A stretch of DNA of 64,000 nt from Herbiconiux ginsengi (GTDB lineage Bacteria; Actinomycetota; Actinomycetes; Actinomycetales; Microbacteriaceae): assembly GCF_900107435.1 (NCBI RefSeq), contig NZ_FNPZ01000002.1, positions 822,979-886,978 of the forward strand, given 5' to 3'. Below, piece by piece: positions 1 to 64,000 of the stretch; the stretch's first letter is position 1, and every line of letters starts with the position of its first letter. The notes beneath the pieces were generated by a model that was not told the DNA's origin, ran no database searches, and worked only from the letters and a program-made list of their open reading frames with translations. Position numbers and translations under genes: made by a program.

Positions 1-894
1 TGGACTCGCGTTCAGCAGCAGTACCTGCCCGTCGAACGGGTATGAACGCGGCGCCCCGTTGATCGGGAAGTAGCAGTTGAAGCACGTGTGCAGCAGTCGG
101 TCGACCGCGGTGTCCGTCGCCTTCGGATACGTCGCGTGGTAGCCCGGGAGCGTCGCCGAGAAGTCGTACGTGTAGTACCAGGTCGGGTCGATCAGCACCG
201 GATAGGCCGTGTCGGCCGACAGCTCGACGTGCTGGGTGAGGGTCGATCCGCTCCACGAGTACGACGTCGGCAGGGCCCGACCCCGCGCATCCACCGCCCA
301 CGCCTCGCCGAGCGAGCCGATGTAGTGGTGGGAGGCATCCGACAGGATCGTGTCGCCGCCCGGCAGCGCGGTCGAGTACGTGCCCGCGGGCACGTCGAAG
401 GTGTACGAGAAGTCCTCGCCGGCGGTCGCATCGGCCAGAGCCGTGAGCATCCGCACGCCGTTCTGCACGGGCTGCAGATAGGCGGCCGAGGAGGCGCCCG
501 GATCGGCGAAGGCGGTGATGCCCTGCTCGAGCCTGGCCTGCCCGCGGGCGCCGTCGATCGTGACGGCGACGGGCAGCCCCGCCCCCTCGGTCTCGGCGGG
601 CGAGAGGAGCAGCGGATGCGCCGGGTCGGTGGGCAGATCGGCCCGGAACGGCGCGACGCCCGTCTCGGCCTCGACCGCCGCCGCCTCGGCGGGAGTGGGC
701 GGGATGCTCGTCTCGGCGAGGATCCCGGGAGCCAGCCGCCCGATCAGGCCGAGCGGATCGGTGATCGAGGGCGGCGCATCCGGCGGCAGGGTCGACGCCC
801 CGGCCGGAGTGCTGATGAATGCGCTTGCAGCGGTCGCAACCACGGCCAGTGCTGAGGTGAGAAGCCGCAGCTTGAGTCGATGAGAAATGGGCAT
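1..894 (-). CDS. Secreted protein of unknown function, N-terminal 298 residues (3' end outside window)
   Basis: The reading frame is open from an ATG at 894 to the left edge, so the gene continues beyond base 1. The first ~33 residues form a signal peptide (basic MPISHRLKLRL, a hydrophobic core, then an AGA-type cleavage region). The mature part is acidic and rich in Ala, Pro and Asp. Near the edge it contains an HTCFNCYFPI cysteine pair followed by a GAPRSYPFDG stretch. A GAAAGG ribosome-binding site lies just upstream of the start. Codon use is strongly GC3-biased on this strand, which marks the plus-strand frames here as shadows. I recall similar large surface proteins in Microbacteriaceae but cannot name a function. 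An adhesin or cell-wall-associated protein is possible. Confidence 0.75.
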   Translation of the reverse strand, partial: MPISHRLKLRLLTSALAVVATAASAFISTPAGASTLPPDAPPSITDPLGLIGRLAPGILAETSIPPTPAEAAAVEAETGVAPFRADLPTDPAHPLLLSPAETEGAGLPVAVTIDGARGQARLEQGITAFADPGASSAAYLQPVQNGVRMLTALADATAGEDFSYTFDVPAGTYSTALPGGDTILSDASHHYIGSLGEAWAVDARGRALPTSYSWSGSTLTQHVELSADTAYPVLIDPTWYYTYDFSATLPGYHATYPKATDTAVDRLLHTCFNCYFPINGAPRSYPFDGQVLLLNASP

Positions 895-990
895 CGAAAG
901 GCCTTTCGTGTGACACCACCCCCGAGGCCCTGCCGACGACGACAGCATATACACATGAAGCGTTTAATGCTCATGCGTGTGGGGCATTTC

Positions 991-2220
991 TCAGATTCGT
1001 GTCGCGGCCACCCGCGGGGTCGATCCGGTGGACGGAGCGGATGCGGGGCGCCGCCGCCACAGCCAGCCCACCTGGAACACCACGAGCGCCAGCAGCAACG
1101 CCCCCGCCGCCACCTCGGGCACGAGCTCGCCGCCGCCCAGACCGACGGCGGTGGCGCCGAGCGGCGGAGCCAGAGCGATCCCCGCATACATGGCGGTGGA
1201 GAACCACGAGAGCGCGATGCCCGAGGTCGCCGGATCGATCTCGATCAGCCGGTGCTGCAGCGGCAGCGTCGACGCGTTGGCGGATGCCCCCCACAGCGCG
1301 AACAAGACGGCCGTGCCCACCAGACTGCCGGCCACGACAGGCAGAGCCGCGAGGGCGGCGAGCTGCAGGAGCAGGGCGGCGGCCGTCATGATGCGACTGC
1401 CGAACCGATCGACGAGCCGCCCCGCGAGCACGTTGCCGATCACGCCCGAGACCCCGAACACGAGCAGCAGCAGGGCGAGCAACGATCCGGTGTCACCCGT
1501 GGCCTGGCTCGTGACGGCCGAGCTGAAGATGTAGACCGCGTTGAATCCGCAGAACACGAGCAGGGCGGCGGCGAGGGTCAGCAGGATGCGCGGATCGGCG
1601 AGCGTGGCGAAGCGGCGGCGCACCGAGACGGCGTGGCCGACCGGCACGCCGCGCACGAAGAACACGATGGCGATCGACACGAGAACGGCGAGACCCGCGA
1701 GGGCGAACAGCGGCAGCCGCCAGCCGCCGGCGGTCGCGAGGGCGGTGCCGAGCGGGGCGCCGAAGGCGGAGGCCGCCGTGAACCCCACAGCGACGAAGGC
1801 GATGGCGCGACCCCGCCGCTCGACCGGAGCGAGTGCGGCAGCGGCGGCCGTCGCGGCGGGCACGAGCGCGGCCCCGCCGAACGCGGCGACCAAGCGGCCG
1901 GCCGTGAAGACCTCGAGGCCCGGCGCGGCGGCGGCGATCACGGTTCCGACGGCGACGAGCGCGGTTCCGGTGGCCATCAGGGTCGTGCGCGAGAGTCGCG
2001 GGAGGAGGATGGAGATGGCCGGCGCAGCCACGGCGACGACGATCGCGTAGTACGAGATGGAATAGCTGACCTGATCAGCCGACACCCGGAACGAGGAGGC
2101 GATCGACGGCAGGAGGCCCGCGATGACGAACGCGTTCGTGGCCACCACGAACAGGCCCACCGCGAGGATCGCCAAGCGCGGGGTGAGCCGATGCGCGTAT
2201 GATAGTTCGATCGATGTCAT
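991..2220 (-). CDS. MFS transporter (drug:H+ antiporter-like), ~12 TM
   Basis: This is a 409-residue major facilitator with about 12 hydrophobic segments, probably an inner-membrane exporter of a small toxic compound. The Gly-rich TM5 region (GFTAASAFGAPLGTA) resembles the DHA1 antiporter motif C. The ATG at 2220 gives MTSIELSYAHR; a TTG at 2253 would add 11 residues. No convincing Shine-Dalgarno precedes 2220, so a leaderless or alternative start is possible. The gene is divergent from an ArsR-type regulator at 2307, and the repeated ATAGTTCGATCG elements between and within the starts suggest direct repression. The substrate is unknown. Confidence 0.9.
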   Translation of the reverse strand: MTSIELSYAHRLTPRLAILAVGLFVVATNAFVIAGLLPSIASSFRVSADQVSYSISYYAIVVAVAAPAISILLPRLSRTTLMATGTALVAVGTVIAAAAPGLEVFTAGRLVAAFGGAALVPAATAAAAALAPVERRGRAIAFVAVGFTAASAFGAPLGTALATAGGWRLPLFALAGLAVLVSIAIVFFVRGVPVGHAVSVRRRFATLADPRILLTLAAALLVFCGFNAVYIFSSAVTSQATGDTGSLLALLLLVFGVSGVIGNVLAGRLVDRFGSRIMTAAALLLQLAALAALPVVAGSLVGTAVLFALWGASANASTLPLQHRLIEIDPATSGIALSWFSTAMYAGIALAPPLGATAVGLGGGELVPEVAAGALLLALVVFQVGWLWRRRPASAPSTGSTPRVAATRI

Positions 2221-2260
2221 ACGATCACGATAGCATAGTTCGATCGTTATCAAACTATGC
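2196..2260. promoter_or_regulatory. Putative ArsR-type operator pair between MFS and regulator
   Basis: ATAGTTCGATCG occurs twice as a direct repeat (2202-2213 and 2235-2246), 33 bases apart, about three helical turns. The first copy sits inside inverted arms CGTATGA (2196-2202) and TCATACG (2217-2223). The second sits inside GCATAGTT (2233-2240) and AACTATGC (2253-2260). The first copy lies within codons 3-7 of the MFS gene. Binding by the adjacent regulator is inferred. Confidence 0.6.
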
Positions 2261-2306
2261 AGGGCTGCATCCGTGGCCCGCTGTTCGCACAGGAGGGAAT
2301 CGGCGC

Positions 2307-2627
2307 ATGACGAACGACTACCCGGTGCCCGACATGGCCGACGTCGAACTGGTCGACGTGCTGCGCGCCGTCGCCGATCCGATCCGGCTGCGCATCGTGA
2401 CCGTGCTCGGCGACGGCGAGCCCCACTCGAAGAGCGCGCCCGACTGGGGCTTCGACGTGCAGAAGTCGACCCTCGCCCACCACTTCAAGGCCCTCCGCGA
2501 AGCGGGGATCACGCGCACCATCGTCGAGGGCCGCTCCCACGCCATCCAGTTGCGGAGAGCGGAACTGGATGCCCGCTTCCCCGGGCTGGTGGACGCGCTG
2601 ACGCACGCGGGCGCCGCCGCGGACTGA
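2307..2627 (+). CDS. ArsR-family winged-helix transcriptional regulator
   Basis: A 106-residue winged-helix protein. VADPIRLRIVTVL is the typical first helix of ArsR regulators, and STLAHHFKALREAGITRT is the recognition helix followed by the wing (VEGRSHAIQL). No cysteine metal-binding motif is visible, so it probably senses something other than arsenite-type metals. The ATG at 2307 is preceded by a strong AGGAGGG (2291-2297). It is divergent from the MFS exporter and is its likely repressor. Confidence 0.9.
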   Translation: MTNDYPVPDMADVELVDVLRAVADPIRLRIVTVLGDGEPHSKSAPDWGFDVQKSTLAHHFKALREAGITRTIVEGRSHAIQLRRAELDARFPGLVDALTHAGAAAD

Positions 2628-2672
2628 GCACCCGACCTGGTCGATGTCGGCGGGCTCGGGCATAGTCGGAGG

Positions 2673-3341
2673 ATGACCGCGAGCGACTCCTCCAGCGAAA
2701 CCGACCCGATCGCCGATCCCGCCAAGGCCGTGCTCCTCGACTACCTGCGCGTGCGCCGCGCCGATCTGCTCGCGAAACTCGACGGGCTGGGCGAATACGA
2801 GGTGCGCCGCCCGATGACGCCGACCGGAACCAACCTGCTGGGTCTGGTGAAACACGTCGCGAGCGTCGAGCTCGGCTATTTCGGCGAAGTCTTCGGACGC
2901 CCCACGCGCGAGCTGCCCTGGTATGCGGAGGGGGCGGAGCCCGACGGCGACATGTGGGCGTTCGCCGACGAGACGCGGGCCGAGATCATCGAGCTGCACC
3001 GCTACTCGGCCGAGCACAGCGACGCCACGATCGAGGCGCTGCCCCTGGATGCGCGCGGCGAGGTGCCGTGGTGGACCCCGGAGCGGCGCGTGGTCACGCT
3101 GCAGCAGATCCTCGTGCACATGATCGCCGAGACCGCACGGCATGCCGGCCATGCCGACATCATCCGCGAGTCGATCGACGGAGCGATCGGCAACGGGCCG
3201 GTCGACCCGAACATCCCGCAGCGCTCGGCGGCCGAGTGGGATGCCTACCGCTCACGCCTCGAGACGGCGGCCCGCACGGCGGCCGCCGGCGAAGGCGCGC
3301 CGTCCACTCCGCCCCCGCCGCCCGCGCCGCCCGTGAGGTAG
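2673..3341 (+). CDS. DinB-family (DUF664) protein
   Basis: A 222-residue four-helix-bundle protein of the DinB/DUF664 superfamily, whose actinobacterial members include mycothiol- or bacillithiol-dependent transferases. The expected metal-binding histidines appear in LVKHVASVELGYF (about residue 55) and HMIAETARHAGHADI (about residues 150-165). The C-terminus is a Pro-rich tail (TPPPPPAPPVR). The start ATG at 2673 directly abuts a GGAGG, which is unusually close. A thiol-transfer or detoxification role is inferred from the family only. Confidence 0.85.
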   Translation: MTASDSSSETDPIADPAKAVLLDYLRVRRADLLAKLDGLGEYEVRRPMTPTGTNLLGLVKHVASVELGYFGEVFGRPTRELPWYAEGAEPDGDMWAFADETRAEIIELHRYSAEHSDATIEALPLDARGEVPWWTPERRVVTLQQILVHMIAETARHAGHADIIRESIDGAIGNGPVDPNIPQRSAAEWDAYRSRLETAARTAAAGEGAPSTPPPPPAPPVR

Positions 3342-3435
3342 CGCCAGGTGCACGATACGGGCACGCCACTCGACACTTCGCGCCACCTCGCGCGAGCGGT
3401 GACCGAACGCGACATCGTGACCCGCACGGCCCGGG

Positions 3436-3975
3436 CTACTCGGCGGGCTGCTCCGGGTCGCAGTGCGAGAGGTCGGTCTCGGCCAGCGGGTCGCCCTCGG
3501 GGATGACATAGGTCACGAGCAGCACCACGTCGTCGGTGCCCTCGTTCTTGCCTTCGTGCACGTAGTGCGCACCCTCGACGATCGAGTCGCCCGCGTGGTA
3601 GACGTGCACCCCGCCCGGATAGACGGGTGCGTAGTGGGTGAACGTGCCCTGCTCGACCACGGCGATCAGCTGGCCGTCGTGGCAGTGCTTGCCGGTTCCG
3701 GCGCCTGGGTGGAGCGTGATGCGGCGGAACGCGACCTGCGTGGGGCCGGCGACCTCCACGTCGACAGCTGCGTCCTGCTCCCCCTTGCCGAGCTCCTCCA
3801 CCACGACGGGGGTGTCGGTCGCCGGCGCGGACGGGGTCGGGGTCGGGGCCATCGCGTCAGCGCTCGACGACGCCGAGGCGGGCGACGCGGCGGGCGTCGC
3901 GGCGCATCCGGCGACCGTGGCCGCGAAGACCACGGCGAGGGCGAGGGCGACGACGGTGGCGGGGCGATGCTTCAC
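3436..3975 (-). CDS. Cupin-domain lipoprotein
   Basis: A 179-residue exported protein. A signal peptide ends in the lipobox VAGC (Cys24), followed by an Ala/Ser/Pro/Thr-rich linker to about residue 55 and then a single cupin domain. The cupin has GTGKHCHDGQ and, after the second half-barrel, HYVHEGKNEGTDD, giving a plausible His/His/His metal site. It is probably anchored on the outer face of the membrane. The substrate is unknown and no enzymatic role can be read from the sequence. The ATG at 3975 follows a GGAGG at about ten bases. Confidence 0.85.
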   Translation of the reverse strand: MKHRPATVVALALAVVFAATVAGCAATPAASPASASSSADAMAPTPTPSAPATDTPVVVEELGKGEQDAAVDVEVAGPTQVAFRRITLHPGAGTGKHCHDGQLIAVVEQGTFTHYAPVYPGGVHVYHAGDSIVEGAHYVHEGKNEGTDDVVLLVTYVIPEGDPLAETDLSHCDPEQPAE

Positions 3976-4303
3976 GGAGGACCTCTTCGCTGGTGTGGCG
4001 GGGCAACGGACAGGATGCGTGTGCTGTCACGCCCGGCCAGATCACGCGCCGGAGAATCCCTGATCATCGTCGCAGAACGCCCCGGCGCGGCGGCCGTCTG
4101 CGGCACCCCCACTTCGGGGAGCGACGAGGCCCAGCACATAACGACTCGATTGCGACCATCGACGGCCCGGCGCGCCGGGCGTCACAGTGCGGATGCCGCT
4201 GCCTACCCTGGTCTCGGGTGCGGACGGGCCGGGGGCGCATCCGTCGACCGCCGCATCCGATCCAGTGGCGGTCTCTGGCGAATCGGCCGAGAGCTGCGAC
4301 ACG
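3976..4303. other. Intergenic stretch, no supported gene
   Basis: This 328-base gap lies between the divergent cupin lipoprotein and the membrane protein starting at 4304. The frame of the downstream gene stays open back to 4187, so a longer N-terminus is possible, but that part lacks a signal-like or conserved look. Nothing else is recognisable. Confidence 0.5.
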
Positions 4304-5233
4304 ATGACGACGACGAGGGAGAGACTCGAGCGCCGATGGACGCCCGGGCGCGTGGTGCTGCTCGTCGTCGGCATCGTGGCGGCTCTGCTCCTGGTGGCGG
4401 CGGGCGTTGCGCTGTGGTGGCTGCCGCCCGTGCTCGCCGAGACACCGCGCGAGCGCCTGATGACGCCGACGCCGGTCATGGTGCGGGATGCGTCGGGCAG
4501 CGCGGCCGTCGACGTCGAGGCCGGCTGGGTGCCGCTCGGCGTGGGGCCGTTCCTGCCCGAGGATGCAGCGACCCTCCTGTCTCCCGACGGGGTCTACCGC
4601 GCCGAACTGGGACTGGCGCCGCTCCCGGACACGAGTGCGGCCACGGTCGCCTCCGCCCTCTCGCACCTTCTCACGGAGCACGACCTGACGGGGCCGGCCG
4701 ACACCCTCGGGAAGTCTGCCACCTCCGACCCGGCGATCCCGGGGAATGATGCCGCAGCGAATCCCATCCGCTGGAGCGAGGAGACGCTGACCTCGGGCGT
4801 CACGGTGCGCTACGCGGATGTCACCCGAGGCGACACCACCTACACGGTCGCGATCGCGCTCCCACCCGCCGCCGTGGCCGCCGGCACCACGTCGACCGTG
4901 CCGCCGGCCACAGCGGCGAGCGACGCGCGTGCCGATGCCGGCGATGTGCCCGCAGATGCCGCACCGAGCACCGACGACCCGGCCGCGCCACCCGGCGTCG
5001 CACTCACACTGATCGCCGCCGTGCCCACCGCCGACGCGGTCGCCTACCGCACCGTCACCGCCGACCTGCTCGCCACGGCCACGTTCGCGCGCACCTCGAC
5101 CACCTCCCCGACCGCTCCCCACCCGTCCCCGGCGGCACTCGGAACCGCCGCGCCCCCGCCCCACCCATCCCCCACGGCATCCCGAACCACCCCGATCGAG
5201 TCCGAACCTTTCCCGACGGGCGGCGACCGATGA
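4304..5233 (+). CDS. Membrane-anchored protein of unknown function
   Basis: A 309-residue protein with a basic N-terminus, one transmembrane helix (VVLLVVGIVAALLLVAAGVALWW, about residues 16-37) and a predicted extracellular domain. The domain has no motif I recognise and ends in a low-complexity Pro/Thr/Ser tail. Its stop overlaps the start of the following deacetylase lipoprotein by four bases (ATGA at 5230-5233), so the two are translationally coupled and probably act together at the cell envelope. An upstream start at 4187 is possible but not favoured. Confidence 0.75.
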   Translation: MTTTRERLERRWTPGRVVLLVVGIVAALLLVAAGVALWWLPPVLAETPRERLMTPTPVMVRDASGSAAVDVEAGWVPLGVGPFLPEDAATLLSPDGVYRAELGLAPLPDTSAATVASALSHLLTEHDLTGPADTLGKSATSDPAIPGNDAAANPIRWSEETLTSGVTVRYADVTRGDTTYTVAIALPPAAVAAGTTSTVPPATAASDARADAGDVPADAAPSTDDPAAPPGVALTLIAAVPTADAVAYRTVTADLLATATFARTSTTSPTAPHPSPAALGTAAPPPHPSPTASRTTPIESEPFPTGGDR

Positions 5234-6852
5234 CGCGCCCGGCGCACCGCACCCGCACCCGGGCCCGCGCACTCGCCCTCGCCGCCGCGAGCATCCTCAC
5301 CGCGGCGTGCCTCGCCGGGTGCGCCGGCATCCCGGCGGCACCGGCCTGGGCGCCGCGCACCGCGGCGCCCGCCGCGCTCGGCATCTCCGACGCAGGCCCC
5401 ACCGCGGCGCAGCCCGACGCACCCTCCGGCACCCCCGCGGGACTCGACGTGCGCCTCCTCTACAACGACGACCCGGCCTCCCCCGTCGGCGCGCGCTGGG
5501 GCGAGATCCCGGGCAACCAACCCTTCACCGACCTCTTGCGCGGTCGCGTCACCACCGCGATCGCCGAGCACGCCGCCGCCACCGGCACGCCCTACGAACC
5601 CGCTGCCGACGCTCCCGGCATCGCGCCCGAGGCCCGCGGGTGCGTGCCGGGCTCCTCCACGCGCGCCGCCGCCGATCTCCTCACCGACCCCGCCTTCACC
5701 CCTCCCGGCGACGGCCCCACCCTCACCATCACGTGCGAGATCGTCGCGGCCGCCGGCACCGTGCTCGTCGAAGCCCTGCGCATCACCACGGCGGATGCCG
5801 GCAAGGTGACGTCCGACACCACCACCGTCTACTACGCCGACACCTCCGGCGCCTTCGTCACCACGAGCGACACGCTGATCAGCGACGACGGCCTCCGCAC
5901 CCTGCTGCGCCTCGTCGTGCAATCGCTGAAGGTGCGGGCCGGCGCCCTGCAGCCCGAGATGATGCAGAGCGTCGACGAGTTCCCCGTCGAGCAGCTGCGC
6001 GCCCTCTTCGCCCACTTCTCCTTCGCCCCCGACGGATCACTCGTCGTGAACCTGCCCGCCGACTTCAGCACCCCGGAGCTCGACCGGCTCGCCACGACCG
6101 GAGGCGTTCGCACTGCACCCCTCTTCGTGACCGTGCCGGCGGACACGACGACCGGTCTCCTCACCGAGCCAGGCGTGCGGGTGCAGTCGGTGCTCGCATC
6201 CGGAGCCCCGCTCACCCTGCCGGCGGCGCCGTGGCGCGGCACCGAGAACGTCGACTGCGCCCTCTTCGCCTGCGTGGCCGTGACCTTCGACGACGGCCCC
6301 GGCGATCACACCGCCGAGGTGCTCGATGCCCTCGACGCGCGCCGTGCGGCCGCCACGTTCTTCCTCCAGGGCGTGAACGTGGGCCGCCACGCCGATGTCG
6401 TCGCCCGCATGCAGGCGGAAGGGCACGAGATCGGCAACCACACCTGGAACCACCCCGACCTCACGAAACTCCCCGACCCCGAGATCGCCGACCAACTCGC
6501 CCGCACGAGTCAGGCGATCCAGGATGCGGCAGGTCAGCGCCCCTCCACCTTCCGTCCTCCCTACGGCGCCGTCGATCCGCGGGTGCTCGCGCAGACCGAC
6601 CTACCGGCCATTCTCTGGACCGTCGACACCAACGACTGGCAGCTGCCCGACGACGAGACCCTGCTCGATCGTGCCGTGGAGCAGCCGAAGCCCGGCGCCA
6701 TCGTGCTGCTGCACGACGTCCACGAGAACACGGCGCGGATGACGCCGGCTATCCTCGACGGACTGCTCGGTCGCGGGTTCACCCTCGTCACTGTTCAGCA
6801 GGTGCTCGGCGGACGACTGCCGGCGGCGCACACGACGACCTCACACGGGTGA
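5230..6852 (+). CDS. Lipoprotein polysaccharide deacetylase (NodB-type, CE4)
   Basis: A 540-residue exported protein. A lipobox LAGC (Cys31) ends the signal peptide. Residues ~60-320 form an N-terminal region that resembles the DUF3298/PdaC-type domains of other extracellular deacetylases. A C-terminal NodB domain follows, with FDDGP (Asp354, Asp355), HTWNH (His404, His408) and RPPYG, all the CE4 catalytic and zinc residues. The likely reaction is removal of acetyl groups from peptidoglycan or another cell-wall glycan outside the membrane. It is coupled to the preceding membrane protein. Peptidoglycan as the substrate is an inference. Confidence 0.88.
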   Translation: MTRPAHRTRTRARALALAAASILTAACLAGCAGIPAAPAWAPRTAAPAALGISDAGPTAAQPDAPSGTPAGLDVRLLYNDDPASPVGARWGEIPGNQPFTDLLRGRVTTAIAEHAAATGTPYEPAADAPGIAPEARGCVPGSSTRAAADLLTDPAFTPPGDGPTLTITCEIVAAAGTVLVEALRITTADAGKVTSDTTTVYYADTSGAFVTTSDTLISDDGLRTLLRLVVQSLKVRAGALQPEMMQSVDEFPVEQLRALFAHFSFAPDGSLVVNLPADFSTPELDRLATTGGVRTAPLFVTVPADTTTGLLTEPGVRVQSVLASGAPLTLPAAPWRGTENVDCALFACVAVTFDDGPGDHTAEVLDALDARRAAATFFLQGVNVGRHADVVARMQAEGHEIGNHTWNHPDLTKLPDPEIADQLARTSQAIQDAAGQRPSTFRPPYGAVDPRVLAQTDLPAILWTVDTNDWQLPDDETLLDRAVEQPKPGAIVLLHDVHENTARMTPAILDGLLGRGFTLVTVQQVLGGRLPAAHTTTSHG

Positions 6853-6865
6853 TCTGCAACTCATA

Positions 6866-6920
6866 CAACCAAACGGTTGCGCATTCTGTGGGGTCGCGGT
6901 AACGTACAACCAAATGGTTG
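6866..6920. promoter_or_regulatory. Two palindromic operators upstream of ArsR/AHSA1 operon
   Basis: CAACCAAACGGTTG (6866-6879) and CAACCAAATGGTTG (6907-6920) are near-identical palindromes 41 bases apart, each preceded by TA and followed by C. The second contains an in-frame ATG (6914), so if that start were used the operator would encode the first residues. Confidence 0.65.
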
Positions 6921-6928
6921 CACAACTG

Positions 6929-7288
6929 ATGAGCGAGCCCGAGGCGGATGCCGTCTTCCACGCCCTCGCCGACACCACCCGCCGCGACATCGTGCGGCGG
7001 GCGATCCGGCGGGAGCAGTCCATCTCGAGCCTCGCCGAGCGTTACACCATGAGCTTCGCGGCGGTGCAGAAGCACGTCGCGGTGCTCGAGCGCTCGACCC
7101 TCGTCGTCAAGGAGCGACGCGGCAAGGAGCAGATCGTCCGAGCGAATCTCGACACCCTGCGCCGGGCCACGCGACTCCTCGACGAATTCGAGGCCATCTG
7201 GCGCGACCGCGTGGTGCGCATCGACGCCCTCCTCGCCGAGGAGGCATCCGGAGCCACCACGGCACCCTCAACCGAATCAGAAAGGTAA
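6929..7288 (+). CDS. ArsR/SmtB-family regulator paired with AHSA1 protein
   Basis: A 119-residue winged-helix regulator. ALADTTRRDIVRRAI and SISSLAERYTMSFAAVQKHVAVLERSTLV are the characteristic helices of the ArsR subgroup whose genes sit directly before SRPBCC/AHSA1 genes. I place the start at ATG 6929. ATG 6914, five codons earlier, lies inside the operator palindrome. The 5-base gap to the next gene indicates a two-gene operon, probably autoregulated through the two palindromes. Confidence 0.88.
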   Translation: MSEPEADAVFHALADTTRRDIVRRAIRREQSISSLAERYTMSFAAVQKHVAVLERSTLVVKERRGKEQIVRANLDTLRRATRLLDEFEAIWRDRVVRIDALLAEEASGATTAPSTESER

Positions 7289-7293
7289 GCACG

Positions 7294-7779
7294 ATGCCGG
7301 TCATCAGCACAGACAAAGACACCGACGCACTCACCCTCACCTTCGTCGCCGAATTCGACGCCGATGTCGAGCGCATCTGGCAGCTCTGGAGCGACCCGCG
7401 CCAGCTCGAGCGCTGGTGGGGTCCGCCCACCTGGCCGGCCACGTTCACGCAGCACGACGTGGTGGTGGGTGGCGAGTCGCGCTACTTCATGTCGGGCCCG
7501 GAGGGCGAGAAGTCGCGCGGCTGGTGGCGCATGACCGCCGTCGAGGCCCCCACCTACCTCGCCTTCGACGACGGCTTCGCGCACGACGACGACACCCCGA
7601 ACGACGCGATGCCGGTCATCCACGGCTCAGTGCGCATCGAAGACGTCGACGGCCGCACCCGCATGACCACGGTCAACCGTTTCGAGTCGGTCGACCAGAT
7701 GGATCAGCTGATCCAGATGGGCATGGCCGAGGGAATGGGCCTCGCGATGGGCCAGATCGACGACATCCTGGCCGCCTGA
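7294..7779 (+). CDS. SRPBCC / AHSA1-domain protein
   Basis: A 161-residue START-like fold protein of the AHSA1 type. Hallmarks are VERIWQLWSDPRQLERWWGPPTWPA at the N-terminus and the Trp-rich GEKSRGWWRMTAVEAP core. Such proteins bind a hydrophobic ligand in a deep cavity and are usually partners of the ArsR regulator encoded just upstream. The ligand is unknown. AAAGG at 7281-7285 serves as ribosome-binding site. A possible hairpin follows (GATCGCG 7795-7801, CGCGATC 7811-7817). Confidence 0.9.
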   Translation: MPVISTDKDTDALTLTFVAEFDADVERIWQLWSDPRQLERWWGPPTWPATFTQHDVVVGGESRYFMSGPEGEKSRGWWRMTAVEAPTYLAFDDGFAHDDDTPNDAMPVIHGSVRIEDVDGRTRMTTVNRFESVDQMDQLIQMGMAEGMGLAMGQIDDILAA

Positions 7780-7958
7780 CCCGCTGGGCGGTTCGATCGC
7801 GTACTCCTCGCGCGATCCGACGCCGTATTCGGCGAGGAGCCCGCCACGTTTGCGATTTCCAACCGTACGCCGCGTCGCGGGGCGCGCAGCACGGAGCGGG
7901 GCGCGCGGCCGAGTGGGTGCGCGCACAGCGATGCCGGCCGCGGCGGGCGGCACAGCAC

Positions 7959-8008
7959 CGCGAGCCGCCGCGAGCTGCCGCGAGGTGCCGCGAGCCGCCG
8001 TGAGCGGG
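7959..8008. repeat. Tandem 10-bp GC-rich repeat, 4 full copies plus 1 degenerate
   Basis: The consensus CGCGAGCCGC repeats exactly every 10 bases from 7959 (variants CGCGAGCTGC and CGCGAGGTGC), with a decayed fifth copy CGTGAGCGGG at 7999. It lies in the 287-base gap between the AHSA1 gene and a small ORF, with no coding frame I can support. Confidence 0.7.
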
Positions 8009-8066
8009 TGGGGCCGGACGCGTGAAACGGGCCGCCATCGGGGCCGGCGAGGGCTATCCTGAGAGC

Positions 8067-8219
8067 ATGACCGATTTCCGGAATGCCGCAGGCAGAGACC
8101 CCGAGACCGGCCTGGGCTCGGGCGAAGAAGTCGACTCGTTCGACCGCGAGCTCGAAGACAAGATCCACAAGTACATCGCGGCCGCCACGCCCACCGACGG
8201 CCCCGCACCGGCCGGCTGA
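8067..8219 (+). CDS. Small acidic hypothetical protein (50 aa)
   Basis: A 50-residue soluble, acidic protein beginning MTDFRNAAGRD and ending PTDGPAPAG, with a central Glu/Asp-rich helix (DSFDRELEDKIHKYIAA). TATCCT at 8055-8060 lies six bases before the ATG, consistent with a leaderless transcript, which supports it being real. It is followed 18 bases later by the NUDIX gene and may be cotranscribed. Function unknown. Confidence 0.55.
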   Translation: MTDFRNAAGRDPETGLGSGEEVDSFDRELEDKIHKYIAAATPTDGPAPAG

Positions 8220-8237
8220 ACCGCTCACCGCACGCCG

Positions 8238-8813
8238 GTGACCGACCTGACCGAGCCGCAGCAGGCCCTCTACGCCTCCGCCCTGGAAGCAGTGCGATCC
8301 GTCGCGCCCCTCGACGACGCCGATCGGGCCACCCGGATGCGCGTGCTCGGGTTCTTCGAGACCGGGCCGTCGGTCGTGGGCCGCCATCCGCATCCGGTGC
8401 ACGCGACCGCGAGCGCGTTCGTGTTCGACGCCGAACGGCGGCACGTGCTGCTGTGCTTCCACAAGAAGGGGCGATTCTGGGTGCAACCCGGCGGACACCT
8501 CGAGCCGGGCGACGCCACCGTGATCGACGGCGCGGTGCGCGAGGCTCGCGAGGAGACGGGAGCTGAGCCGCCGAACGACCCCGCTCCGACGATCGTCGAC
8601 GTGGATGCGCACCGCCTCTCGAGCCGCTTCGGGCACTGCGCCGAGCACCTCGACATCGGCGTGTCGTTCACCGCCGATCCCACGGCCTCACTCCGCCCGA
8701 ACGACGAGGTCGAGGGCGTGCGCTGGTGGCCCGTCGACGCGCTGCCCGACGACGCGGCGGCGGGACTGGATGTGCGGATCGGCAAGATCCTGCAGCGCCT
8801 CAGCGCGCGCTGA
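8238..8813 (+). CDS. NUDIX hydrolase
   Basis: A 191-residue NUDIX-fold hydrolase. The Nudix box reads GGHLEPGD...VREAREETGA and carries one extra residue between the GGH-E block and REAREETG relative to the textbook spacing, a variant common in actinobacterial members. The likely reaction is cleavage of a nucleoside-diphosphate linked compound; the substrate cannot be inferred. The start is GTG at 8238. Confidence 0.88.
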   Translation: MTDLTEPQQALYASALEAVRSVAPLDDADRATRMRVLGFFETGPSVVGRHPHPVHATASAFVFDAERRHVLLCFHKKGRFWVQPGGHLEPGDATVIDGAVREAREETGAEPPNDPAPTIVDVDAHRLSSRFGHCAEHLDIGVSFTADPTASLRPNDEVEGVRWWPVDALPDDAAAGLDVRIGKILQRLSAR

Positions 8814-8910
8814 CCCGTCTTGACCGACTCGACGGAGGATGCCGCGTTCACCGGGCATCCGTCCGACTGTGCTAGAGATGACAGGACCCGCCCCCTCCTG
8901 GAGACCCGCC

Positions 8911-9144
8911 ATGAGCATCCGGCCGCCGAGCACGCGCCCCTCCCTGGCCGCCACGCTGACCTCCGGCGCGGCGATCGCGGTGCTGGCCGGTCTCGTGCTG
9001 ACAGGCGGCGCGCATCCGGGCACCTCGACCCCGGATCGCCACCTCGGCGGCGGCCACCTGCGCACGCCCGCGGCGCACTCGACCGTTCTCGACTGGAGCG
9101 GCGGCTGCGGGGGCGCCGCGAGTTACAACCGGCGGCCCTGCTGA
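8911..9144 (+). CDS. Small putative secreted or membrane-anchored protein
   Basis: A 77-residue frame with one hydrophobic helix (SGAAIAVLAGLVLTGG, about residues 17-33), a His/Gly-rich middle and a Cys-containing tail (GGCGGAASYNRRPC). GGAG seven bases before the ATG supports translation. No family recognised. It converges on the glutamine amidotransferase gene with only one base between their ends. It could be spurious. Confidence 0.45.
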   Translation: MSIRPPSTRPSLAATLTSGAAIAVLAGLVLTGGAHPGTSTPDRHLGGGHLRTPAAHSTVLDWSGGCGGAASYNRRPC

Positions 9145-9145
9145 G

Positions 9146-9988
9146 CTACGGCGCGTCGCGCAGGAACGGCTCCTGCCGGTATCGCCCCTCCTCGAGCACC
9201 GCGACCGTCGACTCGGGCACCTCCACATACGCCCCCGGCAGGTCGCTGAGGGGCTCCGACACGATCACCCGAGCCCCGTCGCCGTATTTCCGCAGCCGGT
9301 CGATATCGGGGTAGGTCTGCCGCAGGGCGCCGAGGTCTTCGGAGTAGAAGAGGGTGCGCGACCGGTGCTCGCTCGAGTAGCGGAACGCCCAGATCGTCAT
9401 CCCGTCGGTCACCGCGAAGGTGCCCTGCACCGGATGCGGCACGCTGAGTGCGGCGCCGATCCGTTCGACCTCGGAGATCGCCCGCGCCATCGCCCCGATC
9501 GGATCGGTGGCGAGGCCCATCGTCAGCGCCAGGCAGAACAGGGCTTCGGAGTCGGTCGTGCCCCGGATCGACGTGAACAGCGCCGGCTCGACCTCGAGCA
9601 GGATGTCGCGCTTCATGACACCGAACTGCCGCAGCACGCCGTTGTGCATGAACATCCAGTTCTGGTGGCGGAACGGGTGGCAGTTGGTCTGCTGGATGGG
9701 CGGCCCGCTCGCCGCCCGCACATGCGCGAAGAAGAGCGGACTCTCGACCGCATGGGCGAGCTCCCGGAGGTTCTCGTCATACCAGGCCGGCTCGACGCTG
9801 CGGAACAGGGCGGGCGCCTTCCCCGGCGCCTTGCCCGGCAGGTACCACCCCATTCCGAAGCCGTCGCCGTTGACCGTCTCCTGCCCGAGCGGCGAGTGCA
9901 GCGACTGCGCCACGAGCGAGTGCGGGGTGTCGAGAAGGAGGGTCGACGGATGCAGCGCCGGCCCTGCGTAAGCCACCCACCGACACAT
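9146..9988 (-). CDS. Class II glutamine amidotransferase
   Basis: A 280-residue Ntn-type amidotransferase. Translation starts MCRW, so removal of Met exposes Cys2 as nucleophile. VNGDGFGMGWY, FAHVRAASG and NCHPFRHQNWMFMHNG are the family signatures. It resembles the stand-alone GATase_4/YafJ/EgtC group, but no ergothioneine genes are nearby, so the acceptor is unknown. The ATG at 9988 is preceded by GGGAGGT. The open frame upstream of 9988 is not part of the protein, because the catalytic Cys must be N-terminal. Confidence 0.9.
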   Translation of the reverse strand: MCRWVAYAGPALHPSTLLLDTPHSLVAQSLHSPLGQETVNGDGFGMGWYLPGKAPGKAPALFRSVEPAWYDENLRELAHAVESPLFFAHVRAASGPPIQQTNCHPFRHQNWMFMHNGVLRQFGVMKRDILLEVEPALFTSIRGTTDSEALFCLALTMGLATDPIGAMARAISEVERIGAALSVPHPVQGTFAVTDGMTIWAFRYSSEHRSRTLFYSEDLGALRQTYPDIDRLRKYGDGARVIVSEPLSDLPGAYVEVPESTVAVLEEGRYRQEPFLRDAP

Positions 9989-10072
9989 CTGCCTACCTCC
10001 CGTCTCCCCACATCCGACCCTACGCGCGCTCTCGCCGCGCATCCACCCGCTGCGCGCGGGTAGCCTCGATGC

Positions 10073-10399
10073 ATGGCGACGCACCGAATCGTGATCGAGC
10101 TGGAAATCGACGTCGAGAACGAGGACGCGTTCAAAGACGCCCAGATCGTCGACATGGATCCGCGTGCCATGGCGCTCTCGGATTCCGACGACGAATCGGT
10201 CACCCGCATGGTGACGGCGGCGGTGCTCTTCGACACCCATTGGCGGCGTCGCGGGCTCAACCCGCAGCTGCGTTCGAGCGGCTGGCGGGTGCGCGACGCC
10301 GCGGGCGGCTACCTTGAACACGTGCTGCCTGCCGAGCCGGCCGGCCCCACCGGCCCGGCCGATCCCACAGGCCCGGCCGATTCCGACCCATCGCGGTAG
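10073..10399 (+). CDS. Hypothetical protein with GP-rich tail
   Basis: A 108-residue soluble protein, MATHRIVIELEIDVENEDAF..., acidic in its first half. It ends in a low-complexity AGPTGPADPTGPAD repeat encoded by duplicated GGCCCGGCCGAT units. TAGCCT (10061-10066) lies six bases before the ATG, as expected for a leaderless transcript. It is divergent from the amidotransferase and followed 9 bases later by another small gene. No known family recognised. Confidence 0.7.
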   Translation: MATHRIVIELEIDVENEDAFKDAQIVDMDPRAMALSDSDDESVTRMVTAAVLFDTHWRRRGLNPQLRSSGWRVRDAAGGYLEHVLPAEPAGPTGPADPTGPADSDPSR

Positions 10400-10408
10400 A
10401 GTCACGGC

Positions 10409-10657
10409 ATGAGTGACGCCACCACCTATCTGGCCCGCCTTCTCGCCGATGAGCCGTCGGGTATCGGGGCCTCAGCCGTGACCGTCGCGGCCGATGACGG
10501 CGAGGCGCACGAACTGATCGCCCTGCGCAACGGCGACGACATGTACGACGTGTGGAAGGCCGACTCGACGAAGATCGAGCACGGCAGCTGCAGCTACGAG
10601 CTCCTCGAGCACAACATGCCCGACCCCGGCGAAGCCTTCCTGGTCACACCCGTCTGA
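10409..10657 (+). CDS. Hypothetical protein (82 aa)
   Basis: An 82-residue acidic protein (MSDATTYLARLLADEPSG...) with no signal peptide, membrane helix or recognised motif. TAGAGT (10397-10402) sits six bases before the ATG, overlapping the end of the previous gene. It may therefore be transcribed both with its neighbour and from its own leaderless promoter. Function unknown. Confidence 0.7.
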   Translation: MSDATTYLARLLADEPSGIGASAVTVAADDGEAHELIALRNGDDMYDVWKADSTKIEHGSCSYELLEHNMPDPGEAFLVTPV

Positions 10658-10820
10658 GCCAGAACGCGGGGCCCGGCCGCCCCCTCAACAGGGGCTGGCC
10701 TGGTTTCTTCGACATCCGTAGTGTTCATCCGGGGCACGGATGCGCGACCACCCATCGCGCAGACCCGCCGTGACCCGACTCCCCCGAGTCGCCGCGCACG
10801 CCCGACCGAATGCGACCCTC

Positions 10821-11816
10821 ATGAGCACACCGCTGCCCCCTGCCGGCTGGTATCCCGACCCGCATTTCCCCGATCGCCAGCGTTGGTGGGACGGTGGCCG
10901 CTGGACCGACTTCTTCCAGCCCGCTCCACCGCCGCTCCCCGTCGCGTCTCCCCCGTCCACCACACGGTCGATCCGCTCGTGGCGACCCGGCACGTCGACG
11001 TGGATCGTCGGTGCCATCGCGATCCTCTGCGGGGTCATCGGCATCCCTTCCGGCGGGATCGGCGGTTTCGTGCTGATGGTGTCGCTGTTCGTGCTCGGCG
11101 GCGGTCTCTGGACGCTCGCCACCGGCCGCCCCGGCTGGTTGAATCTCGTGCGCACGCGGAAGGCCGGCGGCGCCGCCACGGGTCTCGCGATCGCGGTGCT
11201 GCTGCTCGGCACGATCCTCCTCCCGCATCCCGCGGCCGCGCCATCCGCCACGCCCGTCGGAGTGGCGCGTCCGCTCGGCTCCGAAGCGGCATCCCCTTCG
11301 CCCACGCCGAAGAGCAGCCCCACTCCCACGCCCGCGCCGACGCCGACGCTGACGCCGACGCCGGTCGTCACGGTGAAATCGGTCGATGTCTCCGAGCCGA
11401 TCCCCTTCGGCCGGTCGAGCTACGACGAACCGACGCTCGAGGTGGGCACGAACGTCGTCGTCACCGCCGGGGTGCCGGGAACCAAGGTCTCCACCTGGCA
11501 GGTGACGCTGACCGACGGGGTCGAGACCGGTCGCACCCTCGTCTCGGAGACCATCACGGTGGCACCCGTCGACGAGGTCACGGCGATCGGAGTGGCCGAG
11601 CCCGCCCCGGCGCAACCCGACCCCGCTCCGGAACCGGCCCCGGAGGGAGGCGGCTGCGACCCCAACTACACCGGCGCGTGCGTTCCGATCGCGTCCGACG
11701 TCGACTGCGCCGGCGGAAGCGGCAACGGTCCGGCCTACGTGCAGGGACCGGTCTACGTCGTCGGCGGCGATCCCTACGAGCTCGACCGCGACGGCGACGG
11801 CGTGGCCTGCGACTGA
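10821..11816 (+). CDS. DUF2510 / G5 / excalibur-type membrane surface protein
   Basis: A 331-residue modular envelope protein. Residues 1-40 form a DUF2510 module (PAGWYPDPHFPDRQRWWDG). Three hydrophobic segments lie at about 55-125, followed by a Pro/Thr-rich stalk (about 165-190). A G5 domain follows (EPIPFGRSSYDEPTLEVG...), and the C-terminus is an excalibur-like calcium-binding module ending DRDGDGVACD with paired cysteines. G5 domains bind N-acetylglucosamine-containing polymers in other proteins, so wall attachment or sensing is likely. The exact role is unknown. Confidence 0.85.
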   Translation: MSTPLPPAGWYPDPHFPDRQRWWDGGRWTDFFQPAPPPLPVASPPSTTRSIRSWRPGTSTWIVGAIAILCGVIGIPSGGIGGFVLMVSLFVLGGGLWTLATGRPGWLNLVRTRKAGGAATGLAIAVLLLGTILLPHPAAAPSATPVGVARPLGSEAASPSPTPKSSPTPTPAPTPTLTPTPVVTVKSVDVSEPIPFGRSSYDEPTLEVGTNVVVTAGVPGTKVSTWQVTLTDGVETGRTLVSETITVAPVDEVTAIGVAEPAPAQPDPAPEPAPEGGGCDPNYTGACVPIASDVDCAGGSGNGPAYVQGPVYVVGGDPYELDRDGDGVACD

Positions 11817-11862
11817 GCCTTCGGCCGAGCCCGGAGCCGACAGGCGTCGTGCCCGCCCGCGC

Positions 11863-12630
11863 TCACTCGGGCCGACGGGTGGCGAGGCGCAGCTGCAGGA
11901 AGCGGAAGACCTGATCCGATCCGGTGACCCGCCCGTATTCGTCGGTCACGCGAGCCACGAACTCGTCGCGCCGTTCCTCCGGCAGCCTCTCCGTGAAGCT
12001 CGTGAAGCCGAGGGCGCACCACGTGCGGAAAGCCGTGGCTCGGCCGAAGTCCCAGGCGAGGTCGCGCTCCGTCGCCTCCTCGACCACGAGCCCCGCCGCT
12101 GCAGCGATGTCACGCCACTGGCCACGCGTGCGGTGCACGTGCGGTGCGCTGAACCCCTCGAACCACGGAGCCCACGCCGGCGCCGTGGCCACCGACAACG
12201 CCACGTCTTCGATCGAGGGGCGCTCCCCCTCCGGCACGAACTGGCACACGACGGCGGCTCCCGGATGCACGGCCTCCCGCAGCCGGGACAGCGCCGCCAC
12301 CGAGTCCACCACCCAGTGCAACGCGTTGAGCGACACCGCGAGGTCGAAGGGCTGCGTGGTCACGAAGGCGGTGACGTCGCCCTCCACGAAGTCGATCGAC
12401 GGATGCGCGTCGTCGCGCGCCTTCCGGATCATCAGCGGTGAGGGGTCGAAACCGACCACCTGCACGACCTCCGGCCGGTCGGCGATGAGCCGGGTGACGT
12501 AGCCGTCGCCGCATCCGGCATCGAGCACGCGAGCGCCCTGGGGCGGGCTCAGTTCGGCAGCGAACCGGCGGCCGAGGTCGTGCTGCAGAGTCGCGATCGC
12601 GGCGTAACGCTCGCCGTCCCAGTCGGTCAT
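11863..12630 (-). CDS. Class I SAM-dependent methyltransferase
   Basis: A 255-residue Rossmann-like methyltransferase. Motif I is VLDAGCGDGYVTRL (about residues 35-48), motif II VVGFDPSP, and post-I/motif IV FDLAVSLNALHWV. It resembles trans-aconitate 2-methyltransferase-like and malonyl-ACP methyltransferase-like proteins of actinobacteria. The acceptor is not predictable. The ATG at 12630 is used. No operon partner on this strand. Confidence 0.87.
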   Translation of the reverse strand: MTDWDGERYAAIATLQHDLGRRFAAELSPPQGARVLDAGCGDGYVTRLIADRPEVVQVVGFDPSPLMIRKARDDAHPSIDFVEGDVTAFVTTQPFDLAVSLNALHWVVDSVAALSRLREAVHPGAAVVCQFVPEGERPSIEDVALSVATAPAWAPWFEGFSAPHVHRTRGQWRDIAAAAGLVVEEATERDLAWDFGRATAFRTWCALGFTSFTERLPEERRDEFVARVTDEYGRVTGSDQVFRFLQLRLATRRPE

Positions 12631-12707
12631 GCGGTGCTTCCGTTCTCTTCAGCGATCAGCTTGGCACGGCTGCGCGGCGCACCGAGCAGCGCGCACCGGG
12701 CACGGGG

Positions 12708-12971
12708 TCATTCGCCGATCTCACCCGCCAGCCGGGCCGCGAACTCCTCGAGCGTCGCGCGGCGGTCGTGGTCGAAGAAGAACGACAACTGCCCGCCGTG
12801 CGTGGGACTGATGCTCACCATCCGCTTGTTCACCGTCATCCGCGGCCGGAACGCCCGATGGAACCGGTGCACGTCGGCGAACCCGAACACCTCGAGCACC
12901 CGGCCGTCGAAGCTCAGCAGGGTCGACTCGCTCGCCCACACCTCGACCGCGCCCGCATCCGTCTCGCTCAT
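12708..12971 (-). CDS. Hypothetical protein (87 aa)
   Basis: An 87-residue protein (MSETDAGAVEVWASES...) rich in beta-type segments, with RMTVNKRMVSISPTHGGQLSFFFDHD in the middle. No signal or membrane helix. Coding is supported by strong GC3 bias on this strand. Family not recognised. The ATG at 12971 is preferred over a start six codons earlier. Confidence 0.65.
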   Translation of the reverse strand: MSETDAGAVEVWASESTLLSFDGRVLEVFGFADVHRFHRAFRPRMTVNKRMVSISPTHGGQLSFFFDHDRRATLEEFAARLAGEIGE

Positions 12972-13083
12972 GCCACCACGATGCCGCATCCGTTCACCCG
13001 TCGGGCGAACAGCGGATGAACGGGCCCGGGTCGGTCAGCGGGGTGGCCCGAGCGTCGGCCGTGGAAAGAGACGTCCGTGCCGC

Positions 13084-13428
13084 TCACGCGAGGGGTCGCA
13101 GTTCGTCGGGCATCGGCCAGGCGAGCTCGAACTCGCGCAGCGGCACGGTGATGTCGCCGAAGTCGTCTTTCTTCACCCGGATGCGCCGGGTGCTGACCTC
13201 GGTGATGCGCACACGCAGCGACACCCCGTCGACGTCGAGCAGGTAGGGATCGGCGAGGTAGTGAAGCCCCCGCTCGTCGAGCAGCTCTTCGGCGTCGAAC
13301 CAGTCGAGGGGGCCGCTCAGCTCACGGCCGAGCAGGTCGATGACGACGAACCCCTCGCCCTCGGGCCGCATCCATCCCACCAGCTCCCCGTCGCCCCGCC
13401 GGTGCTCGATCCATCCGTCCCGTTCCAC
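13084..13428 (-). CDS. Hypothetical protein (114 aa)
   Basis: A 114-residue soluble protein starting at GTG 13428 (MERDGWIEHRRGDGELVGWM). It is acidic, with an LLDERGLHYLADPYLLDVDG segment and a beta-rich centre. No recognised domain. Just upstream of it (13438-13511) the same strand shows a 24-codon open stretch ending in TAG that looks like the tail of a membrane protein. Confidence 0.65.
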   Translation of the reverse strand: MERDGWIEHRRGDGELVGWMRPEGEGFVVIDLLGRELSGPLDWFDAEELLDERGLHYLADPYLLDVDGVSLRVRITEVSTRRIRVKKDDFGDITVPLREFELAWPMPDELRPLA

Positions 13429-13549
13429 CCCTCGACGCTAGCCGGTGTGTGATGTTCGAGCCACCCGCCGCGCGAACAGCATCATGGCGAGCACCACACC
13501 CACCAGCACAGGGTGTGAAATGTCTCATCCTTGCCGGACATGAGCCATC

Positions 13550-14161
13550 GTGGACTCTGTGAACAGCGCCGACCGGTTCGACCAGCACCTGTCTCAGGTG
13601 CTCGAACCCCTCCGTCGCTATCTCGCGCGCCGCACCGACCCGGCCACGGCCGACGATGTGCTCGGCGAGACGCTGCTGGTGCTCTGGCGACGGGCGGGCG
13701 ACATCCCGGTGGGCGAAGCGGATGCCGTGCCGTGGGCGATCGGGATCGCCCGGTTCCAGCTCGCGAACGCCGAGCGGGCGGCGCGGAGGCAGCGGCGGCT
13801 GTTCGCCCGGATCGTGGCGGTCGACCGGCCCGAGGCGGCCGTCGACGCGCATCACGAGCGGGCGGGCGACGACGGCGGCGATTGGCACGGCGGCGGCGCG
13901 GGGCGTCCGGATGACGGCGCGGTCGAGCGCATCCGGTCGGCTCTGGCGGCGTTGCGGCCGGCCGACGCCGAGATCCTCCGCCTCGCGGTCTGGGAGGAGC
14001 TGACTCCTCCGCAGATCGCGTCCGTTCTCGGCATCACGCCGAACGCGGCGAGCATCCGTCTGCACCGCGCGCGCAAGCGACTCCGCGCGGAGTTCGAGCG
14101 CCTCGGAAAGGTCGGGGGCGCATCCGGACATGACGGGGTGAAGGAGGGAGAGCACGCATGA
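13550..14161 (+). CDS. ECF-type RNA polymerase sigma factor
   Basis: A 203-residue sigma-70 family member. Region 2 lies around residues 20-80 (RYLARRTDPATADDVLGETLLVLWRRA...) and region 4 at the C-terminus (ALAALRPADAEILRLAVWEELTPPQIASVLGITPNAASIRLHRARKRLR). An acidic, Gly-rich linker separates them. The start is GTG 13550, with GTG 13559 as alternative. It overlaps the next membrane-protein gene by four bases, the arrangement typical of sigma/anti-sigma pairs. Confidence 0.9.
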   Translation: MDSVNSADRFDQHLSQVLEPLRRYLARRTDPATADDVLGETLLVLWRRAGDIPVGEADAVPWAIGIARFQLANAERAARRQRRLFARIVAVDRPEAAVDAHHERAGDDGGDWHGGGAGRPDDGAVERIRSALAALRPADAEILRLAVWEELTPPQIASVLGITPNAASIRLHRARKRLRAEFERLGKVGGASGHDGVKEGEHA

Positions 14162-14958
14162 CCGCCCACGATGACGACGGCACCGCACCGCACGCCGACG
14201 AGGCGACCACCTCGGATGCCGCGAGCGCCGCGCCCCCCGCGAGCGCCGCCGATGCGGCACGCACCGCGGATCCCGCGGGTCTCGCGCCCCGCACAGACGC
14301 GGTGGATGCGGATGGCGCGGTGGAGCGCCTGCTGCGGCGCGCCGATCCGGCCCGGTCGCTGCCCCCGCTCGACCTCGCGCAGATCGCCCACCTGAAGGAG
14401 ACCACGATGAGCCGCGCCGCCGACGAACGCACCCCGGAATCGACGACCCCGACCCCCGCTCGCGCAGGCGCAGACGCACGCCGACCGCGCCGGCGCGTCG
14501 GTTGGGCCGTCGCCGTGGGAGCCGCGGCGGCCGTGCTGGCGGTCGTGGGCATCACGGCCGCCGTGCAGCTGAGCGCGAGCACGGGCGCCGGCGCCTCCCA
14601 CGTGACCGAGCTTGCGGGCGGTCCGGGCAACGGCGCCGAGATCGCCCTGAAGTGCGCCGAGATCACACCCGAGATGCTGGCCGGCTCCGCGGATGTCGCA
14701 TTCGAGGCCACGGCCACGAGCATCGCCGACGACGGCACGGTCACGCTCACCGTCACCGACCGTTACGCCGGAGACATCACCGACGTGGTGGAGGTGCCGC
14801 AGGGCGACGACGTGCTGCTCGACGGGATGCCGCTGCACTACGACGAGGGGGGAAGCTATCTGATCGCCGCGAGCGAGGGCGCCATCCTCACCTGCGGCCA
14901 GAGCGGACCCGTCACCCCCGACCTGGAGCAGCTCTATGCCGCCGCCTTCGGCCGCTGA
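14158..14958 (+). CDS. Single-pass membrane protein, putative anti-sigma factor
   Basis: A 266-residue protein with an ~105-residue cytoplasmic part rich in Ala/Asp/Pro, one transmembrane helix (VGWAVAVGAAAAVLAVVGITAAVQL, about 112-136) and an extracytoplasmic domain of ~125 residues. The HxxxCxxC zinc-binding anti-sigma motif is absent, so the call rests on position. Its ATG overlaps the sigma-factor stop, and the segment LLRRADPARSLPPLDLAQIAHLKE could be the sigma-binding helix. It may instead be a sigma-controlled envelope protein. Confidence 0.75.
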   Translation: MTAHDDDGTAPHADEATTSDAASAAPPASAADAARTADPAGLAPRTDAVDADGAVERLLRRADPARSLPPLDLAQIAHLKETTMSRAADERTPESTTPTPARAGADARRPRRRVGWAVAVGAAAAVLAVVGITAAVQLSASTGAGASHVTELAGGPGNGAEIALKCAEITPEMLAGSADVAFEATATSIADDGTVTLTVTDRYAGDITDVVEVPQGDDVLLDGMPLHYDEGGSYLIAASEGAILTCGQSGPVTPDLEQLYAAAFGR

Positions 14959-15019
14959 CATCATTCGATACGCGCGGCCGCACGGCGCAGGGTGACGGCA
15001 TGCCGGACACCGCCTTCTG

Positions 15020-15328
15020 CCCCGAACCGTTCACCCTGAGCACGTCGACTACCGGGCCAACGACTTCGACTGGCCGGCGCAGGAGGCAGCGCTCGCCCGG
15101 CTCCCGCCGTTCCGGGCGACTCTCGGCGGACGGAGCTCCGGAGACGGCCCCGACGCATCGCTCTTTCCCGGCGACATCCTGCGCCCGCCTCGGGCGTGGC
15201 TCGGCCGCACCGCGAACTCCGCACGAGTCACCGAGCCCGCGCGCGGCGGGCACTTCGCCGCCTTCGAGCAGCCCGAGCTCGACGCCGAGGAACTCCGCGC
15301 CTTCTTCCGCCCCTTCCGGCACGGATGA
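15020..15328 (+). pseudogene. Epoxide hydrolase remnant, catalytic core deleted
   Basis: One open frame (third position of codons at multiples of 3 plus 1; stop TGA 15326-15328) joins two blocks of a bacterial epoxide hydrolase. Block one (about 15041-15130) reads DYRANDFDWPAQEAALARLPPFRATLGG, like the end of the EHN domain. Block two (about 15164-15325) contains FPGDILRPPRAW and ARGGHFAAFEQPELDAEELRAFF, like the C-terminus with the catalytic-His region. The roughly 200-residue alpha/beta core between them is missing, as are the N-terminus and any start codon. Confidence 0.7.
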
Positions 15329-15392
15329 CGCAGGATCGCATCGAGCAGGAATCGAGAAGCATCCGTCGCGCCGCCTCCGTATCGTCGCAGGC

Positions 15393-16043
15393 ATGACAAC
15401 CATCGACTCCCTCATCCTCGACGTTCCCGATGCCGCCGCTGCAGAGGCGTTCTACACGGCCGCCTTCACCCAGAGCGGTCTGAACGGTCGCCTGCGCGTG
15501 CGCCAAGCAGCCCCCGGTGACGGCGCGGCAAGCACCGCGACATCCGGATTCCGCGGCTACACCCTCTCGATCACGGTGTTCCAGCCCGCGACCGTGCACG
15601 CGTTCATCGACGCGGCCGTCGCGGCCGGTGCCACCGTGCTGAAGCCCGTCTCGAAGTCGCTCTGGGGTGTGGGCGGGAGCATCCAGGCACCCGACGGTGC
15701 GATCTGGAAGGTCGCCACCACGGCCAAGAAGAACACCGACCCGGGCGACCGCCGCATCGACAAGATCGTTCTGCTGATCGGCGCCGACGACGTGGCGGCC
15801 AGCAAGGCGTTCTACGGGCAGCAGGGTCTCCCGGTGGGCAAGAGCTTCGGCAAGTACGTGGAGTTCGCGATGCCCGAGAGCCCTGTGAAACTCGGCCTCT
15901 ACAGCCGCAAGGCGCTGGCGAAGGATGCCGGGGTGGCACCCGAGGGCAGCGGCTCGCACCGCCTCGCGATCATGGGCGACGCGGGCGCGTTCACCGACCC
16001 CGACGGGTTCGCCTGGGAGGCATCCGTCACCGCGTCCGCCTGA
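15393..16043 (+). CDS. VOC / glyoxalase-bleomycin-resistance-like protein, two domains
   Basis: A 216-residue protein with two vicinal-oxygen-chelate halves. The first begins IDSLILDVPDAAAAEAFYTAAF and the second IDKIVLLIGADDVAASKAFYGQQ, ending FTDPDGFAWEASV. The metal-binding residues look poorly conserved. It may bind rather than transform a small molecule. TATCGT (15380-15385) seven bases before the ATG suggests a leaderless mRNA. It stands alone between the epoxide hydrolase remnant and an aldo/keto reductase. Confidence 0.85.
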   Translation: MTTIDSLILDVPDAAAAEAFYTAAFTQSGLNGRLRVRQAAPGDGAASTATSGFRGYTLSITVFQPATVHAFIDAAVAAGATVLKPVSKSLWGVGGSIQAPDGAIWKVATTAKKNTDPGDRRIDKIVLLIGADDVAASKAFYGQQGLPVGKSFGKYVEFAMPESPVKLGLYSRKALAKDAGVAPEGSGSHRLAIMGDAGAFTDPDGFAWEASVTASA

Positions 16044-16143
16044 TCGCGGAGGTTGCGGTAGGTGCGCTGCAGCATCGTGCTCACGGTGCCATCCGACCAC
16101 CGCACCACCGGCATCGCCACGCGCGACCGCTAGCGTGGAGACC

Positions 16144-17118
16144 ATGACTGATCTCCGCCAGACCCGGCCGTTCGGACGCACCGGATTCGACGTCACCCCG
16201 CTCGCCCTGGGCACCTCCTCCTGGGGTCGGGTGCGCGCGGGCGAATCGGGCGACGAGCGCGATGCCCGCATCCTCGAGGTGGCGCACGCCTTCTTCGCCG
16301 GCGCACTCGAGACCGACCTCCTCGACACCTCCAACATGTACGGGGCGACGGATGCCGGACACCTCTCCGAACTCTTCGTCGGGCGTGCGCTGGCGCAGGC
16401 CGGCGGCGTGGCGCCCGGTCTCGTCGTGCAGACCAAGCTCGATCGCGACACCGTCACCGACGACTTCAGCGGCCGTCGGATGCGCCGCTCGCTCGAGGAA
16501 TCGCTCGACCGGCTCGGTCTCGACCGCGTCGACGTGCTCTACCTGCACGATCCCGAGGTCGTGGGGTTCGAGACCGTGATGGAACCCGGCGGAGCGGTGG
16601 ACGCGCTGGTGCAGATGAAGGAACAGGGGCTCGCCACAGCGATCGGCATCTCGGGCGGACCGGTGGACATGCTGCTGCGGTTCATCGAGACCGACCTCTT
16701 CGACGCGCTGGTCACCCACAACCGCTTCACCCTGCTCGACCGTTCCGCGGCGCCCCTTCTCGACGCGGCGGCCGACCGCAACGTGGGCGTCGCGAACGCC
16801 GCGCCGTACGGCGGCGGAGTGCTCACCGGGGAGCCGGGATTGGCGGGCCGTTACGGCTACCGCCCGATCAGCGCCGCGCGGGCGGCGGCACTCTCCCGCC
16901 TGCGAGAGATCGCGGAGCGCCACGGCTTGGCGATGGGCGCCCTGGCACTGGGCTTCAGCCTGCGCGATCCGCGGGTGCACACCACCATCGTCGGCGCCTC
17001 CTCGCTCGACCGGTGGACGCAGGCGGTCACCGACGCGACGGCCGCGGCATCGGTTCCCGAGGAGGTCTGGGCCGAGCTCGCCGACCTCGCCGACGGCCTC
17101 CCGCCCCACGACGCGTAG
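16144..17118 (+). CDS. Aldo/keto reductase
   Basis: A 324-residue TIM-barrel NAD(P)H-dependent oxidoreductase. The catalytic tetrad is visible: Asp and Tyr in LLDTSNMYG, Lys in VVQTKLDR and His in VLYLHDPE. The C-terminal TTIVGASSLDRWTQAV is the phosphate-binding region. It resembles the D-threo-aldose/L-fucose dehydrogenase subgroup, but substrate assignment is uncertain. TAGCGT (16131-16136) is seven bases before the ATG. Confidence 0.9.
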   Translation: MTDLRQTRPFGRTGFDVTPLALGTSSWGRVRAGESGDERDARILEVAHAFFAGALETDLLDTSNMYGATDAGHLSELFVGRALAQAGGVAPGLVVQTKLDRDTVTDDFSGRRMRRSLEESLDRLGLDRVDVLYLHDPEVVGFETVMEPGGAVDALVQMKEQGLATAIGISGGPVDMLLRFIETDLFDALVTHNRFTLLDRSAAPLLDAAADRNVGVANAAPYGGGVLTGEPGLAGRYGYRPISAARAAALSRLREIAERHGLAMGALALGFSLRDPRVHTTIVGASSLDRWTQAVTDATAAASVPEEVWAELADLADGLPPHDA

Positions 17119-17154
17119 CGCCGGGGCCCTCGCGACCGACGACCGACACGTCGC

Positions 17155-17743
17155 CTAGGCGCGCAAGCGGGCCGCCGCGATGCCGGCATCCCACCCGGGT
17201 GCCCGCCCACCGCGGGGCGGCACCACCGCGGCGGCGTCGATCCCCGAGGTCTGCAGCAACCAGGAGATGAGGGAGTTCGAGTTCCACATGTCGCTGCCGA
17301 AGGCCGCACGACCCCAGACGGGCGTGGGGACATCCGCGACGCGTTCGATCAGCGCCTCTGCAGCCGACGGGCGGAGCGGGAATCGCACCACCTCGCCCAC
17401 GGCGAAGCGACGATCGGGGAGGATGCCGTCGGCCCAGCACCGCACCTCGTAGCGGAAGAACCGCGACCGTCCGAGCAGGCGCAGGCCGACCGCTCCGGTG
17501 GCCACCACTCCGCGCTCTCCGGCCGGCACGTTCCACGCCGGCGCCATCTCGACGAGGTGTCGCCGCTCACCCGCGACGACATCGAGTGCGGCGTGGAACA
17601 GCGGGCACGGCGCCCGGTGCTCCCGTCGTGCGCGGTAGAGCTCCCACCAGCGGCTGGTGTGCACGACGACGTGACCTCCGGCGCCCACCGGCAGCCAGGT
17701 CAGGTTCGCCGAAGCCTGCTGCTCACCCGTCCGCCCCACCGGC

Positions 17744-17769
<26 letters not shown>
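17155..17769 (-). CDS. Conserved hypothetical protein
   Basis: A 204-residue protein I associate with an actinobacterial conserved family by pattern, without a known function. Characteristic stretches are LPVGAGGHVVVHTSRWWELY, RFFRYEVRCWADGILPD and VPTPVWGRAAFGSDMWNSNSLI. The last contains candidate catalytic polar residues (Trp-Asn-Ser-Asn-Ser). The ATG at 17769 overlaps the end of the upstream ABC-F gene by 26 bases, so it is probably translated from the same transcript. Confidence 0.8.
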
Positions 17770-19399
<1,630 letters not shown>

Positions 19400-19430
19400 C
19401 CGTCCATGCTCTCGTATTCGCCCCCCGAAG

Positions 19431-19469
19431 GGTGTGTAGTATTGGTACACACCTGTAAAGCCACAGGTG
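19431..19469. promoter_or_regulatory. Putative operator at the left end of the catabolic island
   Basis: GGTGTGTA (19431-19438) and TACACACC (19446-19453) form an 8-base inverted repeat. CACCTGT (19450-19456) and ACAGGTG (19463-19469) form a second, overlapping one. They lie between the ABC-F start and the M24 gene. The first 13 bases, GGTGTGTAGTATT, recur exactly on the minus strand at 40668-40680 before the last gene of the island. Confidence 0.6.
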
Positions 19470-19496
19470 AAACAGCGACGTTTGAGGAGGGCTGAC

Positions 19497-20873
19497 GTGA
19501 TCAGCACAGCGACCACCGGCACGATGGCAGTCGACTGGGAGGCGCGAACCGATTTCGATCGCCTCCGCGAAGAACGGCTCGGCCGGCTCCGAGCCCAGTT
19601 GAACGCCTCCGACCTCGGGGCGGTGCTCGCCTTCGACTTCTCGAACATCCGTTACATGACGGCCACCCACATCGGCACCTGGGCGATGGACAAGCTGATC
19701 CGCTTCTCCCTGCTCACCCGCAACTCCGACCCCATCTCCTGGGACTTCGGCTCGGCCGCGAAGCACCACAAGCTGCACAACCCCTGGCTCGACGTCACGC
19801 ACTCCGAGATGGATGCCGACCCGCACTCCCCGCACCACGGCGCCACCCGGCCCCGCGCCGAGAGCGGCGCCCGCGCGGGCATCTCCACCCTCCGCGGCGC
19901 TTTCCACCCCGAAGCGGGGATCGCCGACGAGGTGGCGGCGAAGATCCGGCGGGAGCTCGAGAAGTTCGGCCTCCTCAACGAGCCGCTCGGCGTCGACGTG
20001 ATCGAGCTGCCCATCCTGTTCGCCCTGCAGCGCGCGGGCATCACGGTGGTCGACGGCCAGCAGGTGTTCATGGAAGCCCGGCGCATCAAGACGCAGGACG
20101 AGATCACGCTGCTCACCCAGTCGGCGTCGATGGTCGATGCCGCCTACGAGAACCTCTACGAGTTCCTGCGCCCGGGCGTGCGCGAGAACGAGACGGTCGG
20201 CCTCGTCGCCAAGACGCTCTACGACCTCGGCTCCGAGTACGTCGAGGGCGTCAACGCCATCTCCGGCGAGCGCTGCTCCCCGCATCCGCATGTCTACTCC
20301 GACCGCATCATCCGCCCCGGCGACCCGGCCTTCTTCGACATCCTGCACAGCTTCAACGGCTACCGCACGTGCTACTACCGCACCTTCGCGGTGGGCTCGG
20401 CGAGCCGTGCGCAGCGGGATGCCTACGTGCGGGCTCGCGAGTACATGGACAACGCGATCGACCTGGTGCGCCCCGGCGCCACCACGGCCGACATCGTGGC
20501 GGTCTGGCCGACGGCTCAGGAGTTCGGTTTCCCCGACGAGGAGGCGGCGTTCGCCCTGCAGTACGGCCACGGCGTGGGGCTCTCCATCTGGGAGAAGCCG
20601 ATCTTCTCGCGCCTGGTCTCCTTCGACCACCCGGAGGTGCTGCAGGCGGGCATGGTGTTCGCGCTCGAGACCTACTGGCCGTCGGCCGACGGCATCGGCG
20701 CGGCCCGCATCGAGGAGGAGGTGGTGGTGACCGAGACCGGCTGCGAGGTCATCACGAAGTTCCCCGCCGAGGATCTGCTGGTCGCGGGCGGCAACCGTTA
20801 CTTCACCATCAACGGTCCGCTCAATCCGCTGCGCAGCAGCCAGTCGCACCTGAACCGGCCGGACGCATCCTGA
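19497..20873 (+). CDS. M24-family creatinase/prolidase-like enzyme with an altered metal site
   Basis: A 458-residue protein with the N-terminal creatinase domain (about 20-180, DLGAVLAFDFSNIRYMTATHIG) and a pita-bread M24 domain. The first ligand Asp is in FFDILHSFNG, His in YGHGVGLS, and Glu residues in ALETYW and IEEEV. The second ligand Asp, normally in S-D-x-T-R-T-F, is Cys here (TCYYRTF). That suggests a non-classical or metal-independent enzyme of the creatinase kind. The start GTG 19497 follows GAGGAGG. Stop and next start overlap (TGATG). Confidence 0.85.
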   Translation: MISTATTGTMAVDWEARTDFDRLREERLGRLRAQLNASDLGAVLAFDFSNIRYMTATHIGTWAMDKLIRFSLLTRNSDPISWDFGSAAKHHKLHNPWLDVTHSEMDADPHSPHHGATRPRAESGARAGISTLRGAFHPEAGIADEVAAKIRRELEKFGLLNEPLGVDVIELPILFALQRAGITVVDGQQVFMEARRIKTQDEITLLTQSASMVDAAYENLYEFLRPGVRENETVGLVAKTLYDLGSEYVEGVNAISGERCSPHPHVYSDRIIRPGDPAFFDILHSFNGYRTCYYRTFAVGSASRAQRDAYVRAREYMDNAIDLVRPGATTADIVAVWPTAQEFGFPDEEAAFALQYGHGVGLSIWEKPIFSRLVSFDHPEVLQAGMVFALETYWPSADGIGAARIEEEVVVTETGCEVITKFPAEDLLVAGGNRYFTINGPLNPLRSSQSHLNRPDAS

Positions 20874-21757
20874 TGCCGGCGGTCGCGTTCGTCGGACTCG
20901 GCACGATGGGCAGCGCGACGGTGTCGCGCCTCATCGAGACCGGCCACGAGGTGCACGTCTGGAACCGGTCGCCCGAGCCGGTGGAGCGGATGCGCGCCCT
21001 CGGCGCCATCCCGCTCGGCTCGGTGGCCGAGGCGTTCCGGATCGGCACGGTGTTCTCGATGGTGGCCGACGACGCGGCCGCCGAGAGCCTGTTCACCGAC
21101 GACGTGCTGAGCGCCGCCCCCGAGGGCGCGGCGCACGTGAACCTCGCCTCGCTCAGCGTGGCCGCCACGCGCCGGCTCGCCTCGGCGCACCGGATGCGCG
21201 GGATCGACTATCTGGCCGTTCCCGTGCTCGGCCGCGCGGAGGTGGCCGCCGCCGGCGCCCTCAACCTCGTGGCCGCCGGGCCGGAGCAGGCACTGAAACG
21301 GGTGGAACCGGTGCTCCAGAGCATCGGCAAGCGCACCTGGTACCTCGGCGACGATGTCGCGGCCGCCAGCGTCGTGAAGATCGGGGTGAACTTCAACCTC
21401 ATCCACACCCTGCAGGCCCTCGCCGAATCCGTGACGCTGGTGGAGGCCGCGGGCATCGACCCGTCGGTCTTCGTCGACATCCTCACCGACACCGCCTACA
21501 CCGGCACGGCCTACACCGGCTACGGCCGGCTGATCGCCGAACGGCGATACAGCCCGCCCGGGTTCACGGTCGGGCTGGGCCTGAAAGACCTGTCCCTGGT
21601 CGAATCCGCCGCCGCGGACTACGACGTGGTGCTGCCCACCGTGCCGACGCTCCGCACGATGTTCGAAGCGGCGATCGGAGCCGAACTCGGCGACGCGGAC
21701 TGGTCGGCCATCGCCGAGGTCACCCGCGGGCTGGCCGCACAGCACAGCGAGCGCTGA
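20873..21757 (+). CDS. 3-hydroxyisobutyrate-dehydrogenase-like NAD(P)-dependent oxidoreductase
   Basis: A 294-residue beta-hydroxyacid dehydrogenase. The nucleotide-binding GLGTMG (8-13) with VWNRS after strand 2 suggests NADP preference. The catalytic Lys169 and Asn173 lie in VVKIGVN. It likely oxidises a beta-hydroxy acid or reduces the matching semialdehyde or imine. It is coupled by one base to the M24 gene and forms a two-gene plus-strand operon at the left end of the island. The substrate is not predictable. Confidence 0.88.
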   Translation: MPAVAFVGLGTMGSATVSRLIETGHEVHVWNRSPEPVERMRALGAIPLGSVAEAFRIGTVFSMVADDAAAESLFTDDVLSAAPEGAAHVNLASLSVAATRRLASAHRMRGIDYLAVPVLGRAEVAAAGALNLVAAGPEQALKRVEPVLQSIGKRTWYLGDDVAAASVVKIGVNFNLIHTLQALAESVTLVEAAGIDPSVFVDILTDTAYTGTAYTGYGRLIAERRYSPPGFTVGLGLKDLSLVESAAADYDVVLPTVPTLRTMFEAAIGAELGDADWSAIAEVTRGLAAQHSER

Positions 21758-21787
21758 GGCGCCACCGGCTCACTCCCCGGTGGCGCC
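21758..21787. terminator. Bidirectional hairpin between convergent genes
   Basis: GGCGCCACCGG (21758-21768) pairs perfectly with CCGGTGGCGCC (21777-21787) around an 8-base loop. It lies between the dehydrogenase and XRE-cupin genes, whose ends face each other, and overlaps the last codons of the latter. No U-tract on either side. Confidence 0.65.
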
Positions 21788-22549
21788 GTAGTGGCTGCCG
21801 TAGCCGAAGCCCTCGCCCCCGGAGTGGCGGCCGAGCCGCGCCACCTGCTCGGCGATCTCGCGCGGGTGCGCGAACCCGTGGCGACCCACCACGGCCCAGA
21901 TCGAGACGCAGTCCTGGGTGTAGGGATTGCTGATGCGGTGCGGGATGGTGGAGTCGAACGAGAGGCTGTCGCCCGGCTGCAGGGTGTCTTTGTCGAAGCC
22001 GACCTGCAGATCCATCTGCCCGGTCAGCACGTGCAAGTACTCCCAGCCGGCGTGCCGCATCATGTTCTCGACGGAGTTGGACTCGCTGCCGGCGGCGTAG
22101 GTGACGCGCAGGTATTCGACCAGCGGGTCGTCCTGCACGGTCAGGCGCTCCCAGCGCACGCCGTCGACCCGGATGTCGGGCGCGGTGCCCGCGCGCTGCA
22201 GCCCCGGGATGCCGACCGTGGTCAGCCGTTCCCCGACGGGCGCTGCCGCGGCCTCGCCGGTCGGAGCGCCGGACTCCAACGGCACCCCGGTGACGGCGGT
22301 GGCGAGCAGGGAGTCGAGCGAGAGATCGAGTTCGGAGACGATCGTGTAGAGCGTTCCGATCGAGGGCGTCGCGCGACCCAGTTCCACCTGCGAGATGAAA
22401 CTCGCCGAGACGCCCACGCGCCGGCCGAGCTCGCGCAGCGAGATGCCTTCGGCCGTGCGGGCCTGCCGGATGGCGGCTCCCATGCCGGGCGCACCGTTGT
22501 CCCGCACCGCGTCGACCAGACGCTCCCGCGGGGAGCCAGCTCGTGCCAT
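21770..22549 (-). CDS. XRE-family regulator with C-terminal cupin sensor
   Basis: A 259-residue regulator. The helix-turn-helix spans about residues 23-77 (MGAAIRQARTAEGISLRELGRRVGVSASFISQVELGRATPS). A cupin domain lies at about 140-240 (WEYLHVLTGQMDLQVGFDKDTLQPGDSLSFDSTIPHRI) and probably binds the effector. ATG 22549 follows GAGGGG; ATG 22564 would add five residues. It is encoded at the end of the transport operon but separated from it by a strong hairpin, so it has its own promoter. It is a candidate controller of the island. Confidence 0.88.
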   Translation of the reverse strand: MARAGSPRERLVDAVRDNGAPGMGAAIRQARTAEGISLRELGRRVGVSASFISQVELGRATPSIGTLYTIVSELDLSLDSLLATAVTGVPLESGAPTGEAAAAPVGERLTTVGIPGLQRAGTAPDIRVDGVRWERLTVQDDPLVEYLRVTYAAGSESNSVENMMRHAGWEYLHVLTGQMDLQVGFDKDTLQPGDSLSFDSTIPHRISNPYTQDCVSIWAVVGRHGFAHPREIAEQVARLGRHSGGEGFGYGSHYGATGE

Positions 22550-22635
22550 GTCACCCCTCGTCATCGCGCATTTCCGCTCTCCAGGGTAGACCGTGACCGT
22601 GATTCTCCGGCCAGGAACTGCCGTGATCGTTCAGA

Positions 22636-22666
22636 GGGGTGGGGATCCCCTGTAGTTCCCCACCCC
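22636..22666 (-). terminator. Strong hairpin ending the transport/amidohydrolase operon
   Basis: GGGGTGGGGA (22636-22645) and TCCCCACCCC (22657-22666) form a perfect 10-base stem with an 11-base loop, 24 bases after the SnoaL-like stop codon. No U-tract follows, as is usual in high-GC actinobacteria. It isolates the operon from the XRE-cupin gene. Confidence 0.7.
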
Positions 22667-22689
22667 CGCTCCGTGGCCGCGACGTGCGG

Positions 22690-23106
22690 TCAGCCCTTCG
22701 GGCGCGGTGTCGGCTGGAATGCGATAAGCCTCCAGCGACCGCTGGCGGGGTCGCGCGCCCACACCGACAACGTGACGCTCTCGAGTTCGAGCGGAGTGCC
22801 GGCCGACACGGCCGCGGCGCTCATGCCGCCGACCACCAGAACCGTGTCGGCACCCGCGACCACCACCTCGTGCACGTCGTGGTCGAGCCGGGAGTAGCGC
22901 AGGGTGCCGCTGCCGAGCTTCTCGAGCACGGCAGCCTTGCCGTCGCGCAGCGTGTTCGAGTGGCCGTAGCCGAGCCGATCGTCGAGGAGTTCCCGCAGGG
23001 TCTCGACGTCGGCGTTCAGGAAGGCCCGGTAGCGCTCGGCGTCGAGGCGGAGCACCTCCGTCTCGACGGCGGTCGCCGCGCCGCCTGCGCCAGCCTCGAC
23101 GGTCAT
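22690..23106 (-). CDS. SnoaL/NTF2-like (DUF4440-type) protein
   Basis: A 138-residue cone-shaped NTF2-fold protein: LDAERYRAFLNADVETLRELLDDRLGYGHSNTLRDGKAAVLEKL, then a beta sheet ending VWARDPASGRWRLIAFQPTP. Members include ketosteroid-isomerase-like enzymes and ligand-binding proteins. Its ATG overlaps the stop of the ABC gene (ATGA), so it is the last gene of the island operon and probably serves the same pathway. The reaction is unknown. Confidence 0.85.
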   Translation of the reverse strand: MTVEAGAGGAATAVETEVLRLDAERYRAFLNADVETLRELLDDRLGYGHSNTLRDGKAAVLEKLGSGTLRYSRLDHDVHEVVVAGADTVLVVGGMSAAAVSAGTPLELESVTLSVWARDPASGRWRLIAFQPTPRPKG

Positions 23107-25607
23107 CGCGGAATCCTCCGCCGCCGGCGCAGCCGCACCGCCATCGGCAGCACGGCGGCCACCAGCACGAAGATGCCCTGCAGCCAGTACTGCCACGAGA
23201 GGTCGACGTTGAGGAACGGCAGCGAACTCGTGATGGTCTGCAGCAGGATGGCGGCCGCCGCGACGGCGAGCGCCGATCCCGAGCCGCCGAAGATGCTCAC
23301 ACCGGCGATGACGATCGCGGTCACCGAGGTGAGGGTGAGCGCCTGGCCCACGCCCGCGTCGCCGATGCCGGTCTTCGTGAAGAGCACGACCCCCGCGATG
23401 GAGGCCAGCACCCCGGATGCGACGGTGGCGAGCAGGCGCATCCGCGGCACGTCGACGCCCATCCGGTTCGCCTTCACGGCATCCGATCCGGCGGCCCGGA
23501 AGCCGCGGCCGACGGCCGTGTTGTTGAGACCGAGCCAGAGCAGCACCGCGATCACCACGGCGACCACGAGCACCAGCGGGATGCCGGCGACGGCGGTTCC
23601 GAGAGCCGTCATGAGATCGGCGCTCGCCTGCCCACCGGGCTTCGGCCGCAGCAACTGGGCGGTGCCGAGCACCGCGATCGACGACACCAGGGTGGCGATG
23701 ACCGGAGGCATCCCGAGTCGGGTGACGAGCAATCCGTTGATCAGGCCCACCACGACGCCGGCCACGATGGCGATCGCGATACCGACCACCAAGAGGCCCG
23801 GCCCTCCCCCGCCGAAGAACGACACGATCACCGCCGAGAGCGCCACCACCGAGCCGATCGACAGGTCGATGCCACCGGTGATCACCACGGCGAGCTGGGC
23901 CAGCCCGACCAGGATCAGGATGGCCGCGGCCGCGAGCAGCTGGCCGATGCTCAGCGGGCTGAGGAACGACGGCGCGACGCCGGCGGTCACGAACACCAGG
24001 GCGAAGGTGATGATGAGGAGCGAGACGGTCTGCACCTCGCCGCGCTGGTAGAACGGGAGGCCCTTCTTCGACGTCAGCTCGCCCGCATCCGCGTCGTCAT
24101 TGATCGAGGTCTCGGTCGAGAGCACGGCCGCGCCGGTGATCCGCCGTTCGGTGAGGGTGTCGCCCTCGAGTTCAGCTTGCACCCGGCCGCGGGAGAACAC
24201 CACGACGCGGTCGCAGAGCCCTTCGAGCTCGACGGCGTCGGTGGAGAGGATGACGACGGCCATCCCGTCGTCGGCCATCGCGCGCAGGAAGGCGTAGATC
24301 TCCACACGCGCGCCGGCGTCGACGCCCTGGGTGGGGTCTTCGACGAGCAGCACGGCCGGGCTGCCGAGGCGAGCCCGGGCGAGCAGCACCTTCTGCTGGC
24401 TTCCGCCGGAGAGCGAGGTGATCGGGGTCTCGAGCGTGGGAGTCTTCACGGCGAGGCCGCCGATGGCCTCGTGCACCAGGGCGTTCTCGGTGCGGGGCGA
24501 CACGACGCCGGCCGGCATGGCCAACGAGATGTTCGGGGCGATCACGTTCTCGCGCACGCTCAGCTGGCCGAACATCGCCTCGCCGAGGCGGTCGCCCGGG
24601 AGGTACACGATGCCGGCCGCAGCCGCACGCTTCGAGGTGAGGCCGCTCACGTCACGCCCGGCCAGCGTCAACGAACCCGTGCCGCGGGCGACGCCGGCCA
24701 GAGCCTTCATGAACTCGCGCTGCCCGTTGCCCTCGACTCCGGCGAGACCGACGATCTCGCCCCCGCGGGCGGTGAAGTCGACGTCGCGGAACGCGCGCCC
24801 GGAATAACCGGATGCGGCGAGCACCAGGGGGCGATCGCCACCATCGGGCTTGTCGGGGAACGTGGTCTCGAGCGACCGGCCGACGATGAGCTCGACGATC
24901 TCGTCGGCGTCGTAGTCGGAGACACGGCCGCGGCCGACCACGCGGCCGTCGCGGAGCACCGTCATCCGTTCGGCGATCTCCATCACCTCGGGAATGCGGT
25001 GCGTGATGTAGACCACGGCCGAGCCGGTGGCCAGGAGGCCCCGCACCTGCCCGAAGAGCCATTCGGTCTCGTCGGCGCCGAGCGCCTCGGTGGGCTCGTC
25101 GAGCACCAGCACCTTCGGCTCGGAGGCGAGGGCGGCCGCGATCTCCACGAGGTGCGCTTCGCGCTGCGACAGCGCCGAGACGCGCTGCCGCACGTCGACC
25201 TCGAGGCCGAGCCGGGCGAACAGCTCGGCCGTCCAGGTGGTGGCGGCGCGCCGGGGCGGGCGCACGGAGTCCGGCAGCAGCAGGAGCATGGCGTCGACGA
25301 CCGTCAGTGACGGCGCGAGTGCAGGAACCTGGTAGACGATGGCGAGACCGCGTTCACGGGCCTCGCGGGGGTGCATGCGGGGGCGGGGTTCGCCGCCCAG
25401 GTCGATCGTTCCGGTGTTGGGAACGACCGACCCGGCGGCGATGCCGACCAGCGTCGATTTGCCGGCTCCGTTCTCGCCGAGGATCGCATGCACCTCGCCC
25501 GCGTAGACCGTGACGTCGACGTCGTCGAGGGCACGGACACCCGGGTACTGCTTCCCGATGCCCGAGAGCGTGAGGAGCGGCACGGGCTGGTCGACTGTCT
25601 CGTTCAT
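23103..25607 (-). CDS. Fused sugar-type ABC importer: two ATPase domains plus permease
   Basis: An 834-residue protein combining an RbsA/MglA-like double ATPase (1 to ~500) with an RbsC-like permease (~520 to end, about 9-10 TM). The first Walker A is GENGAGKST (44-52). The first signature is degenerate (LSQREAHLVEIA). The second domain has a degenerate Walker A (GVEGNGQREF) and a good signature LSGGSQQKVLLAR, as in ribose-type importers. A covalent ATPase-permease fusion is unusual for this class, where they are normally separate chains. One-base overlaps with the binding-protein gene indicate a single operon. Confidence 0.9.
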   Translation of the reverse strand: MNETVDQPVPLLTLSGIGKQYPGVRALDDVDVTVYAGEVHAILGENGAGKSTLVGIAAGSVVPNTGTIDLGGEPRPRMHPREARERGLAIVYQVPALAPSLTVVDAMLLLLPDSVRPPRRAATTWTAELFARLGLEVDVRQRVSALSQREAHLVEIAAALASEPKVLVLDEPTEALGADETEWLFGQVRGLLATGSAVVYITHRIPEVMEIAERMTVLRDGRVVGRGRVSDYDADEIVELIVGRSLETTFPDKPDGGDRPLVLAASGYSGRAFRDVDFTARGGEIVGLAGVEGNGQREFMKALAGVARGTGSLTLAGRDVSGLTSKRAAAAGIVYLPGDRLGEAMFGQLSVRENVIAPNISLAMPAGVVSPRTENALVHEAIGGLAVKTPTLETPITSLSGGSQQKVLLARARLGSPAVLLVEDPTQGVDAGARVEIYAFLRAMADDGMAVVILSTDAVELEGLCDRVVVFSRGRVQAELEGDTLTERRITGAAVLSTETSINDDADAGELTSKKGLPFYQRGEVQTVSLLIITFALVFVTAGVAPSFLSPLSIGQLLAAAAILILVGLAQLAVVITGGIDLSIGSVVALSAVIVSFFGGGGPGLLVVGIAIAIVAGVVVGLINGLLVTRLGMPPVIATLVSSIAVLGTAQLLRPKPGGQASADLMTALGTAVAGIPLVLVVAVVIAVLLWLGLNNTAVGRGFRAAGSDAVKANRMGVDVPRMRLLATVASGVLASIAGVVLFTKTGIGDAGVGQALTLTSVTAIVIAGVSIFGGSGSALAVAAAAILLQTITSSLPFLNVDLSWQYWLQGIFVLVAAVLPMAVRLRRRRRIPR

Positions 25608-26791
25608 CAGCTGGAGAACGCCTTCTTGACCTCGTCGGCGGTGAGCAGCGACGACGGGGAGCCGTCATCCGGCGCACCCTGCTGGCAGACATCCGAGGGC
25701 GACTTGGCGCCGTCGGTCTTGCCGGTGGAGTCCTCGGCCAGCGAGAGGTCGTAGATCGAGGGCTCGGTGTCGGAGGTTCCCGCGACGGAGGCGAGCGCCT
25801 TACGCAGGGCGACCCGGCCGACCCAGGTGCGCGACGACACGGTGGCGAGCTCGTACGACGGGTTCGCCGCCTTCAGCGCCTCGAAGCCGCAGCTCAGGCT
25901 GTTCTGGTCGGTGGTGGCGATGGGAGGCAGCGAGATACCGGCCGCCTCGTAGGCGCGGATGACACCGTCGGTCGAGGCTCCGTAGTCGGAGATCACGGCG
26001 TCGATCTGCGGGTACTGCGAGAGCAGTCCGCTCATGGCCTGCTGCGCCTGCGCCGGGTCCCAGTTCGTGGTGACCGGCTCGTCGGTGAGGAGCTTCACCT
26101 GGGGGTTGTCGGCGAGCACTTCCTTGATGCCCTCGAGCTCCTGCGACGAGACGGCGCTACCGGCCGGTCCGCCGAGGAACACGACGTTGCCGCCTGCGTC
26201 GCCGAGCTGGTCGACGACCCACTGGGCCCACGACTTGCCGCTGAACTGGGGCGACCAGTCGGTGTAGTCGAGGTAGTCGGAGCCGGCCGTGCCCTCGGGG
26301 TCGGAGGCGAACGCGACCACGGTCGATCCCGACTGCACCGCGCTGCGGAGAGCCGACAGGTGCGCTTCGCCGGGGCCCGCATCCGGGATGACGAGCACGA
26401 TGTCGGTGCCCTTGGCCGCCATGCTGGTGATGGCGGCGGTGGTGGCCTGCAGGTCGCCGCGGCCGGCTTCGTAGTCGATCGACGTGATGGCCGGGCACTT
26501 CGCGGCCTCGGCCTCGATCTCGGCGCGCACGGTCTTCGACCACGAGTTGGTGCCGAAGCCGTCGACCACGCCGAGGGTGATCTCGCCGTCTTGCGGACAG
26601 ATGCTCGAGATGTCGGCGAACTGGTCCATCGTGCCGGTGGTGCCGACCGCGATGTCGGCGCCGGCCGAGGTCGAGCCGCCTCCGCTCGCGTTGGTCGACG
26701 AGCATCCGCCGAGCAGGAGGGCGAGTGCCGACGCCGCGGCGATGCCGCCGACGGCGATGGTGGTGCGGGAGCGTGTTGCGGGTTTTTTCAT
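25607..26791 (-). CDS. Periplasmic-type substrate-binding lipoprotein of the ABC importer
   Basis: A 394-residue type I (Peripla_BP_4-like) solute-binding protein. A lipobox LGGC ends the signal peptide at about residue 30, so it is tethered outside the membrane. Fold markers are ITLGVVDGFGTNSWSKTVRAEIEAEA, DIVLVIPDAGPGEAHL and AVISDYGASTDGVIRAYEAAG. The ligand class is unclear: ribose-type binding proteins also serve purine nucleosides, autoinducers and polyols. The ATG 26791 overlaps the permease stop by one base (TGATG). Confidence 0.9.
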   Translation of the reverse strand: MKKPATRSRTTIAVGGIAAASALALLLGGCSSTNASGGGSTSAGADIAVGTTGTMDQFADISSICPQDGEITLGVVDGFGTNSWSKTVRAEIEAEAAKCPAITSIDYEAGRGDLQATTAAITSMAAKGTDIVLVIPDAGPGEAHLSALRSAVQSGSTVVAFASDPEGTAGSDYLDYTDWSPQFSGKSWAQWVVDQLGDAGGNVVFLGGPAGSAVSSQELEGIKEVLADNPQVKLLTDEPVTTNWDPAQAQQAMSGLLSQYPQIDAVISDYGASTDGVIRAYEAAGISLPPIATTDQNSLSCGFEALKAANPSYELATVSSRTWVGRVALRKALASVAGTSDTEPSIYDLSLAEDSTGKTDGAKSPSDVCQQGAPDDGSPSSLLTADEVKKAFSS

Positions 26792-27864
26792 CAGGATGAC
26801 TCCTCGTTGAGTGCGGTGGGGTGGGCAGGGGTCTTGCGGCGGTGCACCATGGCCTTCAGGCGCGAGGTGTTTCCGCCGAGCTTGAGTTGCACGACGATTC
26901 CGACGGCGATGATCACGGCCTGGATGATGTTCTGGGCGGCCGTGGTCTGGGTGAAGGTCTGCACGAGCTGGCCGAGCTGACCGAGGAAGAGGGCGCCGAG
27001 CGCGGTGCCGATCACGCTGCCCTTGCCGCCGGTGAGGGCGGTGCCGCCGAGCACGACGGCGGCGATCGAGGGCAGCAGGTAGGCGTCGCCGGCGGTGAGG
27101 GTGGGTGAGCGGAGCAGGCCCGCCAGCAGCACGCCGCAGGCGGCAGCGAGCAACGCGGAGAGCGTGTACGCCGCGACCACGTAGCCGTTCGTGCGGAGGC
27201 CGATGATGCTCGCCGCCCGCGGGTTGGCCCCGACGAGCTCGAAGCGCCGGCCGGCCCGCAGGGCCTTCAGCACCACGTGCACCACCAGCACCACGATGGT
27301 GGCGATGACCACGAGCACCGGGATGCCCAACCAACGCGAGATCGAGAAGCCGGCCAGCGACGCCACCACCTGCCCGCCGTAGCCGCCCGAGACAGCCTGC
27401 ACGGTGCCGACCATCAGGGCGTTGCTCGCGATCGTGACCACGAGCGGCGGCAGACCGAAGAAGGCGATCACGAGACCGCTCACCAGCCCGAAGGCTGCCG
27501 GCACGAGGATGGCGACGACGATCGCCGCTCCCAGTCCCAGCTGATCCGGGCCGCCGAATTTCGCCACGATCAGGGCACCGAGCGTGATGGCGCCCGGAAC
27601 CGAGAGATCCAGGCCGCCCTGCTGGATGACGAGGGTCTGCCCCACCGCTACCACGGCGGTGAGCGCCGCGAACGGCAGCATCGACGACATCGCGGTGGCC
27701 GAGACGCTCCCGGGCGCGATCAACGGACTGATGGCGAACAGCACCACCACGGCGAGCAGCGCCCGCGCCGCCGGCCAGGAGGCGACGCGCGCCCAGAGCG
27801 AGACGGGCTTGATGCCGGGTCGCTCGTGTCCGGTCTGGGCTTTCGGCGCGGATTCCACGGTCAT
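26791..27864 (-). CDS. ABC importer permease (RbsC-like)
   Basis: A 357-residue integral membrane protein with about 10 helices. The branched-chain/ribose permease signature is TLVIQQGGLDLSVPGAITLGALI, with GANPRAASIIGLR in the ATPase-contacting loop. It presumably pairs with the permease half of the fused ATPase protein two genes downstream to make a heterodimeric channel. The ATG overlaps the amidohydrolase stop (ATGA). Confidence 0.92.
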   Translation of the reverse strand: MTVESAPKAQTGHERPGIKPVSLWARVASWPAARALLAVVVLFAISPLIAPGSVSATAMSSMLPFAALTAVVAVGQTLVIQQGGLDLSVPGAITLGALIVAKFGGPDQLGLGAAIVVAILVPAAFGLVSGLVIAFFGLPPLVVTIASNALMVGTVQAVSGGYGGQVVASLAGFSISRWLGIPVLVVIATIVVLVVHVVLKALRAGRRFELVGANPRAASIIGLRTNGYVVAAYTLSALLAAACGVLLAGLLRSPTLTAGDAYLLPSIAAVVLGGTALTGGKGSVIGTALGALFLGQLGQLVQTFTQTTAAQNIIQAVIIAVGIVVQLKLGGNTSRLKAMVHRRKTPAHPTALNEESS

Positions 27865-29246
27865 GCGTGCACCACGTGCGGGTGCCAGGCTCCGTCGACC
27901 GACGCCGTCGGCATCTGCGACAGGATGTAGTCGCGCGCATCCGCTGCGTCGTCGCGGAGCTTCTTCTGGTCGACACCAACGAGTCGGCCGTCGCGCTTGC
28001 GCACCACGCCGTCGACCACGACGTCGCGCACGAGGCCGGGATGGGCGTTGTAGACGATGCTGCCGAACGGGTTGTTGAGGGGCGACATCGCGAGGGTGGT
28101 GCCGTCGACGACGATCACGTCGGCCGCCTTGCCGACCTCGAGCGATCCGGTGAGCGTGCCGAGCCCGGCGGCGGTCGCGCCGTCGAGGGTCGCGAACTGG
28201 ATGACGTCCTGGCACTCCAGCCCGATGCGCTCGATCACCGCTCCCGCGTCGACGAGCTCCTTGTTGTCGGCCGCGCGCTGCAGCCCGATGGCGGTGCGCA
28301 TCGTGCCGAACATGTCGCCGCCGTTCGAGCTGCAGACGTCGATCGAGAAGGAGGGCCGCACGCCGGCCGCGAGCAGGCGCCCGGTGGCCGGGTAGCCGTG
28401 GCCCATCTGGGCCTCCACATCCGGAGCCACGGATGCCGACCCGCCGGTCGCCGCGATGATCCGCAGCTCCTCGTCGCTCAGCGTGGTGCAGTGCACATAG
28501 GTGGTGGTGTCGGAGAGCAGGCCGTCCTCCTGCAGCATGATGATCGGCCGCATCTTGCCCCAGTGACCGTCGCCGACGTGCACGGTAACGCGGAGGTCGA
28601 GGTCTTTGGCCAGCCGGTAGTCCTCGCGGTTCACCTCGCGGGTGGTGAACTGCGGGCCGCGCAGGGCGAGCGCCATCGTGACGAGGCCGTCGTTCGTGGC
28701 GAACTTGCCCTCGCGCAGGCGAGTGGCGTCTTCGCGCGGGTGCACGACCGGTGAGGGCATCTCGCCACCCCACTGCGCCGCTCCCCCGCCGTGGGCGAAG
28801 ACCGCGCGCATCCCGGTGTCTTCGAGCGCCGCGATGGCGGCGTCGGTGTGCTGCTCGGTGCGCAGGTTGTGCGACCAGTCGACGAGAGTGGTGATGCCCG
28901 AGTCGAGCGCCTCGAGACCGCCCAGGTAGTTGCTGACGTAGGTGTCTTCGGGGCGGAAGTGACGGCTCAGTCCGACGTGCAGGCCCGCCATGTACTCGTC
29001 GAGCGACCAGTCCGAGGCGACGTTGCGCACGATGGCCTGCCAGGTGTGGCGGTGGGTGTCGACGAAGCCGGGCATCACGATGCTGTCGGTGGCGTCGATG
29101 ACCTCGGCGCCGGGTGCGTCGAGGTTCGGTCCGATGGCGGCCACGATGCCGTCGCGGATGAGGACATCGCTCACCACGGCGGGGTCGCCGGCGCGGCCGG
29201 TGAGCACCGTGCCGCCGGTGATGAGGATGTCGGTCTTGTCGGTCAT
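27861..29246 (-). CDS. Amidohydrolase-superfamily deaminase/hydrolase (island copy 1)
   Basis: A 461-residue TIM-barrel amidohydrolase of the cytosine deaminase/TrzN/AtzB-like subgroup. The metal motif is DTHRHTWQ (His65, His67). Later ligands are likely in VTVHVGDGHW, TYVHCTTLS and the Asp in FSIDVCSSNGGD. The reaction is probably hydrolytic deamination or C-N cleavage on an imine, ring or urea-like carbon. It lies directly before the transporter genes, linking it to the imported compound. It shares the THRH(T/M)WQ active-site signature with two other island enzymes. Confidence 0.9.
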   Translation of the reverse strand: MTDKTDILITGGTVLTGRAGDPAVVSDVLIRDGIVAAIGPNLDAPGAEVIDATDSIVMPGFVDTHRHTWQAIVRNVASDWSLDEYMAGLHVGLSRHFRPEDTYVSNYLGGLEALDSGITTLVDWSHNLRTEQHTDAAIAALEDTGMRAVFAHGGGAAQWGGEMPSPVVHPREDATRLREGKFATNDGLVTMALALRGPQFTTREVNREDYRLAKDLDLRVTVHVGDGHWGKMRPIIMLQEDGLLSDTTTYVHCTTLSDEELRIIAATGGSASVAPDVEAQMGHGYPATGRLLAAGVRPSFSIDVCSSNGGDMFGTMRTAIGLQRAADNKELVDAGAVIERIGLECQDVIQFATLDGATAAGLGTLTGSLEVGKAADVIVVDGTTLAMSPLNNPFGSIVYNAHPGLVRDVVVDGVVRKRDGRLVGVDQKKLRDDAADARDYILSQMPTASVDGAWHPHVVHA

Positions 29247-29301
29247 GGGGTTCGGCTCCTTCAGGGGGTGGGGCGGAATTGTCGGGTGGAGGGCGACGCG
29301 G

Positions 29302-30741
29302 TCACGCGCGTTCGCGGTAGAGGGGGATGTCGACGGGCGGCTGCGGGATGAAGCCGCCGTGGCGGTCCATCTGCTCGTAGAGATAGTCGTGCGATTCGCG
29401 GAGCAGCCGGAGGGCGGCATCCACGTCGACGTGCACCAGCCGGCCGCCGCGCTTGACGACCCGGCCGCCGAGGAGAACGGTGTCGACGTTGCCCGAGTTG
29501 GTCTGCGCGATCGCGGCGCCCGTGGGGTCGCGGCGGTTCCAGCCGGCCTGGCTGATGCCGCTCATGTCGAGCAGCACGATGTCGGCCTGCTTGCCGGGCG
29601 TGAGCGACCCGACCTGGTCGCCGATGCCGGCCGCGACGGCGCCGTTGCGGGTGATCCAGGAGAGCGCGTCCTTCGTGGTCCAGCGCATGGTCTGCGGGGC
29701 GACGAGCTTCTCGTAGCCGGCGCTGTCGTCGCGCCAGCGTGTGGCCTGCAGCACCAGCCGGGCGTGCGAGAGCATGTCGCCGGAATCGCCGCTCACGCAG
29801 TCGATGCCGAGACTCGGTCCGGGGGTGAATTCGGTGGCTTCGCGGATGACCGGGAAACCCATGCCCATCTGCATCTCGGTCTCGGCGCAGACCGAGACGG
29901 TGGTGCCCGTGCCGCGCAGCAGCTCCCACTCCTCGGGCGTGTTGAACGAGCAGTGCACGAGCAGCAGGTCGGGCCCGAGCAGGTCGTGGTCGTGCAGCAC
30001 CTTCACGTCTTGGAAGAGCTGCCGCACCGCGAGCTGGTTCGCGTGCATGGTCATCCGGGCGCCGAGTTCGCGCGCGAGCCGGAACTCGGCGGCCACGTCG
30101 GCCACCGGAGCGATCGGCAGCTCCTGCGGCACCAGGCCGAAGCGCAGCGGCTGCGACTCGTCGCGGAAGTACTGTTCCTTGATCTCGCGGGCCAGCCGAG
30201 CGCGCGGCTCGAACTCGGCCGGGTCGACCTCGCCCTCCCGGCCGCCTTCGCTCTCCGACCAGGTGTTCGAGGTGACCGGGGTCATCCCGTGCCCGTAGAG
30301 CCCGCGGATGCCGGCGTCCAGCAGCCCGTTCACGGCACCGTGGGCGCACTCGGGGTCGAGGATGTTGTGGCAGTAGTCGACCACCGAGGTGATGCCGCAG
30401 TTGAGGGCGTCGAGGGCGCCCGCGTAGTTGCCGGCGTACATGTCCTCGGGCCGATAGCGGATGGCCATCTGCAACCGGATGCCGCGCAGATAGTCGGGGA
30501 TGTTGCCGTCGGCGAGGGTGCCGCGCAGGGCCGTCTGCCAGGTGTGGCGGTGGGTGTCGATCATCCCGGGCATCGCGATCATCTCGGTCGCGTCGATGAT
30601 GTCGGCGTCGAGGTCGCCGAGGTCGGGCGCGACGGCGGCGATCCGGCCGTCGTCGACCAGGATGTCGGCGCGCTCGAGATCGCCGATCGAGGCATCGCCC
30701 GTGGCGACCGAGGCGTTGCGGATCAGGATGCGCGCGCTCAT
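29302..30741 (-). CDS. Amidohydrolase-superfamily deaminase/hydrolase (island copy 2)
   Basis: A 479-residue relative of the preceding enzyme with metal motif IDTHRHTWQ (His64, His66) and downstream TMHANQLAV, LLVHCSFNTPEEW and LGIDCVSGDSGDM. It is longer than copy 1 because of an acidic insert around residues 155-185. The two differ enough to act on different intermediates. The ATG 30741 overlaps the alcohol dehydrogenase stop by four bases. 55 bases separate it from copy 1, the widest gap inside this operon. Confidence 0.9.
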   Translation of the reverse strand: MSARILIRNASVATGDASIGDLERADILVDDGRIAAVAPDLGDLDADIIDATEMIAMPGMIDTHRHTWQTALRGTLADGNIPDYLRGIRLQMAIRYRPEDMYAGNYAGALDALNCGITSVVDYCHNILDPECAHGAVNGLLDAGIRGLYGHGMTPVTSNTWSESEGGREGEVDPAEFEPRARLAREIKEQYFRDESQPLRFGLVPQELPIAPVADVAAEFRLARELGARMTMHANQLAVRQLFQDVKVLHDHDLLGPDLLLVHCSFNTPEEWELLRGTGTTVSVCAETEMQMGMGFPVIREATEFTPGPSLGIDCVSGDSGDMLSHARLVLQATRWRDDSAGYEKLVAPQTMRWTTKDALSWITRNGAVAAGIGDQVGSLTPGKQADIVLLDMSGISQAGWNRRDPTGAAIAQTNSGNVDTVLLGGRVVKRGGRLVHVDVDAALRLLRESHDYLYEQMDRHGGFIPQPPVDIPLYRERA

Positions 30742-31865
30742 CGGAGTGCCTCCTGCAACTCGTGCCGGGCAGGCCGCGGCGCGTCGATCCACGGGTCGAT
30801 CAGGGTCTTGATCTGGGTCGACCGGCCGGCGGCGAGCGGTTCGAGGCCGCGCTCCACCAGCTGCGCGAGAGGAAGCACTTCGGCGGCGATGTCGTTCCAG
30901 CCCTCGGCCCGGGCACCGAGCAGCCGCACGGCCTCGGGCAGGTCGTCGGCCACCACGTGCGCCACGGTTCCCACCAGGGTGAACTCCGCCAGGGTGAAGC
31001 GTGCCAGGTCGAGCTCGGTGCGGCCCTTCTGGATGCCGACGGGCACGATCACGGCGCCGGGCGCAGCGGCCGCGAAGATCGACTCGAGCCCCTGCCGCGA
31101 TCCGCTCACTTCGAAGAACACCTCGGGCTCGTAGCCGAGCGTCTCGAGCAGCTCACCGAGCGGGGCGCCCGACGCAAGGGCGGTGTGCGAAGCGCCGAGG
31201 CGCTCGGCCAGGTCGAGCCGCGCCGGATCGAGGTCGAGCACGAGCACGCGGGCGCCGGTGGCGGCGGCGACGTAGCCGAGGAACGCACCGATGCCGCCGG
31301 CGCCGATCACCACGGCGTCCTGGCCGGCGTGCAGCGCGCTCCGCCGCACGGCGTGCACCGCCACGGCCATCGGCTGGGCCAGAGCGAGGGTGTCGGCGCT
31401 GAGCCCCGACCCGGAGGCGTCGTAGAGGATGGCCGCGGGCGCGGCGACGAACTGCGCCAGTCCCCCGTCGTTCTGCAGACCGAGCGAGTGGTAGGAGCGG
31501 CAGACGTTGGTGCGGCCGGCCCGGCACATCACGCATCGGCCGCAGGAGATGCCGGCGCCGCAGACGGCGACCGCACCGATCGGGAAGCCCTCGACGCCCG
31601 GGCCGCGCTCGACCACGGTGCCCACGAACTCGTGTCCGAGCACGAGCTCGCGCGCCGTGCCGTCGGCTTCGCGCGGAGCGAGGTGCGGACCGCTGGCGTA
31701 CTCGGCCGAGTCGGTGCCGCAGATGCCCGAGGCGCTCACGCGGAGCAGCACCTCGCCGGGCCCCGGTACGGGGACGGCGCGGGACTCGACCGACACGTCG
31801 TGCGCGCCGCGGAACACCGCGGCCGTCATCGTGCCGCTCATCGTCTCGCTCGTCGATCCGCTCAT
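30738..31865 (-). CDS. Zinc-dependent medium-chain alcohol/polyol dehydrogenase
   Basis: A 375-residue MDR dehydrogenase. The catalytic zinc site is GICGTD (Cys49) and GHEFVG (His78, Glu79). The structural zinc cysteines are in VCGAGISCGRCVMCRAGRTNVC. The Rossmann motif is VVIGAGGIGAFLG. It resembles sorbitol/threonine dehydrogenases. It is embedded between two amidohydrolases with ATGA overlaps at both ends, so it surely serves the same pathway, oxidising a hydroxyl of the substrate or an intermediate. The cofactor is probably NAD. Confidence 0.92.
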   Translation of the reverse strand: MSGSTSETMSGTMTAAVFRGAHDVSVESRAVPVPGPGEVLLRVSASGICGTDSAEYASGPHLAPREADGTARELVLGHEFVGTVVERGPGVEGFPIGAVAVCGAGISCGRCVMCRAGRTNVCRSYHSLGLQNDGGLAQFVAAPAAILYDASGSGLSADTLALAQPMAVAVHAVRRSALHAGQDAVVIGAGGIGAFLGYVAAATGARVLVLDLDPARLDLAERLGASHTALASGAPLGELLETLGYEPEVFFEVSGSRQGLESIFAAAAPGAVIVPVGIQKGRTELDLARFTLAEFTLVGTVAHVVADDLPEAVRLLGARAEGWNDIAAEVLPLAQLVERGLEPLAAGRSTQIKTLIDPWIDAPRPARHELQEALR

Positions 31866-33328
31866 GCTTGAGCCGTCACCTTCTGCTCGGTTCCGTCCCA
31901 CTCGGCGTAGCGGTAGGGGTTCGGGATGTCTTCAGCGGCCGGCAGGGCGGGATGCATCCCCTCGGTCCAGGCCTCCTCGCCGATGCTGCGGCGCACGTGC
32001 TCGACGCTCGCGGCCACCTCGTCGCGCACCGGCGCGAGCGGCAGGCCGATCCGCTCGCCCGCGTACTTGACCACGCGCCCGTCGATCACCACCGTGTGGA
32101 TGTCGGCGGTTCCGGCCTGGAACACCAGGTGCGCCCAGGGGTTGAGGATCGGCGTCATGGCGGGCGACTCGTCGTTCTTCACCAGCACGAGATCGGCCTT
32201 CTTGCCGACCGCGATCGAGCCGAGGCTGTCCTCTTTGCCGATCGCGCGGGCGCCGCCGATCGTCGCGTAGCGCACCACGTCCTCGGCGCGCAGCGCGTTC
32301 GCCACCACGGTCTCGTTCTGGGCCTGGGCCTCGAGGTGCTCGCGCGAGCGGTCGCTGGAGAGGGTGGCGCGCATGGCCGAGAAGAAGTCGGCGCCCCACC
32401 ACACGCTGGTGTCCATCGACAGCGAGGTCGGGATGCCGTGCTTGCGCAGCTGCCAGGTGGAGGGGTAGCCCTGCCCCGCGTTCTGCTCGCTCTCGGTGGC
32501 AACCGAGGCGCTGCCGCCGGTCGCGGCGATCTTCTGGTAGCTCTCCTGCGACAGGGTGGCGCAGTGCACGTAGTCGACCTCGTCGGTCATCACGCCGGCG
32601 GCGTACATCTGGTCGATCGCGACATCCGTCGTCGCTCCCCAGACACCGGCGTGGGTGCTCACCCGCACGCCCAGGTCGCGGGCGGCGCGGAACGCCGCTT
32701 CCTCGGGGAAGCCCTGCTGGCCGATCACGTCGAAGGCGAGCTCGAGGGTCAGCATCGAGTCGGCGGATGAGAAGGTGCGCTCGGCGAAGGAGCGGAAGTC
32801 GGCGCTCGTCGACCACTCCCAGGGTGCGCCGAGGTAGTCACCGTAGCCGAGCACGAATCGGCCGGGGATGGAACGCAGGGCGTCGACCGCCGCTTCGGCG
32901 TGCTCGATGGTGCGCAAGCCGTGCGACCAGTCGAGGGTGGTGGTGACGCCGGTGTCCACCGACTCGAGGGCGCTGAGGCGGTTGCCCGCGTGGATGTCCT
33001 CGGGCCGGAACACCGATCCGTGGTCGAGGTAGTAGAAGCTGAAGTACTGGCTGAGCGCCCAGTCGCCACCGTAGCCGCGCATCATCGACTGCCACATGTG
33101 GCGGTGCGTGTCGATCATGCCGGGCATCAGGATGCCCCCGGTCGCGTCGATCTCCACGGTGCCCTCCGGCACGGCGAGGCGGGAGCCGACGGCGGCGATC
33201 AGGTCGTCGATCACGAGCACGTCGGCGTTCTCGAGCACCCCCGCGGAGTCGACCGTCACGACCGTGGCCGAGCGGAAGACGAGTGGCCGCCCGTCGAATG
33301 CGGGGGCTCCTCCATCTGGTGCTGCCAT
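31862..33328 (-). CDS. Amidohydrolase-superfamily deaminase/hydrolase (island copy 3, operon leader)
   Basis: A 488-residue amidohydrolase with IDTHRHMWQ (His75, His77), VSTHAGVWG, YVHCATLSQESY and LSMDTSVWWGADFF. Its Met in place of Thr in the first motif separates it from copies 1 and 2. The ATG 33328 is preceded by GAGGAG; a TTG at 33394 inside the palindromic operator would extend it but is unlikely. It is the first gene of an eight-gene minus-strand operon running down to 22690. Confidence 0.9.
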   Translation of the reverse strand: MAAPDGGAPAFDGRPLVFRSATVVTVDSAGVLENADVLVIDDLIAAVGSRLAVPEGTVEIDATGGILMPGMIDTHRHMWQSMMRGYGGDWALSQYFSFYYLDHGSVFRPEDIHAGNRLSALESVDTGVTTTLDWSHGLRTIEHAEAAVDALRSIPGRFVLGYGDYLGAPWEWSTSADFRSFAERTFSSADSMLTLELAFDVIGQQGFPEEAAFRAARDLGVRVSTHAGVWGATTDVAIDQMYAAGVMTDEVDYVHCATLSQESYQKIAATGGSASVATESEQNAGQGYPSTWQLRKHGIPTSLSMDTSVWWGADFFSAMRATLSSDRSREHLEAQAQNETVVANALRAEDVVRYATIGGARAIGKEDSLGSIAVGKKADLVLVKNDESPAMTPILNPWAHLVFQAGTADIHTVVIDGRVVKYAGERIGLPLAPVRDEVAASVEHVRRSIGEEAWTEGMHPALPAAEDIPNPYRYAEWDGTEQKVTAQA

Positions 33329-33389
33329 GATTCTCCTCGTCGAGATCTCGGGGTCCGATTGTTCAGTATTGAGAAGCCTGAGCCACTTT

Positions 33390-33432
33390 GTCAACTATTA
33401 GTTGACATTTCTCTGCTGATGTAAAGCATCAG
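33390..33432. promoter_or_regulatory. Palindromic operator upstream of the amidohydrolase-transport operon
   Basis: GTCAACTATTAGTTGAC (33390-33406) is a 17-base palindrome with 6-base arms. CTGATG (33416-33421) and CATCAG (33427-33432) form a second inverted repeat. Both lie in the AT-rich 115-base gap between the E2 gene end and the first amidohydrolase start, where the operon promoter must be. Confidence 0.55.
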
Positions 33433-33443
33433 TTAATATCTGG

Positions 33444-34913
33444 TCAGACGAGCATGCTGAGTGGATTCTCGATCTTCTGCGTGAACGCGGCGAGCCAGCG
33501 AGCTGCGAGCGCTCCGTCGACCGCGCGATGGTCGACGGAGAGGGTGCACCGCATGACCGTCGCGACCGCCAGCTGGCCCTCCACGACCACCGGTTGAGGC
33601 TTCGCCGCTCCGACGGCGAGGATGCCCGACTGGGGCGGGTTGAGGATGGCCGAGAACTCGAGCGTGCCGTACATGCCGAGATTCGAGACCGAGAAGCTGC
33701 CGCCCTCGAGCTCGTCCTGCTTCAGCCGCCGGTCTTTCGCCTTCTGCACGAGGGCGGAGATCTCGCTGCTCACCCGGGAGAGGCTCGCGGCGCCGACATC
33801 CCGAACCACCGGAGTGACGAGACCGCCCTCGGTGGCGACCGCCACGGCGATGTCGACGGTGCGGTGCTGCCGCATGCCCTCGTCGCTCCAGGTGACGTTG
33901 GCCTCGGGAACGTCGGCGAACGCTGCAGCGACGGCCTTCACCACGAAGTCGTTGACCGAGATCTTCACGGGCGACGTGGCGTTGATGCGCGCACGCAGGG
34001 CGAGCAGCTCGTCGACCCGGCACTCCGTCGTGAGGTAGAAGTGCGGCACCGTCGACTTGCTCTCGGTGAGCCGTCGGGCGATGGCGCGGCGCATGCCCGT
34101 ATGCGGCACGAGGTCGAATTCGGGGTCGCCGGTCTCGCTGCGTGACGCCGCGGGCGACGCGCCGGGAACGGTGGTGGCGGTCGGAGCGGCTGCGCTCGAT
34201 GAACCGGATGCTCCCGAGTCGGCGACAGGAGCCGCGAGACTCCCGGATGGCGCGGCTTCGACGTCGCGCCGCACGATGCGCCCGCCCGGCCCGGAGCCAG
34301 TGAGGGTCGCGACGTCCACGCCCCGCTCGCGGGCGAGCTTACGGGCGATCGGGCTCGCGAACAGGCGTTCGCCGTCTGTGGCGGACTCGGGAGCGGGTGC
34401 CGACGGTTCGGCGCGATCCGCGGCATCCGTCGCCCCGGCCTGCGCCGGAGCGACCTGCACCGACGCGGCCTCGACCACGGGTGCGCCGGCTTCGGGGTCA
34501 CGCGTACCGGCCGCCACGGCTGACTCCGGGTCACGCCCACCAGCCGCCGCGTCGAGCACCTCAGGCGCCGACGGCGACGCCGCGCTCGGGTCGCTCGCGG
34601 CAGCGGCGCCCGATTCGGCGGGAGCCGGCGCGGCCACTCCGCCCAGTGCCGCGTCGATGTCGGCGTCGGAGTCGCCCTCGGCGATCAGCACCGCGATCGG
34701 CGCGCCGATCTCACCCGAGGCACCCGCGTCGAGCACCAGGCGCCCGACCACTCCGGCCTCCTCGGCGTTGTACTCCACGATCGCCTTCTCGGTCTCGATC
34801 TCGGCGATCGGATCGCCCACGGCGATCGAATCGCCGGGGCCCACCAGCCAGTTCGCGATCGCGGCCTCGCTGGAACCGGCGAGCACGCTCGGCATCCGCA
34901 CGATCGACACCAT
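33444..34913 (-). CDS. 2-oxoacid dehydrogenase E2 component (dihydrolipoyl acyltransferase)
   Basis: A 489-residue E2 chain. One lipoyl domain carries Lys43 in IETEKAIVEY. A long Ala/Ser/Pro-rich linker follows (~85-190), then a peripheral-subunit-binding domain (SPIARKLARERGVDVATLTGSGPGGRIVRRDVE). The catalytic acyltransferase domain contains DHRAVDG (His462, Asp466). It transfers the acyl group made by E1 to CoA. ATG 34913 is one base after the E1 stop. No lipoamide dehydrogenase (E3) gene is in the window, so a housekeeping E3 must serve. Confidence 0.93.
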   Translation of the reverse strand: MVSIVRMPSVLAGSSEAAIANWLVGPGDSIAVGDPIAEIETEKAIVEYNAEEAGVVGRLVLDAGASGEIGAPIAVLIAEGDSDADIDAALGGVAAPAPAESGAAAASDPSAASPSAPEVLDAAAGGRDPESAVAAGTRDPEAGAPVVEAASVQVAPAQAGATDAADRAEPSAPAPESATDGERLFASPIARKLARERGVDVATLTGSGPGGRIVRRDVEAAPSGSLAAPVADSGASGSSSAAAPTATTVPGASPAASRSETGDPEFDLVPHTGMRRAIARRLTESKSTVPHFYLTTECRVDELLALRARINATSPVKISVNDFVVKAVAAAFADVPEANVTWSDEGMRQHRTVDIAVAVATEGGLVTPVVRDVGAASLSRVSSEISALVQKAKDRRLKQDELEGGSFSVSNLGMYGTLEFSAILNPPQSGILAVGAAKPQPVVVEGQLAVATVMRCTLSVDHRAVDGALAARWLAAFTQKIENPLSMLV

Positions 34914-34914
34914 C

Positions 34915-37104
34915 TCAGGCCTCCCGTCCGAATGCGGCACGCACGCGCTCGAGGCCTGCGACGACCTCTTCGGTGCGGGCGATGGCGGCGCGCTCGAGCA
35001 CCTTGGAGATGCTCGGCGACGCCTCGGAACCGGTGACGCGCTGCACGGGCTGATCGAGCCAGTCGAAGAAGCGGCGCTGGATCTCGTCGGCGAGCCAGCT
35101 GCCGTAGGAGGTGCCCTGGGCGCCCTGCTCCACGATCAGCACGGCGTTGGTCTTCTGCACACTCGCGCCGATGGTGTCCCAGTCGATCGAGGCGCGGTCG
35201 AGGAAGCGCAGGTCGATCAGCTCGCCGTCGACGCCGGTCTGCTCGATCGCCTCGAGCGAGTGGCGCACCATCGAGAGGTAGCTGATGACGGTCACCTCGG
35301 AGCCGGTGCGGCGGATCGCCGCCGTGCCGAACGGGATGCGCACGTCGAGGTCGTCGGGGATCTCGCCCGACTCGCCGTAGAGGTCGACGTGCTCGATCAC
35401 GAGCACCGGGTCGTCCATGGCCAGCGCGGTGTTCATCAGGCCGATGTAGTCGTAGGGCGTCGAGGCGGCGACGATCCGCCACCCCGGGCTGGTGGCGAAG
35501 ATGCCGGCCGGGTCCATCAGGTGCTGCGATCCGTAGCCGGAACCCATGGCGATCTTCGTGCGCAGCACGAGGGGAACCGGGTTCTCGCCGCCGAACATGT
35601 GCCGAGCTTTGCCGATCTGGTTGAACACCTGGTCGGCGGCCACCCACATGAAGTCGGGGTACATGAACTCCACCACCGGGCGGAATCGCCCGTCGAGTGC
35701 GATGCCGCCACCGAGGCCGGCGAACGCGTTCTCGCTGATCGGCGTGCCGAGCACCCGCCCCGGGTACTTCTCGGCGAGCCCCTTGGTGGCTCCGTTCGTG
35801 CCGCCCTTCAACCGGTGGATGTCTTCGCCGAGCACCACGATCCGGTCGTCCTCGCCCATGCGGCGATCCATCACGGCCGCCACGGCGTCGATGAACTTGC
35901 CGGGCTTCGACCCTCCGGCGTAGTCGGCTTCGTCGATCTCCTCGCCGCCCGCGAGCTCCGAGAGATCGCCGCGGATGCCGACGTCGACGAACGCGGGGTC
36001 GGGCCAGAGAGCAGGCACGATCCGGCGGATGCCGGGCTTCGCCTCAGGATCGGGCTCGACGAGTTCGGCCATCGCGAGGCGCATGGCCTCCTGCGCCTGG
36101 GCGCGCACCGAGGCGATGCCGGCGTCGTCGATCAGACCGAGCTTCGTCAGCTCGGACGCCATCCGGAGCAGCGGATCGCGCTCGCGCCACTGCTTCTCCT
36201 CCTCCTTCGAGCGGTAGCCGAAGGCGCTGCCCGGGTAGGGGCCGTTCTGGTGGAAGTAGCGGTAGACCTCGGCCTCGATCACGACCGGACCACGGCCCGA
36301 ACGCAGGTGCTCGAGCGCCTGTTCCATCGCGAGGTGCACGGCCAGCGGGTCCATGCCGTCGACCCGCCAGGCGGGGATGTCGAAGCCCAGCGCCCGAGCC
36401 GAAAGCCGGGGCTCCTTCGTGACCTCGCTGACGTGGGTCGACACGGCATACAGGTTGTTCTCGATGAAGAAGCACAGGGGCAGATCCCACGCGGCCGTGA
36501 GGTTCATGCTCTCCAGCACCGAGCCGATGTTCGTGGCGCCGTCGCCGAAGTAGCTGACCGTGACGTCCGTGGTGCCGGCGTGCTTCTGCGACCACGCGTT
36601 GCCCGCGCCGAGCGGCACTCCCCCGCCGACGATGGCGTTGGTGCCGAGCGCACCGGCCTCGAACCACTGCAGGTGCATCGACCCGCCGCGACCGCGGCAG
36701 TAGCCCTGCGCGAGGCCGAGGATCTCGGCCAGGGTGCGTTGCAGCACCTCCTGCACCGCGGGGGTCACGAGGGCCGTGAGGTCGAGCCCGTCGGGGGCGA
36801 CGTGGGCGAGGGCCTTGGCGAGGAACTGGTGGTGGCCACGGTGCGAGCCGTTCACCCCGTCGCTCGAACGCAGTCCCACGATGGAGCCGACCGCCCCGCC
36901 TTCCTGCCCGATGCTCGAGTGCGCCGGGCCGTGAACGAGGCCTTCACCGGCGAGTTCGAGCACGGATTCCTCGAACGCCCGGATGAGATGCAGCTGACCG
37001 AGCATGGTGGCGAGGAGGGCGGGATCGGCGTTCTTCCAATCCGCCGAGGTCGTCTGCAGTTCCACCCAGGGTGAGCCGGGCTTCAGACGCGTGGTGCGGG
37101 GCAT
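34915..37104 (-). CDS. Fused alpha-beta E1 component of a 2-oxoacid dehydrogenase
   Basis: A 729-residue thiamine-diphosphate enzyme. Residues ~25-345 are E1 alpha, with the ThDP motif GDGATNIG...FFIENN (187-217). Residues ~395-729 are E1 beta (VVLGEDIHRL, GGGIALDGRFRPVVEFMYPDF, QHLMDPAGIFATSPGW). The fused layout resembles acetoin/branched-chain-type and TPP-dependent dehydrogenases of actinobacteria rather than AceE. It decarboxylates an unknown 2-oxoacid and passes the acyl to the E2 encoded next. The ATG 37104 is divergent from a VOC/GntR operon. Confidence 0.92.
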   Translation of the reverse strand: MPRTTRLKPGSPWVELQTTSADWKNADPALLATMLGQLHLIRAFEESVLELAGEGLVHGPAHSSIGQEGGAVGSIVGLRSSDGVNGSHRGHHQFLAKALAHVAPDGLDLTALVTPAVQEVLQRTLAEILGLAQGYCRGRGGSMHLQWFEAGALGTNAIVGGGVPLGAGNAWSQKHAGTTDVTVSYFGDGATNIGSVLESMNLTAAWDLPLCFFIENNLYAVSTHVSEVTKEPRLSARALGFDIPAWRVDGMDPLAVHLAMEQALEHLRSGRGPVVIEAEVYRYFHQNGPYPGSAFGYRSKEEEKQWRERDPLLRMASELTKLGLIDDAGIASVRAQAQEAMRLAMAELVEPDPEAKPGIRRIVPALWPDPAFVDVGIRGDLSELAGGEEIDEADYAGGSKPGKFIDAVAAVMDRRMGEDDRIVVLGEDIHRLKGGTNGATKGLAEKYPGRVLGTPISENAFAGLGGGIALDGRFRPVVEFMYPDFMWVAADQVFNQIGKARHMFGGENPVPLVLRTKIAMGSGYGSQHLMDPAGIFATSPGWRIVAASTPYDYIGLMNTALAMDDPVLVIEHVDLYGESGEIPDDLDVRIPFGTAAIRRTGSEVTVISYLSMVRHSLEAIEQTGVDGELIDLRFLDRASIDWDTIGASVQKTNAVLIVEQGAQGTSYGSWLADEIQRRFFDWLDQPVQRVTGSEASPSISKVLERAAIARTEEVVAGLERVRAAFGREA

Positions 37105-37170
37105 TCGAGTTGCTCCTTTGCAAAATGCGTGGGGCGCTGCTGTGCGCTCTGAGGAGCACGCTACGGCATG

Positions 37171-37234
37171 AATGTATCCATTGCAACCGCAATTGCCCTT
37201 GAGATCGAGTTAATCTATCCTGGTTGGATACATT
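37171..37234. promoter_or_regulatory. Divergent promoter region with TGTATCCA/TGGATACA sites
   Basis: AATGTATCCA (37171-37180) and TGGATACATT (37225-37234) are exact reverse complements 44 bases apart. The right copy is also part of TATCC-TGGTT-GGATA (37216-37230). TTGC-AACC-GCAA lies at 37181-37192. The region separates the E1 gene from the VOC/GntR operon and is a likely target of the GntR protein encoded there. Confidence 0.55.
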
Positions 37235-37251
37235 CGACGAAGGAGTCCTGA

Positions 37252-37779
37252 ATGGCACTACCTGGCTTGCGCGGCGCCGAACACCTCGGCTTCACGGTGC
37301 CCGACCTCGACGAAGCACATCGTTTCCTCGTCGAGACCATCGGCTGCGAACACGTGTACTCCCTGCCCGGGATGCGCCACGACGACTCCGACTGGATGCG
37401 CGAGCACCTCGCGGTCGACCCGCGAGCGGCGGTGAAGGAGATCCGGTTCTACCGCTGCGGCACCGGACCCAACTTCGAGGTCTTCGAGTACTCCGTGGCG
37501 CCCGGCCAGAGGCCGCAACCACGCAACAGCGACGTGGGAGGGCACCACGTCGCGTTCTACGTCGACGACCTCGACGCCGCCGTGACCCGGTTGCGCGAGG
37601 AGGGCATCCGGGTGCTCGGCGAGCCGACGGCCAGCACCAATGCGTCCCGAGGCCAGCGCTGGGTGTACTTCCTCAGTCCCTGGGGGATGCAGTTCGAGTT
37701 GGTGAGCTACCCCGAGGGCAAGGCCTACGAGCAGGGCGCTCCGGTGCTGTTGTGGCATCCCGCCCGGCCCGCCGAGTGA
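37252..37779 (+). CDS. VOC-family (glyoxalase-like) enzyme
   Basis: A 175-residue vicinal-oxygen-chelate protein. The first half is GAEHLGFTVPDLDEAHRFLVETIGC and the second GGHHVAFYVDDLDAAVTRLREEGIRVLG, ending WVYFLSPWGMQFELVSYP. The metal residues are plausible (His11, a Glu of FEVFEY, His near 97, Glu in FELVSY). An isomerase, epimerase or dioxygenase-like step in the island pathway is possible. AAGGAG precedes ATG 37252. Confidence 0.87.
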   Translation: MALPGLRGAEHLGFTVPDLDEAHRFLVETIGCEHVYSLPGMRHDDSDWMREHLAVDPRAAVKEIRFYRCGTGPNFEVFEYSVAPGQRPQPRNSDVGGHHVAFYVDDLDAAVTRLREEGIRVLGEPTASTNASRGQRWVYFLSPWGMQFELVSYPEGKAYEQGAPVLLWHPARPAE

Positions 37780-37837
37780 TCGCCCCGGCCGCGAGCCGCC
37801 GCGCGGCTCCGTCACTAGGATCGAAGCGAGGAGGCCC

Positions 37838-38497
37838 ATGACCATCGACGATTCGCTCGACAACGTGGCCAGCCACCGCATCGCCGACAGTCTTCGCACC
37901 GCCATCCTCGACGGACAGCTGGCGCCCGGCACCCGCATCCGTCAGGGTGATCTCGCCGACCAGTTCGGCGCGAGCCGCATCCCGGTGCGCGAGGCGCTGC
38001 GGATGCTGCACTCCGACGGACTGGTGACCCTGGTCGCCAATTCGGGCGCCTGGGTCGCCAAACTGTCGATGGCGGAGTGCATCGAGGCCTACCAGGTGCG
38101 CGAACGCGTGGAGCCGTTGCTCTTGCGCACGAGCATGCCGCATCTCGACGGGGAGGCGATCGACCGGTTGCAGGCGATGGTCGAGGCGATGGAGGCCGAC
38201 GACTCGGTCGACTTCTTCATGCGCACCGACCGCGACTTCCACCTGGCCACCTACGCCGGTGCTCCTCCGTCGATGCTGTCCGACCTCATCCGGCGCCTCT
38301 GGAACACCACCCAGCACTACCGGCGGGCGTACGCGATGCTCGTGCGTGCGCCGTCGATCGGGGTGACCCACATGGAGCACCACCTGTTGGTCGACTGCAT
38401 CCGGCGGCAGGACGCCGACGACGCCGAACGGGTGCTCGTGATGCACATCCAGCGCACGCGGCTGGAGCTGCAGAAGCATCCCGATCTCTTCCGCTGA
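37838..38497 (+). CDS. GntR-family regulator, FCD subfamily
   Basis: A 219-residue regulator. The N-terminal winged helix-turn-helix is RIADSLRTAILDGQLAPGTRIRQGDLADQFGASRIPVREALRMLHSDGLV. The C-terminal FCD effector domain (about 80-210) has the helical pattern ECIEAYQVRERVEPLLLR and histidines (FHLAT, HHLLVDCI) that often bind metal and a carboxylate ligand. It is cotranscribed with the VOC gene from the divergent promoter and probably represses it and the E1/E2 genes until a pathway acid binds. Confidence 0.92.
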   Translation: MTIDDSLDNVASHRIADSLRTAILDGQLAPGTRIRQGDLADQFGASRIPVREALRMLHSDGLVTLVANSGAWVAKLSMAECIEAYQVRERVEPLLLRTSMPHLDGEAIDRLQAMVEAMEADDSVDFFMRTDRDFHLATYAGAPPSMLSDLIRRLWNTTQHYRRAYAMLVRAPSIGVTHMEHHLLVDCIRRQDADDAERVLVMHIQRTRLELQKHPDLFR

Positions 38498-38513
38498 GCC
38501 GAAGCCGGTCGCC

Positions 38514-38530
38514 GAGCGGGATGCCCGCTC
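38514..38530. terminator. Hairpin between convergent GntR and reductase genes
   Basis: GAGCGGG (38514-38520) pairs with CCCGCTC (38524-38530) across a 3-base ATG loop, 17 bases after the GntR stop and touching the stop of the reductase gene on the other strand. No U-tract. Confidence 0.5.
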
Positions 38531-39572
38531 AGGCGGCGAGACCGGCGCCGGCCAGGTGGCGCAGCAGAGCCGCGTTCTCGGGCGACGGGTCGAGTTCGTG
38601 CCGCTCGATGCGGTGGGCCACCTCCACGACGGCCGCGTTGACGGGAGCCTGCAGACCGAGTCGCTTCGCCTCGGTGACAACGTATCCGTTCAGGTCGTCG
38701 ACCTCGCTGTGCCGGCGTTTGGTCCAGTCCTGCAGGATCGTGGTGGTGGTGTTCGGCAGCACGAAGCCGCGATAGAGCGTGTCGAGCAGGGTCTCCACGA
38801 CCGTCTCGGGGCGACTCACGTCGTCGTGGCCGAGGCCGAAGATGGGCATGATGCGGTGGCCGGCGGCCACGGCGACGTCGAGCGCCTCCTGGCCGGAGCG
38901 CAGCATCAGCTCGCGCATGCCGGGATGCTCGAGGGCGGCCATCATCGGCAATCCGAGGCTCGCCGTGGTGACGAGGGTGGTCGCATTGCTGACGAGCTTC
39001 ATCCACTTGGCCGAGCGGATGTCGTCGACCACCTCCACCCGCCCCGCGTGGGCCAGCAGATCAGCCACCTCCCGCTCGCGGCCCCGCGTGGCGTCGGAGA
39101 GGCTGCCGACCGCGAACCAGGAACGGTCGGGGCCGGAGTGCCGCTCCACGACGCTCGGCGTGAACATCGTCGACGACACCTCGATGACGCAGCCCAGCGT
39201 GCGGTGCGCGCCGACCACCTCCGCGATCGCGTCCACGGTCATGCCGTTCTGCACGCCCACCAGCAGGCCGTCGGGAGCCAGGTGCGGCTCGATCAGGTGT
39301 GCCGCCCAGCGGCTGTCGTAGGCCTTCATCAGCAGGAGCACCACGTCGAACGGCTCGGTGAGCGTCGCCACCTCGCAGAGGTGGAGCACGCGCACGGCCG
39401 TGTTCTCCGAGCGGTCCGGCAGGTTCACGGTGAGGCCGCGCTCACGCATGGCCGCCACGTGCTCGGGCCACTGCTCGATCAGGGTCACGTCGAGCCCGGC
39501 GCGGATCAGGTCGGCGCCGATCGAGGCTCCGTTCGCCCCGGCGCCGAGCACGGCGATCCGGGGGCCGGTCAT
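38529..39572 (-). CDS. Ketopantoate-reductase-like (ApbA/PanE family) oxidoreductase 1
   Basis: A 347-residue two-domain enzyme. The N-terminal NADP-binding motif is IAVLGAGANGASIGADLIRAG, VQNGM sits at the active-site hinge, and the catalytic Lys is in SAKWMKLVSNA. It is longer than housekeeping PanE (~300 residues). Tandem duplication and location argue for a catabolic 2-oxoacid/2-hydroxyacid conversion, not pantothenate synthesis. The ATG 39572 overlaps the upstream paralogue's stop by four bases. Confidence 0.88.
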   Translation of the reverse strand: MTGPRIAVLGAGANGASIGADLIRAGLDVTLIEQWPEHVAAMRERGLTVNLPDRSENTAVRVLHLCEVATLTEPFDVVLLLMKAYDSRWAAHLIEPHLAPDGLLVGVQNGMTVDAIAEVVGAHRTLGCVIEVSSTMFTPSVVERHSGPDRSWFAVGSLSDATRGREREVADLLAHAGRVEVVDDIRSAKWMKLVSNATTLVTTASLGLPMMAALEHPGMRELMLRSGQEALDVAVAAGHRIMPIFGLGHDDVSRPETVVETLLDTLYRGFVLPNTTTTILQDWTKRRHSEVDDLNGYVVTEAKRLGLQAPVNAAVVEVAHRIERHELDPSPENAALLRHLAGAGLAA

Positions 39573-40597
39573 CGGGCGACCACCCCGCTGAGCAGCAGGT
39601 CGAGGTTGGCGGGATCGGCCGGGAGTTCGCCGGCCTCCACCTGCCGGGCGAGATCGACGACGAGTCGGTTGAACGGGGCATCCTGACCGGCTCGCTCGAG
39701 CACGTCGACCACGAGGCCGTTGATCTCGGCGACCTCGCTGCGGCGGCCCTTCAGCCAGTCCTGCAGCGAGGTGGTCTTCGTGTCGGGCAGTGAGAACCTG
39801 GTGAGCACGATCTCGAAGAGCTGCTCGGCGAAGGCGTCGGGCTCGTCGAGGCGGGCGCCTTCCATGCCGAAGATGGGGCGCAGCCGGTTGCCGTCGGCGA
39901 GTGCCGCTCGGGCCGCCTCCGTGCCGCAGGCCAACATGAAGTCGTACATCCCGGGCACCTCGGCAGCGGTGTTCAGCTCGAGATTGAGCAGGGCGGAGGG
40001 CACGAGCTCGGCGGCGTTGACGATGAGCTTCATCCACTTCGACGAGCGGATGTCGTCGGAGATCTCCACCGTTCCCGCGTGCCGCAGGGCGGCCGCGACC
40101 TCTTCTTCGCGGCCCTCGGTCTCGGGCGAGATGCTGCCCACGGCGAACCACGATTCCTCGGGCGGGTTCTGGCGGTTGGTGATGCCGGGCTCCCACATGT
40201 TGGAGGCGAGCTCGATGACGGCGCCGATGGTGCGCCCGGCGCCGACGACATCGGCCATGTCGTCGATCGACATGCCGTTCTGCAGCCCGATCACCAGGCT
40301 GTCGTCGTGCAGCAGCGGCTTCACGAGTTCGCAGGCCCAGCGCGTGTCATAGGCCTTGACCCCGACGAAGACGAGGTCGAATTTCTCGCGGATGGTCGCC
40401 ACATCGCAGAGGTGATGGGCCTTCACCGGGGTGATCTCGGTGCGGTCGGGCATCCGCACCTCGATGCCGCGCTCGCGGATGGCCTCGACGTGGGCGGGCC
40501 ACTGCTCGATGAACGTGACATCGAGCCCGTGGCGGGCCATGTCGGCGCCGATTCCCGCGCCGTTGGCGCCCGTTCCCACTACAGCTATCTTCGTCAT
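39569..40597 (-). CDS. Ketopantoate-reductase-like (ApbA/PanE family) oxidoreductase 2
   Basis: A 342-residue paralogue of the next enzyme, with IAVVGTGANGAGIGADMARHG, LQNGM and SSKWMKLIVNA. The two share layout throughout, including the LQDWxKxRxSEV segment near the C-terminus, and may form a heteromer or handle successive intermediates. The ATG 40597 is the first start on the minus strand after the shared GGTGTGTAGTATT motif. GGAAGG lies about ten bases upstream. Confidence 0.88.
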   Translation of the reverse strand: MTKIAVVGTGANGAGIGADMARHGLDVTFIEQWPAHVEAIRERGIEVRMPDRTEITPVKAHHLCDVATIREKFDLVFVGVKAYDTRWACELVKPLLHDDSLVIGLQNGMSIDDMADVVGAGRTIGAVIELASNMWEPGITNRQNPPEESWFAVGSISPETEGREEEVAAALRHAGTVEISDDIRSSKWMKLIVNAAELVPSALLNLELNTAAEVPGMYDFMLACGTEAARAALADGNRLRPIFGMEGARLDEPDAFAEQLFEIVLTRFSLPDTKTTSLQDWLKGRRSEVAEINGLVVDVLERAGQDAPFNRLVVDLARQVEAGELPADPANLDLLLSGVVAR

Positions 40598-40625
40598 CGA
40601 GGTGCCGCCTTCCCACCCGCGGGCG

Positions 40626-40680
40626 GCACAACCGTTGTGCTGTCCGGCCCAGGTGTACGTGTGAAGTAATACTACACACC
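40626..40680. promoter_or_regulatory. Putative operator at the right end of the catabolic island
   Basis: On the minus strand this region starts GGTGTGTAGTATT (40680-40668), identical to 19431-19443 at the other end of the island, followed by a CACAC half-site (40660-40664 region). GCACAA-CCG-TTGTGC (40626-40640) forms a further short inverted repeat in the probable leader of the reductase operon. Confidence 0.6.
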
Positions 40681-40686
40681 CCGGCA

Positions 40687-40840
40687 TCAGGCGGAAGGGT
40701 CGATCACCTTCCCGTCGAGCTGCTCGGTGGTCGACGCGCCCGCTCGCGCCGTGCGCTCGAGGAAGTCGATGATGCGCGGCACGGCGAACATCGTCACGTC
40801 CGGCACCCCGCGCGTGCTCGACTTCTTCACAGCCGAGGCC
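40687..40840 (-). pseudogene. 3' fragment of an unidentified gene
   Basis: The minus strand shows about 45 codons with strong GC3 bias ending in TGA at 40687, encoding ...VPDVTMFAVPRIIDFLERTARA...DGKVIDPSA. Upstream of about 40840 the composition changes abruptly to AT-richer, unbiased sequence and the frame loses any coding look. This is best read as the C-terminal end of a gene whose front was replaced. Family not recognised. It lies just outside the island's right-hand operator. Confidence 0.45.
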
Positions 40841-40959
40841 CTGGAGGAGGGAAAACACAGGGTTAAAGTAAACTCGGCCCCAGAGGGACCGAGCGGTATG
40901 CATCGAGTATGGCACACTCTGCATGACATTTCCTCGCATTACGTGCATTCTGCCGGACG

Positions 40960-41700
40960 TCACCATCCGTCGGGCCGGGAGAGCTTTCCAATCCGCGGCG
41001 GCAATTGCACCGCCGACAGGTCCTCGCCGATCAGGCGATGCCACCAGTGCCCGCCAACACCCTCGGCCGGATTGCCGTTGAGCCGGCCTGCTGGAAATCC
41101 CTTTGTCGGATTCACGAGCCCCGTAGGCACGCGTTTCCGCGCCTCCCGTATGGGGAATTCGAGATCACTGTCATTGCTCACGACGATCGCCGCATCCACG
41201 CGGCGTTCCAGAATGTCGATGAGGAGGTGCGAGGCGACGTTGACGTCGCTCCCCTTCTCCTCGCGGCGCGCGACCGATGCCATGAACCTCGCATCGGGGC
41301 GAGGGGCGCCGGCGCCATCCTGCACCATGAGAGGCCAGCACGGATGAGAGATGACAGGCCTGCCCCGCGCATCCGCCGTCGCCAGAGGCGCCGTGGACAC
41401 TCGCGAGACGCAATTGCCCAAGGCGATCTCGTCAACGGAGCCAGCCGCCCGGAGCGCCCGCAGATAGACATCCTGATCCTGCTGACCGCTCGCATTCCCC
41501 GCCCCACTGATACGCGCGGTGCAGTAGACGACCCGCGTCTCGAAGGGCCCTATCCAACCCGAATGCGACGCGATCAACCGCAGGGCGAGTGCGCGCAGAT
41601 CAAGCCACCGCCAGCCGGCAGTCGATCGACCGCAGACTCCGCGCGCGCCGTAATAGAGATTGAACCCATCGACATAGACACCCACCCTCACGGGGACCAA
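40960..41700 (-). CDS. NYN-domain (PIN-like, DUF88/LabA-type) putative RNase
   Basis: A 246-residue NYN domain protein. The first acidic motif is VGVYVDGFNLYYGARG, and the second block GSDVNVASHLLIDILERRVDAAIVVSNDSDLEFPI provides the conserved Asp residues of the metal-dependent nuclease fold. The C-terminal ~60 residues are variable. The start is uncertain: TTG 41700, GTG 41691 or GTG 41685. Such proteins often sit in accessory regions and some act in RNA processing or defence. This one stands alone. Confidence 0.85.
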   Translation of the reverse strand: MVPVRVGVYVDGFNLYYGARGVCGRSTAGWRWLDLRALALRLIASHSGWIGPFETRVVYCTARISGAGNASGQQDQDVYLRALRAAGSVDEIALGNCVSRVSTAPLATADARGRPVISHPCWPLMVQDGAGAPRPDARFMASVARREEKGSDVNVASHLLIDILERRVDAAIVVSNDSDLEFPIREARKRVPTGLVNPTKGFPAGRLNGNPAEGVGGHWWHRLIGEDLSAVQLPPRIGKLSRPDGW

Positions 41701-41812
41701 TGTAGTACGCTATCTGATTAATCGTCAGTTCTCCGCGCGGGCGGCGCAATGAGCCGGGATTCATCGAGGCTTCCCTGATCAGCTCATCAACACCGGCCCA
41801 GAATGGGGGCTT

Positions 41813-42757
41813 TCAGGCGGACCAGCGCGGCTGCGGGTCGGTCACGGCGGCGAAGCGAGTGGCCCAGAGGGCGTCGAGGGTGGTGAGGGTGGACTCGTCG
41901 AGAAGGATGTCGGCGGCGGCGACGTTCTCGCGCAGGTGGGCGATCGATCCGGTTCCCGGAATGAGGAGCGCGTTCGGCGCGTGCTGCAACAGCCAGGCGA
42001 GCCCGATCTGCGCCGACGTGACGCCCAGTCGAGTCGCCGCAGCCTGCACCTCGGGCTGGTCGGCGGCCTTCGGCAGGCCCTCGAACGACGAGCCCAGCGG
42101 GAAGAACGGCACCCACGCGACCCCGTTGGCCGCGCTCAGCTCGAGCATGCTCTCGAACTGGCGGGCGACGAGCCCGTAGGCGTTTTGCACGGCGACGACG
42201 CCGGCGGGGAGCGATCGGCGAAGGCCATCGAGGTCGACGGCGCTCACGCCGATCGCCCCGACGAGACCGTCGTCGCGCAGCGCCATCAGCGCGGCGAGCT
42301 GATCGTCGAGATCGACGACCTGATCACCCTCGGCGCGGATTCCCGGCCCCACATCGAGGCGGCGCAGATACACCAGGTCGAGGCGCTCGACTCCCAGCGA
42401 GCGCAGATTGTCGTCGACCGCCGCACGCAGCTCGTCCGGGCGCTGCGCTGCACGCAGGGGCAGCGGCCCGCCCGGGTTCTTCAGCGCCCCCACCTTCGTG
42501 GCCACGACCACGTCGTCGCCAGGCCGGAGGGCGGCACGGATGATCGCATTGGACACGCTGTCACCGTAGAAGTCGGCCGTGTCGAGGTGATCGACGCCGA
42601 GGTCGATGGCCTCGCGCACGAGCCGCACACCGGCATCCGTATCGCCCGCGAATCGCTCGAGGGCCATGGCGCCGTAGCCGAGGCGGGAGACCGTTCGACC
42701 GCCGAGATCGACGACTCCGCCGGGTCGTTCACCGCTGTTCGTCATCGTGTCCGCCAT
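41813..42757 (-). CDS. Aldo/keto reductase with Arg in place of the catalytic His
   Basis: A 314-residue TIM-barrel reductase. Asp and Tyr (DTADFYGD) and Lys (VATKVG) of the tetrad are present, but the usual His is Arg (LDLVYLRRLD). This variation occurs in a defined AKR subgroup and may alter chemistry. The C-terminal ALLIPGTGSIAHLREN binds the cofactor phosphate. It is divergent from a TetR regulator with two palindromes in between, so it is probably induced by a reactive carbonyl or a drug-like compound. Confidence 0.9.
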   Translation of the reverse strand: MADTMTNSGERPGGVVDLGGRTVSRLGYGAMALERFAGDTDAGVRLVREAIDLGVDHLDTADFYGDSVSNAIIRAALRPGDDVVVATKVGALKNPGGPLPLRAAQRPDELRAAVDDNLRSLGVERLDLVYLRRLDVGPGIRAEGDQVVDLDDQLAALMALRDDGLVGAIGVSAVDLDGLRRSLPAGVVAVQNAYGLVARQFESMLELSAANGVAWVPFFPLGSSFEGLPKAADQPEVQAAATRLGVTSAQIGLAWLLQHAPNALLIPGTGSIAHLRENVAAADILLDESTLTTLDALWATRFAAVTDPQPRWSA

Positions 42758-42792
42758 GCTCGCGCACTCCTCGTGATCGTATAATCGACTGA

Positions 42793-42835
42793 AGCGGAGG
42801 TACCTCCGCTAAAACCACTATACGGAGGCTCCTCC
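42793..42835. promoter_or_regulatory. Two TetR-type operators
   Basis: AGCGGAGGTACCTCCGCT (42793-42810) is a perfect 18-base palindrome. CGGAGGCTCCTCC (42823-42835) is a second, shorter copy with the same GGAGG-N2-CCTCC core, 28 bases downstream. The second overlaps the GGAGG ribosome-binding site of the TetR gene, which would give tight autorepression. Confidence 0.75.
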
Positions 42836-42838
42836 ACT

Positions 42839-43432
42839 TTGTCATCCCTGTCGACCTCACCACCGGCTCGCCGACCCCGCGCCCCTCGGGTCGACGCCGC
42901 GCGCAACCGCGTCGCGCTCCTCGATGCAGCGCGCGACGCGTTCTCCGATGACGACGCGGATGCCTCGCTCGAGGCCATCGCCCGCGCAGCCGGCGTGGGA
43001 ATCGGCACGCTCTATCGCAACTTCCCCACCCGGGAAGACCTCGTGGCCGCCGTCTACGCCACAGAACTCGACGCGGTCATCGCCGCTGCCGATCCGCTCC
43101 TGCGCACGAAATCGCCCGATCAGGCGCTCCGGGCCTGGACCGACCGCTACGCCGCCTTCGTGGCCACCAAACGCGGGATGGCCGAGAGCCTGCGAGCAGG
43201 TGCACTCGTCGGCGCGGCCGCGGCGAACCACACCCGCGAGCGCGTCAACAGCGTGATCGGCGCCTTCCTCGCGGCGGGAACGGAGACAGGTGTCTTCCGC
43301 ACCGACGTGCAGGCCGACGACGTCACGACCGCTCTGGTCGGCTTCTTCCTGGCCACGCGCGACTCCCCCGACCCCGCTCAGACCTCGCGCTTGCTCGACC
43401 TCCTCATCGACGGCCTCCACCCCCGGCCCTGA
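42839..43432 (+). CDS. TetR-family transcriptional regulator
   Basis: A 197-residue TetR regulator. The N-terminal helix-turn-helix (about 20-65) reads LLDAARDAFSDDDADASLEAIARAAGVGIGTLYRNFPTREDLVAAVY, and the C-terminal ligand domain is of the TetR_C SbtR-like kind. The start is TTG 42839, ten bases after a GGAGG. It is divergent from the aldo/keto reductase and shares the operator region. Confidence 0.92.
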   Translation: MSSLSTSPPARRPRAPRVDAARNRVALLDAARDAFSDDDADASLEAIARAAGVGIGTLYRNFPTREDLVAAVYATELDAVIAAADPLLRTKSPDQALRAWTDRYAAFVATKRGMAESLRAGALVGAAAANHTRERVNSVIGAFLAAGTETGVFRTDVQADDVTTALVGFFLATRDSPDPAQTSRLLDLLIDGLHPRP

Positions 43433-43501
43433 GCCCGCGCCGGCGAGCCCGCGCCCGCGAGCCGGACCCGGCGAGACGCCGTCGGAGTGCCGGCGGCGAG
43501 C

Positions 43502-45220
43502 TCAGCGCCCGCGGCGGCCCGCGAAGAGGGCGTGCAGCAGCGGGAGAACCGACACCACCATCAGCGCCGTGCCGAACACCGCGTCGTCGGCCCGCACCAC
43601 AGCGCCGGCGACGAGCAGCGCCCCGAACAGCACCGCCGACACCACGCGACCCACCGACCGCTCGAGCCGCGTCACCCGCTTCTCGAGGTCGGGGCTGCGG
43701 AATCCGACCGAGCCCTCCTCGATCCGCGACACGAGCGTATCCACGCGTTTCGGCAGCCGCCACACGAGCCCGAGGGTGGAGAGCGCCTGCGCGCCGAAAT
43801 CCTGCACCACGTTGCCGCGCTCCTCGCGGATCAGCTGCTGCGCGTAGGGCTCCACCGAATCCCAGAGGTTGAACGCCGGATCGAGCGCGCTGCACACCCC
43901 CGACGTGAGCGACATGGCCCGGATGACGAGCAGGAAGTTCTCGGGCAACTGGAACGGCAGCGACCGCACCACGTCGCCGAACTCCACGGCGAACTCGCGG
44001 AACTCGCGCGGATCGACCTCCCGCAGCTCGGCGAATCCCATCCCGCCGAAGCGGGCGAACAGGTGCGTCATCGCCCGCTCCAGCTCGCTGGTGTCGGCCG
44101 TCGCGAGCAGCACCCCCACCTCGCGGGCCGCATCCACGAGTCCCTTGCCGTCGCGCGAGGCGGCGGCGATGAGCAGCTTGCGCAACCCGCTGCGGGTGTT
44201 GGCGCCGACCTCGCCCATCATGCCGAAGTCGATGAACGTGAGCTTCCAGGGGCGCTCTTCCGAGCCCTCGGTCACCGCGACCGGGGTCACGAAGATGTTC
44301 CCCGGATGCGGATCGGCGTGGAAGAACCCGTTGGAGAACAGCTGATCGAACATCACCGCGGCGAAGACCGGCGCGACCTCGGCCGGGTCGATGCCGGCCG
44401 CCGCGAGCCCGACGGTGTCGGTGATCTTGATGGCTGTGACGTCTTCGAGCGTGAGCACGCGCCGGGTGGTGCGCTCCCACACGACCTCGGGCACGCTCAC
44501 CCGCGGATCGTTCTCGAACTCCGCCGCGAACCGCACCGAGCTCGCTGCTTCGTGCAGGTAGTCGATCTCCTCGAGCGAGGTCACCGCGAACTCCTCGACG
44601 AGGGCGGGCGCGTCGACCCGCGACGAGACGAGCCGCACATGGCTGAGCCAGCCGCCGACGCGACGCAATGCCGCGAGATCCACGGTCACGATCTCGTCGA
44701 TCCCCGGCCGCTGCACTTTGATGACGACGCCGCTCAGCCCCGTGTCGCGGGCGTCGAGCGGCGCGAGCCGGGCCCGGTGCGCCTGACCGAGGGATGCCGC
44801 GGCCACCGGAGTCTCGTCGACCCACGAGAAGGCGCGCGACAGGGGCATGCCCAGCTCGGCTTCGGCCAGCCGCGCGATGAGGTCGAACGGCACGGCCGGC
44901 ACTTCGTCCTGCAGCCCCTCGAGCTCTTTCGTGATCTCGGGCGGCAGCACGTCGAGCCGCGACGACATGAACTGCCCGACCTTGATCATCAGTCCGCCGA
45001 GGTCGACGGCGAGCACGTGGAAGCGTCGCGCGAAGCGCTGCATCCGCTTCGATCGGGTGCGTTCAGCGATGCGCGCGAGTCCGATGCGCGGCAGCAGCAG
45101 TTCGTACCACCACGTCACCGCGAGATTCCACGCGGCGAAGCGCAGGATGCGGCGATACCGCGCACGAGCGACCCGGGCAGCGGGAACGTCGTCGCCCCGA
45201 TCCGGACGGACGGATGTCAC
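43502..45220 (-). CDS. ABC1/AarF/UbiB-family kinase-like membrane protein
   Basis: A 572-residue UbiB-like atypical kinase. The KxGQ signature is in IKVGQFMSSRLDVLPPEITKEL (about 80-100), a nucleotide-binding Ala-rich loop is AAASLGQAHRA, and the catalytic region is FHADPHPGNIF with metal-binding FIDFGMMG. Two C-terminal transmembrane helices (VVSAVLFGALLVAGAVV and TALMVVSVLPLLHALFA) anchor it. In bacteria such proteins support isoprenoid-quinone or lipid metabolism; the target here is unknown. The start GTG 45220 is five bases after the PadR stop, forming one operon. Confidence 0.9.
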   Translation of the reverse strand: MTSVRPDRGDDVPAARVARARYRRILRFAAWNLAVTWWYELLLPRIGLARIAERTRSKRMQRFARRFHVLAVDLGGLMIKVGQFMSSRLDVLPPEITKELEGLQDEVPAVPFDLIARLAEAELGMPLSRAFSWVDETPVAAASLGQAHRARLAPLDARDTGLSGVVIKVQRPGIDEIVTVDLAALRRVGGWLSHVRLVSSRVDAPALVEEFAVTSLEEIDYLHEAASSVRFAAEFENDPRVSVPEVVWERTTRRVLTLEDVTAIKITDTVGLAAAGIDPAEVAPVFAAVMFDQLFSNGFFHADPHPGNIFVTPVAVTEGSEERPWKLTFIDFGMMGEVGANTRSGLRKLLIAAASRDGKGLVDAAREVGVLLATADTSELERAMTHLFARFGGMGFAELREVDPREFREFAVEFGDVVRSLPFQLPENFLLVIRAMSLTSGVCSALDPAFNLWDSVEPYAQQLIREERGNVVQDFGAQALSTLGLVWRLPKRVDTLVSRIEEGSVGFRSPDLEKRVTRLERSVGRVVSAVLFGALLVAGAVVRADDAVFGTALMVVSVLPLLHALFAGRRGR

Positions 45221-45225
45221 CCGGG

Positions 45226-45786
45226 TCAGTCCTCGGCGAGGATCGAGTAGAGGCGGCGGCGCGCGTCTTCGAGCTCTTTGACGGCCGCTTTCACCTGCTC
45301 GGGGGTGCCGGTGCGCCCCACCTGGGCCGCAGCCTGGGCGAGTTCGAAGCCGGCCTTGGGCAGGGCGCCGAAGTCTTTGTCGCCGGCCTTGCCCGCGCCC
45401 GTCTCACCGTCGGATGCCCAGGGAGCGGATGTGCTGGAGCTCGCGGCTTCGGCGCGTCCGGCGTCGGTGAGGGCGTAGGTCTTGCGGCCGTTCGACTCCT
45501 CGGCAGCGATCAGGCCCTCGTCGGCGAGCAGCTGGAGCGTCGGGTAGACCGAGCCGGGGCTCGGCTTCCACGCGCCGCCGCTGCGCTCCTCGATCTCGTG
45601 GATGATCTGGTAGCCGTGCATCGGCTGCTCGGCGAGCAGGGCGAGCACGGCCGCGCGCACGTCGCCACGGCCCATGCGGGTGCCGACGCGCTTCTCGAAT
45701 CGCGCCTTGAACTCCTCCATCGCCTGCCAGATGCCCTCGGCGTTGACGCCGGCGCCGAATCCGCCGGCGGGGAATGAGTTGCCCAT
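45226..45786 (-). CDS. PadR-family transcriptional regulator
   Basis: A 186-residue PadR regulator. The winged helix is MGRGDVRAAVLALLAEQPMHGYQIIHEIEERSGGAWKPSPGSVYPTLQLLADEGLIAAEE. A C-terminal helical dimerisation region follows, with LEDARRRLYSIL at the end. The N-terminal 35 residues are Gly/Phe-rich. GGAGGT precedes ATG 45786. It leads the operon with the UbiB-like gene, which it probably controls. Confidence 0.92.
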   Translation of the reverse strand: MGNSFPAGGFGAGVNAEGIWQAMEEFKARFEKRVGTRMGRGDVRAAVLALLAEQPMHGYQIIHEIEERSGGAWKPSPGSVYPTLQLLADEGLIAAEESNGRKTYALTDAGRAEAASSSTSAPWASDGETGAGKAGDKDFGALPKAGFELAQAAAQVGRTGTPEQVKAAVKELEDARRRLYSILAED

Positions 45787-45810
45787 GGTGACCTCCTGTG
45801 TGCGATCGCG

Positions 45811-45827
45811 AACGATACTCAACGATA
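45811..45827. promoter_or_regulatory. AACGATA direct repeats upstream of PadR
   Basis: AACGATA occurs at 45811-45817 and 45821-45827, exactly one helical turn apart, and a related AGCGATA lies at 45844-45850. PadR regulators commonly bind closely spaced ATAC/GTAT-like sites, so this is a probable autoregulatory operator. Confidence 0.45.
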
Positions 45828-45891
45828 TGCCCGGGCGACTGTCAGCGATAGCTCGTGGGGGAAGCATCCAGCGGATCGTCAGGTCGGGCCG

Positions 45892-46377
45892 TCAGTCCCC
45901 TTCCCGGGGCGTGTTGAAGGAGTGCAGGAGGGCCGTGAACAGGTGCACGTCGTCGACCGACCAGTCCCGGGTTCGGGCGAAGAACGTCGTTCCACGCAGA
46001 TCCAGAGCCTCGACCACTCGAGCCACGCCGGCATCGGTCAACGACACCATCACCGCGCGCCGGTCGGCGGGATGGCGAGAGCTCTCGACCAGCCCCAACG
46101 CCTTCATCCGGCCGATCAGGTTGCTGGTGGAACTGCGGTCCATCGCGACGGCATCGGCCAGCGCGCTCGGTTGGGCCGGGCCGTAGGCATAGAGCCAGCG
46201 GGCCAGGTGGAAGGCGGCGGGCTGCAGGTCGGGGTGGAAGGCGGCGGCCGTCCGCTCCGTCAGTGCGCGGGATGCGCTGAGCAGCGCGTTGATCTCCACA
46301 CCGAGGGCGAGTTCGGCTTCGCGACGCGTCCCGTCCCCGGCAGGGCCGGAGGCGTCATCCTCTGCACTAATGGACAT
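45892..46377 (-). CDS. MarR-family transcriptional regulator
   Basis: A 161-residue winged-helix regulator: WLYAYGPAQPSALADAVAMDRSSTSNLIGRMKALGLVESSRHPADRRAVMVSLTDAG. The ATG 46377 is favoured because the frame upstream overlaps the divergent SDR gene and lacks coding character. The start codon itself lies inside an ATGGA-N6-TCCAT inverted repeat (46370-46385), a possible operator. It is divergent from a short-chain dehydrogenase, its likely target. Confidence 0.9.
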   Translation of the reverse strand: MSISAEDDASGPAGDGTRREAELALGVEINALLSASRALTERTAAAFHPDLQPAAFHLARWLYAYGPAQPSALADAVAMDRSSTSNLIGRMKALGLVESSRHPADRRAVMVSLTDAGVARVVEALDLRGTTFFARTRDWSVDDVHLFTALLHSFNTPREGD

Positions 46378-46385
46378 TTCTCCAT
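46370..46385. promoter_or_regulatory. Possible MarR operator over the regulator's own start
   Basis: ATGGA (46370-46374) and TCCAT (46381-46385) form a 5-base inverted repeat with a 6-base spacer that includes the MarR start codon. Weak evidence alone; the divergent gene arrangement supports it. Confidence 0.35.
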
Positions 46386-46449
46386 CAACTCCATATGATT
46401 GGCAATTCCCCACTATACCCGCGGTACTCGAAAGGGACACCACCACACC

Positions 46450-47319
46450 ATGCCCACCCCAGCGCGACCCACCATCGTGATCACCGGCGCCACCAGCGGA
46501 CTCGGACGCCTCGCCGCCATCGAATTCGCGAAGCAGGGCGCCCACCTCGTTCTCACCGCCCGGGACCCCGGTCGGGCCGAAGCCACCCGCGCCGACATCC
46601 GGCTCGCCGCGCCCGGCACGCCGGTCGATGTCGTCGACGTCGATCTCACCCGCATGGCCGACGTCCGCCGGGCCGGCAGGGAGATCGCCGAGCGCCACGA
46701 CCGCATCGACGTGCTCGTCAACAACGCGGGAGTGCACGCCTTCGAGCAGCGCGTCACCGCCGACGGGCATCCGGAGATGATCGCGGTGAACTACCTCGCC
46801 CCCTGGCTGCTGACGCGCGAGCTCCTGCCGTCACTGGCCGCCACACGCGGCGCGCGGATCGTGAACGTCGGCTCGGAGGCATCCCGGCGGCACGGAACCC
46901 TCGCCCTGCCCGGAGACCTCACCGACACGGAGCCGTTCACGGCCCGCGGTTCCTCCGTTTTCTATGGCAAGAGCAAGCTGCTCGACATCATGTTCACCCT
47001 CGAACTCGCCCATCGGCTCGACGGCACGGGGGTCACCGCCAACGTGCTCGATCCCGGGTTCAACGTCACCGGCCTGGGGCGCGAACTCGGGTTCGCCGCC
47101 CCGCTCGAGAAGCTGTTGACCCGCCTGCACATCGGTGACCCGCGGCGAGGTGCCGGTCTCATCGTGAAGCTCGCCACCGATCCGTCGTTCGCCGGACGGA
47201 GCGGGGGCTACTACTCGGTCAAGGGCACCCGACGCCTCGTGCCCACCCGTCCCGGCGACGACCCGGAGTGGCAGGCTCGCCTCTGGTCCGAGACCGAGCG
47301 TCTTCTCGACGCCGCTTGA
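46450..47319 (+). CDS. Short-chain dehydrogenase/reductase
   Basis: A 289-residue classical SDR. The cofactor motif is TGATSGLG (12-19), with VDVDLTRM after strand 3, the structural NNAG in VLVNNAGVHAF, and the catalytic Ser/Tyr/Lys in VNVGSEAS and YGKSK. It resembles retinol/protochlorophyllide-type SDRs, which use NADP(H). Substrate unknown. It is divergent from a MarR regulator, suggesting inducible detoxification. Confidence 0.9.
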   Translation: MPTPARPTIVITGATSGLGRLAAIEFAKQGAHLVLTARDPGRAEATRADIRLAAPGTPVDVVDVDLTRMADVRRAGREIAERHDRIDVLVNNAGVHAFEQRVTADGHPEMIAVNYLAPWLLTRELLPSLAATRGARIVNVGSEASRRHGTLALPGDLTDTEPFTARGSSVFYGKSKLLDIMFTLELAHRLDGTGVTANVLDPGFNVTGLGRELGFAAPLEKLLTRLHIGDPRRGAGLIVKLATDPSFAGRSGGYYSVKGTRRLVPTRPGDDPEWQARLWSETERLLDAA

Positions 47320-47347
47320 CTCAGGCTCGGCCTGGCTCGACTCGCGG

Positions 47348-48262
47348 TCAGCGCAGGAAGACGTCGTCGAGGGTCACCGTGCGCAAACCGCGCTCGGCGA
47401 TGATGCCCTGCAACTGCGGGAAGACGTTGGTGACCGGCAGGTAGTTGAGGTGCCCGATCACGATGTGCTGCGGCAGGAACCACTGCGTCGCGAAGTCGAC
47501 CACCTGCTGCTCGGTGATGAGTCCGGAGTCGGAGAGCGAGCCGTACCAGAGCACCGGGCAGGTGTAGCCGATGCTCGCGGCGAGAGCATCCACCCGGTCG
47601 TCGTGGTAGCCGTAAGGCGGGCGGAAGTAGGGCCGAGCGTCGATCCCGTAGGTGCTCTGAAGGAAACCGTGATTGCGCTGCAGTTGATCGAGCACGTCGG
47701 CGTCGCTGAGCTTGGTGAGGTCGACATGGTCGAAGGTGTGGTTGCCGAGCTGGATCTGCCCGGATTGCACGAGTGGGCGGAGGAGGTCGGCGTGCTGCGT
47801 CCAGCCGGGGTAGGTGCCGTTCACGAAGAAGGTCAGCCGAGTACCGGAGCGTTCCGCGAACTCCGTGTAGAGGCGGATGACGTCGGCGTTCGAGCCGTCG
47901 TCGACCGTCCAGGCGAGCAGATCGCCGTCGCCGGGGAGGCCGGTGAGGGAACCTCCAGGGAGCGGGATCTTCTCGAGGGGAGGGAGGGCGGGCGCGGCCG
48001 GAGTGGGGGTGGGAGTCGGCGTGGGGGTCGGGCTCGGCGTGGGCGTCGCGCTCGACGTGGGCCGTGGGGTGGCTGACGGCGTCGGCGGCGCAGTCCTCGC
48101 TTGCGGGGCGGCCGCCCCGGACACGGCGAGGATCGCGGACCCCCCGGCGAGCACTCCGACGCCGAGCACGCCGAGAAACACCCGACGATCGACCAGCACC
48201 GGCGCCCTGCGCGCTCGTGCATGCCTCGGTGCCACCGTTGTCCTGTCTCCGCCGGTCGACAT
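47348..48262 (-). CDS. Secreted or membrane-anchored polysaccharide deacetylase (NodB-type)
   Basis: A 304-residue CE4-family protein. An N-terminal basic segment and a hydrophobic helix (RRVFLGVLGVGVLAGGSAILAVSGAAA, about 27-53) export it. A PTP-repeat linker (about 57-95) spans the wall. The NodB domain has WTVDDGSN (Asp121, Asp122; the usual F before DD is V), HTFDH (His175, His179) and RPPYG. It is the second such enzyme in the window and lacks the lipobox and N-terminal domain of the first. The substrate is presumably a cell-wall or extracellular glycan. Confidence 0.88.
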   Translation of the reverse strand: MSTGGDRTTVAPRHARARRAPVLVDRRVFLGVLGVGVLAGGSAILAVSGAAAPQARTAPPTPSATPRPTSSATPTPSPTPTPTPTPTPAAPALPPLEKIPLPGGSLTGLPGDGDLLAWTVDDGSNADVIRLYTEFAERSGTRLTFFVNGTYPGWTQHADLLRPLVQSGQIQLGNHTFDHVDLTKLSDADVLDQLQRNHGFLQSTYGIDARPYFRPPYGYHDDRVDALAASIGYTCPVLWYGSLSDSGLITEQQVVDFATQWFLPQHIVIGHLNYLPVTNVFPQLQGIIAERGLRTVTLDDVFLR

Positions 48263-48625
48263 CGACCGCTCCGAACGACGCTAGATGAGTCGCCCTCATC
48301 GTCGCTACCGCCCTTTCGGGGGATGAACTCGACGACTGTCGACACAAGATCGGGAGAATGACGGGGGATGTGGACGAGGAGACACGCATCCCCGACCCCC
48401 GCCCACGACACACTCCCCTCTGAGCGCAGCTCTCACGGTGGCTGCTAGCGCTCACGGTCGACCGGCTGCGTTGGGCTGCCCTGGTAGAGGCTCGGACGAC
48501 GCGTCGGCCTCCGCGACTCCGGCAACGGCTACCCGTTCGACCTCATCGTCGACGACGTCGGAGTGCTCACACTGGCCCTCGGTGTCCTCAGCGCGGCGGC
48601 GTGATCGCGCGGCATCGCTCAGGAG
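48263..48625. other. Intergenic stretch with a possible gene remnant
   Basis: No complete gene. On the plus strand, 48488-48604 is open for 38 codons after a TAG and ends in TGA with a protein-like, GC3-biased tail (SGNGYPFDLIVDDVGVLTLALGV). It has no start or upstream continuation and may be the end of a lost gene. Nothing else is recognisable. Confidence 0.35.
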
Positions 48626-49009
48626 TCACCGAAGGAGACGAGGGTCGACGCACCCATCTGCGTTCATCGCGAAGGAGGTGCGGAATCCGGATCTGCGAAA
48701 GATGGTGCGCACCATGTGGGTGGTCGCACGTACGACCACGTCGACTCGACCAGGATGAGCGGCCTTCAACGCGGCGATGTACTCGGCTTGCCGCTTCTGG
48801 GTCTCGGGATCGTCGATCAGGATCGCGGTGAAGTACTTGACGCGAATGAGCTCATTGCGAGGGCGCAACGCCTCGAACAGTTTCACGAGGTCGAGCCAGA
48901 GATAGCGACGATCGTAAGCGTCGTGAATACCGTTGTAGAGATTGAATCCATCGACATCAGCGATCGCCCGACTCGGCGCACCATCCCCCATCATTGCCTC
49001 GCTCCTCAC
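48626..49009 (-). pseudogene. Truncated NYN-domain gene
   Basis: The first ~85 codons encode the front half of a NYN nuclease domain (IADVDGFNLYNGIHDAYDRRYLWLDLVKLFEAL...RQAEYIAALKAAHPGRVDVVV). After that the sequence leaves the family. The expected second acidic block (the DVN...DSD region seen in the 41-kb gene) is missing and the frame stops at 48626. This looks like a 3'-truncated copy. Possible starts are GTG 49009 and ATG 48994/48991. Confidence 0.6.
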
Positions 49010-49064
49010 GAAATGCTAAGCCTTTCTCATACCCCCCCCGTGGGTCTCGACCAGACCTACGCTT

Positions 49065-49096
49065 GACGGCCCCGAAAGGGGCCGTCGTTGTTTGTC
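49065..49096 (+). terminator. Intrinsic terminator with GAAA loop and T-rich tail, no gene in front
   Basis: GACGGCCCC (49065-49073), loop GAAA, GGGGCCGTC (49078-49086) and then GTTGTTTGTC. This is the best-formed factor-independent terminator in the window and it reads on the plus strand, yet the only thing upstream on that strand is a short remnant. It insulates the aldolase gene 100 bases downstream. Confidence 0.8.
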
Positions 49097-49198
49097 TGGC
49101 GGAAATCGAGCGCCTCGCCCATTTTATCGATTAATCCTCATTACCTGATCCTACGCGAATCGTAGTCGTGGCGGGCGTGGCAGAAATAGGCTCGGACC

Positions 49199-50101
49199 AT
49201 GGTGAACGACGCGCAAGCCGAGCGGATGAAATCGGGCCAGGGCTTCATCGCCGCCCTCGATCAGAGCGGCGGATCGACGCCGAAGGCGTTGAGCGCCTAC
49301 GGCATCCCGCCGAGCGACTACTCCACCGAGGCCGAGATGTTCGACCTCATCCACCGGATGCGCACGCGCATCGTCATGTCGCCCGCGTTCGGCGGCGACC
49401 GGGTGCTCGCGGCCATCCTCTTCGAGGAGACCATTAACCGCGCGTTCGGCGGCAAGCCGGCCGCGGACTTCCTCTGGCACGACAAGGGGGTGGTGCCCTT
49501 CCTCAAGATCGACAAAGGACTGGCCGACGCCGCCGACGGCGTGCAGCTGATGAAGCCAATCCCGGAGCTGGATGCGCTGCTCGACAGCGCAGTGCAGCAC
49601 GGCATCTTCGGCACGAAGGAGCGCTCGGTGATCGGCGACGCGAACCGCGCCGGCATCGCCGCGATCGTCGAGCAGCAGTTCGAGGTCGCCCGTCGGGTGC
49701 TGTCGCACGGCCTGGTCCCGATCCTCGAACCCGAAGTCACGATCACCATTCCCGACAAGGCGGCCGCCGAGAGCATCCTGCTCGAGCAGATCACGACCCA
49801 CCTGGCCGACCTGCCCGATGATCAGCACGTGATGGTGAAGCTGTCGCTGCCCACCGTCACGAATGTCTATCGGCCGCTCACCGAGCATCCGCGAGTCCTG
49901 CGGGTGGTGGCGCTCTCGGGCGGCTACACGCGCGCCGAGGCCGACGCCCTCCTCGCCGAGGACATCGGCGAGATCGCCAGCTTCAGTCGCGCGCTGACCG
50001 AGGGGCTGTCGGCCCAGCAGTCGGATGCGGAGTTCGACGCCACCCTCGACCGCGCGATCCAGTCGATCTACGACGCCTCGGTCTCCCCCACCGCGCCCTG
50101 A
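49199..50101 (+). CDS. fda: Class I fructose-bisphosphate aldolase
   Basis: A 300-residue Schiff-base aldolase of the bacterial class I type, interconverting fructose 1,6-bisphosphate with glyceraldehyde 3-phosphate and dihydroxyacetone phosphate. Key stretches are MKSGQGFIAALDQSGGSTPKAL at the N-terminus, GVVPFLKIDKGL, VPILEPEVTI and VMVKLSLPT, with the Schiff-base lysine in VKLSLP. TAGGCT (49187-49192) lies six bases before the ATG, suggesting a leaderless transcript. Length and domain are normal. Confidence 0.93.
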   Translation: MVNDAQAERMKSGQGFIAALDQSGGSTPKALSAYGIPPSDYSTEAEMFDLIHRMRTRIVMSPAFGGDRVLAAILFEETINRAFGGKPAADFLWHDKGVVPFLKIDKGLADAADGVQLMKPIPELDALLDSAVQHGIFGTKERSVIGDANRAGIAAIVEQQFEVARRVLSHGLVPILEPEVTITIPDKAAAESILLEQITTHLADLPDDQHVMVKLSLPTVTNVYRPLTEHPRVLRVVALSGGYTRAEADALLAEDIGEIASFSRALTEGLSAQQSDAEFDATLDRAIQSIYDASVSPTAP

Positions 50102-50150
50102 ACCTGCTCACCATTCGACTCAGGCCGGAACGCCGATTCCGGATGCCGCG

Positions 50151-51866
50151 TCAGAGCTGGTCGGGCAGGCCCGCGCGCCGAAGGAAGTCGGCCCGGTCGG
50201 GGTTCAGCGGGAGGGGCCGGGTCGCCGTGTCGTCGGCCGCGCGGTCGGGACCCTCCCACACGGCGTCGTCACCGAAGAGCGCCGCGATCTCCGCGGCCGC
50301 GTCGCGGGGCTCGTCGAAGTCGCCTGCCGCCGCCCCGCCGCGGGATTCCGCGAATCCGCGCACGCCCGCCGCATCCCGCGGTGCCACGACACCGAGCGGC
50401 TCGGTCGCGTCGTGCCGGTCTCCGAAGCCGAGCGACCTCGCCGCATCCCGCAGGCGGCCGAATCCCCGCGACTCGCGGGCGCCGGGAGCCGCCGCGTCCT
50501 GCGGCGCCCCGGAGGCATCCTGCGCCTCCCCCGCCTCGAGCGACCGCTCCCACTCCTCCATCCGCTCTGCAGCACGCGCGGCGGCGTAACCGCCCCAGAC
50601 CTCGAGCGCCTGCGCGATCACGGCCTCCTGCTGCTCCAGCACGGCCTTATTGATCCGCTTGCCGAACTTCACCTGCCGGGCAGCCCGATCCGACGCCACC
50701 GACACCTGCACTCCCGCCTCGGCCTCGATGGCCCGCGCGCGCTCCGAGGCCCAGATCTCGCCACCGGAGACCTCGCCGTCTTCGCGCACATCCACGAGGC
50801 GGTCGTACGCGGTCGGCACGCCGAGGTTCGACAACACCTTCACGATCACCGGCAGCAGCTCGATGCAGATGAACAGCAACGCGATCATGATGTGCGCCAC
50901 GTTCAGCAGCGGATTCGCCTCCCCCAGCCGGAACAGCGCCTCCAGCCGCGAGAGCAACCCCGCGCTGTTGTCGACGGCGCTGTCGTAGGCGGCCTGCTCG
51001 GTGGCACGCTCGTCCTGCGCCTTGGCCAGCGAGGCCTTGTCGTCGGCCAGTTGCTCCTTGGCCGCGTCGAGCCGGCTCTGAGCGGATGTCTGCAGGTTCG
51101 CCTGCGCCGCCGTCTCCGCCGTCTGCTCGGCCGCCTTCGCCGCGTCGAGCCGTGCCTCGGCCTGCTGCACGGCAACGAGCTTCGACTGCGTCACCGCGCC
51201 GTCGCCCCGGATGCCCGTGCCGCCCGTGCCGTCGATCTCCGCCAGGTAGGCGGCCTGGGCCGAGTCGTAGGCGGCCTGGGCGGCAGCGGTCGCTGCTACG
51301 GCCGCGGCATAGTTCGGGTCGGACGAGAGGTCGGTCTGCAGCCCCTGGTCGACGATCGCCTGGTTGTCCGCGATGGACGACTGCAGCGACGGGATGGCGG
51401 CGAACCGCGGGTCGTTCGCCATCCGCTCTTCGAATGCCGCTTTGTCCTCGGCCTGCATCACCTGGATCTCGGAGTTGATCTCGGCCGAGAAGATCTGCAG
51501 CGTGAGCGGCGTGGAGATCACGGTTCCGATGATGAGCGCGAGCGCCACGCGCGGCAGAGCGAGCCCGATGTTGCGCGCCACCCCCTTCTGCTTGGCCATG
51601 CCGATGATGAGCAGCCGGTCGAGATTCAGGATGATCGCACCCCAGAAGATCCCCACCAGCACGGCCACCGCGATGGGCGCCCCCACCGCCATCTTCAGCG
51701 CGAACGCCGCCGACACCGCCGACAAGAACGCCGTGCTCAGGATGACCCCGCCCATCGCGACGAACCGCGCACGGTCGCCGGGCGCATCCTGCAGCACGTC
51801 GAGGCGGGCGCCGCCCAGCCAGGCCATGAAGTTGGAGACGGGGTTGGAGTTGTAGCGACGAGCCAT
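50151..51866 (-). CDS. DUF4407 membrane protein with coiled-coil insert
   Basis: A 571-residue protein. Three hydrophobic segments lie at about 34-125. A long Ala/Gln/Asp-rich coiled-coil region (~125-300) then leads to a fourth segment (LLNVAHIMIALLFICIELLPVIVKVL), followed by a cytoplasmic helical region and an acidic disordered tail. This layout matches DUF4407, whose function is not established. The 46-base element at 51938-51983 upstream recurs before the pseudokinase gene at 55 kb, so the two are probably coregulated. Confidence 0.85.
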   Translation of the reverse strand: MARRYNSNPVSNFMAWLGGARLDVLQDAPGDRARFVAMGGVILSTAFLSAVSAAFALKMAVGAPIAVAVLVGIFWGAIILNLDRLLIIGMAKQKGVARNIGLALPRVALALIIGTVISTPLTLQIFSAEINSEIQVMQAEDKAAFEERMANDPRFAAIPSLQSSIADNQAIVDQGLQTDLSSDPNYAAAVAATAAAQAAYDSAQAAYLAEIDGTGGTGIRGDGAVTQSKLVAVQQAEARLDAAKAAEQTAETAAQANLQTSAQSRLDAAKEQLADDKASLAKAQDERATEQAAYDSAVDNSAGLLSRLEALFRLGEANPLLNVAHIMIALLFICIELLPVIVKVLSNLGVPTAYDRLVDVREDGEVSGGEIWASERARAIEAEAGVQVSVASDRAARQVKFGKRINKAVLEQQEAVIAQALEVWGGYAAARAAERMEEWERSLEAGEAQDASGAPQDAAAPGARESRGFGRLRDAARSLGFGDRHDATEPLGVVAPRDAAGVRGFAESRGGAAAGDFDEPRDAAAEIAALFGDDAVWEGPDRAADDTATRPLPLNPDRADFLRRAGLPDQL

Positions 51867-51937
51867 TCAGCGGCGACCTTTCGGGGAGGTGACGTCGGTC
51901 AGAACTCCGGATGCGCGCTCGACCACGCCCGCACGTC

Positions 51938-51983
51938 CTGACACGAGGAGCGAAGCTACCCCACCAGCATCTGCGTTCCCTGG
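51938..51983 (-). promoter_or_regulatory. Conserved 46-base element, copy 1 (upstream of DUF4407 gene)
   Basis: 40 of 46 bases match 55384-55429. Read on the minus strand it contains GGAAC, then 15 bases, then GTAG, the geometry of an ECF- or stress-sigma promoter. It lies about 70 bases before the DUF4407 start. Confidence 0.6.
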
Positions 51984-52024
51984 CACACGTCTGTGTTCGC
52001 CCGATGCGGCGAAGCCTCACCGGG

Positions 52025-52546
52025 TCAGGAGGTTCCCCCGGCCCGGCGCCCGCTGCCGCGCCGACGAGGGGCGGCGGAACGCGGCGGTGTCGACCTCATG
52101 TGATCGCGAACGAGGGAGAGCGAACGGGCCAGCTCTTCCACGTCCTCGCGCCCGAGGGGCGCGAGGAACAGCTTCTTGAGCACCGCGATGTGCCCCGGAA
52201 ACACCGTCGCGAGCACGGCGCGGCCGGCCTCGGTGATGGTGACGGTCACGCTCCGCTCGTCGTCGACCGACGGGGCGCGCGTGACGAGGCCGGCCGCCTC
52301 CAGCAGCCCGGCCTGGTGCGTGAGACCACTGCGGCTGTAGACGACGCCGTCGGCCAGGTCGGTCATCCGCTTGCTGCCCGCCGGCGAATCGCCCAGGGTC
52401 GCCAGCAACTGGAACTGCACGTAACTGAGACCGCCCGCTTCCTTCAACTGCAGCTCGACGGCGTGCCGCAGCAGGCTGCTCACCTCGATGAGTGCGAAAT
52501 AAGCGCCGAGTTCGACGGGGTCGAGGGAGGCAGATTCGTCGGTCAT
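52025..52546 (-). CDS. MarR-family transcriptional regulator (qor-linked)
   Basis: A 173-residue winged-helix regulator: LKEAGGLSYVQFQLLATLGDSPAGSKRMTDLADGVVYSRSGLTHQAGLLEAAGLVTRAPSVDDERSVTVTITEAG. The tail is basic (RRRGSGRRAGG). It is divergent from the quinone oxidoreductase, and the intergenic region carries two identical 18-base palindromes. The stop at 52025 is close to the DUF4407 upstream element. Confidence 0.92.
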   Translation of the reverse strand: MTDESASLDPVELGAYFALIEVSSLLRHAVELQLKEAGGLSYVQFQLLATLGDSPAGSKRMTDLADGVVYSRSGLTHQAGLLEAAGLVTRAPSVDDERSVTVTITEAGRAVLATVFPGHIAVLKKLFLAPLGREDVEELARSLSLVRDHMRSTPPRSAAPRRRGSGRRAGGTS

Positions 52547-52561
52547 GTGCCAATTCTAACT

Positions 52562-52616
52562 TGCTTCGACATCGAAGCACTGTTATGGTCTTCTCAAGTG
52601 CTTCGACATCGAAGCA
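52562..52616. promoter_or_regulatory. Two identical 18-base palindromic MarR operators
   Basis: TGCTTCGACATCGAAGCA occurs at 52562-52579 and again, base for base, at 52599-52616 (start-to-start 37 bases). Each has 8-base arms around CA. They flank the probable divergent promoters of the MarR and oxidoreductase genes. Confidence 0.8.
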
Positions 52617-52647
52617 TCTGATGCAGATGAGCGAAAGCGAGAACACC

Positions 52648-53586
52648 ATGAAGGCAGTACGTTTCCACCAGCACGGCGCCCCAAGCGTGCTGCAGATCGA
52701 GGACGTGGAGATCCCCACCCCCGGCCCGGGCGAGGTACGCATCCGGGTCGCCGGCGCCGGCTTCAACCCCGCCGACAACGGCATCCGGGCGGGCTTCCTG
52801 CCCATTCCCGTCACCCTGCCGCACACCCCCGGCTTCGACGTATCCGGCACGATCGACGCGCTCGGCGACGACGTCTCATCGTTCGCCGTGGGCGATGCGG
52901 TCATCGCCTTCCTTCCCATGACCGCTCCGGGAGCGACGGCCGAGTATGTGATCGCGCCGGCGAGCGTTCTGGTGGCAGCGCCCACCAGCATCCCCCTGGC
53001 CGATGCGGCGGCCATCCCGTCCGCCGCGCTCACCGCCACGCAGGCCCTCTTCGACGAGGCCGGGCTCCAGAAGGGCCAGCGCGTGCTGGTCGTCGGCGCG
53101 GGCGGAACGGTCGGCGGATTCGCGGTGCAGCTCGCGAAGCGCGCCGGCGCCTACGTCATCGCAACGGCCAGCCCCCGCAGCAGCGAGAGCGTGCGGGCGG
53201 CGGGGGCGGATGAGGTCGTCGATCACACCGCATCCACCGTGCTCGAGGCGGTCTCCGAACCGGTGGACGCGCTGCTGAACCTGGCGCCGATCGCGCCCGA
53301 CGAGTTCACGGCGCTCGTCGGCCGGGTGCGCGACGGCGGAGTCGTCGTGAGCACGACGGCGTGGATGCCGGCCCCGAGCGACGAGTCGCGTGGGGTGCGC
53401 TCCGTGGTGGTCTACGTGCAGAGCGACGCCGAGCAGCTGGCCCGCATCTCATCGCTGGTCGACAGCGGCGAACTCCGCGTCGAGGTCGCGCGGCGCGTTC
53501 CGCTCACGGAGCTCGCCGCCATCCACGAGCAGTCGGCGGAGGGAACCCTCCGCGGCAAGGTCATCGTGCTGCCGACCGTCGGCTGA
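52648..53586 (+). CDS. NADP-dependent quinone oxidoreductase-like MDR protein
   Basis: A 312-residue medium-chain reductase without zinc-binding cysteines. The N-terminal part is MKAVRFHQHGAPSVLQIEDVEIPTPGPGEVRIRV, the cofactor loop is RVLVVGAGGTVGGFAVQLAKRAGAYVIATASPRS, and the C-terminal ..GKVIVLP is typical of quinone oxidoreductase/zeta-crystallin. It reduces quinones or enones with NADPH. ATG 52648 is the family start; ATG 52627 or 52621 would add 7-9 residues. It is controlled by the divergent MarR. Confidence 0.9.
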   Translation: MKAVRFHQHGAPSVLQIEDVEIPTPGPGEVRIRVAGAGFNPADNGIRAGFLPIPVTLPHTPGFDVSGTIDALGDDVSSFAVGDAVIAFLPMTAPGATAEYVIAPASVLVAAPTSIPLADAAAIPSAALTATQALFDEAGLQKGQRVLVVGAGGTVGGFAVQLAKRAGAYVIATASPRSSESVRAAGADEVVDHTASTVLEAVSEPVDALLNLAPIAPDEFTALVGRVRDGGVVVSTTAWMPAPSDESRGVRSVVVYVQSDAEQLARISSLVDSGELRVEVARRVPLTELAAIHEQSAEGTLRGKVIVLPTVG

Positions 53587-53624
53587 GCGCCGCTCCGGGC
53601 GCTCGAGACCGCGCATCCGTCATC

Positions 53625-53663
53625 GGGCGGCCGTCGTGGAGATCACTCTCCACCCGGCCGCCC
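53625..53663. terminator. Long hairpin between convergent genes
   Basis: GGGCGGCCG (53625-53633) and GTGGAGA (53636-53642) pair with TCTCCAC (53647-53653) and CGGCCGCCC (53655-53663) around a TCAC loop, a 16-pair stem with one small internal mismatch. It can terminate both the oxidoreductase gene and the pseudokinase gene from the other side. Confidence 0.7.
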
Positions 53664-53773
53664 GCGGACCGTCGCTTCAGGGGTGACCCGGACGGTGCGC
53701 AAGGCGGACAACGCGCCGCTGCATCCGTGCGACGGATCCGTGCAGCCCTGCAGACCGCGGCCTGACGAAGCGC

Positions 53774-55360
53774 TCAGTCCCGCGGTTTCTGTGCGTCGGC
53801 GTCGTTGAGGAACTCCTCGAACGGCGGGAAGAGCCGCTCGCGGGACACCCGTTCGGCCTCGATGCCGAAGCGCATCAGGTCACGCACGGGCGTGGCATCG
53901 GCGTCGAGCCGTGCGCGCAGCTCCGCGACGCGGTCGAAGGGCGAGATCTCGCCGCCCCGGGATCCGGCCGACGAAGGAGGAGTCGAGATCCCGAGCGCCG
54001 CCTCGAGCGACGCGAGATCGGGCAGCACCCCGAGCCCCGCCGGCACGTCCGGCGACGCGAGCGGAATCTGCGCGGGAGTCGGCACAGGCAGCACGCGCAC
54101 GACGTTCGACACCGCGACGACGTCGCCGTGGGCATTCGACGCCCGCACCCCGATGCGGCCGCTCTGCCGGGCGGTGAACCGCTCCGACACGACCCGCCCG
54201 CCCACGTCGCGCCGGATGTCGGCGCGCCCCGGCATCTCGATGGTGAGCTGCTGCGCCCCCGAGACCTCCACCTCGATTCGCACCTCGTCGCCCTCGGCCA
54301 CGAGCGCCGGACTCACCACGACGCTGCGGATCACGGGCGCGTCGAGATTCTCGATGATCACTCCGCGCAGGTAGGAGTACCACTCGGATGCGGTCGGCCG
54401 CTCCTCGGGCTCGTCGCCCAGGGCGCGGGTCATCATCCGCTGTCCGGCTGCGTCGACCACACCCTGGATGCGCTCGGGGTCCCGGCTCCGCTCGAGCCCG
54501 TCGCCGGCGGGCGCGAGCACCCGCAGAATCAGCAGGCCGAGCTTGTAGCGGTCGGTCGCGACCGTCTGCACCGACGGCGCCCTCGACGTCGACGCATCCG
54601 TCTTCACGAACGATGCGCTCGACGTCGGAACAGCCGCTCCTCCATCGCCGTCGGCGATCTCATCGTCCGCGCCGCTCCCGCCCTCGTCGCCGTCTCCCCC
54701 CACCGTCTCGGGCGCCGCCCACCCGGCACTGTTGCGCTGCAGGGCCCCCTCGCCCGCGAACACCGCACCCTCGCATCCGACCACGAAGGCCTCGGCCACG
54801 TCGCCGACTCCGTACAGCACGGACTTCTCCGAGAGATCGCCGAACACCACGCCATGCCGGTGCATCGTCTCCAGCAGCAGGCACACCCGCGCGAGCACGG
54901 TGCACCGAGCCACCAGATCCCGCTCGGCCACGGCGACCGCGCCGGCCCGCCGGGCCCGCTTCGGTGCGGCGATCAGCCACTTCGCGTTCTGCGGCGTCTT
55001 GCCCGCGCTCTTCTCATCCGAGGGCAGGTAGTAGAACGGATGCGCCGCCAACGGCATCAGGCATCCCACGGCTTCCCCGCCGTCGTCTTCCACCACGGCT
55101 GCCGGCCACGCGGCCACCCCGTCGAGCATCGCCCGCGCCTCCGCGTCGAGCCCCAGCCGCAGGGCGACGAGTCGCGACAGCACGGCGGGGTTCCAGAGTT
55201 CGTCGGCGCGATCGCGCGTTCGCACGAAGGCGAGTCCACCGTGATGGCCGGGCACGGTGAAGCTGTCGAGCCGATAGACGTCGGTGGCGGCGCCGCTCCC
55301 GATCAGTCCCTTGGCGCCGAGGTCGGACTCGCGCAGGCGGATGCCCGCGGCGCGCGACAC
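53774..55360 (-). CDS. Degenerate protein kinase (pseudokinase) with Ig-like and helical C-terminal parts
   Basis: A 528-residue protein. Residues ~15-330 have a Ser/Thr-kinase-like outline: glycine loop KGLIGSGAATDVYRL, a catalytic-loop remnant VVFGDLSEKSVLY, and NSAGWAAPE after the activation segment. The active-site residues are changed: an Arg (FVRTR) where Lys is expected, Ser for the Asn of the loop, and VGCEG where D-F/C-G should be. A beta domain (~335-425) and an acidic helical tail follow. The start GTG 55360 has AGAGGG upstream; GTG 55420 lies inside the conserved promoter element. Confidence 0.75.
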   Translation of the reverse strand: MSRAAGIRLRESDLGAKGLIGSGAATDVYRLDSFTVPGHHGGLAFVRTRDRADELWNPAVLSRLVALRLGLDAEARAMLDGVAAWPAAVVEDDGGEAVGCLMPLAAHPFYYLPSDEKSAGKTPQNAKWLIAAPKRARRAGAVAVAERDLVARCTVLARVCLLLETMHRHGVVFGDLSEKSVLYGVGDVAEAFVVGCEGAVFAGEGALQRNSAGWAAPETVGGDGDEGGSGADDEIADGDGGAAVPTSSASFVKTDASTSRAPSVQTVATDRYKLGLLILRVLAPAGDGLERSRDPERIQGVVDAAGQRMMTRALGDEPEERPTASEWYSYLRGVIIENLDAPVIRSVVVSPALVAEGDEVRIEVEVSGAQQLTIEMPGRADIRRDVGGRVVSERFTARQSGRIGVRASNAHGDVVAVSNVVRVLPVPTPAQIPLASPDVPAGLGVLPDLASLEAALGISTPPSSAGSRGGEISPFDRVAELRARLDADATPVRDLMRFGIEAERVSRERLFPPFEEFLNDADAQKPRD

Positions 55361-55383
55361 GAATCCCTCTTCACCCACACGTT

Positions 55384-55429
55384 CCGACACGAGCAGCGAA
55401 CCTACCCCACCCGCATCCACGTTCCCTGG
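55384..55429 (-). promoter_or_regulatory. Conserved 46-base element, copy 2 (upstream of pseudokinase gene)
   Basis: It matches 51938-51983 at 40 of 46 positions, with GGAAC and GGGTAG in the same places on the minus strand. Placing a promoter here puts the transcript start just before GTG 55360 and argues against the longer reading frame. Confidence 0.6.
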
Positions 55430-55449
55430 AGGTCGCGATTGCGCGGGGG

Positions 55450-55935
55450 CTACCCATCAAGGTGCGCGCGCAGCGCCTCCGTCACCTCTTCGACGGCGTC
55501 GAGACTCGCCTCACCGCCGCCCGCCGCGAACGCGTCGACGAACAGCTCCTGCACCGCCCGCAGGTGCGACGCCGACGCCCGGCGGAACTGTGACGCCCCC
55601 GACGCGGTGAGCACCACCTCGGCCCCCCGGTTGTCGGTCGCGCACGGCTCGCGCACCACGAGCCCACGCGCCTCCATGCGCCCGAGGTGGTGCGACAGCC
55701 GGCTCCGCTCCCAGTCGATCACCGACGCCAGATCGGATGACCGGAGCCGCTTGCCCTCCGCCTCGGAGAGCGCGAGCAGCACAGAGTAGTCCCCCGTCGA
55801 CAGCCCCGACTCGGCCTGCAGCCGGGCCGCGAGCAGAGAACGGATGCGGTCACCCGTCTCCACGAAGTCGCGCCACACCCGGAGCTCCTCCGCGGTCGGC
55901 GACTTGCGGCTCCGCACCGCCTGGGAATTTTCCAC
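55450..55935 (-). CDS. MarR-family transcriptional regulator (LLM-linked)
   Basis: A 161-residue regulator: STGDYSVLLALSEAEGKRLRSSDLASVIDWERSRLSHHLGRMEARGLVVREPCATDNRGAEVVLTASG. The start is GTG 55935, preceded by AGGAGGAG; the ATG at 55959 is inside the operator palindrome. It is divergent from the LLM-class oxidoreductase operon, with TTGACATGTCAA between. Confidence 0.9.
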   Translation of the reverse strand: MENSQAVRSRKSPTAEELRVWRDFVETGDRIRSLLAARLQAESGLSTGDYSVLLALSEAEGKRLRSSDLASVIDWERSRLSHHLGRMEARGLVVREPCATDNRGAEVVLTASGASQFRRASASHLRAVQELFVDAFAAGGGEASLDAVEEVTEALRAHLDG

Positions 55936-55947
55936 GACTCCTCCTAG

Positions 55948-55959
55948 TTGACATGTCAA
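55948..55959. promoter_or_regulatory. Palindrome TTGACATGTCAA, probable operator/-35
   Basis: A perfect 12-base palindrome that also contains TTGACA, a consensus -35 hexamer in either direction. It lies between the divergent MarR and LLM genes, and MarR binding there would block polymerase on both. Confidence 0.6.
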
Positions 55960-56007
55960 TCATATAGACGCGAAGATGGACGCGTCAATCACTTCAGGAG
56001 GCATCCC

Positions 56008-57078
56008 GTGACCACTGGTTCGATCGAATTCGGACTGAACTCCTTCGGCGACGTGCCGACCGACGGCGCCCGCACCCTGTCCGACGCCGAGACGGTGCGT
56101 CTGCTCATCGAGGAGGCGAAGCTCGCCGAGAAGGTGGGCCTCGACATCTTCAGCATCGGCGAGCACTACCGCGAGGGCTACGTCGACTCGGCCGGCCCCG
56201 TGCTGCTGGCCGGTATGGCCACGGCGACCGAGCGCATCCGTCTCGGCACCTCGGTCACCGTACTGAGCACGAACGATCCGGTGCGCCTCTACAACGAGTT
56301 CTCCACGCTCGACGCCCTCTCGAACGGGCGGGCGCAGCTTGTGCTGGGTCGTGCGTCGCAGACGCAGTCGTTTCCGCTGTTCGGCTACAACCTCGAAGAC
56401 TACGAGACGCTCTTCGAAGAGAAGCTCGACCTCTTCATGAAGCTGCAGCGTGAGATGCCGACGACCTGGTCGGGCTCCGTGCGTGCCCCGCTCGTCGAGC
56501 AGACGCTGCATCCCACGATGCGCCCCGGCGGCATCCCCACCTGGATCGGCGTCGGCGGCAGCCCGAACTCCGTCATCCGCGCGGCGCACTACGGCCTGCC
56601 GCTCATGCTGGCGATCATCGGCGGTGAGCCGCACCGTTTCGCGGGTCACGTCGACCTGTACTTCCGGGCGCTCGAGCAGTTCGGCAAGCCGATGCAGCCG
56701 GTCGGGCAGCACGCGCTGGGCCTGATCGCCGACACCGACGAGGAGGCGTCCGAGACCTGGTGGAAGTCGTGGCAGCCGCTGATCACGCAGATGGGTCAGG
56801 AGCGCGGTTTCTACCCGCCGACTCGCGAGCGCTATGAACTCGAGCTGGCGACGGGCGCGCTGTTCGTGGGCTCGCCAGAGACCGTGGCGCAAAAGATCGT
56901 GCGCATGACGAAGGAACTGCAGATCAGCCGCTTCGACCTCAAGTACGACATCGGCGGCCTGTCGGTGGATGCACGGTCGCGCACGATCGAGCTGCTCGGC
57001 ACGCAGGTCGCGCCGCGCGTGCGGGAGCTGCTCGCCGCCGAGTCGCAGCTGGAGACGGCGGGTGCGACGCATGAGTGA
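56008..57078 (+). CDS. LLM-class (bacterial luciferase-like) flavin or F420 oxidoreductase
   Basis: A 356-residue TIM-barrel monooxygenase-like protein. Recognisable stretches are EKVGLDIFSIGEHYREGYVDSAGPVLLAGMATATERIRLGTSVTVLS, FSTLDALSNGRAQLVLGRAS and IPTWIGVGGSPNSVIRAAHYGLPL. The start GTG 56008 follows AGGAGG (55996-56001). Its 3' end overlaps the next gene by eight bases. That neighbour resembles an F420-NADP reductase, which favours F420 or FMN supplied by the partner. Substrate unknown. Confidence 0.9.
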   Translation: MTTGSIEFGLNSFGDVPTDGARTLSDAETVRLLIEEAKLAEKVGLDIFSIGEHYREGYVDSAGPVLLAGMATATERIRLGTSVTVLSTNDPVRLYNEFSTLDALSNGRAQLVLGRASQTQSFPLFGYNLEDYETLFEEKLDLFMKLQREMPTTWSGSVRAPLVEQTLHPTMRPGGIPTWIGVGGSPNSVIRAAHYGLPLMLAIIGGEPHRFAGHVDLYFRALEQFGKPMQPVGQHALGLIADTDEEASETWWKSWQPLITQMGQERGFYPPTRERYELELATGALFVGSPETVAQKIVRMTKELQISRFDLKYDIGGLSVDARSRTIELLGTQVAPRVRELLAAESQLETAGATHE

Positions 57079-57778
57079 CCTGCAGTCCACCCTCCCCACC
57101 ATCGGCATCCTGGGCGCCGGAAAGGTCGGCACCGTGCTCAGCCGCCTGCTCCTCGCCGCCGGCTACCCCGTGCACATCGCGGGCTCCGGCAGCCCGGCGA
57201 AGATCTCGCTCATCATCGACGTGCTCGCACCCGGCGCCGTCGCGATGACGGCTGCGGATGTCGCCCGCACCTCCGACATCGTCATCCTCGCCCTCCCCCT
57301 GGGCAAGTACCGTTCGATCCCGGCCGACCTCCTCGAGGGCAAGCTCGTCGTCGACGCCATGAACTACTGGTGGGAGGTCGACGGCATCCGCGACGACCTC
57401 AACGACCCCCGCGTCTCGACGAGCGAGCTGATCCAGTCATTTCTCCCCACGTCGCGCGTCGTGAAGGCCTACAACCACATGGGCTACCACGACCTCGACG
57501 AGGGCCCCACGCCCGCAGGCACGCCGGGCCGCAAGGCGATCGGCATCGCGGGCGACGACGACCTGGCCCTGTCCGACGTGGCCGCGCTGGTGGACGCATC
57601 CGGCTTCGACCCGGTGCTCGTCGGATCCCTCCGCGACAGCATCGCCCTCCAGCCCGGCAGCGAGCTCTTCGGTGCCAACTTCACCGCCTCCGGCGTCCAG
57701 GATGCGCTGACCCGCTTCCCGACCACGGAGCGCGGTCTCGAGGTGGCGGCGGCCCGGGAACAGGAGATCGCGGCGTAG
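57071..57778 (+). CDS. NADPH-dependent F420 reductase-like protein
   Basis: A 235-residue Rossmann protein of the F420H2:NADP oxidoreductase/NAD-binding_2 group. The N-terminal dinucleotide motif is IGILGAGKVGTVLSRLLLAAGYPVHIAGSGSP, with LALPLGKYRSIPADLLEGKLVVDAMNYWWE and VVKAYNHMGY further on. It probably provides reduced cofactor to, or shares it with, the LLM enzyme with which it is translationally coupled (ATGAGTGA overlap). Confidence 0.87.
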   Translation: MSDLQSTLPTIGILGAGKVGTVLSRLLLAAGYPVHIAGSGSPAKISLIIDVLAPGAVAMTAADVARTSDIVILALPLGKYRSIPADLLEGKLVVDAMNYWWEVDGIRDDLNDPRVSTSELIQSFLPTSRVVKAYNHMGYHDLDEGPTPAGTPGRKAIGIAGDDDLALSDVAALVDASGFDPVLVGSLRDSIALQPGSELFGANFTASGVQDALTRFPTTERGLEVAAAREQEIAA

Positions 57779-57788
57779 CACCGCGGAA

Positions 57789-59465
57789 TCATCCGATCCC
57801 GAACATCCTCCCGTCCGAGAACCCGACGACGTAGCCTCCGGCCGATTCCCATCGTTCATCCGACGCGATGGGGATCGTCCACAGTTCCTCTCCGCTCACG
57901 GCATCGAAGGCGGTGGCCGTTCCCGATCCGGGAATCACCCCGTCGAACACCCTCTGACCGCCGGTGCCGTACCCACCAGACAATTCGTAATCCACGGCCG
58001 ATCCGAGCGAACCCGGATCGCGACGCGCGCCGACATCGACAGCGTCACCAGTCGCGTAGTCGAATGCGCAGCGTTTGTACACGTCCACCAGCACGCCGTC
58101 CGGTTGCAGTGTGAAGAACGCCGAACTCCGATCGAAGCTCGCAGGATCGACATCGCAGGCCGTCGCATCCGCCGTCCACTTCGCCTGCCCGGTGAGGCCC
58201 TCGATGAGCTCGAGCTGGTTTCCTGCGGTGAACAAGGCGAGGTCGCTGCCGTCGTTCAGGGCGATGGCAGCCGGCTTCTGGCCCGGAAGGTCGACCCGAC
58301 CGATGGCGATTCCGGATTCGCTTTCCCGACTCCAGAACTCATTTCCGGCATCGTCGATTCCCGCGATCGCCGACGGGACGCCGTAGGGGGTGAACCCTGT
58401 CTCCCGAAGAGTGAAGCCGTCGAAGTAGATGTACGAGCGCTCGGGCACCCCCGCCGCCATCACGGCACCGGTGTCAGCGTCGAGCACGTCGTCGGCCCAA
58501 CCGCTACCGTCCCGCAAGTAGGGCACGTTCAGAACGGAGCTCGAATTGCCGATCGGGTTGTAGCCCAGCACCTGGTCGGCAGTGATCTCATGCGACCACA
58601 GCGGGGTGCCGAGCGACATGGGATCCGCTCGCCTGACCGACCACTCCGTGGTCGGCTGACCGTCGGCATCCAGGCGCGGGGCGGTGTAGATCACGTCTCC
58701 GGATTCTCCGGGCACGGCATTCAGCTCTCTGATCGAGTAGCCGTCCGGCACGGTGACAGGGCCCAGTGTCTCGCCGGTGGCCAGCTCGAGCACTTCTGCC
58801 GGCCCGACGCCGGCCATCCGGTCCCAGATGAGCACACGCCCTGAGGTCCCCAGCAGGCGCGCCGTGGTCGAATCGCCGTCCGAGGGCTCCCAGCTCCAGT
58901 CCCTGCTCCACACGATGGAACCGGCGGCGGTGTCGACCAGCGTGACCGCGAGCCGATTCGAAGAGACATCGCAATGGTCGGGCGATGCACTGGCAGCGAT
59001 CAGACTCTGCTGAACGACGGCGTATCCGTCGGAGACGTCGATCACCGTGTCGTACGTGCATCCGGGCGCTCCACCAAGTGCCGGCAGGTCGATTGACCAC
59101 AGCGGTGACGCCCCAGGCGCCGAGACGATGTCGTGAGGCATGATCCGGTCGCCGGTGATGGCCAGCGAATGCGACGGTGCAGTCGGCGTGGGGGCGGGCG
59201 TGGCCGCTTCGGTGGCCGACGGCGAGGGCGCGGGCGATGAGGATGTGGTGACCGGCGCCGGCGCCCCGACGGTGAAGAGCGAACCGCCCGAGAGCGCGAC
59301 CGCGACCGCCGTGCCCCCGAAGGTCACTCCGAGCGCCGCCAATACCGCTGCGAGTGTAATACGGAAGTGCACCCGGCGGGCTCGTGCGGGCTCAGCTTCC
59401 ACGGTCTGGGTGAGCATGGTTCGGATGGCTGCGCTGCGCTCGGGGTCGAATCGTGGCTCGTTCAC
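57789..59465 (-). CDS. Membrane-anchored PQQ-like beta-propeller protein, sigma-factor partner
   Basis: A 558-residue protein. A short cytoplasmic segment (residues 1-32, NEPRFDPERSAAIRTMLTQTV) precedes one transmembrane helix (ITLAAVLAALGVTFGGTAVAVAL), a Pro/Thr/Ser stalk (~65-95) and an extracytoplasmic domain of PQQ/WD40-like repeats. The repeats include LWSIDLPAL, SIVWSRDWSW, NEFWSRESESG, AKWTADATACD and EELWTIPIAS. GTG 59465 overlaps the sigma-factor stop (GTGA), with GGAGGTG upstream. It may act as an anti-sigma/sensor, although no zinc-type anti-sigma motif is seen. Confidence 0.8.
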   Translation of the reverse strand: MNEPRFDPERSAAIRTMLTQTVEAEPARARRVHFRITLAAVLAALGVTFGGTAVAVALSGGSLFTVGAPAPVTTSSSPAPSPSATEAATPAPTPTAPSHSLAITGDRIMPHDIVSAPGASPLWSIDLPALGGAPGCTYDTVIDVSDGYAVVQQSLIAASASPDHCDVSSNRLAVTLVDTAAGSIVWSRDWSWEPSDGDSTTARLLGTSGRVLIWDRMAGVGPAEVLELATGETLGPVTVPDGYSIRELNAVPGESGDVIYTAPRLDADGQPTTEWSVRRADPMSLGTPLWSHEITADQVLGYNPIGNSSSVLNVPYLRDGSGWADDVLDADTGAVMAAGVPERSYIYFDGFTLRETGFTPYGVPSAIAGIDDAGNEFWSRESESGIAIGRVDLPGQKPAAIALNDGSDLALFTAGNQLELIEGLTGQAKWTADATACDVDPASFDRSSAFFTLQPDGVLVDVYKRCAFDYATGDAVDVGARRDPGSLGSAVDYELSGGYGTGGQRVFDGVIPGSGTATAFDAVSGEELWTIPIASDERWESAGGYVVGFSDGRMFGIG

Positions 59466-60058
59466 TTCCCACCTCCTACGGTGCTCATGGTGTTGAATCC
59501 GTCGCTGTTCAGGTCGGCGAGACGCTTCTTCGCCCGCGAGAGTCGCGACTTCACGGTGCCGTCCGGCACTCCGAGCGCCGCAGCGGCCTGTGCTTGAGTG
59601 AGTCCTTCGATCACGCAGAGGGTGATCACGTCTTGATCTGCTTTCGACAAGCTCGAAAATGCCCGACGCACCTGAGCATCGCGCGCATCCTGGTCGATCC
59701 GCTCTCCGACCGATTCGGCGTGGTCGGGCTGCTCGTCGTGGAGTGACGGCTTCGGCAACCGGGAGAGCGCGGCACGGTATCGACGCTTGCCGCGTTCGAC
59801 GTTGCGCACCACGTTGTTGGTCGTGACCAGAAGCCACGGCATCACAGAGCCGTCGACGAGTCTCACTGAAGCCCGTCTGCGCCACGCCTCGAGAAAGACG
59901 AGCGCCGTCACGTCCTCCGCATCGTGCGGCTCACGGATGAGTCGGAGCGCCTGCCCGAACACCCGGTCCCGATGCAGATCGTAGATCGACGCGAACGCCG
60001 CGGAGTCGCCCGCGCATGCCGCGGCCCACGTCTCCGCCTCCTGGTTTTGCATCCCCAT
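59462..60058 (-). CDS. ECF-type RNA polymerase sigma factor
   Basis: A 198-residue sigma-70 family protein. Region 2 is AFASIYDLHRDRVFGQALRLIREPHDAEDVTALVFLEAWRRRASVRLVDGSVMPWLLVTTNNVVRN. Region 4 is RRAFSSLSKADQDVITLCVIEGLTQAQAAAALGVPDGTVKSRLSRAKKRL. Starts at ATG 60058, ATG 60052 or GTG 60064 are equally possible. The frame stays open upstream to 60394 with coding-like codon use. The gene is coupled to the beta-propeller membrane protein downstream. Confidence 0.9.
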   Translation of the reverse strand: MGMQNQEAETWAAACAGDSAAFASIYDLHRDRVFGQALRLIREPHDAEDVTALVFLEAWRRRASVRLVDGSVMPWLLVTTNNVVRNVERGKRRYRAALSRLPKPSLHDEQPDHAESVGERIDQDARDAQVRRAFSSLSKADQDVITLCVIEGLTQAQAAAALGVPDGTVKSRLSRAKKRLADLNSDGFNTMSTVGGGK

Positions 60059-60432
60059 ACCCACTAATGTCCACTCGCCTCGCAAGTGTTCCATATTGCC
60101 GTCAGCCGGGGTCAGGAAGTTTCCGCGCGCACCCGGGGCCGGCGGGCTCTGCGACGGGTCGAGGAGGCTCTCCGGCCGCAGCTTCTGGGTATCGCCGTCG
60201 AGGATGCCCGCGCCCGTTCCGAGCGCGGGGCCCCTCGTCAGCACGTCGTCGGTCGTGGAGACGATCTCGCCGGCCGTCCAGGCCCACGACGTGTTCCAGT
60301 CAGTCGAGTCGGTGGGGTTGTCAGGCGTCGAGGCGTCGCCGTTCAGCGTGAATCCGCGCGCGCAGGGCTCCGGCATGGCCGGTTGTTCCGACATCAGGTG
60401 ATCCGTCGGAGGAGACGAGTAGCGTGGCCGCC
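60059..60432. other. Upstream region with in-frame coding-like extension of the sigma gene
   Basis: On the minus strand, 60394-60065 is a stop-free, GC3-biased frame continuous with the sigma factor. It begins MSEQPAMPEPCARGF and is rich in Asp, Thr and Pro with no sigma-like motif. It could be an N-terminal extension, a fused gene remnant, or chance. No other gene is seen before the small membrane protein at 60433. Confidence 0.4.
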
Positions 60433-60642
60433 ATGAGAAGCAGAGCCGGGCGCACAGCGCTCATCGTCGTCGGTGTCGTCGCCCTGCTGGTCGGGGTCGT
60501 CTTCGCGGGACAGGGCGCGAACCTGATCCCGGGAAGCTCCATGACCGGCGACCGCACGTGGCTCTACATCGGCCTGGCCCTCGCGCTCGTCGGCGTCGTG
60601 CTGCTCGTGCTCGGCGTGCGGCGTCGCAAGGACGGCAGCTGA
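60433..60642 (+). CDS. Small two-helix membrane protein
   Basis: A 69-residue protein with two transmembrane helices (ALIVVGVVALLVGVVFAGQGA and WLYIGLALALVGVVLLVLGV) joined by a short NLIPGSSMTGDRT loop and ending in a basic tail. I recognise this pattern from many actinobacterial genomes but it has no known function. ATG 60433 is chosen; GTG 60424 would add three residues. Confidence 0.7.
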   Translation: MRSRAGRTALIVVGVVALLVGVVFAGQGANLIPGSSMTGDRTWLYIGLALALVGVVLLVLGVRRRKDGS

Positions 60643-60737
60643 CCTCCGACTACTGAAGCCTCTTGGGATGAACAGCTGGTGGGGCATTCTCTCTGGAGAG
60701 ATACTTGAGGCCAATTGAGATATACGCAGGAGAACGG

Positions 60738-60953
60738 ATGCCCGCCACGAAGACGAAGAAGCTCATCGGCTTCACCGAGGAGCAGGTAGCCCTCATCGAC
60801 GAGCTCGCAACTCGTCAGGGCACGACGTTCACGGCGATAGTCTCCGACGCCGTGAACGAGTACACCTCAGTGCGCGCCAACGCCAAGGATCAGATCCTCG
60901 ACCGCCTCCTGATCGAGCACGGAGACGTGATCGATCGCCTGTCGCGTACGTGA
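60738..60953 (+). CDS. Antitoxin-like ribbon-helix-helix protein of a Doc-type TA pair
   Basis: A 71-residue protein: KKLIGFTEEQVALIDELATRQGTTFTAIVSDAVNEYTS, the strand-helix-helix layout of a DNA-binding antitoxin. A C-terminal helix (DRLLIEHGDVIDRLSRT) would bind the toxin. AGGAGAA precedes ATG 60738. Its stop overlaps the toxin GTG start (GTGA at 60950-60953). It probably represses its own operon. Confidence 0.8.
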   Translation: MPATKTKKLIGFTEEQVALIDELATRQGTTFTAIVSDAVNEYTSVRANAKDQILDRLLIEHGDVIDRLSRT

Positions 60954-61353
60954 GCGTCGCGGTCGTCACGTTTCCCGAAGCGCTCCTATCATCGGCCGTC
61001 TCTTCAACACGGATCGGCCCGAGAAGCCGGTTCGTGATTCAGCCCTGCTCCTCTCAGCGCTCGATCGCCAATCGGCCTCGATGTTCGGGCAAGAGGCGTA
61101 CCCGGGAATCCATCACAAGGCGGCCGCCCTGCTCCACGGCCTCACCAAGAACCACTCGCTCTTCGACGGCAACAAGCGCCTCGCACTCGTGACCGCGCTC
61201 TACCTCTACGCGAAGAACGGATATTGGAACACCACCGACATCGAGGCCGAGTACGACTTCATTGCCATCGCGTCAGACGAAATCGACTCCATCGACGAGA
61301 TCGCTGCGTGGCTGAGCACGCGCTTCGTCCCGTCCGACCGGTCCCCCCTGTGA
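60950..61353 (+). pseudogene. Doc/Fic-type toxin gene with a 1-base frameshift
   Basis: The front (GTG 60950: SVAVVTFPEAL) and the rest (IIGRLFNTDRPEKPVRDSALLLSALDRQSASMFGQEAYPGIHHKAAALLHGLTKNHSLFDGNKRLAL...) are in different frames. Adding one base near 60985 joins them into a normal ~130-residue Doc protein. The Fic-type motif HSLFDGNKR is intact. An internal ATG at 61081 could still make a 90-residue C-terminal piece carrying the motif. The deletion is not in a homopolymer. Doc toxins modify EF-Tu; activity here is doubtful. Confidence 0.75.
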
Positions 61354-61484
61354 CAAGGCGCCCAGATCTCCCCCGCGCGGCGGACCCCACTCCCCCCAGA
61401 GCCTGATCCCCCGCGGCCTCCGCCTCGCGATGATGAGTAGACCGCATTCACCCGAGGCGGCTCAGCTCCAACCGATCGGTTCTC

Positions 61485-62429
61485 GTGAACAAGCCCGCCA
61501 AGATCGCCCTTCTCTCCCTTGCAGTCGTCGTCGGGATCCCGACGCTCGGCCTGATCGCCACGACGACTGTGAACGCGATAGCCACCGCCTCGGAGAACGC
61601 CGAGCTGCGCCCGTACGGACAGCTCGTACCGGTCGACGGAAAGAACATGAACGTGGTCGTGAGCGAGGATGCGCCCGATGAGTCCGAGACGATCGTGGTG
61701 CTTCCGGGCCTCGGCACGGCATCGCCCGCGCTCGACTTCGCACCTCTTGTGCGCGAGCTGGACGACGACTTCCGGGTGGTGGTGGTCGAGCCGTTCGGTT
61801 ACGGCTTGAGCGATCAGACCGACGCACCCCGCACATCCGCCGCCATCGCCGGTGAGGTGCATGAGGCCCTGCAGACTCTGGGAATCGACCGCTACGTGCT
61901 CGCGGGCCACTCGATCGCGGGGATCTACGGCCTCGAATACCTCAGCCGCTTCCGCGACGAGGTGACCGCGTTCGTGGGCATCGACACCAGTGTTCCAGGT
62001 CAGCCGGGCAGCGAGGAATCCGCCCCGCTCGAGGGTATGGATGCGTTGAAGCAGCTGGGCATCCTCCGCCTCCTCGCGTCGTTCACGCCCGGTGCGTACG
62101 ACGGCCTCGCCGACTACGACGATGACGCCCGACGGCAACTGGCCATCCTGAGCAACCGGAACACGATGACACCCACACTCATCGACGAGGCGACCCGCAC
62201 CCCCGAGAACTTCGCCGCCGCCCGCTCACAGACCTTTCCGCGAGACCTCCCCGTGCTCGTGTTCGTGGTGGGCACGGACCCCGAGATTCCGGGCTGGGTG
62301 AAGCTCCACGAGGCCCAGCTGACTCAGGTCGACCACGGAGAACTGGTGCCACTCGATGGCGGCCACTACCTCCACCACACGAAGTCTGCGGAGATCGCGG
62401 CGAAGACGAGGGAGTTCTTGGGCCGCTGA
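61485..62429 (+). CDS. Alpha/beta hydrolase, membrane-anchored or secreted
   Basis: A 314-residue protein with an N-terminal hydrophobic helix (IALLSLAVVVGIPTLGLIATTTV, signal anchor) and an alpha/beta-hydrolase fold. The nucleophile elbow is GHSIAG, an oxyanion region is LPGLGTASPALDF, and the catalytic His is in DGGHYLHH near the C-terminus. The reaction is esterase/lipase-like; the substrate is unknown. The start is GTG 61485. A large inverted repeat begins 18 bases after the stop. Confidence 0.87.
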   Translation: MNKPAKIALLSLAVVVGIPTLGLIATTTVNAIATASENAELRPYGQLVPVDGKNMNVVVSEDAPDESETIVVLPGLGTASPALDFAPLVRELDDDFRVVVVEPFGYGLSDQTDAPRTSAAIAGEVHEALQTLGIDRYVLAGHSIAGIYGLEYLSRFRDEVTAFVGIDTSVPGQPGSEESAPLEGMDALKQLGILRLLASFTPGAYDGLADYDDDARRQLAILSNRNTMTPTLIDEATRTPENFAAARSQTFPRDLPVLVFVVGTDPEIPGWVKLHEAQLTQVDHGELVPLDGGHYLHHTKSAEIAAKTREFLGR

Positions 62430-62447
62430 CCCGTCGTCCTCGTTGCC

Positions 62448-62558
62448 GGGTGGGGACGGAGTCTTGTCCGGTTGGAGCCATAGTCCCCCGCCCGCTGCGC
62501 GGGCTCCCGCCAAACCCGATGCCAATGGCTCCAACCGGACAAGCCACCATCCCCACCC
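62448..62558. repeat. Large imperfect inverted repeat (34-base arms, 43-base centre)
   Basis: CTTGTCCGGTTGGAGCCAT (62463-62481) is the exact reverse complement of 62525-62543. The outer arms GGGTGGGGA (62448-62456) and TCCCCACCC (62550-62558) also pair, separated from the inner arms by six unpaired bases on each side. The centre holds a further GCCCGC/GCGGGC hairpin. It could be a terminator for the hydrolase, a small MITE-like element, or a structured RNA. No flanking target duplication is visible. Confidence 0.7.
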
Positions 62559-62721
62559 TCCCGTTTCGACCGTGGCCGCGAGGTCGTCGTGCCCGATCTC
62601 AAACGGTGACCGACATCACGACCTCACCGGATGCAGCGATCACCGGTTGCGATGGCAATCACACCAATTCCACTTCGCTCGGTTCAACTCCCATGGCCGA
62701 CCGATTCCCATAGCCGACCGA

Positions 62722-63051
62722 TCAATCCCAAGGCAGAAGCGAACCATCGTTGGTCAACCGATACCCACGCTTGCCAACCGGCGACATGTCGTTCGCCTTC
62801 TCCATCATCACGAAATGGAGCCATCGACCCGCGTTGACGAGATCGGAACCACCCCCGCCCAACGCGCTCCGAGCAGCCTTGGCGAACCCAGCCAAGTTGT
62901 TCTCAAACGCAGAAGTCGGTATCAGGAACTGCAATTGACTGCCGTCAATCCTCTCGTAGGAGACCACCTCCTCAGCCTCGTCGGCGCTCAAGATGCCCTC
63001 ACCCGGAGCAAGGATTTGCTGAAAGAGCTCCCTCCGAAGATCTATCTGCAC
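62722..63051 (-). CDS. Hypothetical protein (109 aa)
   Basis: A 109-residue soluble protein from GTG 63051 (QIDLRRELFQQILAPGEGILSADEAEEVVSYERIDG...) ending in SLLPWD. It contains a Gly-rich loop (SALGGGGSDLVNAG) and no membrane segment. Base composition is lower in GC than the island genes. It follows three bases after the truncated gene on the same strand, so the two were probably an operon. No family recognised. Confidence 0.6.
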   Translation of the reverse strand: MQIDLRRELFQQILAPGEGILSADEAEEVVSYERIDGSQLQFLIPTSAFENNLAGFAKAARSALGGGGSDLVNAGRWLHFVMMEKANDMSPVGKRGYRLTNDGSLLPWD

Positions 63052-63054
63052 AAT

Positions 63055-63300
63055 TCAGTCTCCGATCGCACCAGAAGGCCATGCCGTAACGACATTCTCC
63101 GTCGACCGGCCCACCGCGACATAGGCCGTGAAGCTCCGCATGCTTCCTGACCTTGTGTCGTAGAGCTCAATGTAGGTCGAATATTGGTAGGAGTTATTGC
63201 GATCGAGGCTGACGACACCGTCCGGCCAGACGAGCGTTTGGGTGATGACGAAACTGCGAATGAACGTGTCCATGGTCTTGTCATCCGTAGGCCCGTCCAG
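63055..63300 (-). pseudogene. 5'-truncated gene next to IS3 remnant
   Basis: An open frame ending at 63055 encodes GPTDDKTMDTFIRSFVITQTLVWPDG...AYVAVGRSTENVV. It can start at ATG 63273, but the frame reads back without a break to the point where transposase sequence begins (~63295). It therefore looks like the remaining C-terminal part of a longer gene cut by the insertion. Function unknown. Confidence 0.5.
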
Positions 63301-63410
63301 GAGCGGCGGTCGAGGACGTTCTTCTGCAGGAGCGCGAAGAACGATTCCATGGCGGCGTTGTCGCCGGTGGAGCCGACTCTGCCCATTGATCCGACCCCTT
63401 TCGCTACCCA
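63294..63410 (-). mobile_element. IS3-family transposase (OrfB) remnant
   Basis: The minus strand encodes VAKGVGSMGRVGSTGDNAAMESFFALLQKNVLDRRSW, matching the region around the last catalytic Glu of IS3/IS150-type DDE transposases (GDNAAMESFFALLQKNVLDRR is typical). Both ends are cut off abruptly and no terminal inverted repeats are visible, so only about 115 bases of the element survive. Confidence 0.8.
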
Positions 63411-63515
63411 GTTCTACTCTGGTGGCCTCTCAAGTACGGGTATTAGTACACTCATGGGTGGCTTGCAGTTCGCCCCTTATTAGGAGTGCAGCGTGATTAC
63501 GATCGGTGAAGCCAA

Positions 63516-64000
63516 ATGAACGATAAGCGAGGCTTTGCATTCGCGGTTGTGGGGGCGCTTCTCGCAGCATCGGGCTTTCTGATACTGCAGTTCGTGCGGA
63601 CCTCACAATCCACCGGTGATTCCGTGGCCGCGGGGATTCTCGTCGGTGTGATGGCGATCTCACTGGTCACGGTCATGCTTATCGGTGGCTACGTCGTCGC
63701 CGTCGCATACGGGTGGGACATTCGAGCCCGGAATCTTCGCGCGCAGGGCTCATGGGATGTTATCGCTTCAGCGCTGCGCTCCGAAGAGTTGATTAGTGAA
63801 CTTCGGAGGGGAAATCCAGCAGGAGCTCGCCGTGTCATTCCCCGGGGTTTGACTATTGTTGCCAACTCTCAGGGGATCGGAATTTGGTCAGGTCGAAGCA
63901 CCCTTGCGCTCGAATTGTGGCTTCCCTGGTCAAACATTGACGACATACGGCCCGCGATAGGTCGTGATGTCCTAGAACGGTATCGGGCTGTTGGGTTGCT
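63516..64000 (+). CDS. Two-helix membrane protein, N-terminal part (runs off the window)
   Basis: The frame is open from ATG 63516 to the right edge (161 codons). Two transmembrane helices (AFAVVGALLAASGFLILQFV and AAGILVGVMAISLVTVMLIGGYVVAVAYG) are followed by a soluble region (IRARNLRAQGSWDVIASAL...RGLTIVANSQGIGIWSGR). AT-rich third positions and rarer codons (TTG, ATA, CTA) set it apart from the rest of the window and suggest recent acquisition. Family not recognised. Confidence 0.7.
   Translation, partial: MNDKRGFAFAVVGALLAASGFLILQFVRTSQSTGDSVAAGILVGVMAISLVTVMLIGGYVVAVAYGWDIRARNLRAQGSWDVIASALRSEELISELRRGNPAGARRVIPRGLTIVANSQGIGIWSGRSTLALELWLPWSNIDDIRPAIGRDVLERYRAVGL

Follow-up and report, generated by a model that had tools for sequence, protein, structure and literature searches.

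XRE-cupin regulators characterized in Pseudomonas aeruginosa are, according to PMC7901475, local inhibitors that recognize palindromic motifs, with sites located in core promoters. In the FadR/FCD subfamily of GntR regulators, PMC4494728 gives GT-N3-AC as the typical spacing of binding sites. A regulator of each type, XRE-cupin and GntR/FCD, is encoded inside the catabolic island considered here (Table 1), as the original prediction had stated; the island lies in the window, i.e., the whole 64,000-nucleotide stretch of DNA that was analysed. The host, a member of the genus Herbiconiux, is an actinobacterium from soil.

The island resembles the Pseudomonas XRE-cupin local repressors (PsdR, PauR, ErfA and others, as described in PMC7901475) in the HTH plus cupin architecture of the regulator, the location of its gene next to the proposed targets, the small number of palindromic sites and the presence of uptake genes in the metabolic operons. 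Unlike the Pseudomonas systems, it is actinobacterial, its predicted 21-bp operators form the family TGTnWAS-N5-STWnACA, the pathway includes three PRK08204-like amidohydrolases, and repression is predicted. As in the FadR/FCD subfamily (PMC4494728), the island has a protein with GntR and FCD domains and, where promoters diverge, short palindromes in pairs, but its second motif, motif B (AATGKATCCATT / ATTGGATCCAAT), differs from the GT-N3-AC core usual in that subfamily.

The XRE-cupin protein matches Pfam HTH_3 at the N-terminus (45.4 bits, cut-off 23) and Cupin_2 at the C-terminus (42.1 bits, cut-off 27.2), and a search of its own genome at E<=1e-8 retrieves only the protein itself. The best-scoring NCBIfam model is PuuR, with which the protein has the XRE-type HTH in common; an assignment as PuuR is rejected, given a score of 50.4 bits, where the cut-off is 211, and a best stretch confined to the HTH.

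Table 1. Genes and predicted regulatory sites of the island (positions in the window)
Feature	Position	Strand	Remarks
Operator A1 (predicted), 21-bp palindrome GTGTGTAGTATTGGTACACAC	19432..19452	+	upstream of M24-HIBDH; contains TAGTAT
Possible weak second core copy, 2 mismatches	19454..19472	+	21 bp downstream of A1
M24 metallopeptidase-family protein	19497..20873	+	first gene of left unit; Pfam PF00557
HIBDH, 3-hydroxyisobutyrate / tartronate-semialdehyde reductase family dehydrogenase	20873..21757	+	second gene of left unit; Pfam PF03446, PF14833
XRE-cupin regulator	21770..22564	-	proposed repressor at A1-A3; Pfam HTH_3, Cupin_2
DUF4440/SnoaL-like small protein	22690..23106	-	between ABC and XRE-cupin genes
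ABC, transporter ATPase-permease fusion (sugar/ribose type)	23103..25607	-	
SBP, substrate-binding protein	25607..26791	-	Pfam Peripla_BP_4
perm2, second ABC permease	26791..27864	-	
AH1 amidohydrolase	27861..29246	-	above PRK08204 cut-off
AH2 amidohydrolase	29302..30741	-	above PRK08204 cut-off
ADH, zinc alcohol dehydrogenase family	30738..31865	-	
AH3 amidohydrolase	31862..33328	-	first gene of long operon (predicted); best model PRK08204, just under cut-off
Operator A3 (predicted), palindrome core TGTCAACTAATAGTTGACA	33388..33408	-	on -35 of long amidohydrolase/ABC-transporter operon
Second core copy, 1 mismatch	33420..33438	-	31 bp from A3
E2 acyltransferase, 2-oxoacid dehydrogenase complex	33444..34913	-	proposed GntR-type unit
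E1 (fused alpha-beta), 2-oxoacid dehydrogenase complex	34915..37104	-	proposed GntR-type unit
Motif B site 1 AATGTATCCATT	37171..37182		proposed GntR operator
Motif B site 2 GTTGGATACATT	37223..37234		proposed GntR operator; 52 bp from site 1
GLO, glyoxalase/VOC protein	37252..37779	+	
GntR/FCD regulator	37838..38497	+	proposed for motif B, not motif A
KPR2, ketopantoate-reductase family protein	38529..39572	-	
KPR1, ketopantoate-reductase family protein	39569..40597	-	first gene of right unit
Operator A2 (predicted), 21-bp palindrome GTGTGTAGTATTACTTCACAC	40659..40679	-	upstream of KPR1-KPR2; contains TAGTAT

Three palindromes of one family

The original prediction described a 13-mer, GGTGTGTAGTATT, shared by the two island ends, continuing into CACAC and placed in the same orientation upstream of the first inward gene at each end. 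All of this is borne out: the copies at 19431-19443 (+) and 40668-40680 (-) show no mismatch, both have the CACAC continuation, and they precede M24 on the left and KPR1 on the right. Moreover, both are halves of 21-bp palindromes, A1 and A2. A1 ends 44 bp ahead of the chosen M24 start (GTG at 19497, preceded by GAGGAGG) and A2 61 bp ahead of that of KPR1 (ATG at 40597). The motif is rare in the genome, whereas commonness would have counted against the prediction: in 4,853,715 bases on 12 contigs, there are exactly two copies of the 12-mer GTGTGTAGTATT, both at the island ends, and none of the reversed pattern. A search for the palindrome GTGTGTAGTATTRSTWCACAC with up to three mismatches finds the same two places only, each read on both strands (reversed control, 0).

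With the comparative core TGTnWAS-N5-STWnACA, a third palindrome, also perfect, becomes visible within the island (A3, at 33389-33407). It did not figure in the original prediction and is diverged in sequence from A1 and A2 but belongs to the same palindrome family. The core TGTNWASTANTASTWNACA, with up to two mismatches, is found at three places in 4.85 Mb, all of them in the island, not far from the regulator gene, and the reversed control gives none. Each of these predicted sites heads one unit, namely M24-HIBDH, AH3 to ABC, and KPR1-KPR2. Weaker core copies adjacent to the main site, like the one next to A1, are also present in relatives. The upstream region of the XRE-cupin gene itself, in the window, contains no core site with up to two mismatches.

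The right arm of A3 is the -35 hexamer TTGACA, with AATACT 18 bp downstream. The same arrangement, TTGACA in the right arm followed at 17-18 bp by a -10 hexamer matching at four of six positions, is seen in 17 of the 22 distinct AH1, AH2, AH3 and ADH sites, the single -10 matches being individually non-significant (reached by 0.01-0.19 of shuffles). Because a promoter scan detected no sigma-70 promoter at A1 and A2, the -10-like TAGTAT inside their shared half is the single indication of promoter overlap there. Activator-dependent promoters are often weak, and the scan result, together with the weaker copies that adjoin the main sites, would also fit an XRE-cupin protein that acts as an activator or a dual regulator rather than as a repressor. 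However, A3 and 16 other AH1, AH2 and ADH sites coincide with the TTGACA -35 element, and the characterized P. aeruginosa XRE-cupin proteins are inhibitors (PMC7901475), so that an activating role appears unlikely.

Conservation in related genomes

Searches upstream of orthologous genes, suggested in the original prediction, show that the palindrome is conserved. Upstream of KPR1 in six relatives, the palindrome matches the window at 16-20 of its 21 bases, compared to 31-58% of the flanking bases (the alignment is without the upstream regions of G205 and G397, for which the loci used contain too little upstream sequence). The M24 site is kept in two relatives, with 20 of 21 bases in G321 and, weakly, 13 of 21 in G026. 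In general, the palindrome of the relatives is located upstream of orthologous KPR1, AH1, AH2, ADH or M24.

With at most one mismatch, a site is present in 54 of the 369 upstream regions of the proposed target genes and the reversed pattern in 2 of 369, counts that are non-independent given the many close relatives and the divergently oriented gene pairs with a common site. The numbers for individual genes are 10/37 for KPR1, 15/90 for AH1, 6/33 for AH2, 4/23 for AH3, 4/32 for KPR2, 9/44 for M24, 3/50 for XRE, 2/27 for HIBDH and 1/33 for ADH; dinucleotide shuffles yield 0.0 for each of the nine. These counts exclude homologues with less than 35% identity, alignments that start after residue 30 and upstream pieces shorter than 80 bases; most loci that repeat a genome were dropped, but two overlapping loci of G321 (L022 and L074) were left in and counted separately. 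The excess at KPR1 is weaker with up to two mismatches (14/37, versus 5 for the reversed pattern and 0.5 for shuffles). At the one-mismatch threshold, only a single region, that of one perm2 gene, carries the motif among 192 upstream of E1, E2, GLO, GntR, ABC, SBP and perm2, and none does among the 79 upstream of E1, E2, GLO or GntR; allowing two mismatches adds 1 of 22 E1 and 1 of 21 GLO regions. No site is present upstream of AH3 in the close relative G321, in which about 37 bp separate E2 from AH3. A core search of 11 relatives with up to two mismatches gives single two-mismatch matches outside any island in G250, G011 and G155, which we read as chance, the reversed control matching in 4 of the 11 genomes.

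Candidate regulators of motif A

The original prediction left the choice between the XRE-cupin and GntR proteins open, and the comparative evidence favors the former. XRE-cupin homologues are encoded in 30 of the 33 loci with the motif (the exceptions are L080, L108 and L120) versus 18 of the 60 without it (Fisher p 7e-9); here, a homologue is a protein encoded in the fetched stretch that aligns over more than 120 residues with at least 33% identity, a site upstream of any gene of the island is scored, and the loci are non-independent for the reasons given above, with L022 and L074 again separate. An XRE-cupin protein with at least 65% identity is found in 7 of the 398 genomes of the family, and all seven carry the 21-mer with up to three mismatches, versus 9 of the other 391 genomes, in which the reversed control matches in 8. 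Of 12 genomes that all encode a KPR1 homologue and GntR, the seven that possess AH1 and this XRE-cupin protein carry the motif, and the five that lack both are without it (5/5); since AH1 and the regulator are missing together, the module and the regulator are not separable in these five. In four Herbiconiux genomes, the motif accompanies a KPR1-AH2-AH1-perm2-SBP-ABC-XRE-cupin module with no adjoining GntR gene; the module of H. moechotypicola (locus L077) has no GntR gene next to it. The XRE-cupin homologues from other genera, with the exception of G026, are 33-48% identical and could represent paralogues whose specificity has shifted.

Binding of motif A by the GntR/FCD protein, with control of both flanks, is compatible with the location of its gene within the island and with the core of A2 (AGT-ATT-ACT), which fits the GT-N3-AC spacing of FadR-type sites (PMC4494728). 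GntR also shows a weak association with the motif (14 of 33 loci versus 12 of 60, Fisher p 0.03, under the same non-independence), and in the four genomes with no GntR gene next to motif A, the gene is located elsewhere, so the protein could act in trans. However, the GT-N3-AC core of A2 is absent from A1 and A3; the Herbiconiux genomes G011, G155, G250, G288 and G375 encode a GntR protein with 60-71% identity and a KPR1 homologue with 65-71% identity but lack the 21-mer at up to three mismatches; motif B is present in the GntR neighborhood in all 25 E1-GLO regions; and motif A, at up to one mismatch, is absent upstream of E1, E2, GLO and GntR (see above). This assignment is therefore improbable, and the XRE-cupin protein is the best candidate regulator of motif A. 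The motif is an operator-like palindrome, rare in the genome and retained at orthologous KPR1 promoters (at M24 in two relatives), and, as originally proposed, both flanks are very probably under one locally encoded regulator. The view that the 13-mer is a bare core promoter element (-10 TAGTAT) or a chance repeat, prompted by TAGTAT in the shared half and by the like orientation of the copies towards their genes, has a negligible probability and is rejected by the genome-wide searches (two exact copies and three core places, where a promoter element would be expected to recur), the palindromic extension, the third site, the conservation against diverged flanks, the empty reversed controls and the upstream counts.

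A second motif in the E1-GLO region

A different conserved motif, absent from the original prediction, is found in the promoter region between E1 and GLO. This predicted palindrome of the paired-site type seen with GntR/FCD regulators is present in 25 of 25 E1-GLO regions, at least twice in 21 of the 25 (plain letter shuffles, 0.2 and 0.0); the motif was derived from the very regions counted, so that only the shuffles serve as a control. A genome search with up to one mismatch detects it in 9 of 12 genomes (reversed control, 2 of 12), and the three that are missed (G093, G205 and G349) have relaxed sites in their E1-GLO regions. Judging from these patterns, GntR appears to own motif B rather than motif A. 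The block of E1-E2 and GLO-GntR sits at a separate locus in four Herbiconiux genomes. Thus, the part of the original prediction that took the two terminal copies as brackets of a single 21-kb regulon is not supported and is rejected: the long internal operon has a site of this family at its head, the third in the island, and the E1-E2/GLO-GntR block has a conserved motif and, in those genomes, a locus of its own.

Proposed regulation and pathway

These observations are best compatible with a scheme in which a single dimeric XRE-cupin repressor, itself encoded in the island, would use the three palindromes as its operators, one for each predicted unit: A1 for M24-HIBDH, A2 for KPR1-KPR2 and A3 for AH3-ADH-AH2-AH1-perm2-SBP-ABC-DUF4440. 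The ligand-free dimer would cover the -35 element (A3) or the -10-like TAGTAT (A1, A2) and block RNA polymerase, and binding of a pathway metabolite by the cupin domain would release it. E1-E2 and GLO-GntR would form a second unit, under GntR/FCD via motif B. We assign this scheme as a whole a probability of about 0.8. The motif A site is real and conserved, and regulation of such a kind is already known in other bacteria; the proposal provides a testable operator-regulator pairing for a pathway found repeatedly among Actinobacteria, in many of them, and its three defined promoters could serve as reporters for the inducing compound. Depending on the genome, the two regulator-motif pairs occur as separate modules or are merged into a single island.

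More tentatively, at somewhat less than even odds, the island might represent a recurrent, apparently uncharacterized actinobacterial catabolic pathway divided between two regulons that can be separated: uptake, the amidohydrolases, M24 and the ketopantoate-reductase-like enzymes would be under an XRE-cupin switch, and the steps catalysed by the 2-oxoacid dehydrogenase and VOC proteins under a GntR/FCD switch. Under this scenario, in the lineage of G000, G321 and G026, M24-HIBDH would have been captured by the XRE-cupin switch via the gain of a KPR1-type operator; in other Herbiconiux, M24 would still have another XRE-cupin paralogue nearby, whose site is related to this operator but distinct from it. 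A literature search for this cluster or operator gave no paper on either among the matches listed. Of the NCBIfam models listed (25 for each amidohydrolase and 12 for M24), PRK08204, “hypothetical protein”, is the only one whose cut-off AH1 and AH2 exceed; AH3 and M24 exceed none. Among solved structures, the matches of AH1 and M24 are remote and comprise deaminases, hydrolases and dipeptidases.

A predicted operator system in the catabolic island

The enzyme families encoded in the island include three PRK08204-like amidohydrolases (AH1-AH3), a sugar-type ABC transporter (perm2, SBP, ABC), dehydrogenases, ketopantoate-reductase-like proteins (KPR1, KPR2) and a 2-oxoacid dehydrogenase (E1, E2), which suggests the breakdown of some organic compound. 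By position and strand, three units are of interest, with inferred operon limits, next to a fourth, divergent block. In the long amidohydrolase unit, starts and stops mostly overlap, the AH2-AH1 gap is 55 bp, and the XRE-cupin gene lies 125 bp beyond the unit.

Predicted units, genes and palindromes of the island and its right flank
Feature	Position	Strand	Remark
M24-HIBDH		+	unit
KPR1-KPR2		-	unit
AH3-ADH-AH2-AH1-perm2-SBP-ABC-DUF4440		-	unit
E1-E2 / GLO-GntR	from 37105-37251	- / +	divergent block
DUF4440/SnoaL-like gene	22690-23106	-	between ABC transporter and XRE-cupin genes
XRE-cupin	21770-22564	-	candidate regulator
GntR/FCD	37838-38497	+	candidate regulator
A1, 13-mer	19431-19443	+	before M24
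A2, 13-mer	40668-40680	-	before KPR1
A3	33389-33407		before AH3; perfect palindrome
Second copy at A3	33420-33438		one mismatch
Second copy at A1	19454-19472		weaker
NYN-domain gene	40960-41700	-	beyond the right operator

The 13-base motif of the original prediction is present at both ends of the island with the positions and strands claimed, and each copy is one half of a 21-bp palindrome (10+1+10), GTGTGTAGTATTGGTACACAC upstream of M24 and GTGTGTAGTATTACTTCACAC upstream of KPR1. The motif is not common across the genome: a 12-mer within it has exactly two copies in 4,853,715 bases, both in the island (reversed control, 0), and a whole-genome search for the 21-mer with up to three mismatches yields no match besides these two. 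The half-site TGTnWAS, the core around which the sites vary, was derived from fetched relatives and named loci (the best 80 of 376 found with AH1); a search with this core identifies the third perfect palindrome, A3. With up to two mismatches, TGTNWASTANTASTWNACA detects three palindromes in the whole genome, all inside the island (control, 0). Motif A is a real, conserved predicted operator system with one site more than originally seen, a further instance of an already known kind of regulation. A single 21-kb regulon between the bracketing copies is not supported, given the third site inside the island and the E1/GLO block with its own palindrome, motif B. Several genomes have weaker second copies 19-31 bp from the main operator (e.g., both in the window, 7192/7216 in L075 and 8125/8144 in L155), which suggests tandem or cooperative binding.

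Conservation in relatives

The 21-mer (up to three mismatches) is found in 16 of 398 family genomes, seven of which are exactly the seven in which an XRE-cupin match reaches 65% identity or more (next best, 48%); its frequency in the remaining genomes (9/391) is level with the reversed control (8 genomes). The close relative G321 has the same gene order between two sites that are separated by 21 kb. In four split genomes (G093, G349, G205, G397), the site is upstream of KPR1 in a compact module, KPR1-AH2-AH1-perm2-SBP-ABC-XRE-cupin, and the GntR, GLO and E1 genes are located elsewhere. Upstream of KPR1, 16-20 of the 21 palindrome bases are kept in six relatives, versus 31-58% of the flanks; upstream of M24, 20/21 are kept in G321 (flanks, 57%) and, more weakly, 13/21 in G026 (flanks, 38%), so that the motif does recur at the orthologous genes. 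The counterpart of A3 is upstream of ADH in G026 and of AH2 in the split genomes; G321 lacks it and has AH3 about 37 bp after E2, hence not all relatives share the internal promoter. When one mismatch is allowed, 54/369 upstream regions of proposed targets contain a site (reversed pattern, 2), compared with 1/192 upstream regions of seven other genes, counts that are not independent because divergent pairs share sites, one genome enters twice for some genes and many relatives are close. At up to two mismatches, the KPR1 regions give 14/37 versus 5 for the reversed pattern. The amidohydrolase/ABC/KPR/M24 set recurs in shuffled order in Microbacterium, Agromyces, Pimelobacter, Dactylosporangium and others (L074-L103).

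The regulator of motif A

The original prediction named either the XRE-cupin or the GntR protein. Homologues of the former are encoded in 30/33 loci with motif A versus 18/60 without (Fisher p 7e-9), and those of the latter, more weakly associated, in 14/33 versus 12/60 (p 0.03), the p values being only a guide because the loci are partial stretches and related. Among 52 candidates scored, the window's genome encodes no second XRE-cupin relative at E<=1e-8. GntR could act on motif A in trans, and A2 has a GT-N3-AC core similar to that of FadR-type sites (PMC4494728), which is absent from A1 and A3. Five Herbiconiux genomes (G011, G155, G250, G288, G375) encode GntR (60-71%) and a KPR1 homologue (65-71%). 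In these genomes, AH1 is absent at E<=1e-100, XRE-cupin identities do not exceed 44%, and the 21-mer is not matched; this pattern slightly strengthens the case against GntR and does not distinguish the XRE-cupin from the module to which it belongs. On these comparisons, the choice appears largely settled in favor of the XRE-cupin.

The recognition-helix region reads SASF(I/L)SQVELGR in the window's XRE-cupin and in those of G321, G026 and the split Herbiconiux clusters. In most M24-near paralogues of other genomes it reads SASL-x-SQVE(T/I)GK, and a palindrome that is related to motif A but distinct from it lies nearby. G373 encodes a further protein of the first type in a locus that contains no site, and L108 contains a GTGTGTA-type site with no XRE-cupin in view. 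Another kind of XRE-cupin (38-44% identical) is encoded near or divergently from M24 in L158, L159, L160, L163, L164, L078, L079, L082 and L092, where a related palindrome lies within or close to the intergenic region.

In 17/22 distinct sites at amidohydrolase promoters, the right operator arm is TTGACA, followed at 17-18 bp by a 4-of-6 -10 hexamer, single -10 matches being not significant against shuffles; the A3 promoter of the window scores 10/12 (shuffles, 0.2). A promoter scan at A1 and A2 found none. The conserved half includes TAGTAT or TACTAT in the window, in G321 and in the split clusters, and this would account for the fixed orientation of that half towards the gene. Given the overlap of operator and promoter elements, clear at A3 and possible at A1 and A2, the best reading is occlusion, in which an XRE-cupin dimer on the operator would block the promoter; binding, repression and ligand release are the steps we infer. 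The predicted mechanism resembles that of the XRE-cupin inhibitors of Pseudomonas aeruginosa, for which promoter occlusion has been proposed (PMC7901475).

Motif B

Between E1 and GLO, the window contains AATGTATCCATT and GTTGGATACATT at a distance of 52 bp. Palindromes of this kind (up to two mismatches) occur at least once in 25/25 distinct E1-GLO regions, the window's included, and two or more times in 21/25 (shuffle averages, 0.2 and 0.0 of 25); the motif was derived from this very set of regions, and GntR served as the query for over half of the loci. Because every one of these loci encodes a GntR homologue, motif B is assigned to GntR as its predicted site. The spacing of the pair is 52 or 62-63 bp, about 5 or 6 helical turns, in 20/21 regions with two or more, a distance that would be compatible with looping or with cooperative binding. 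The last 2 kb of the window (62001-64000) have a G+C content of 60%, below the 64-75% of the other 2-kb steps.
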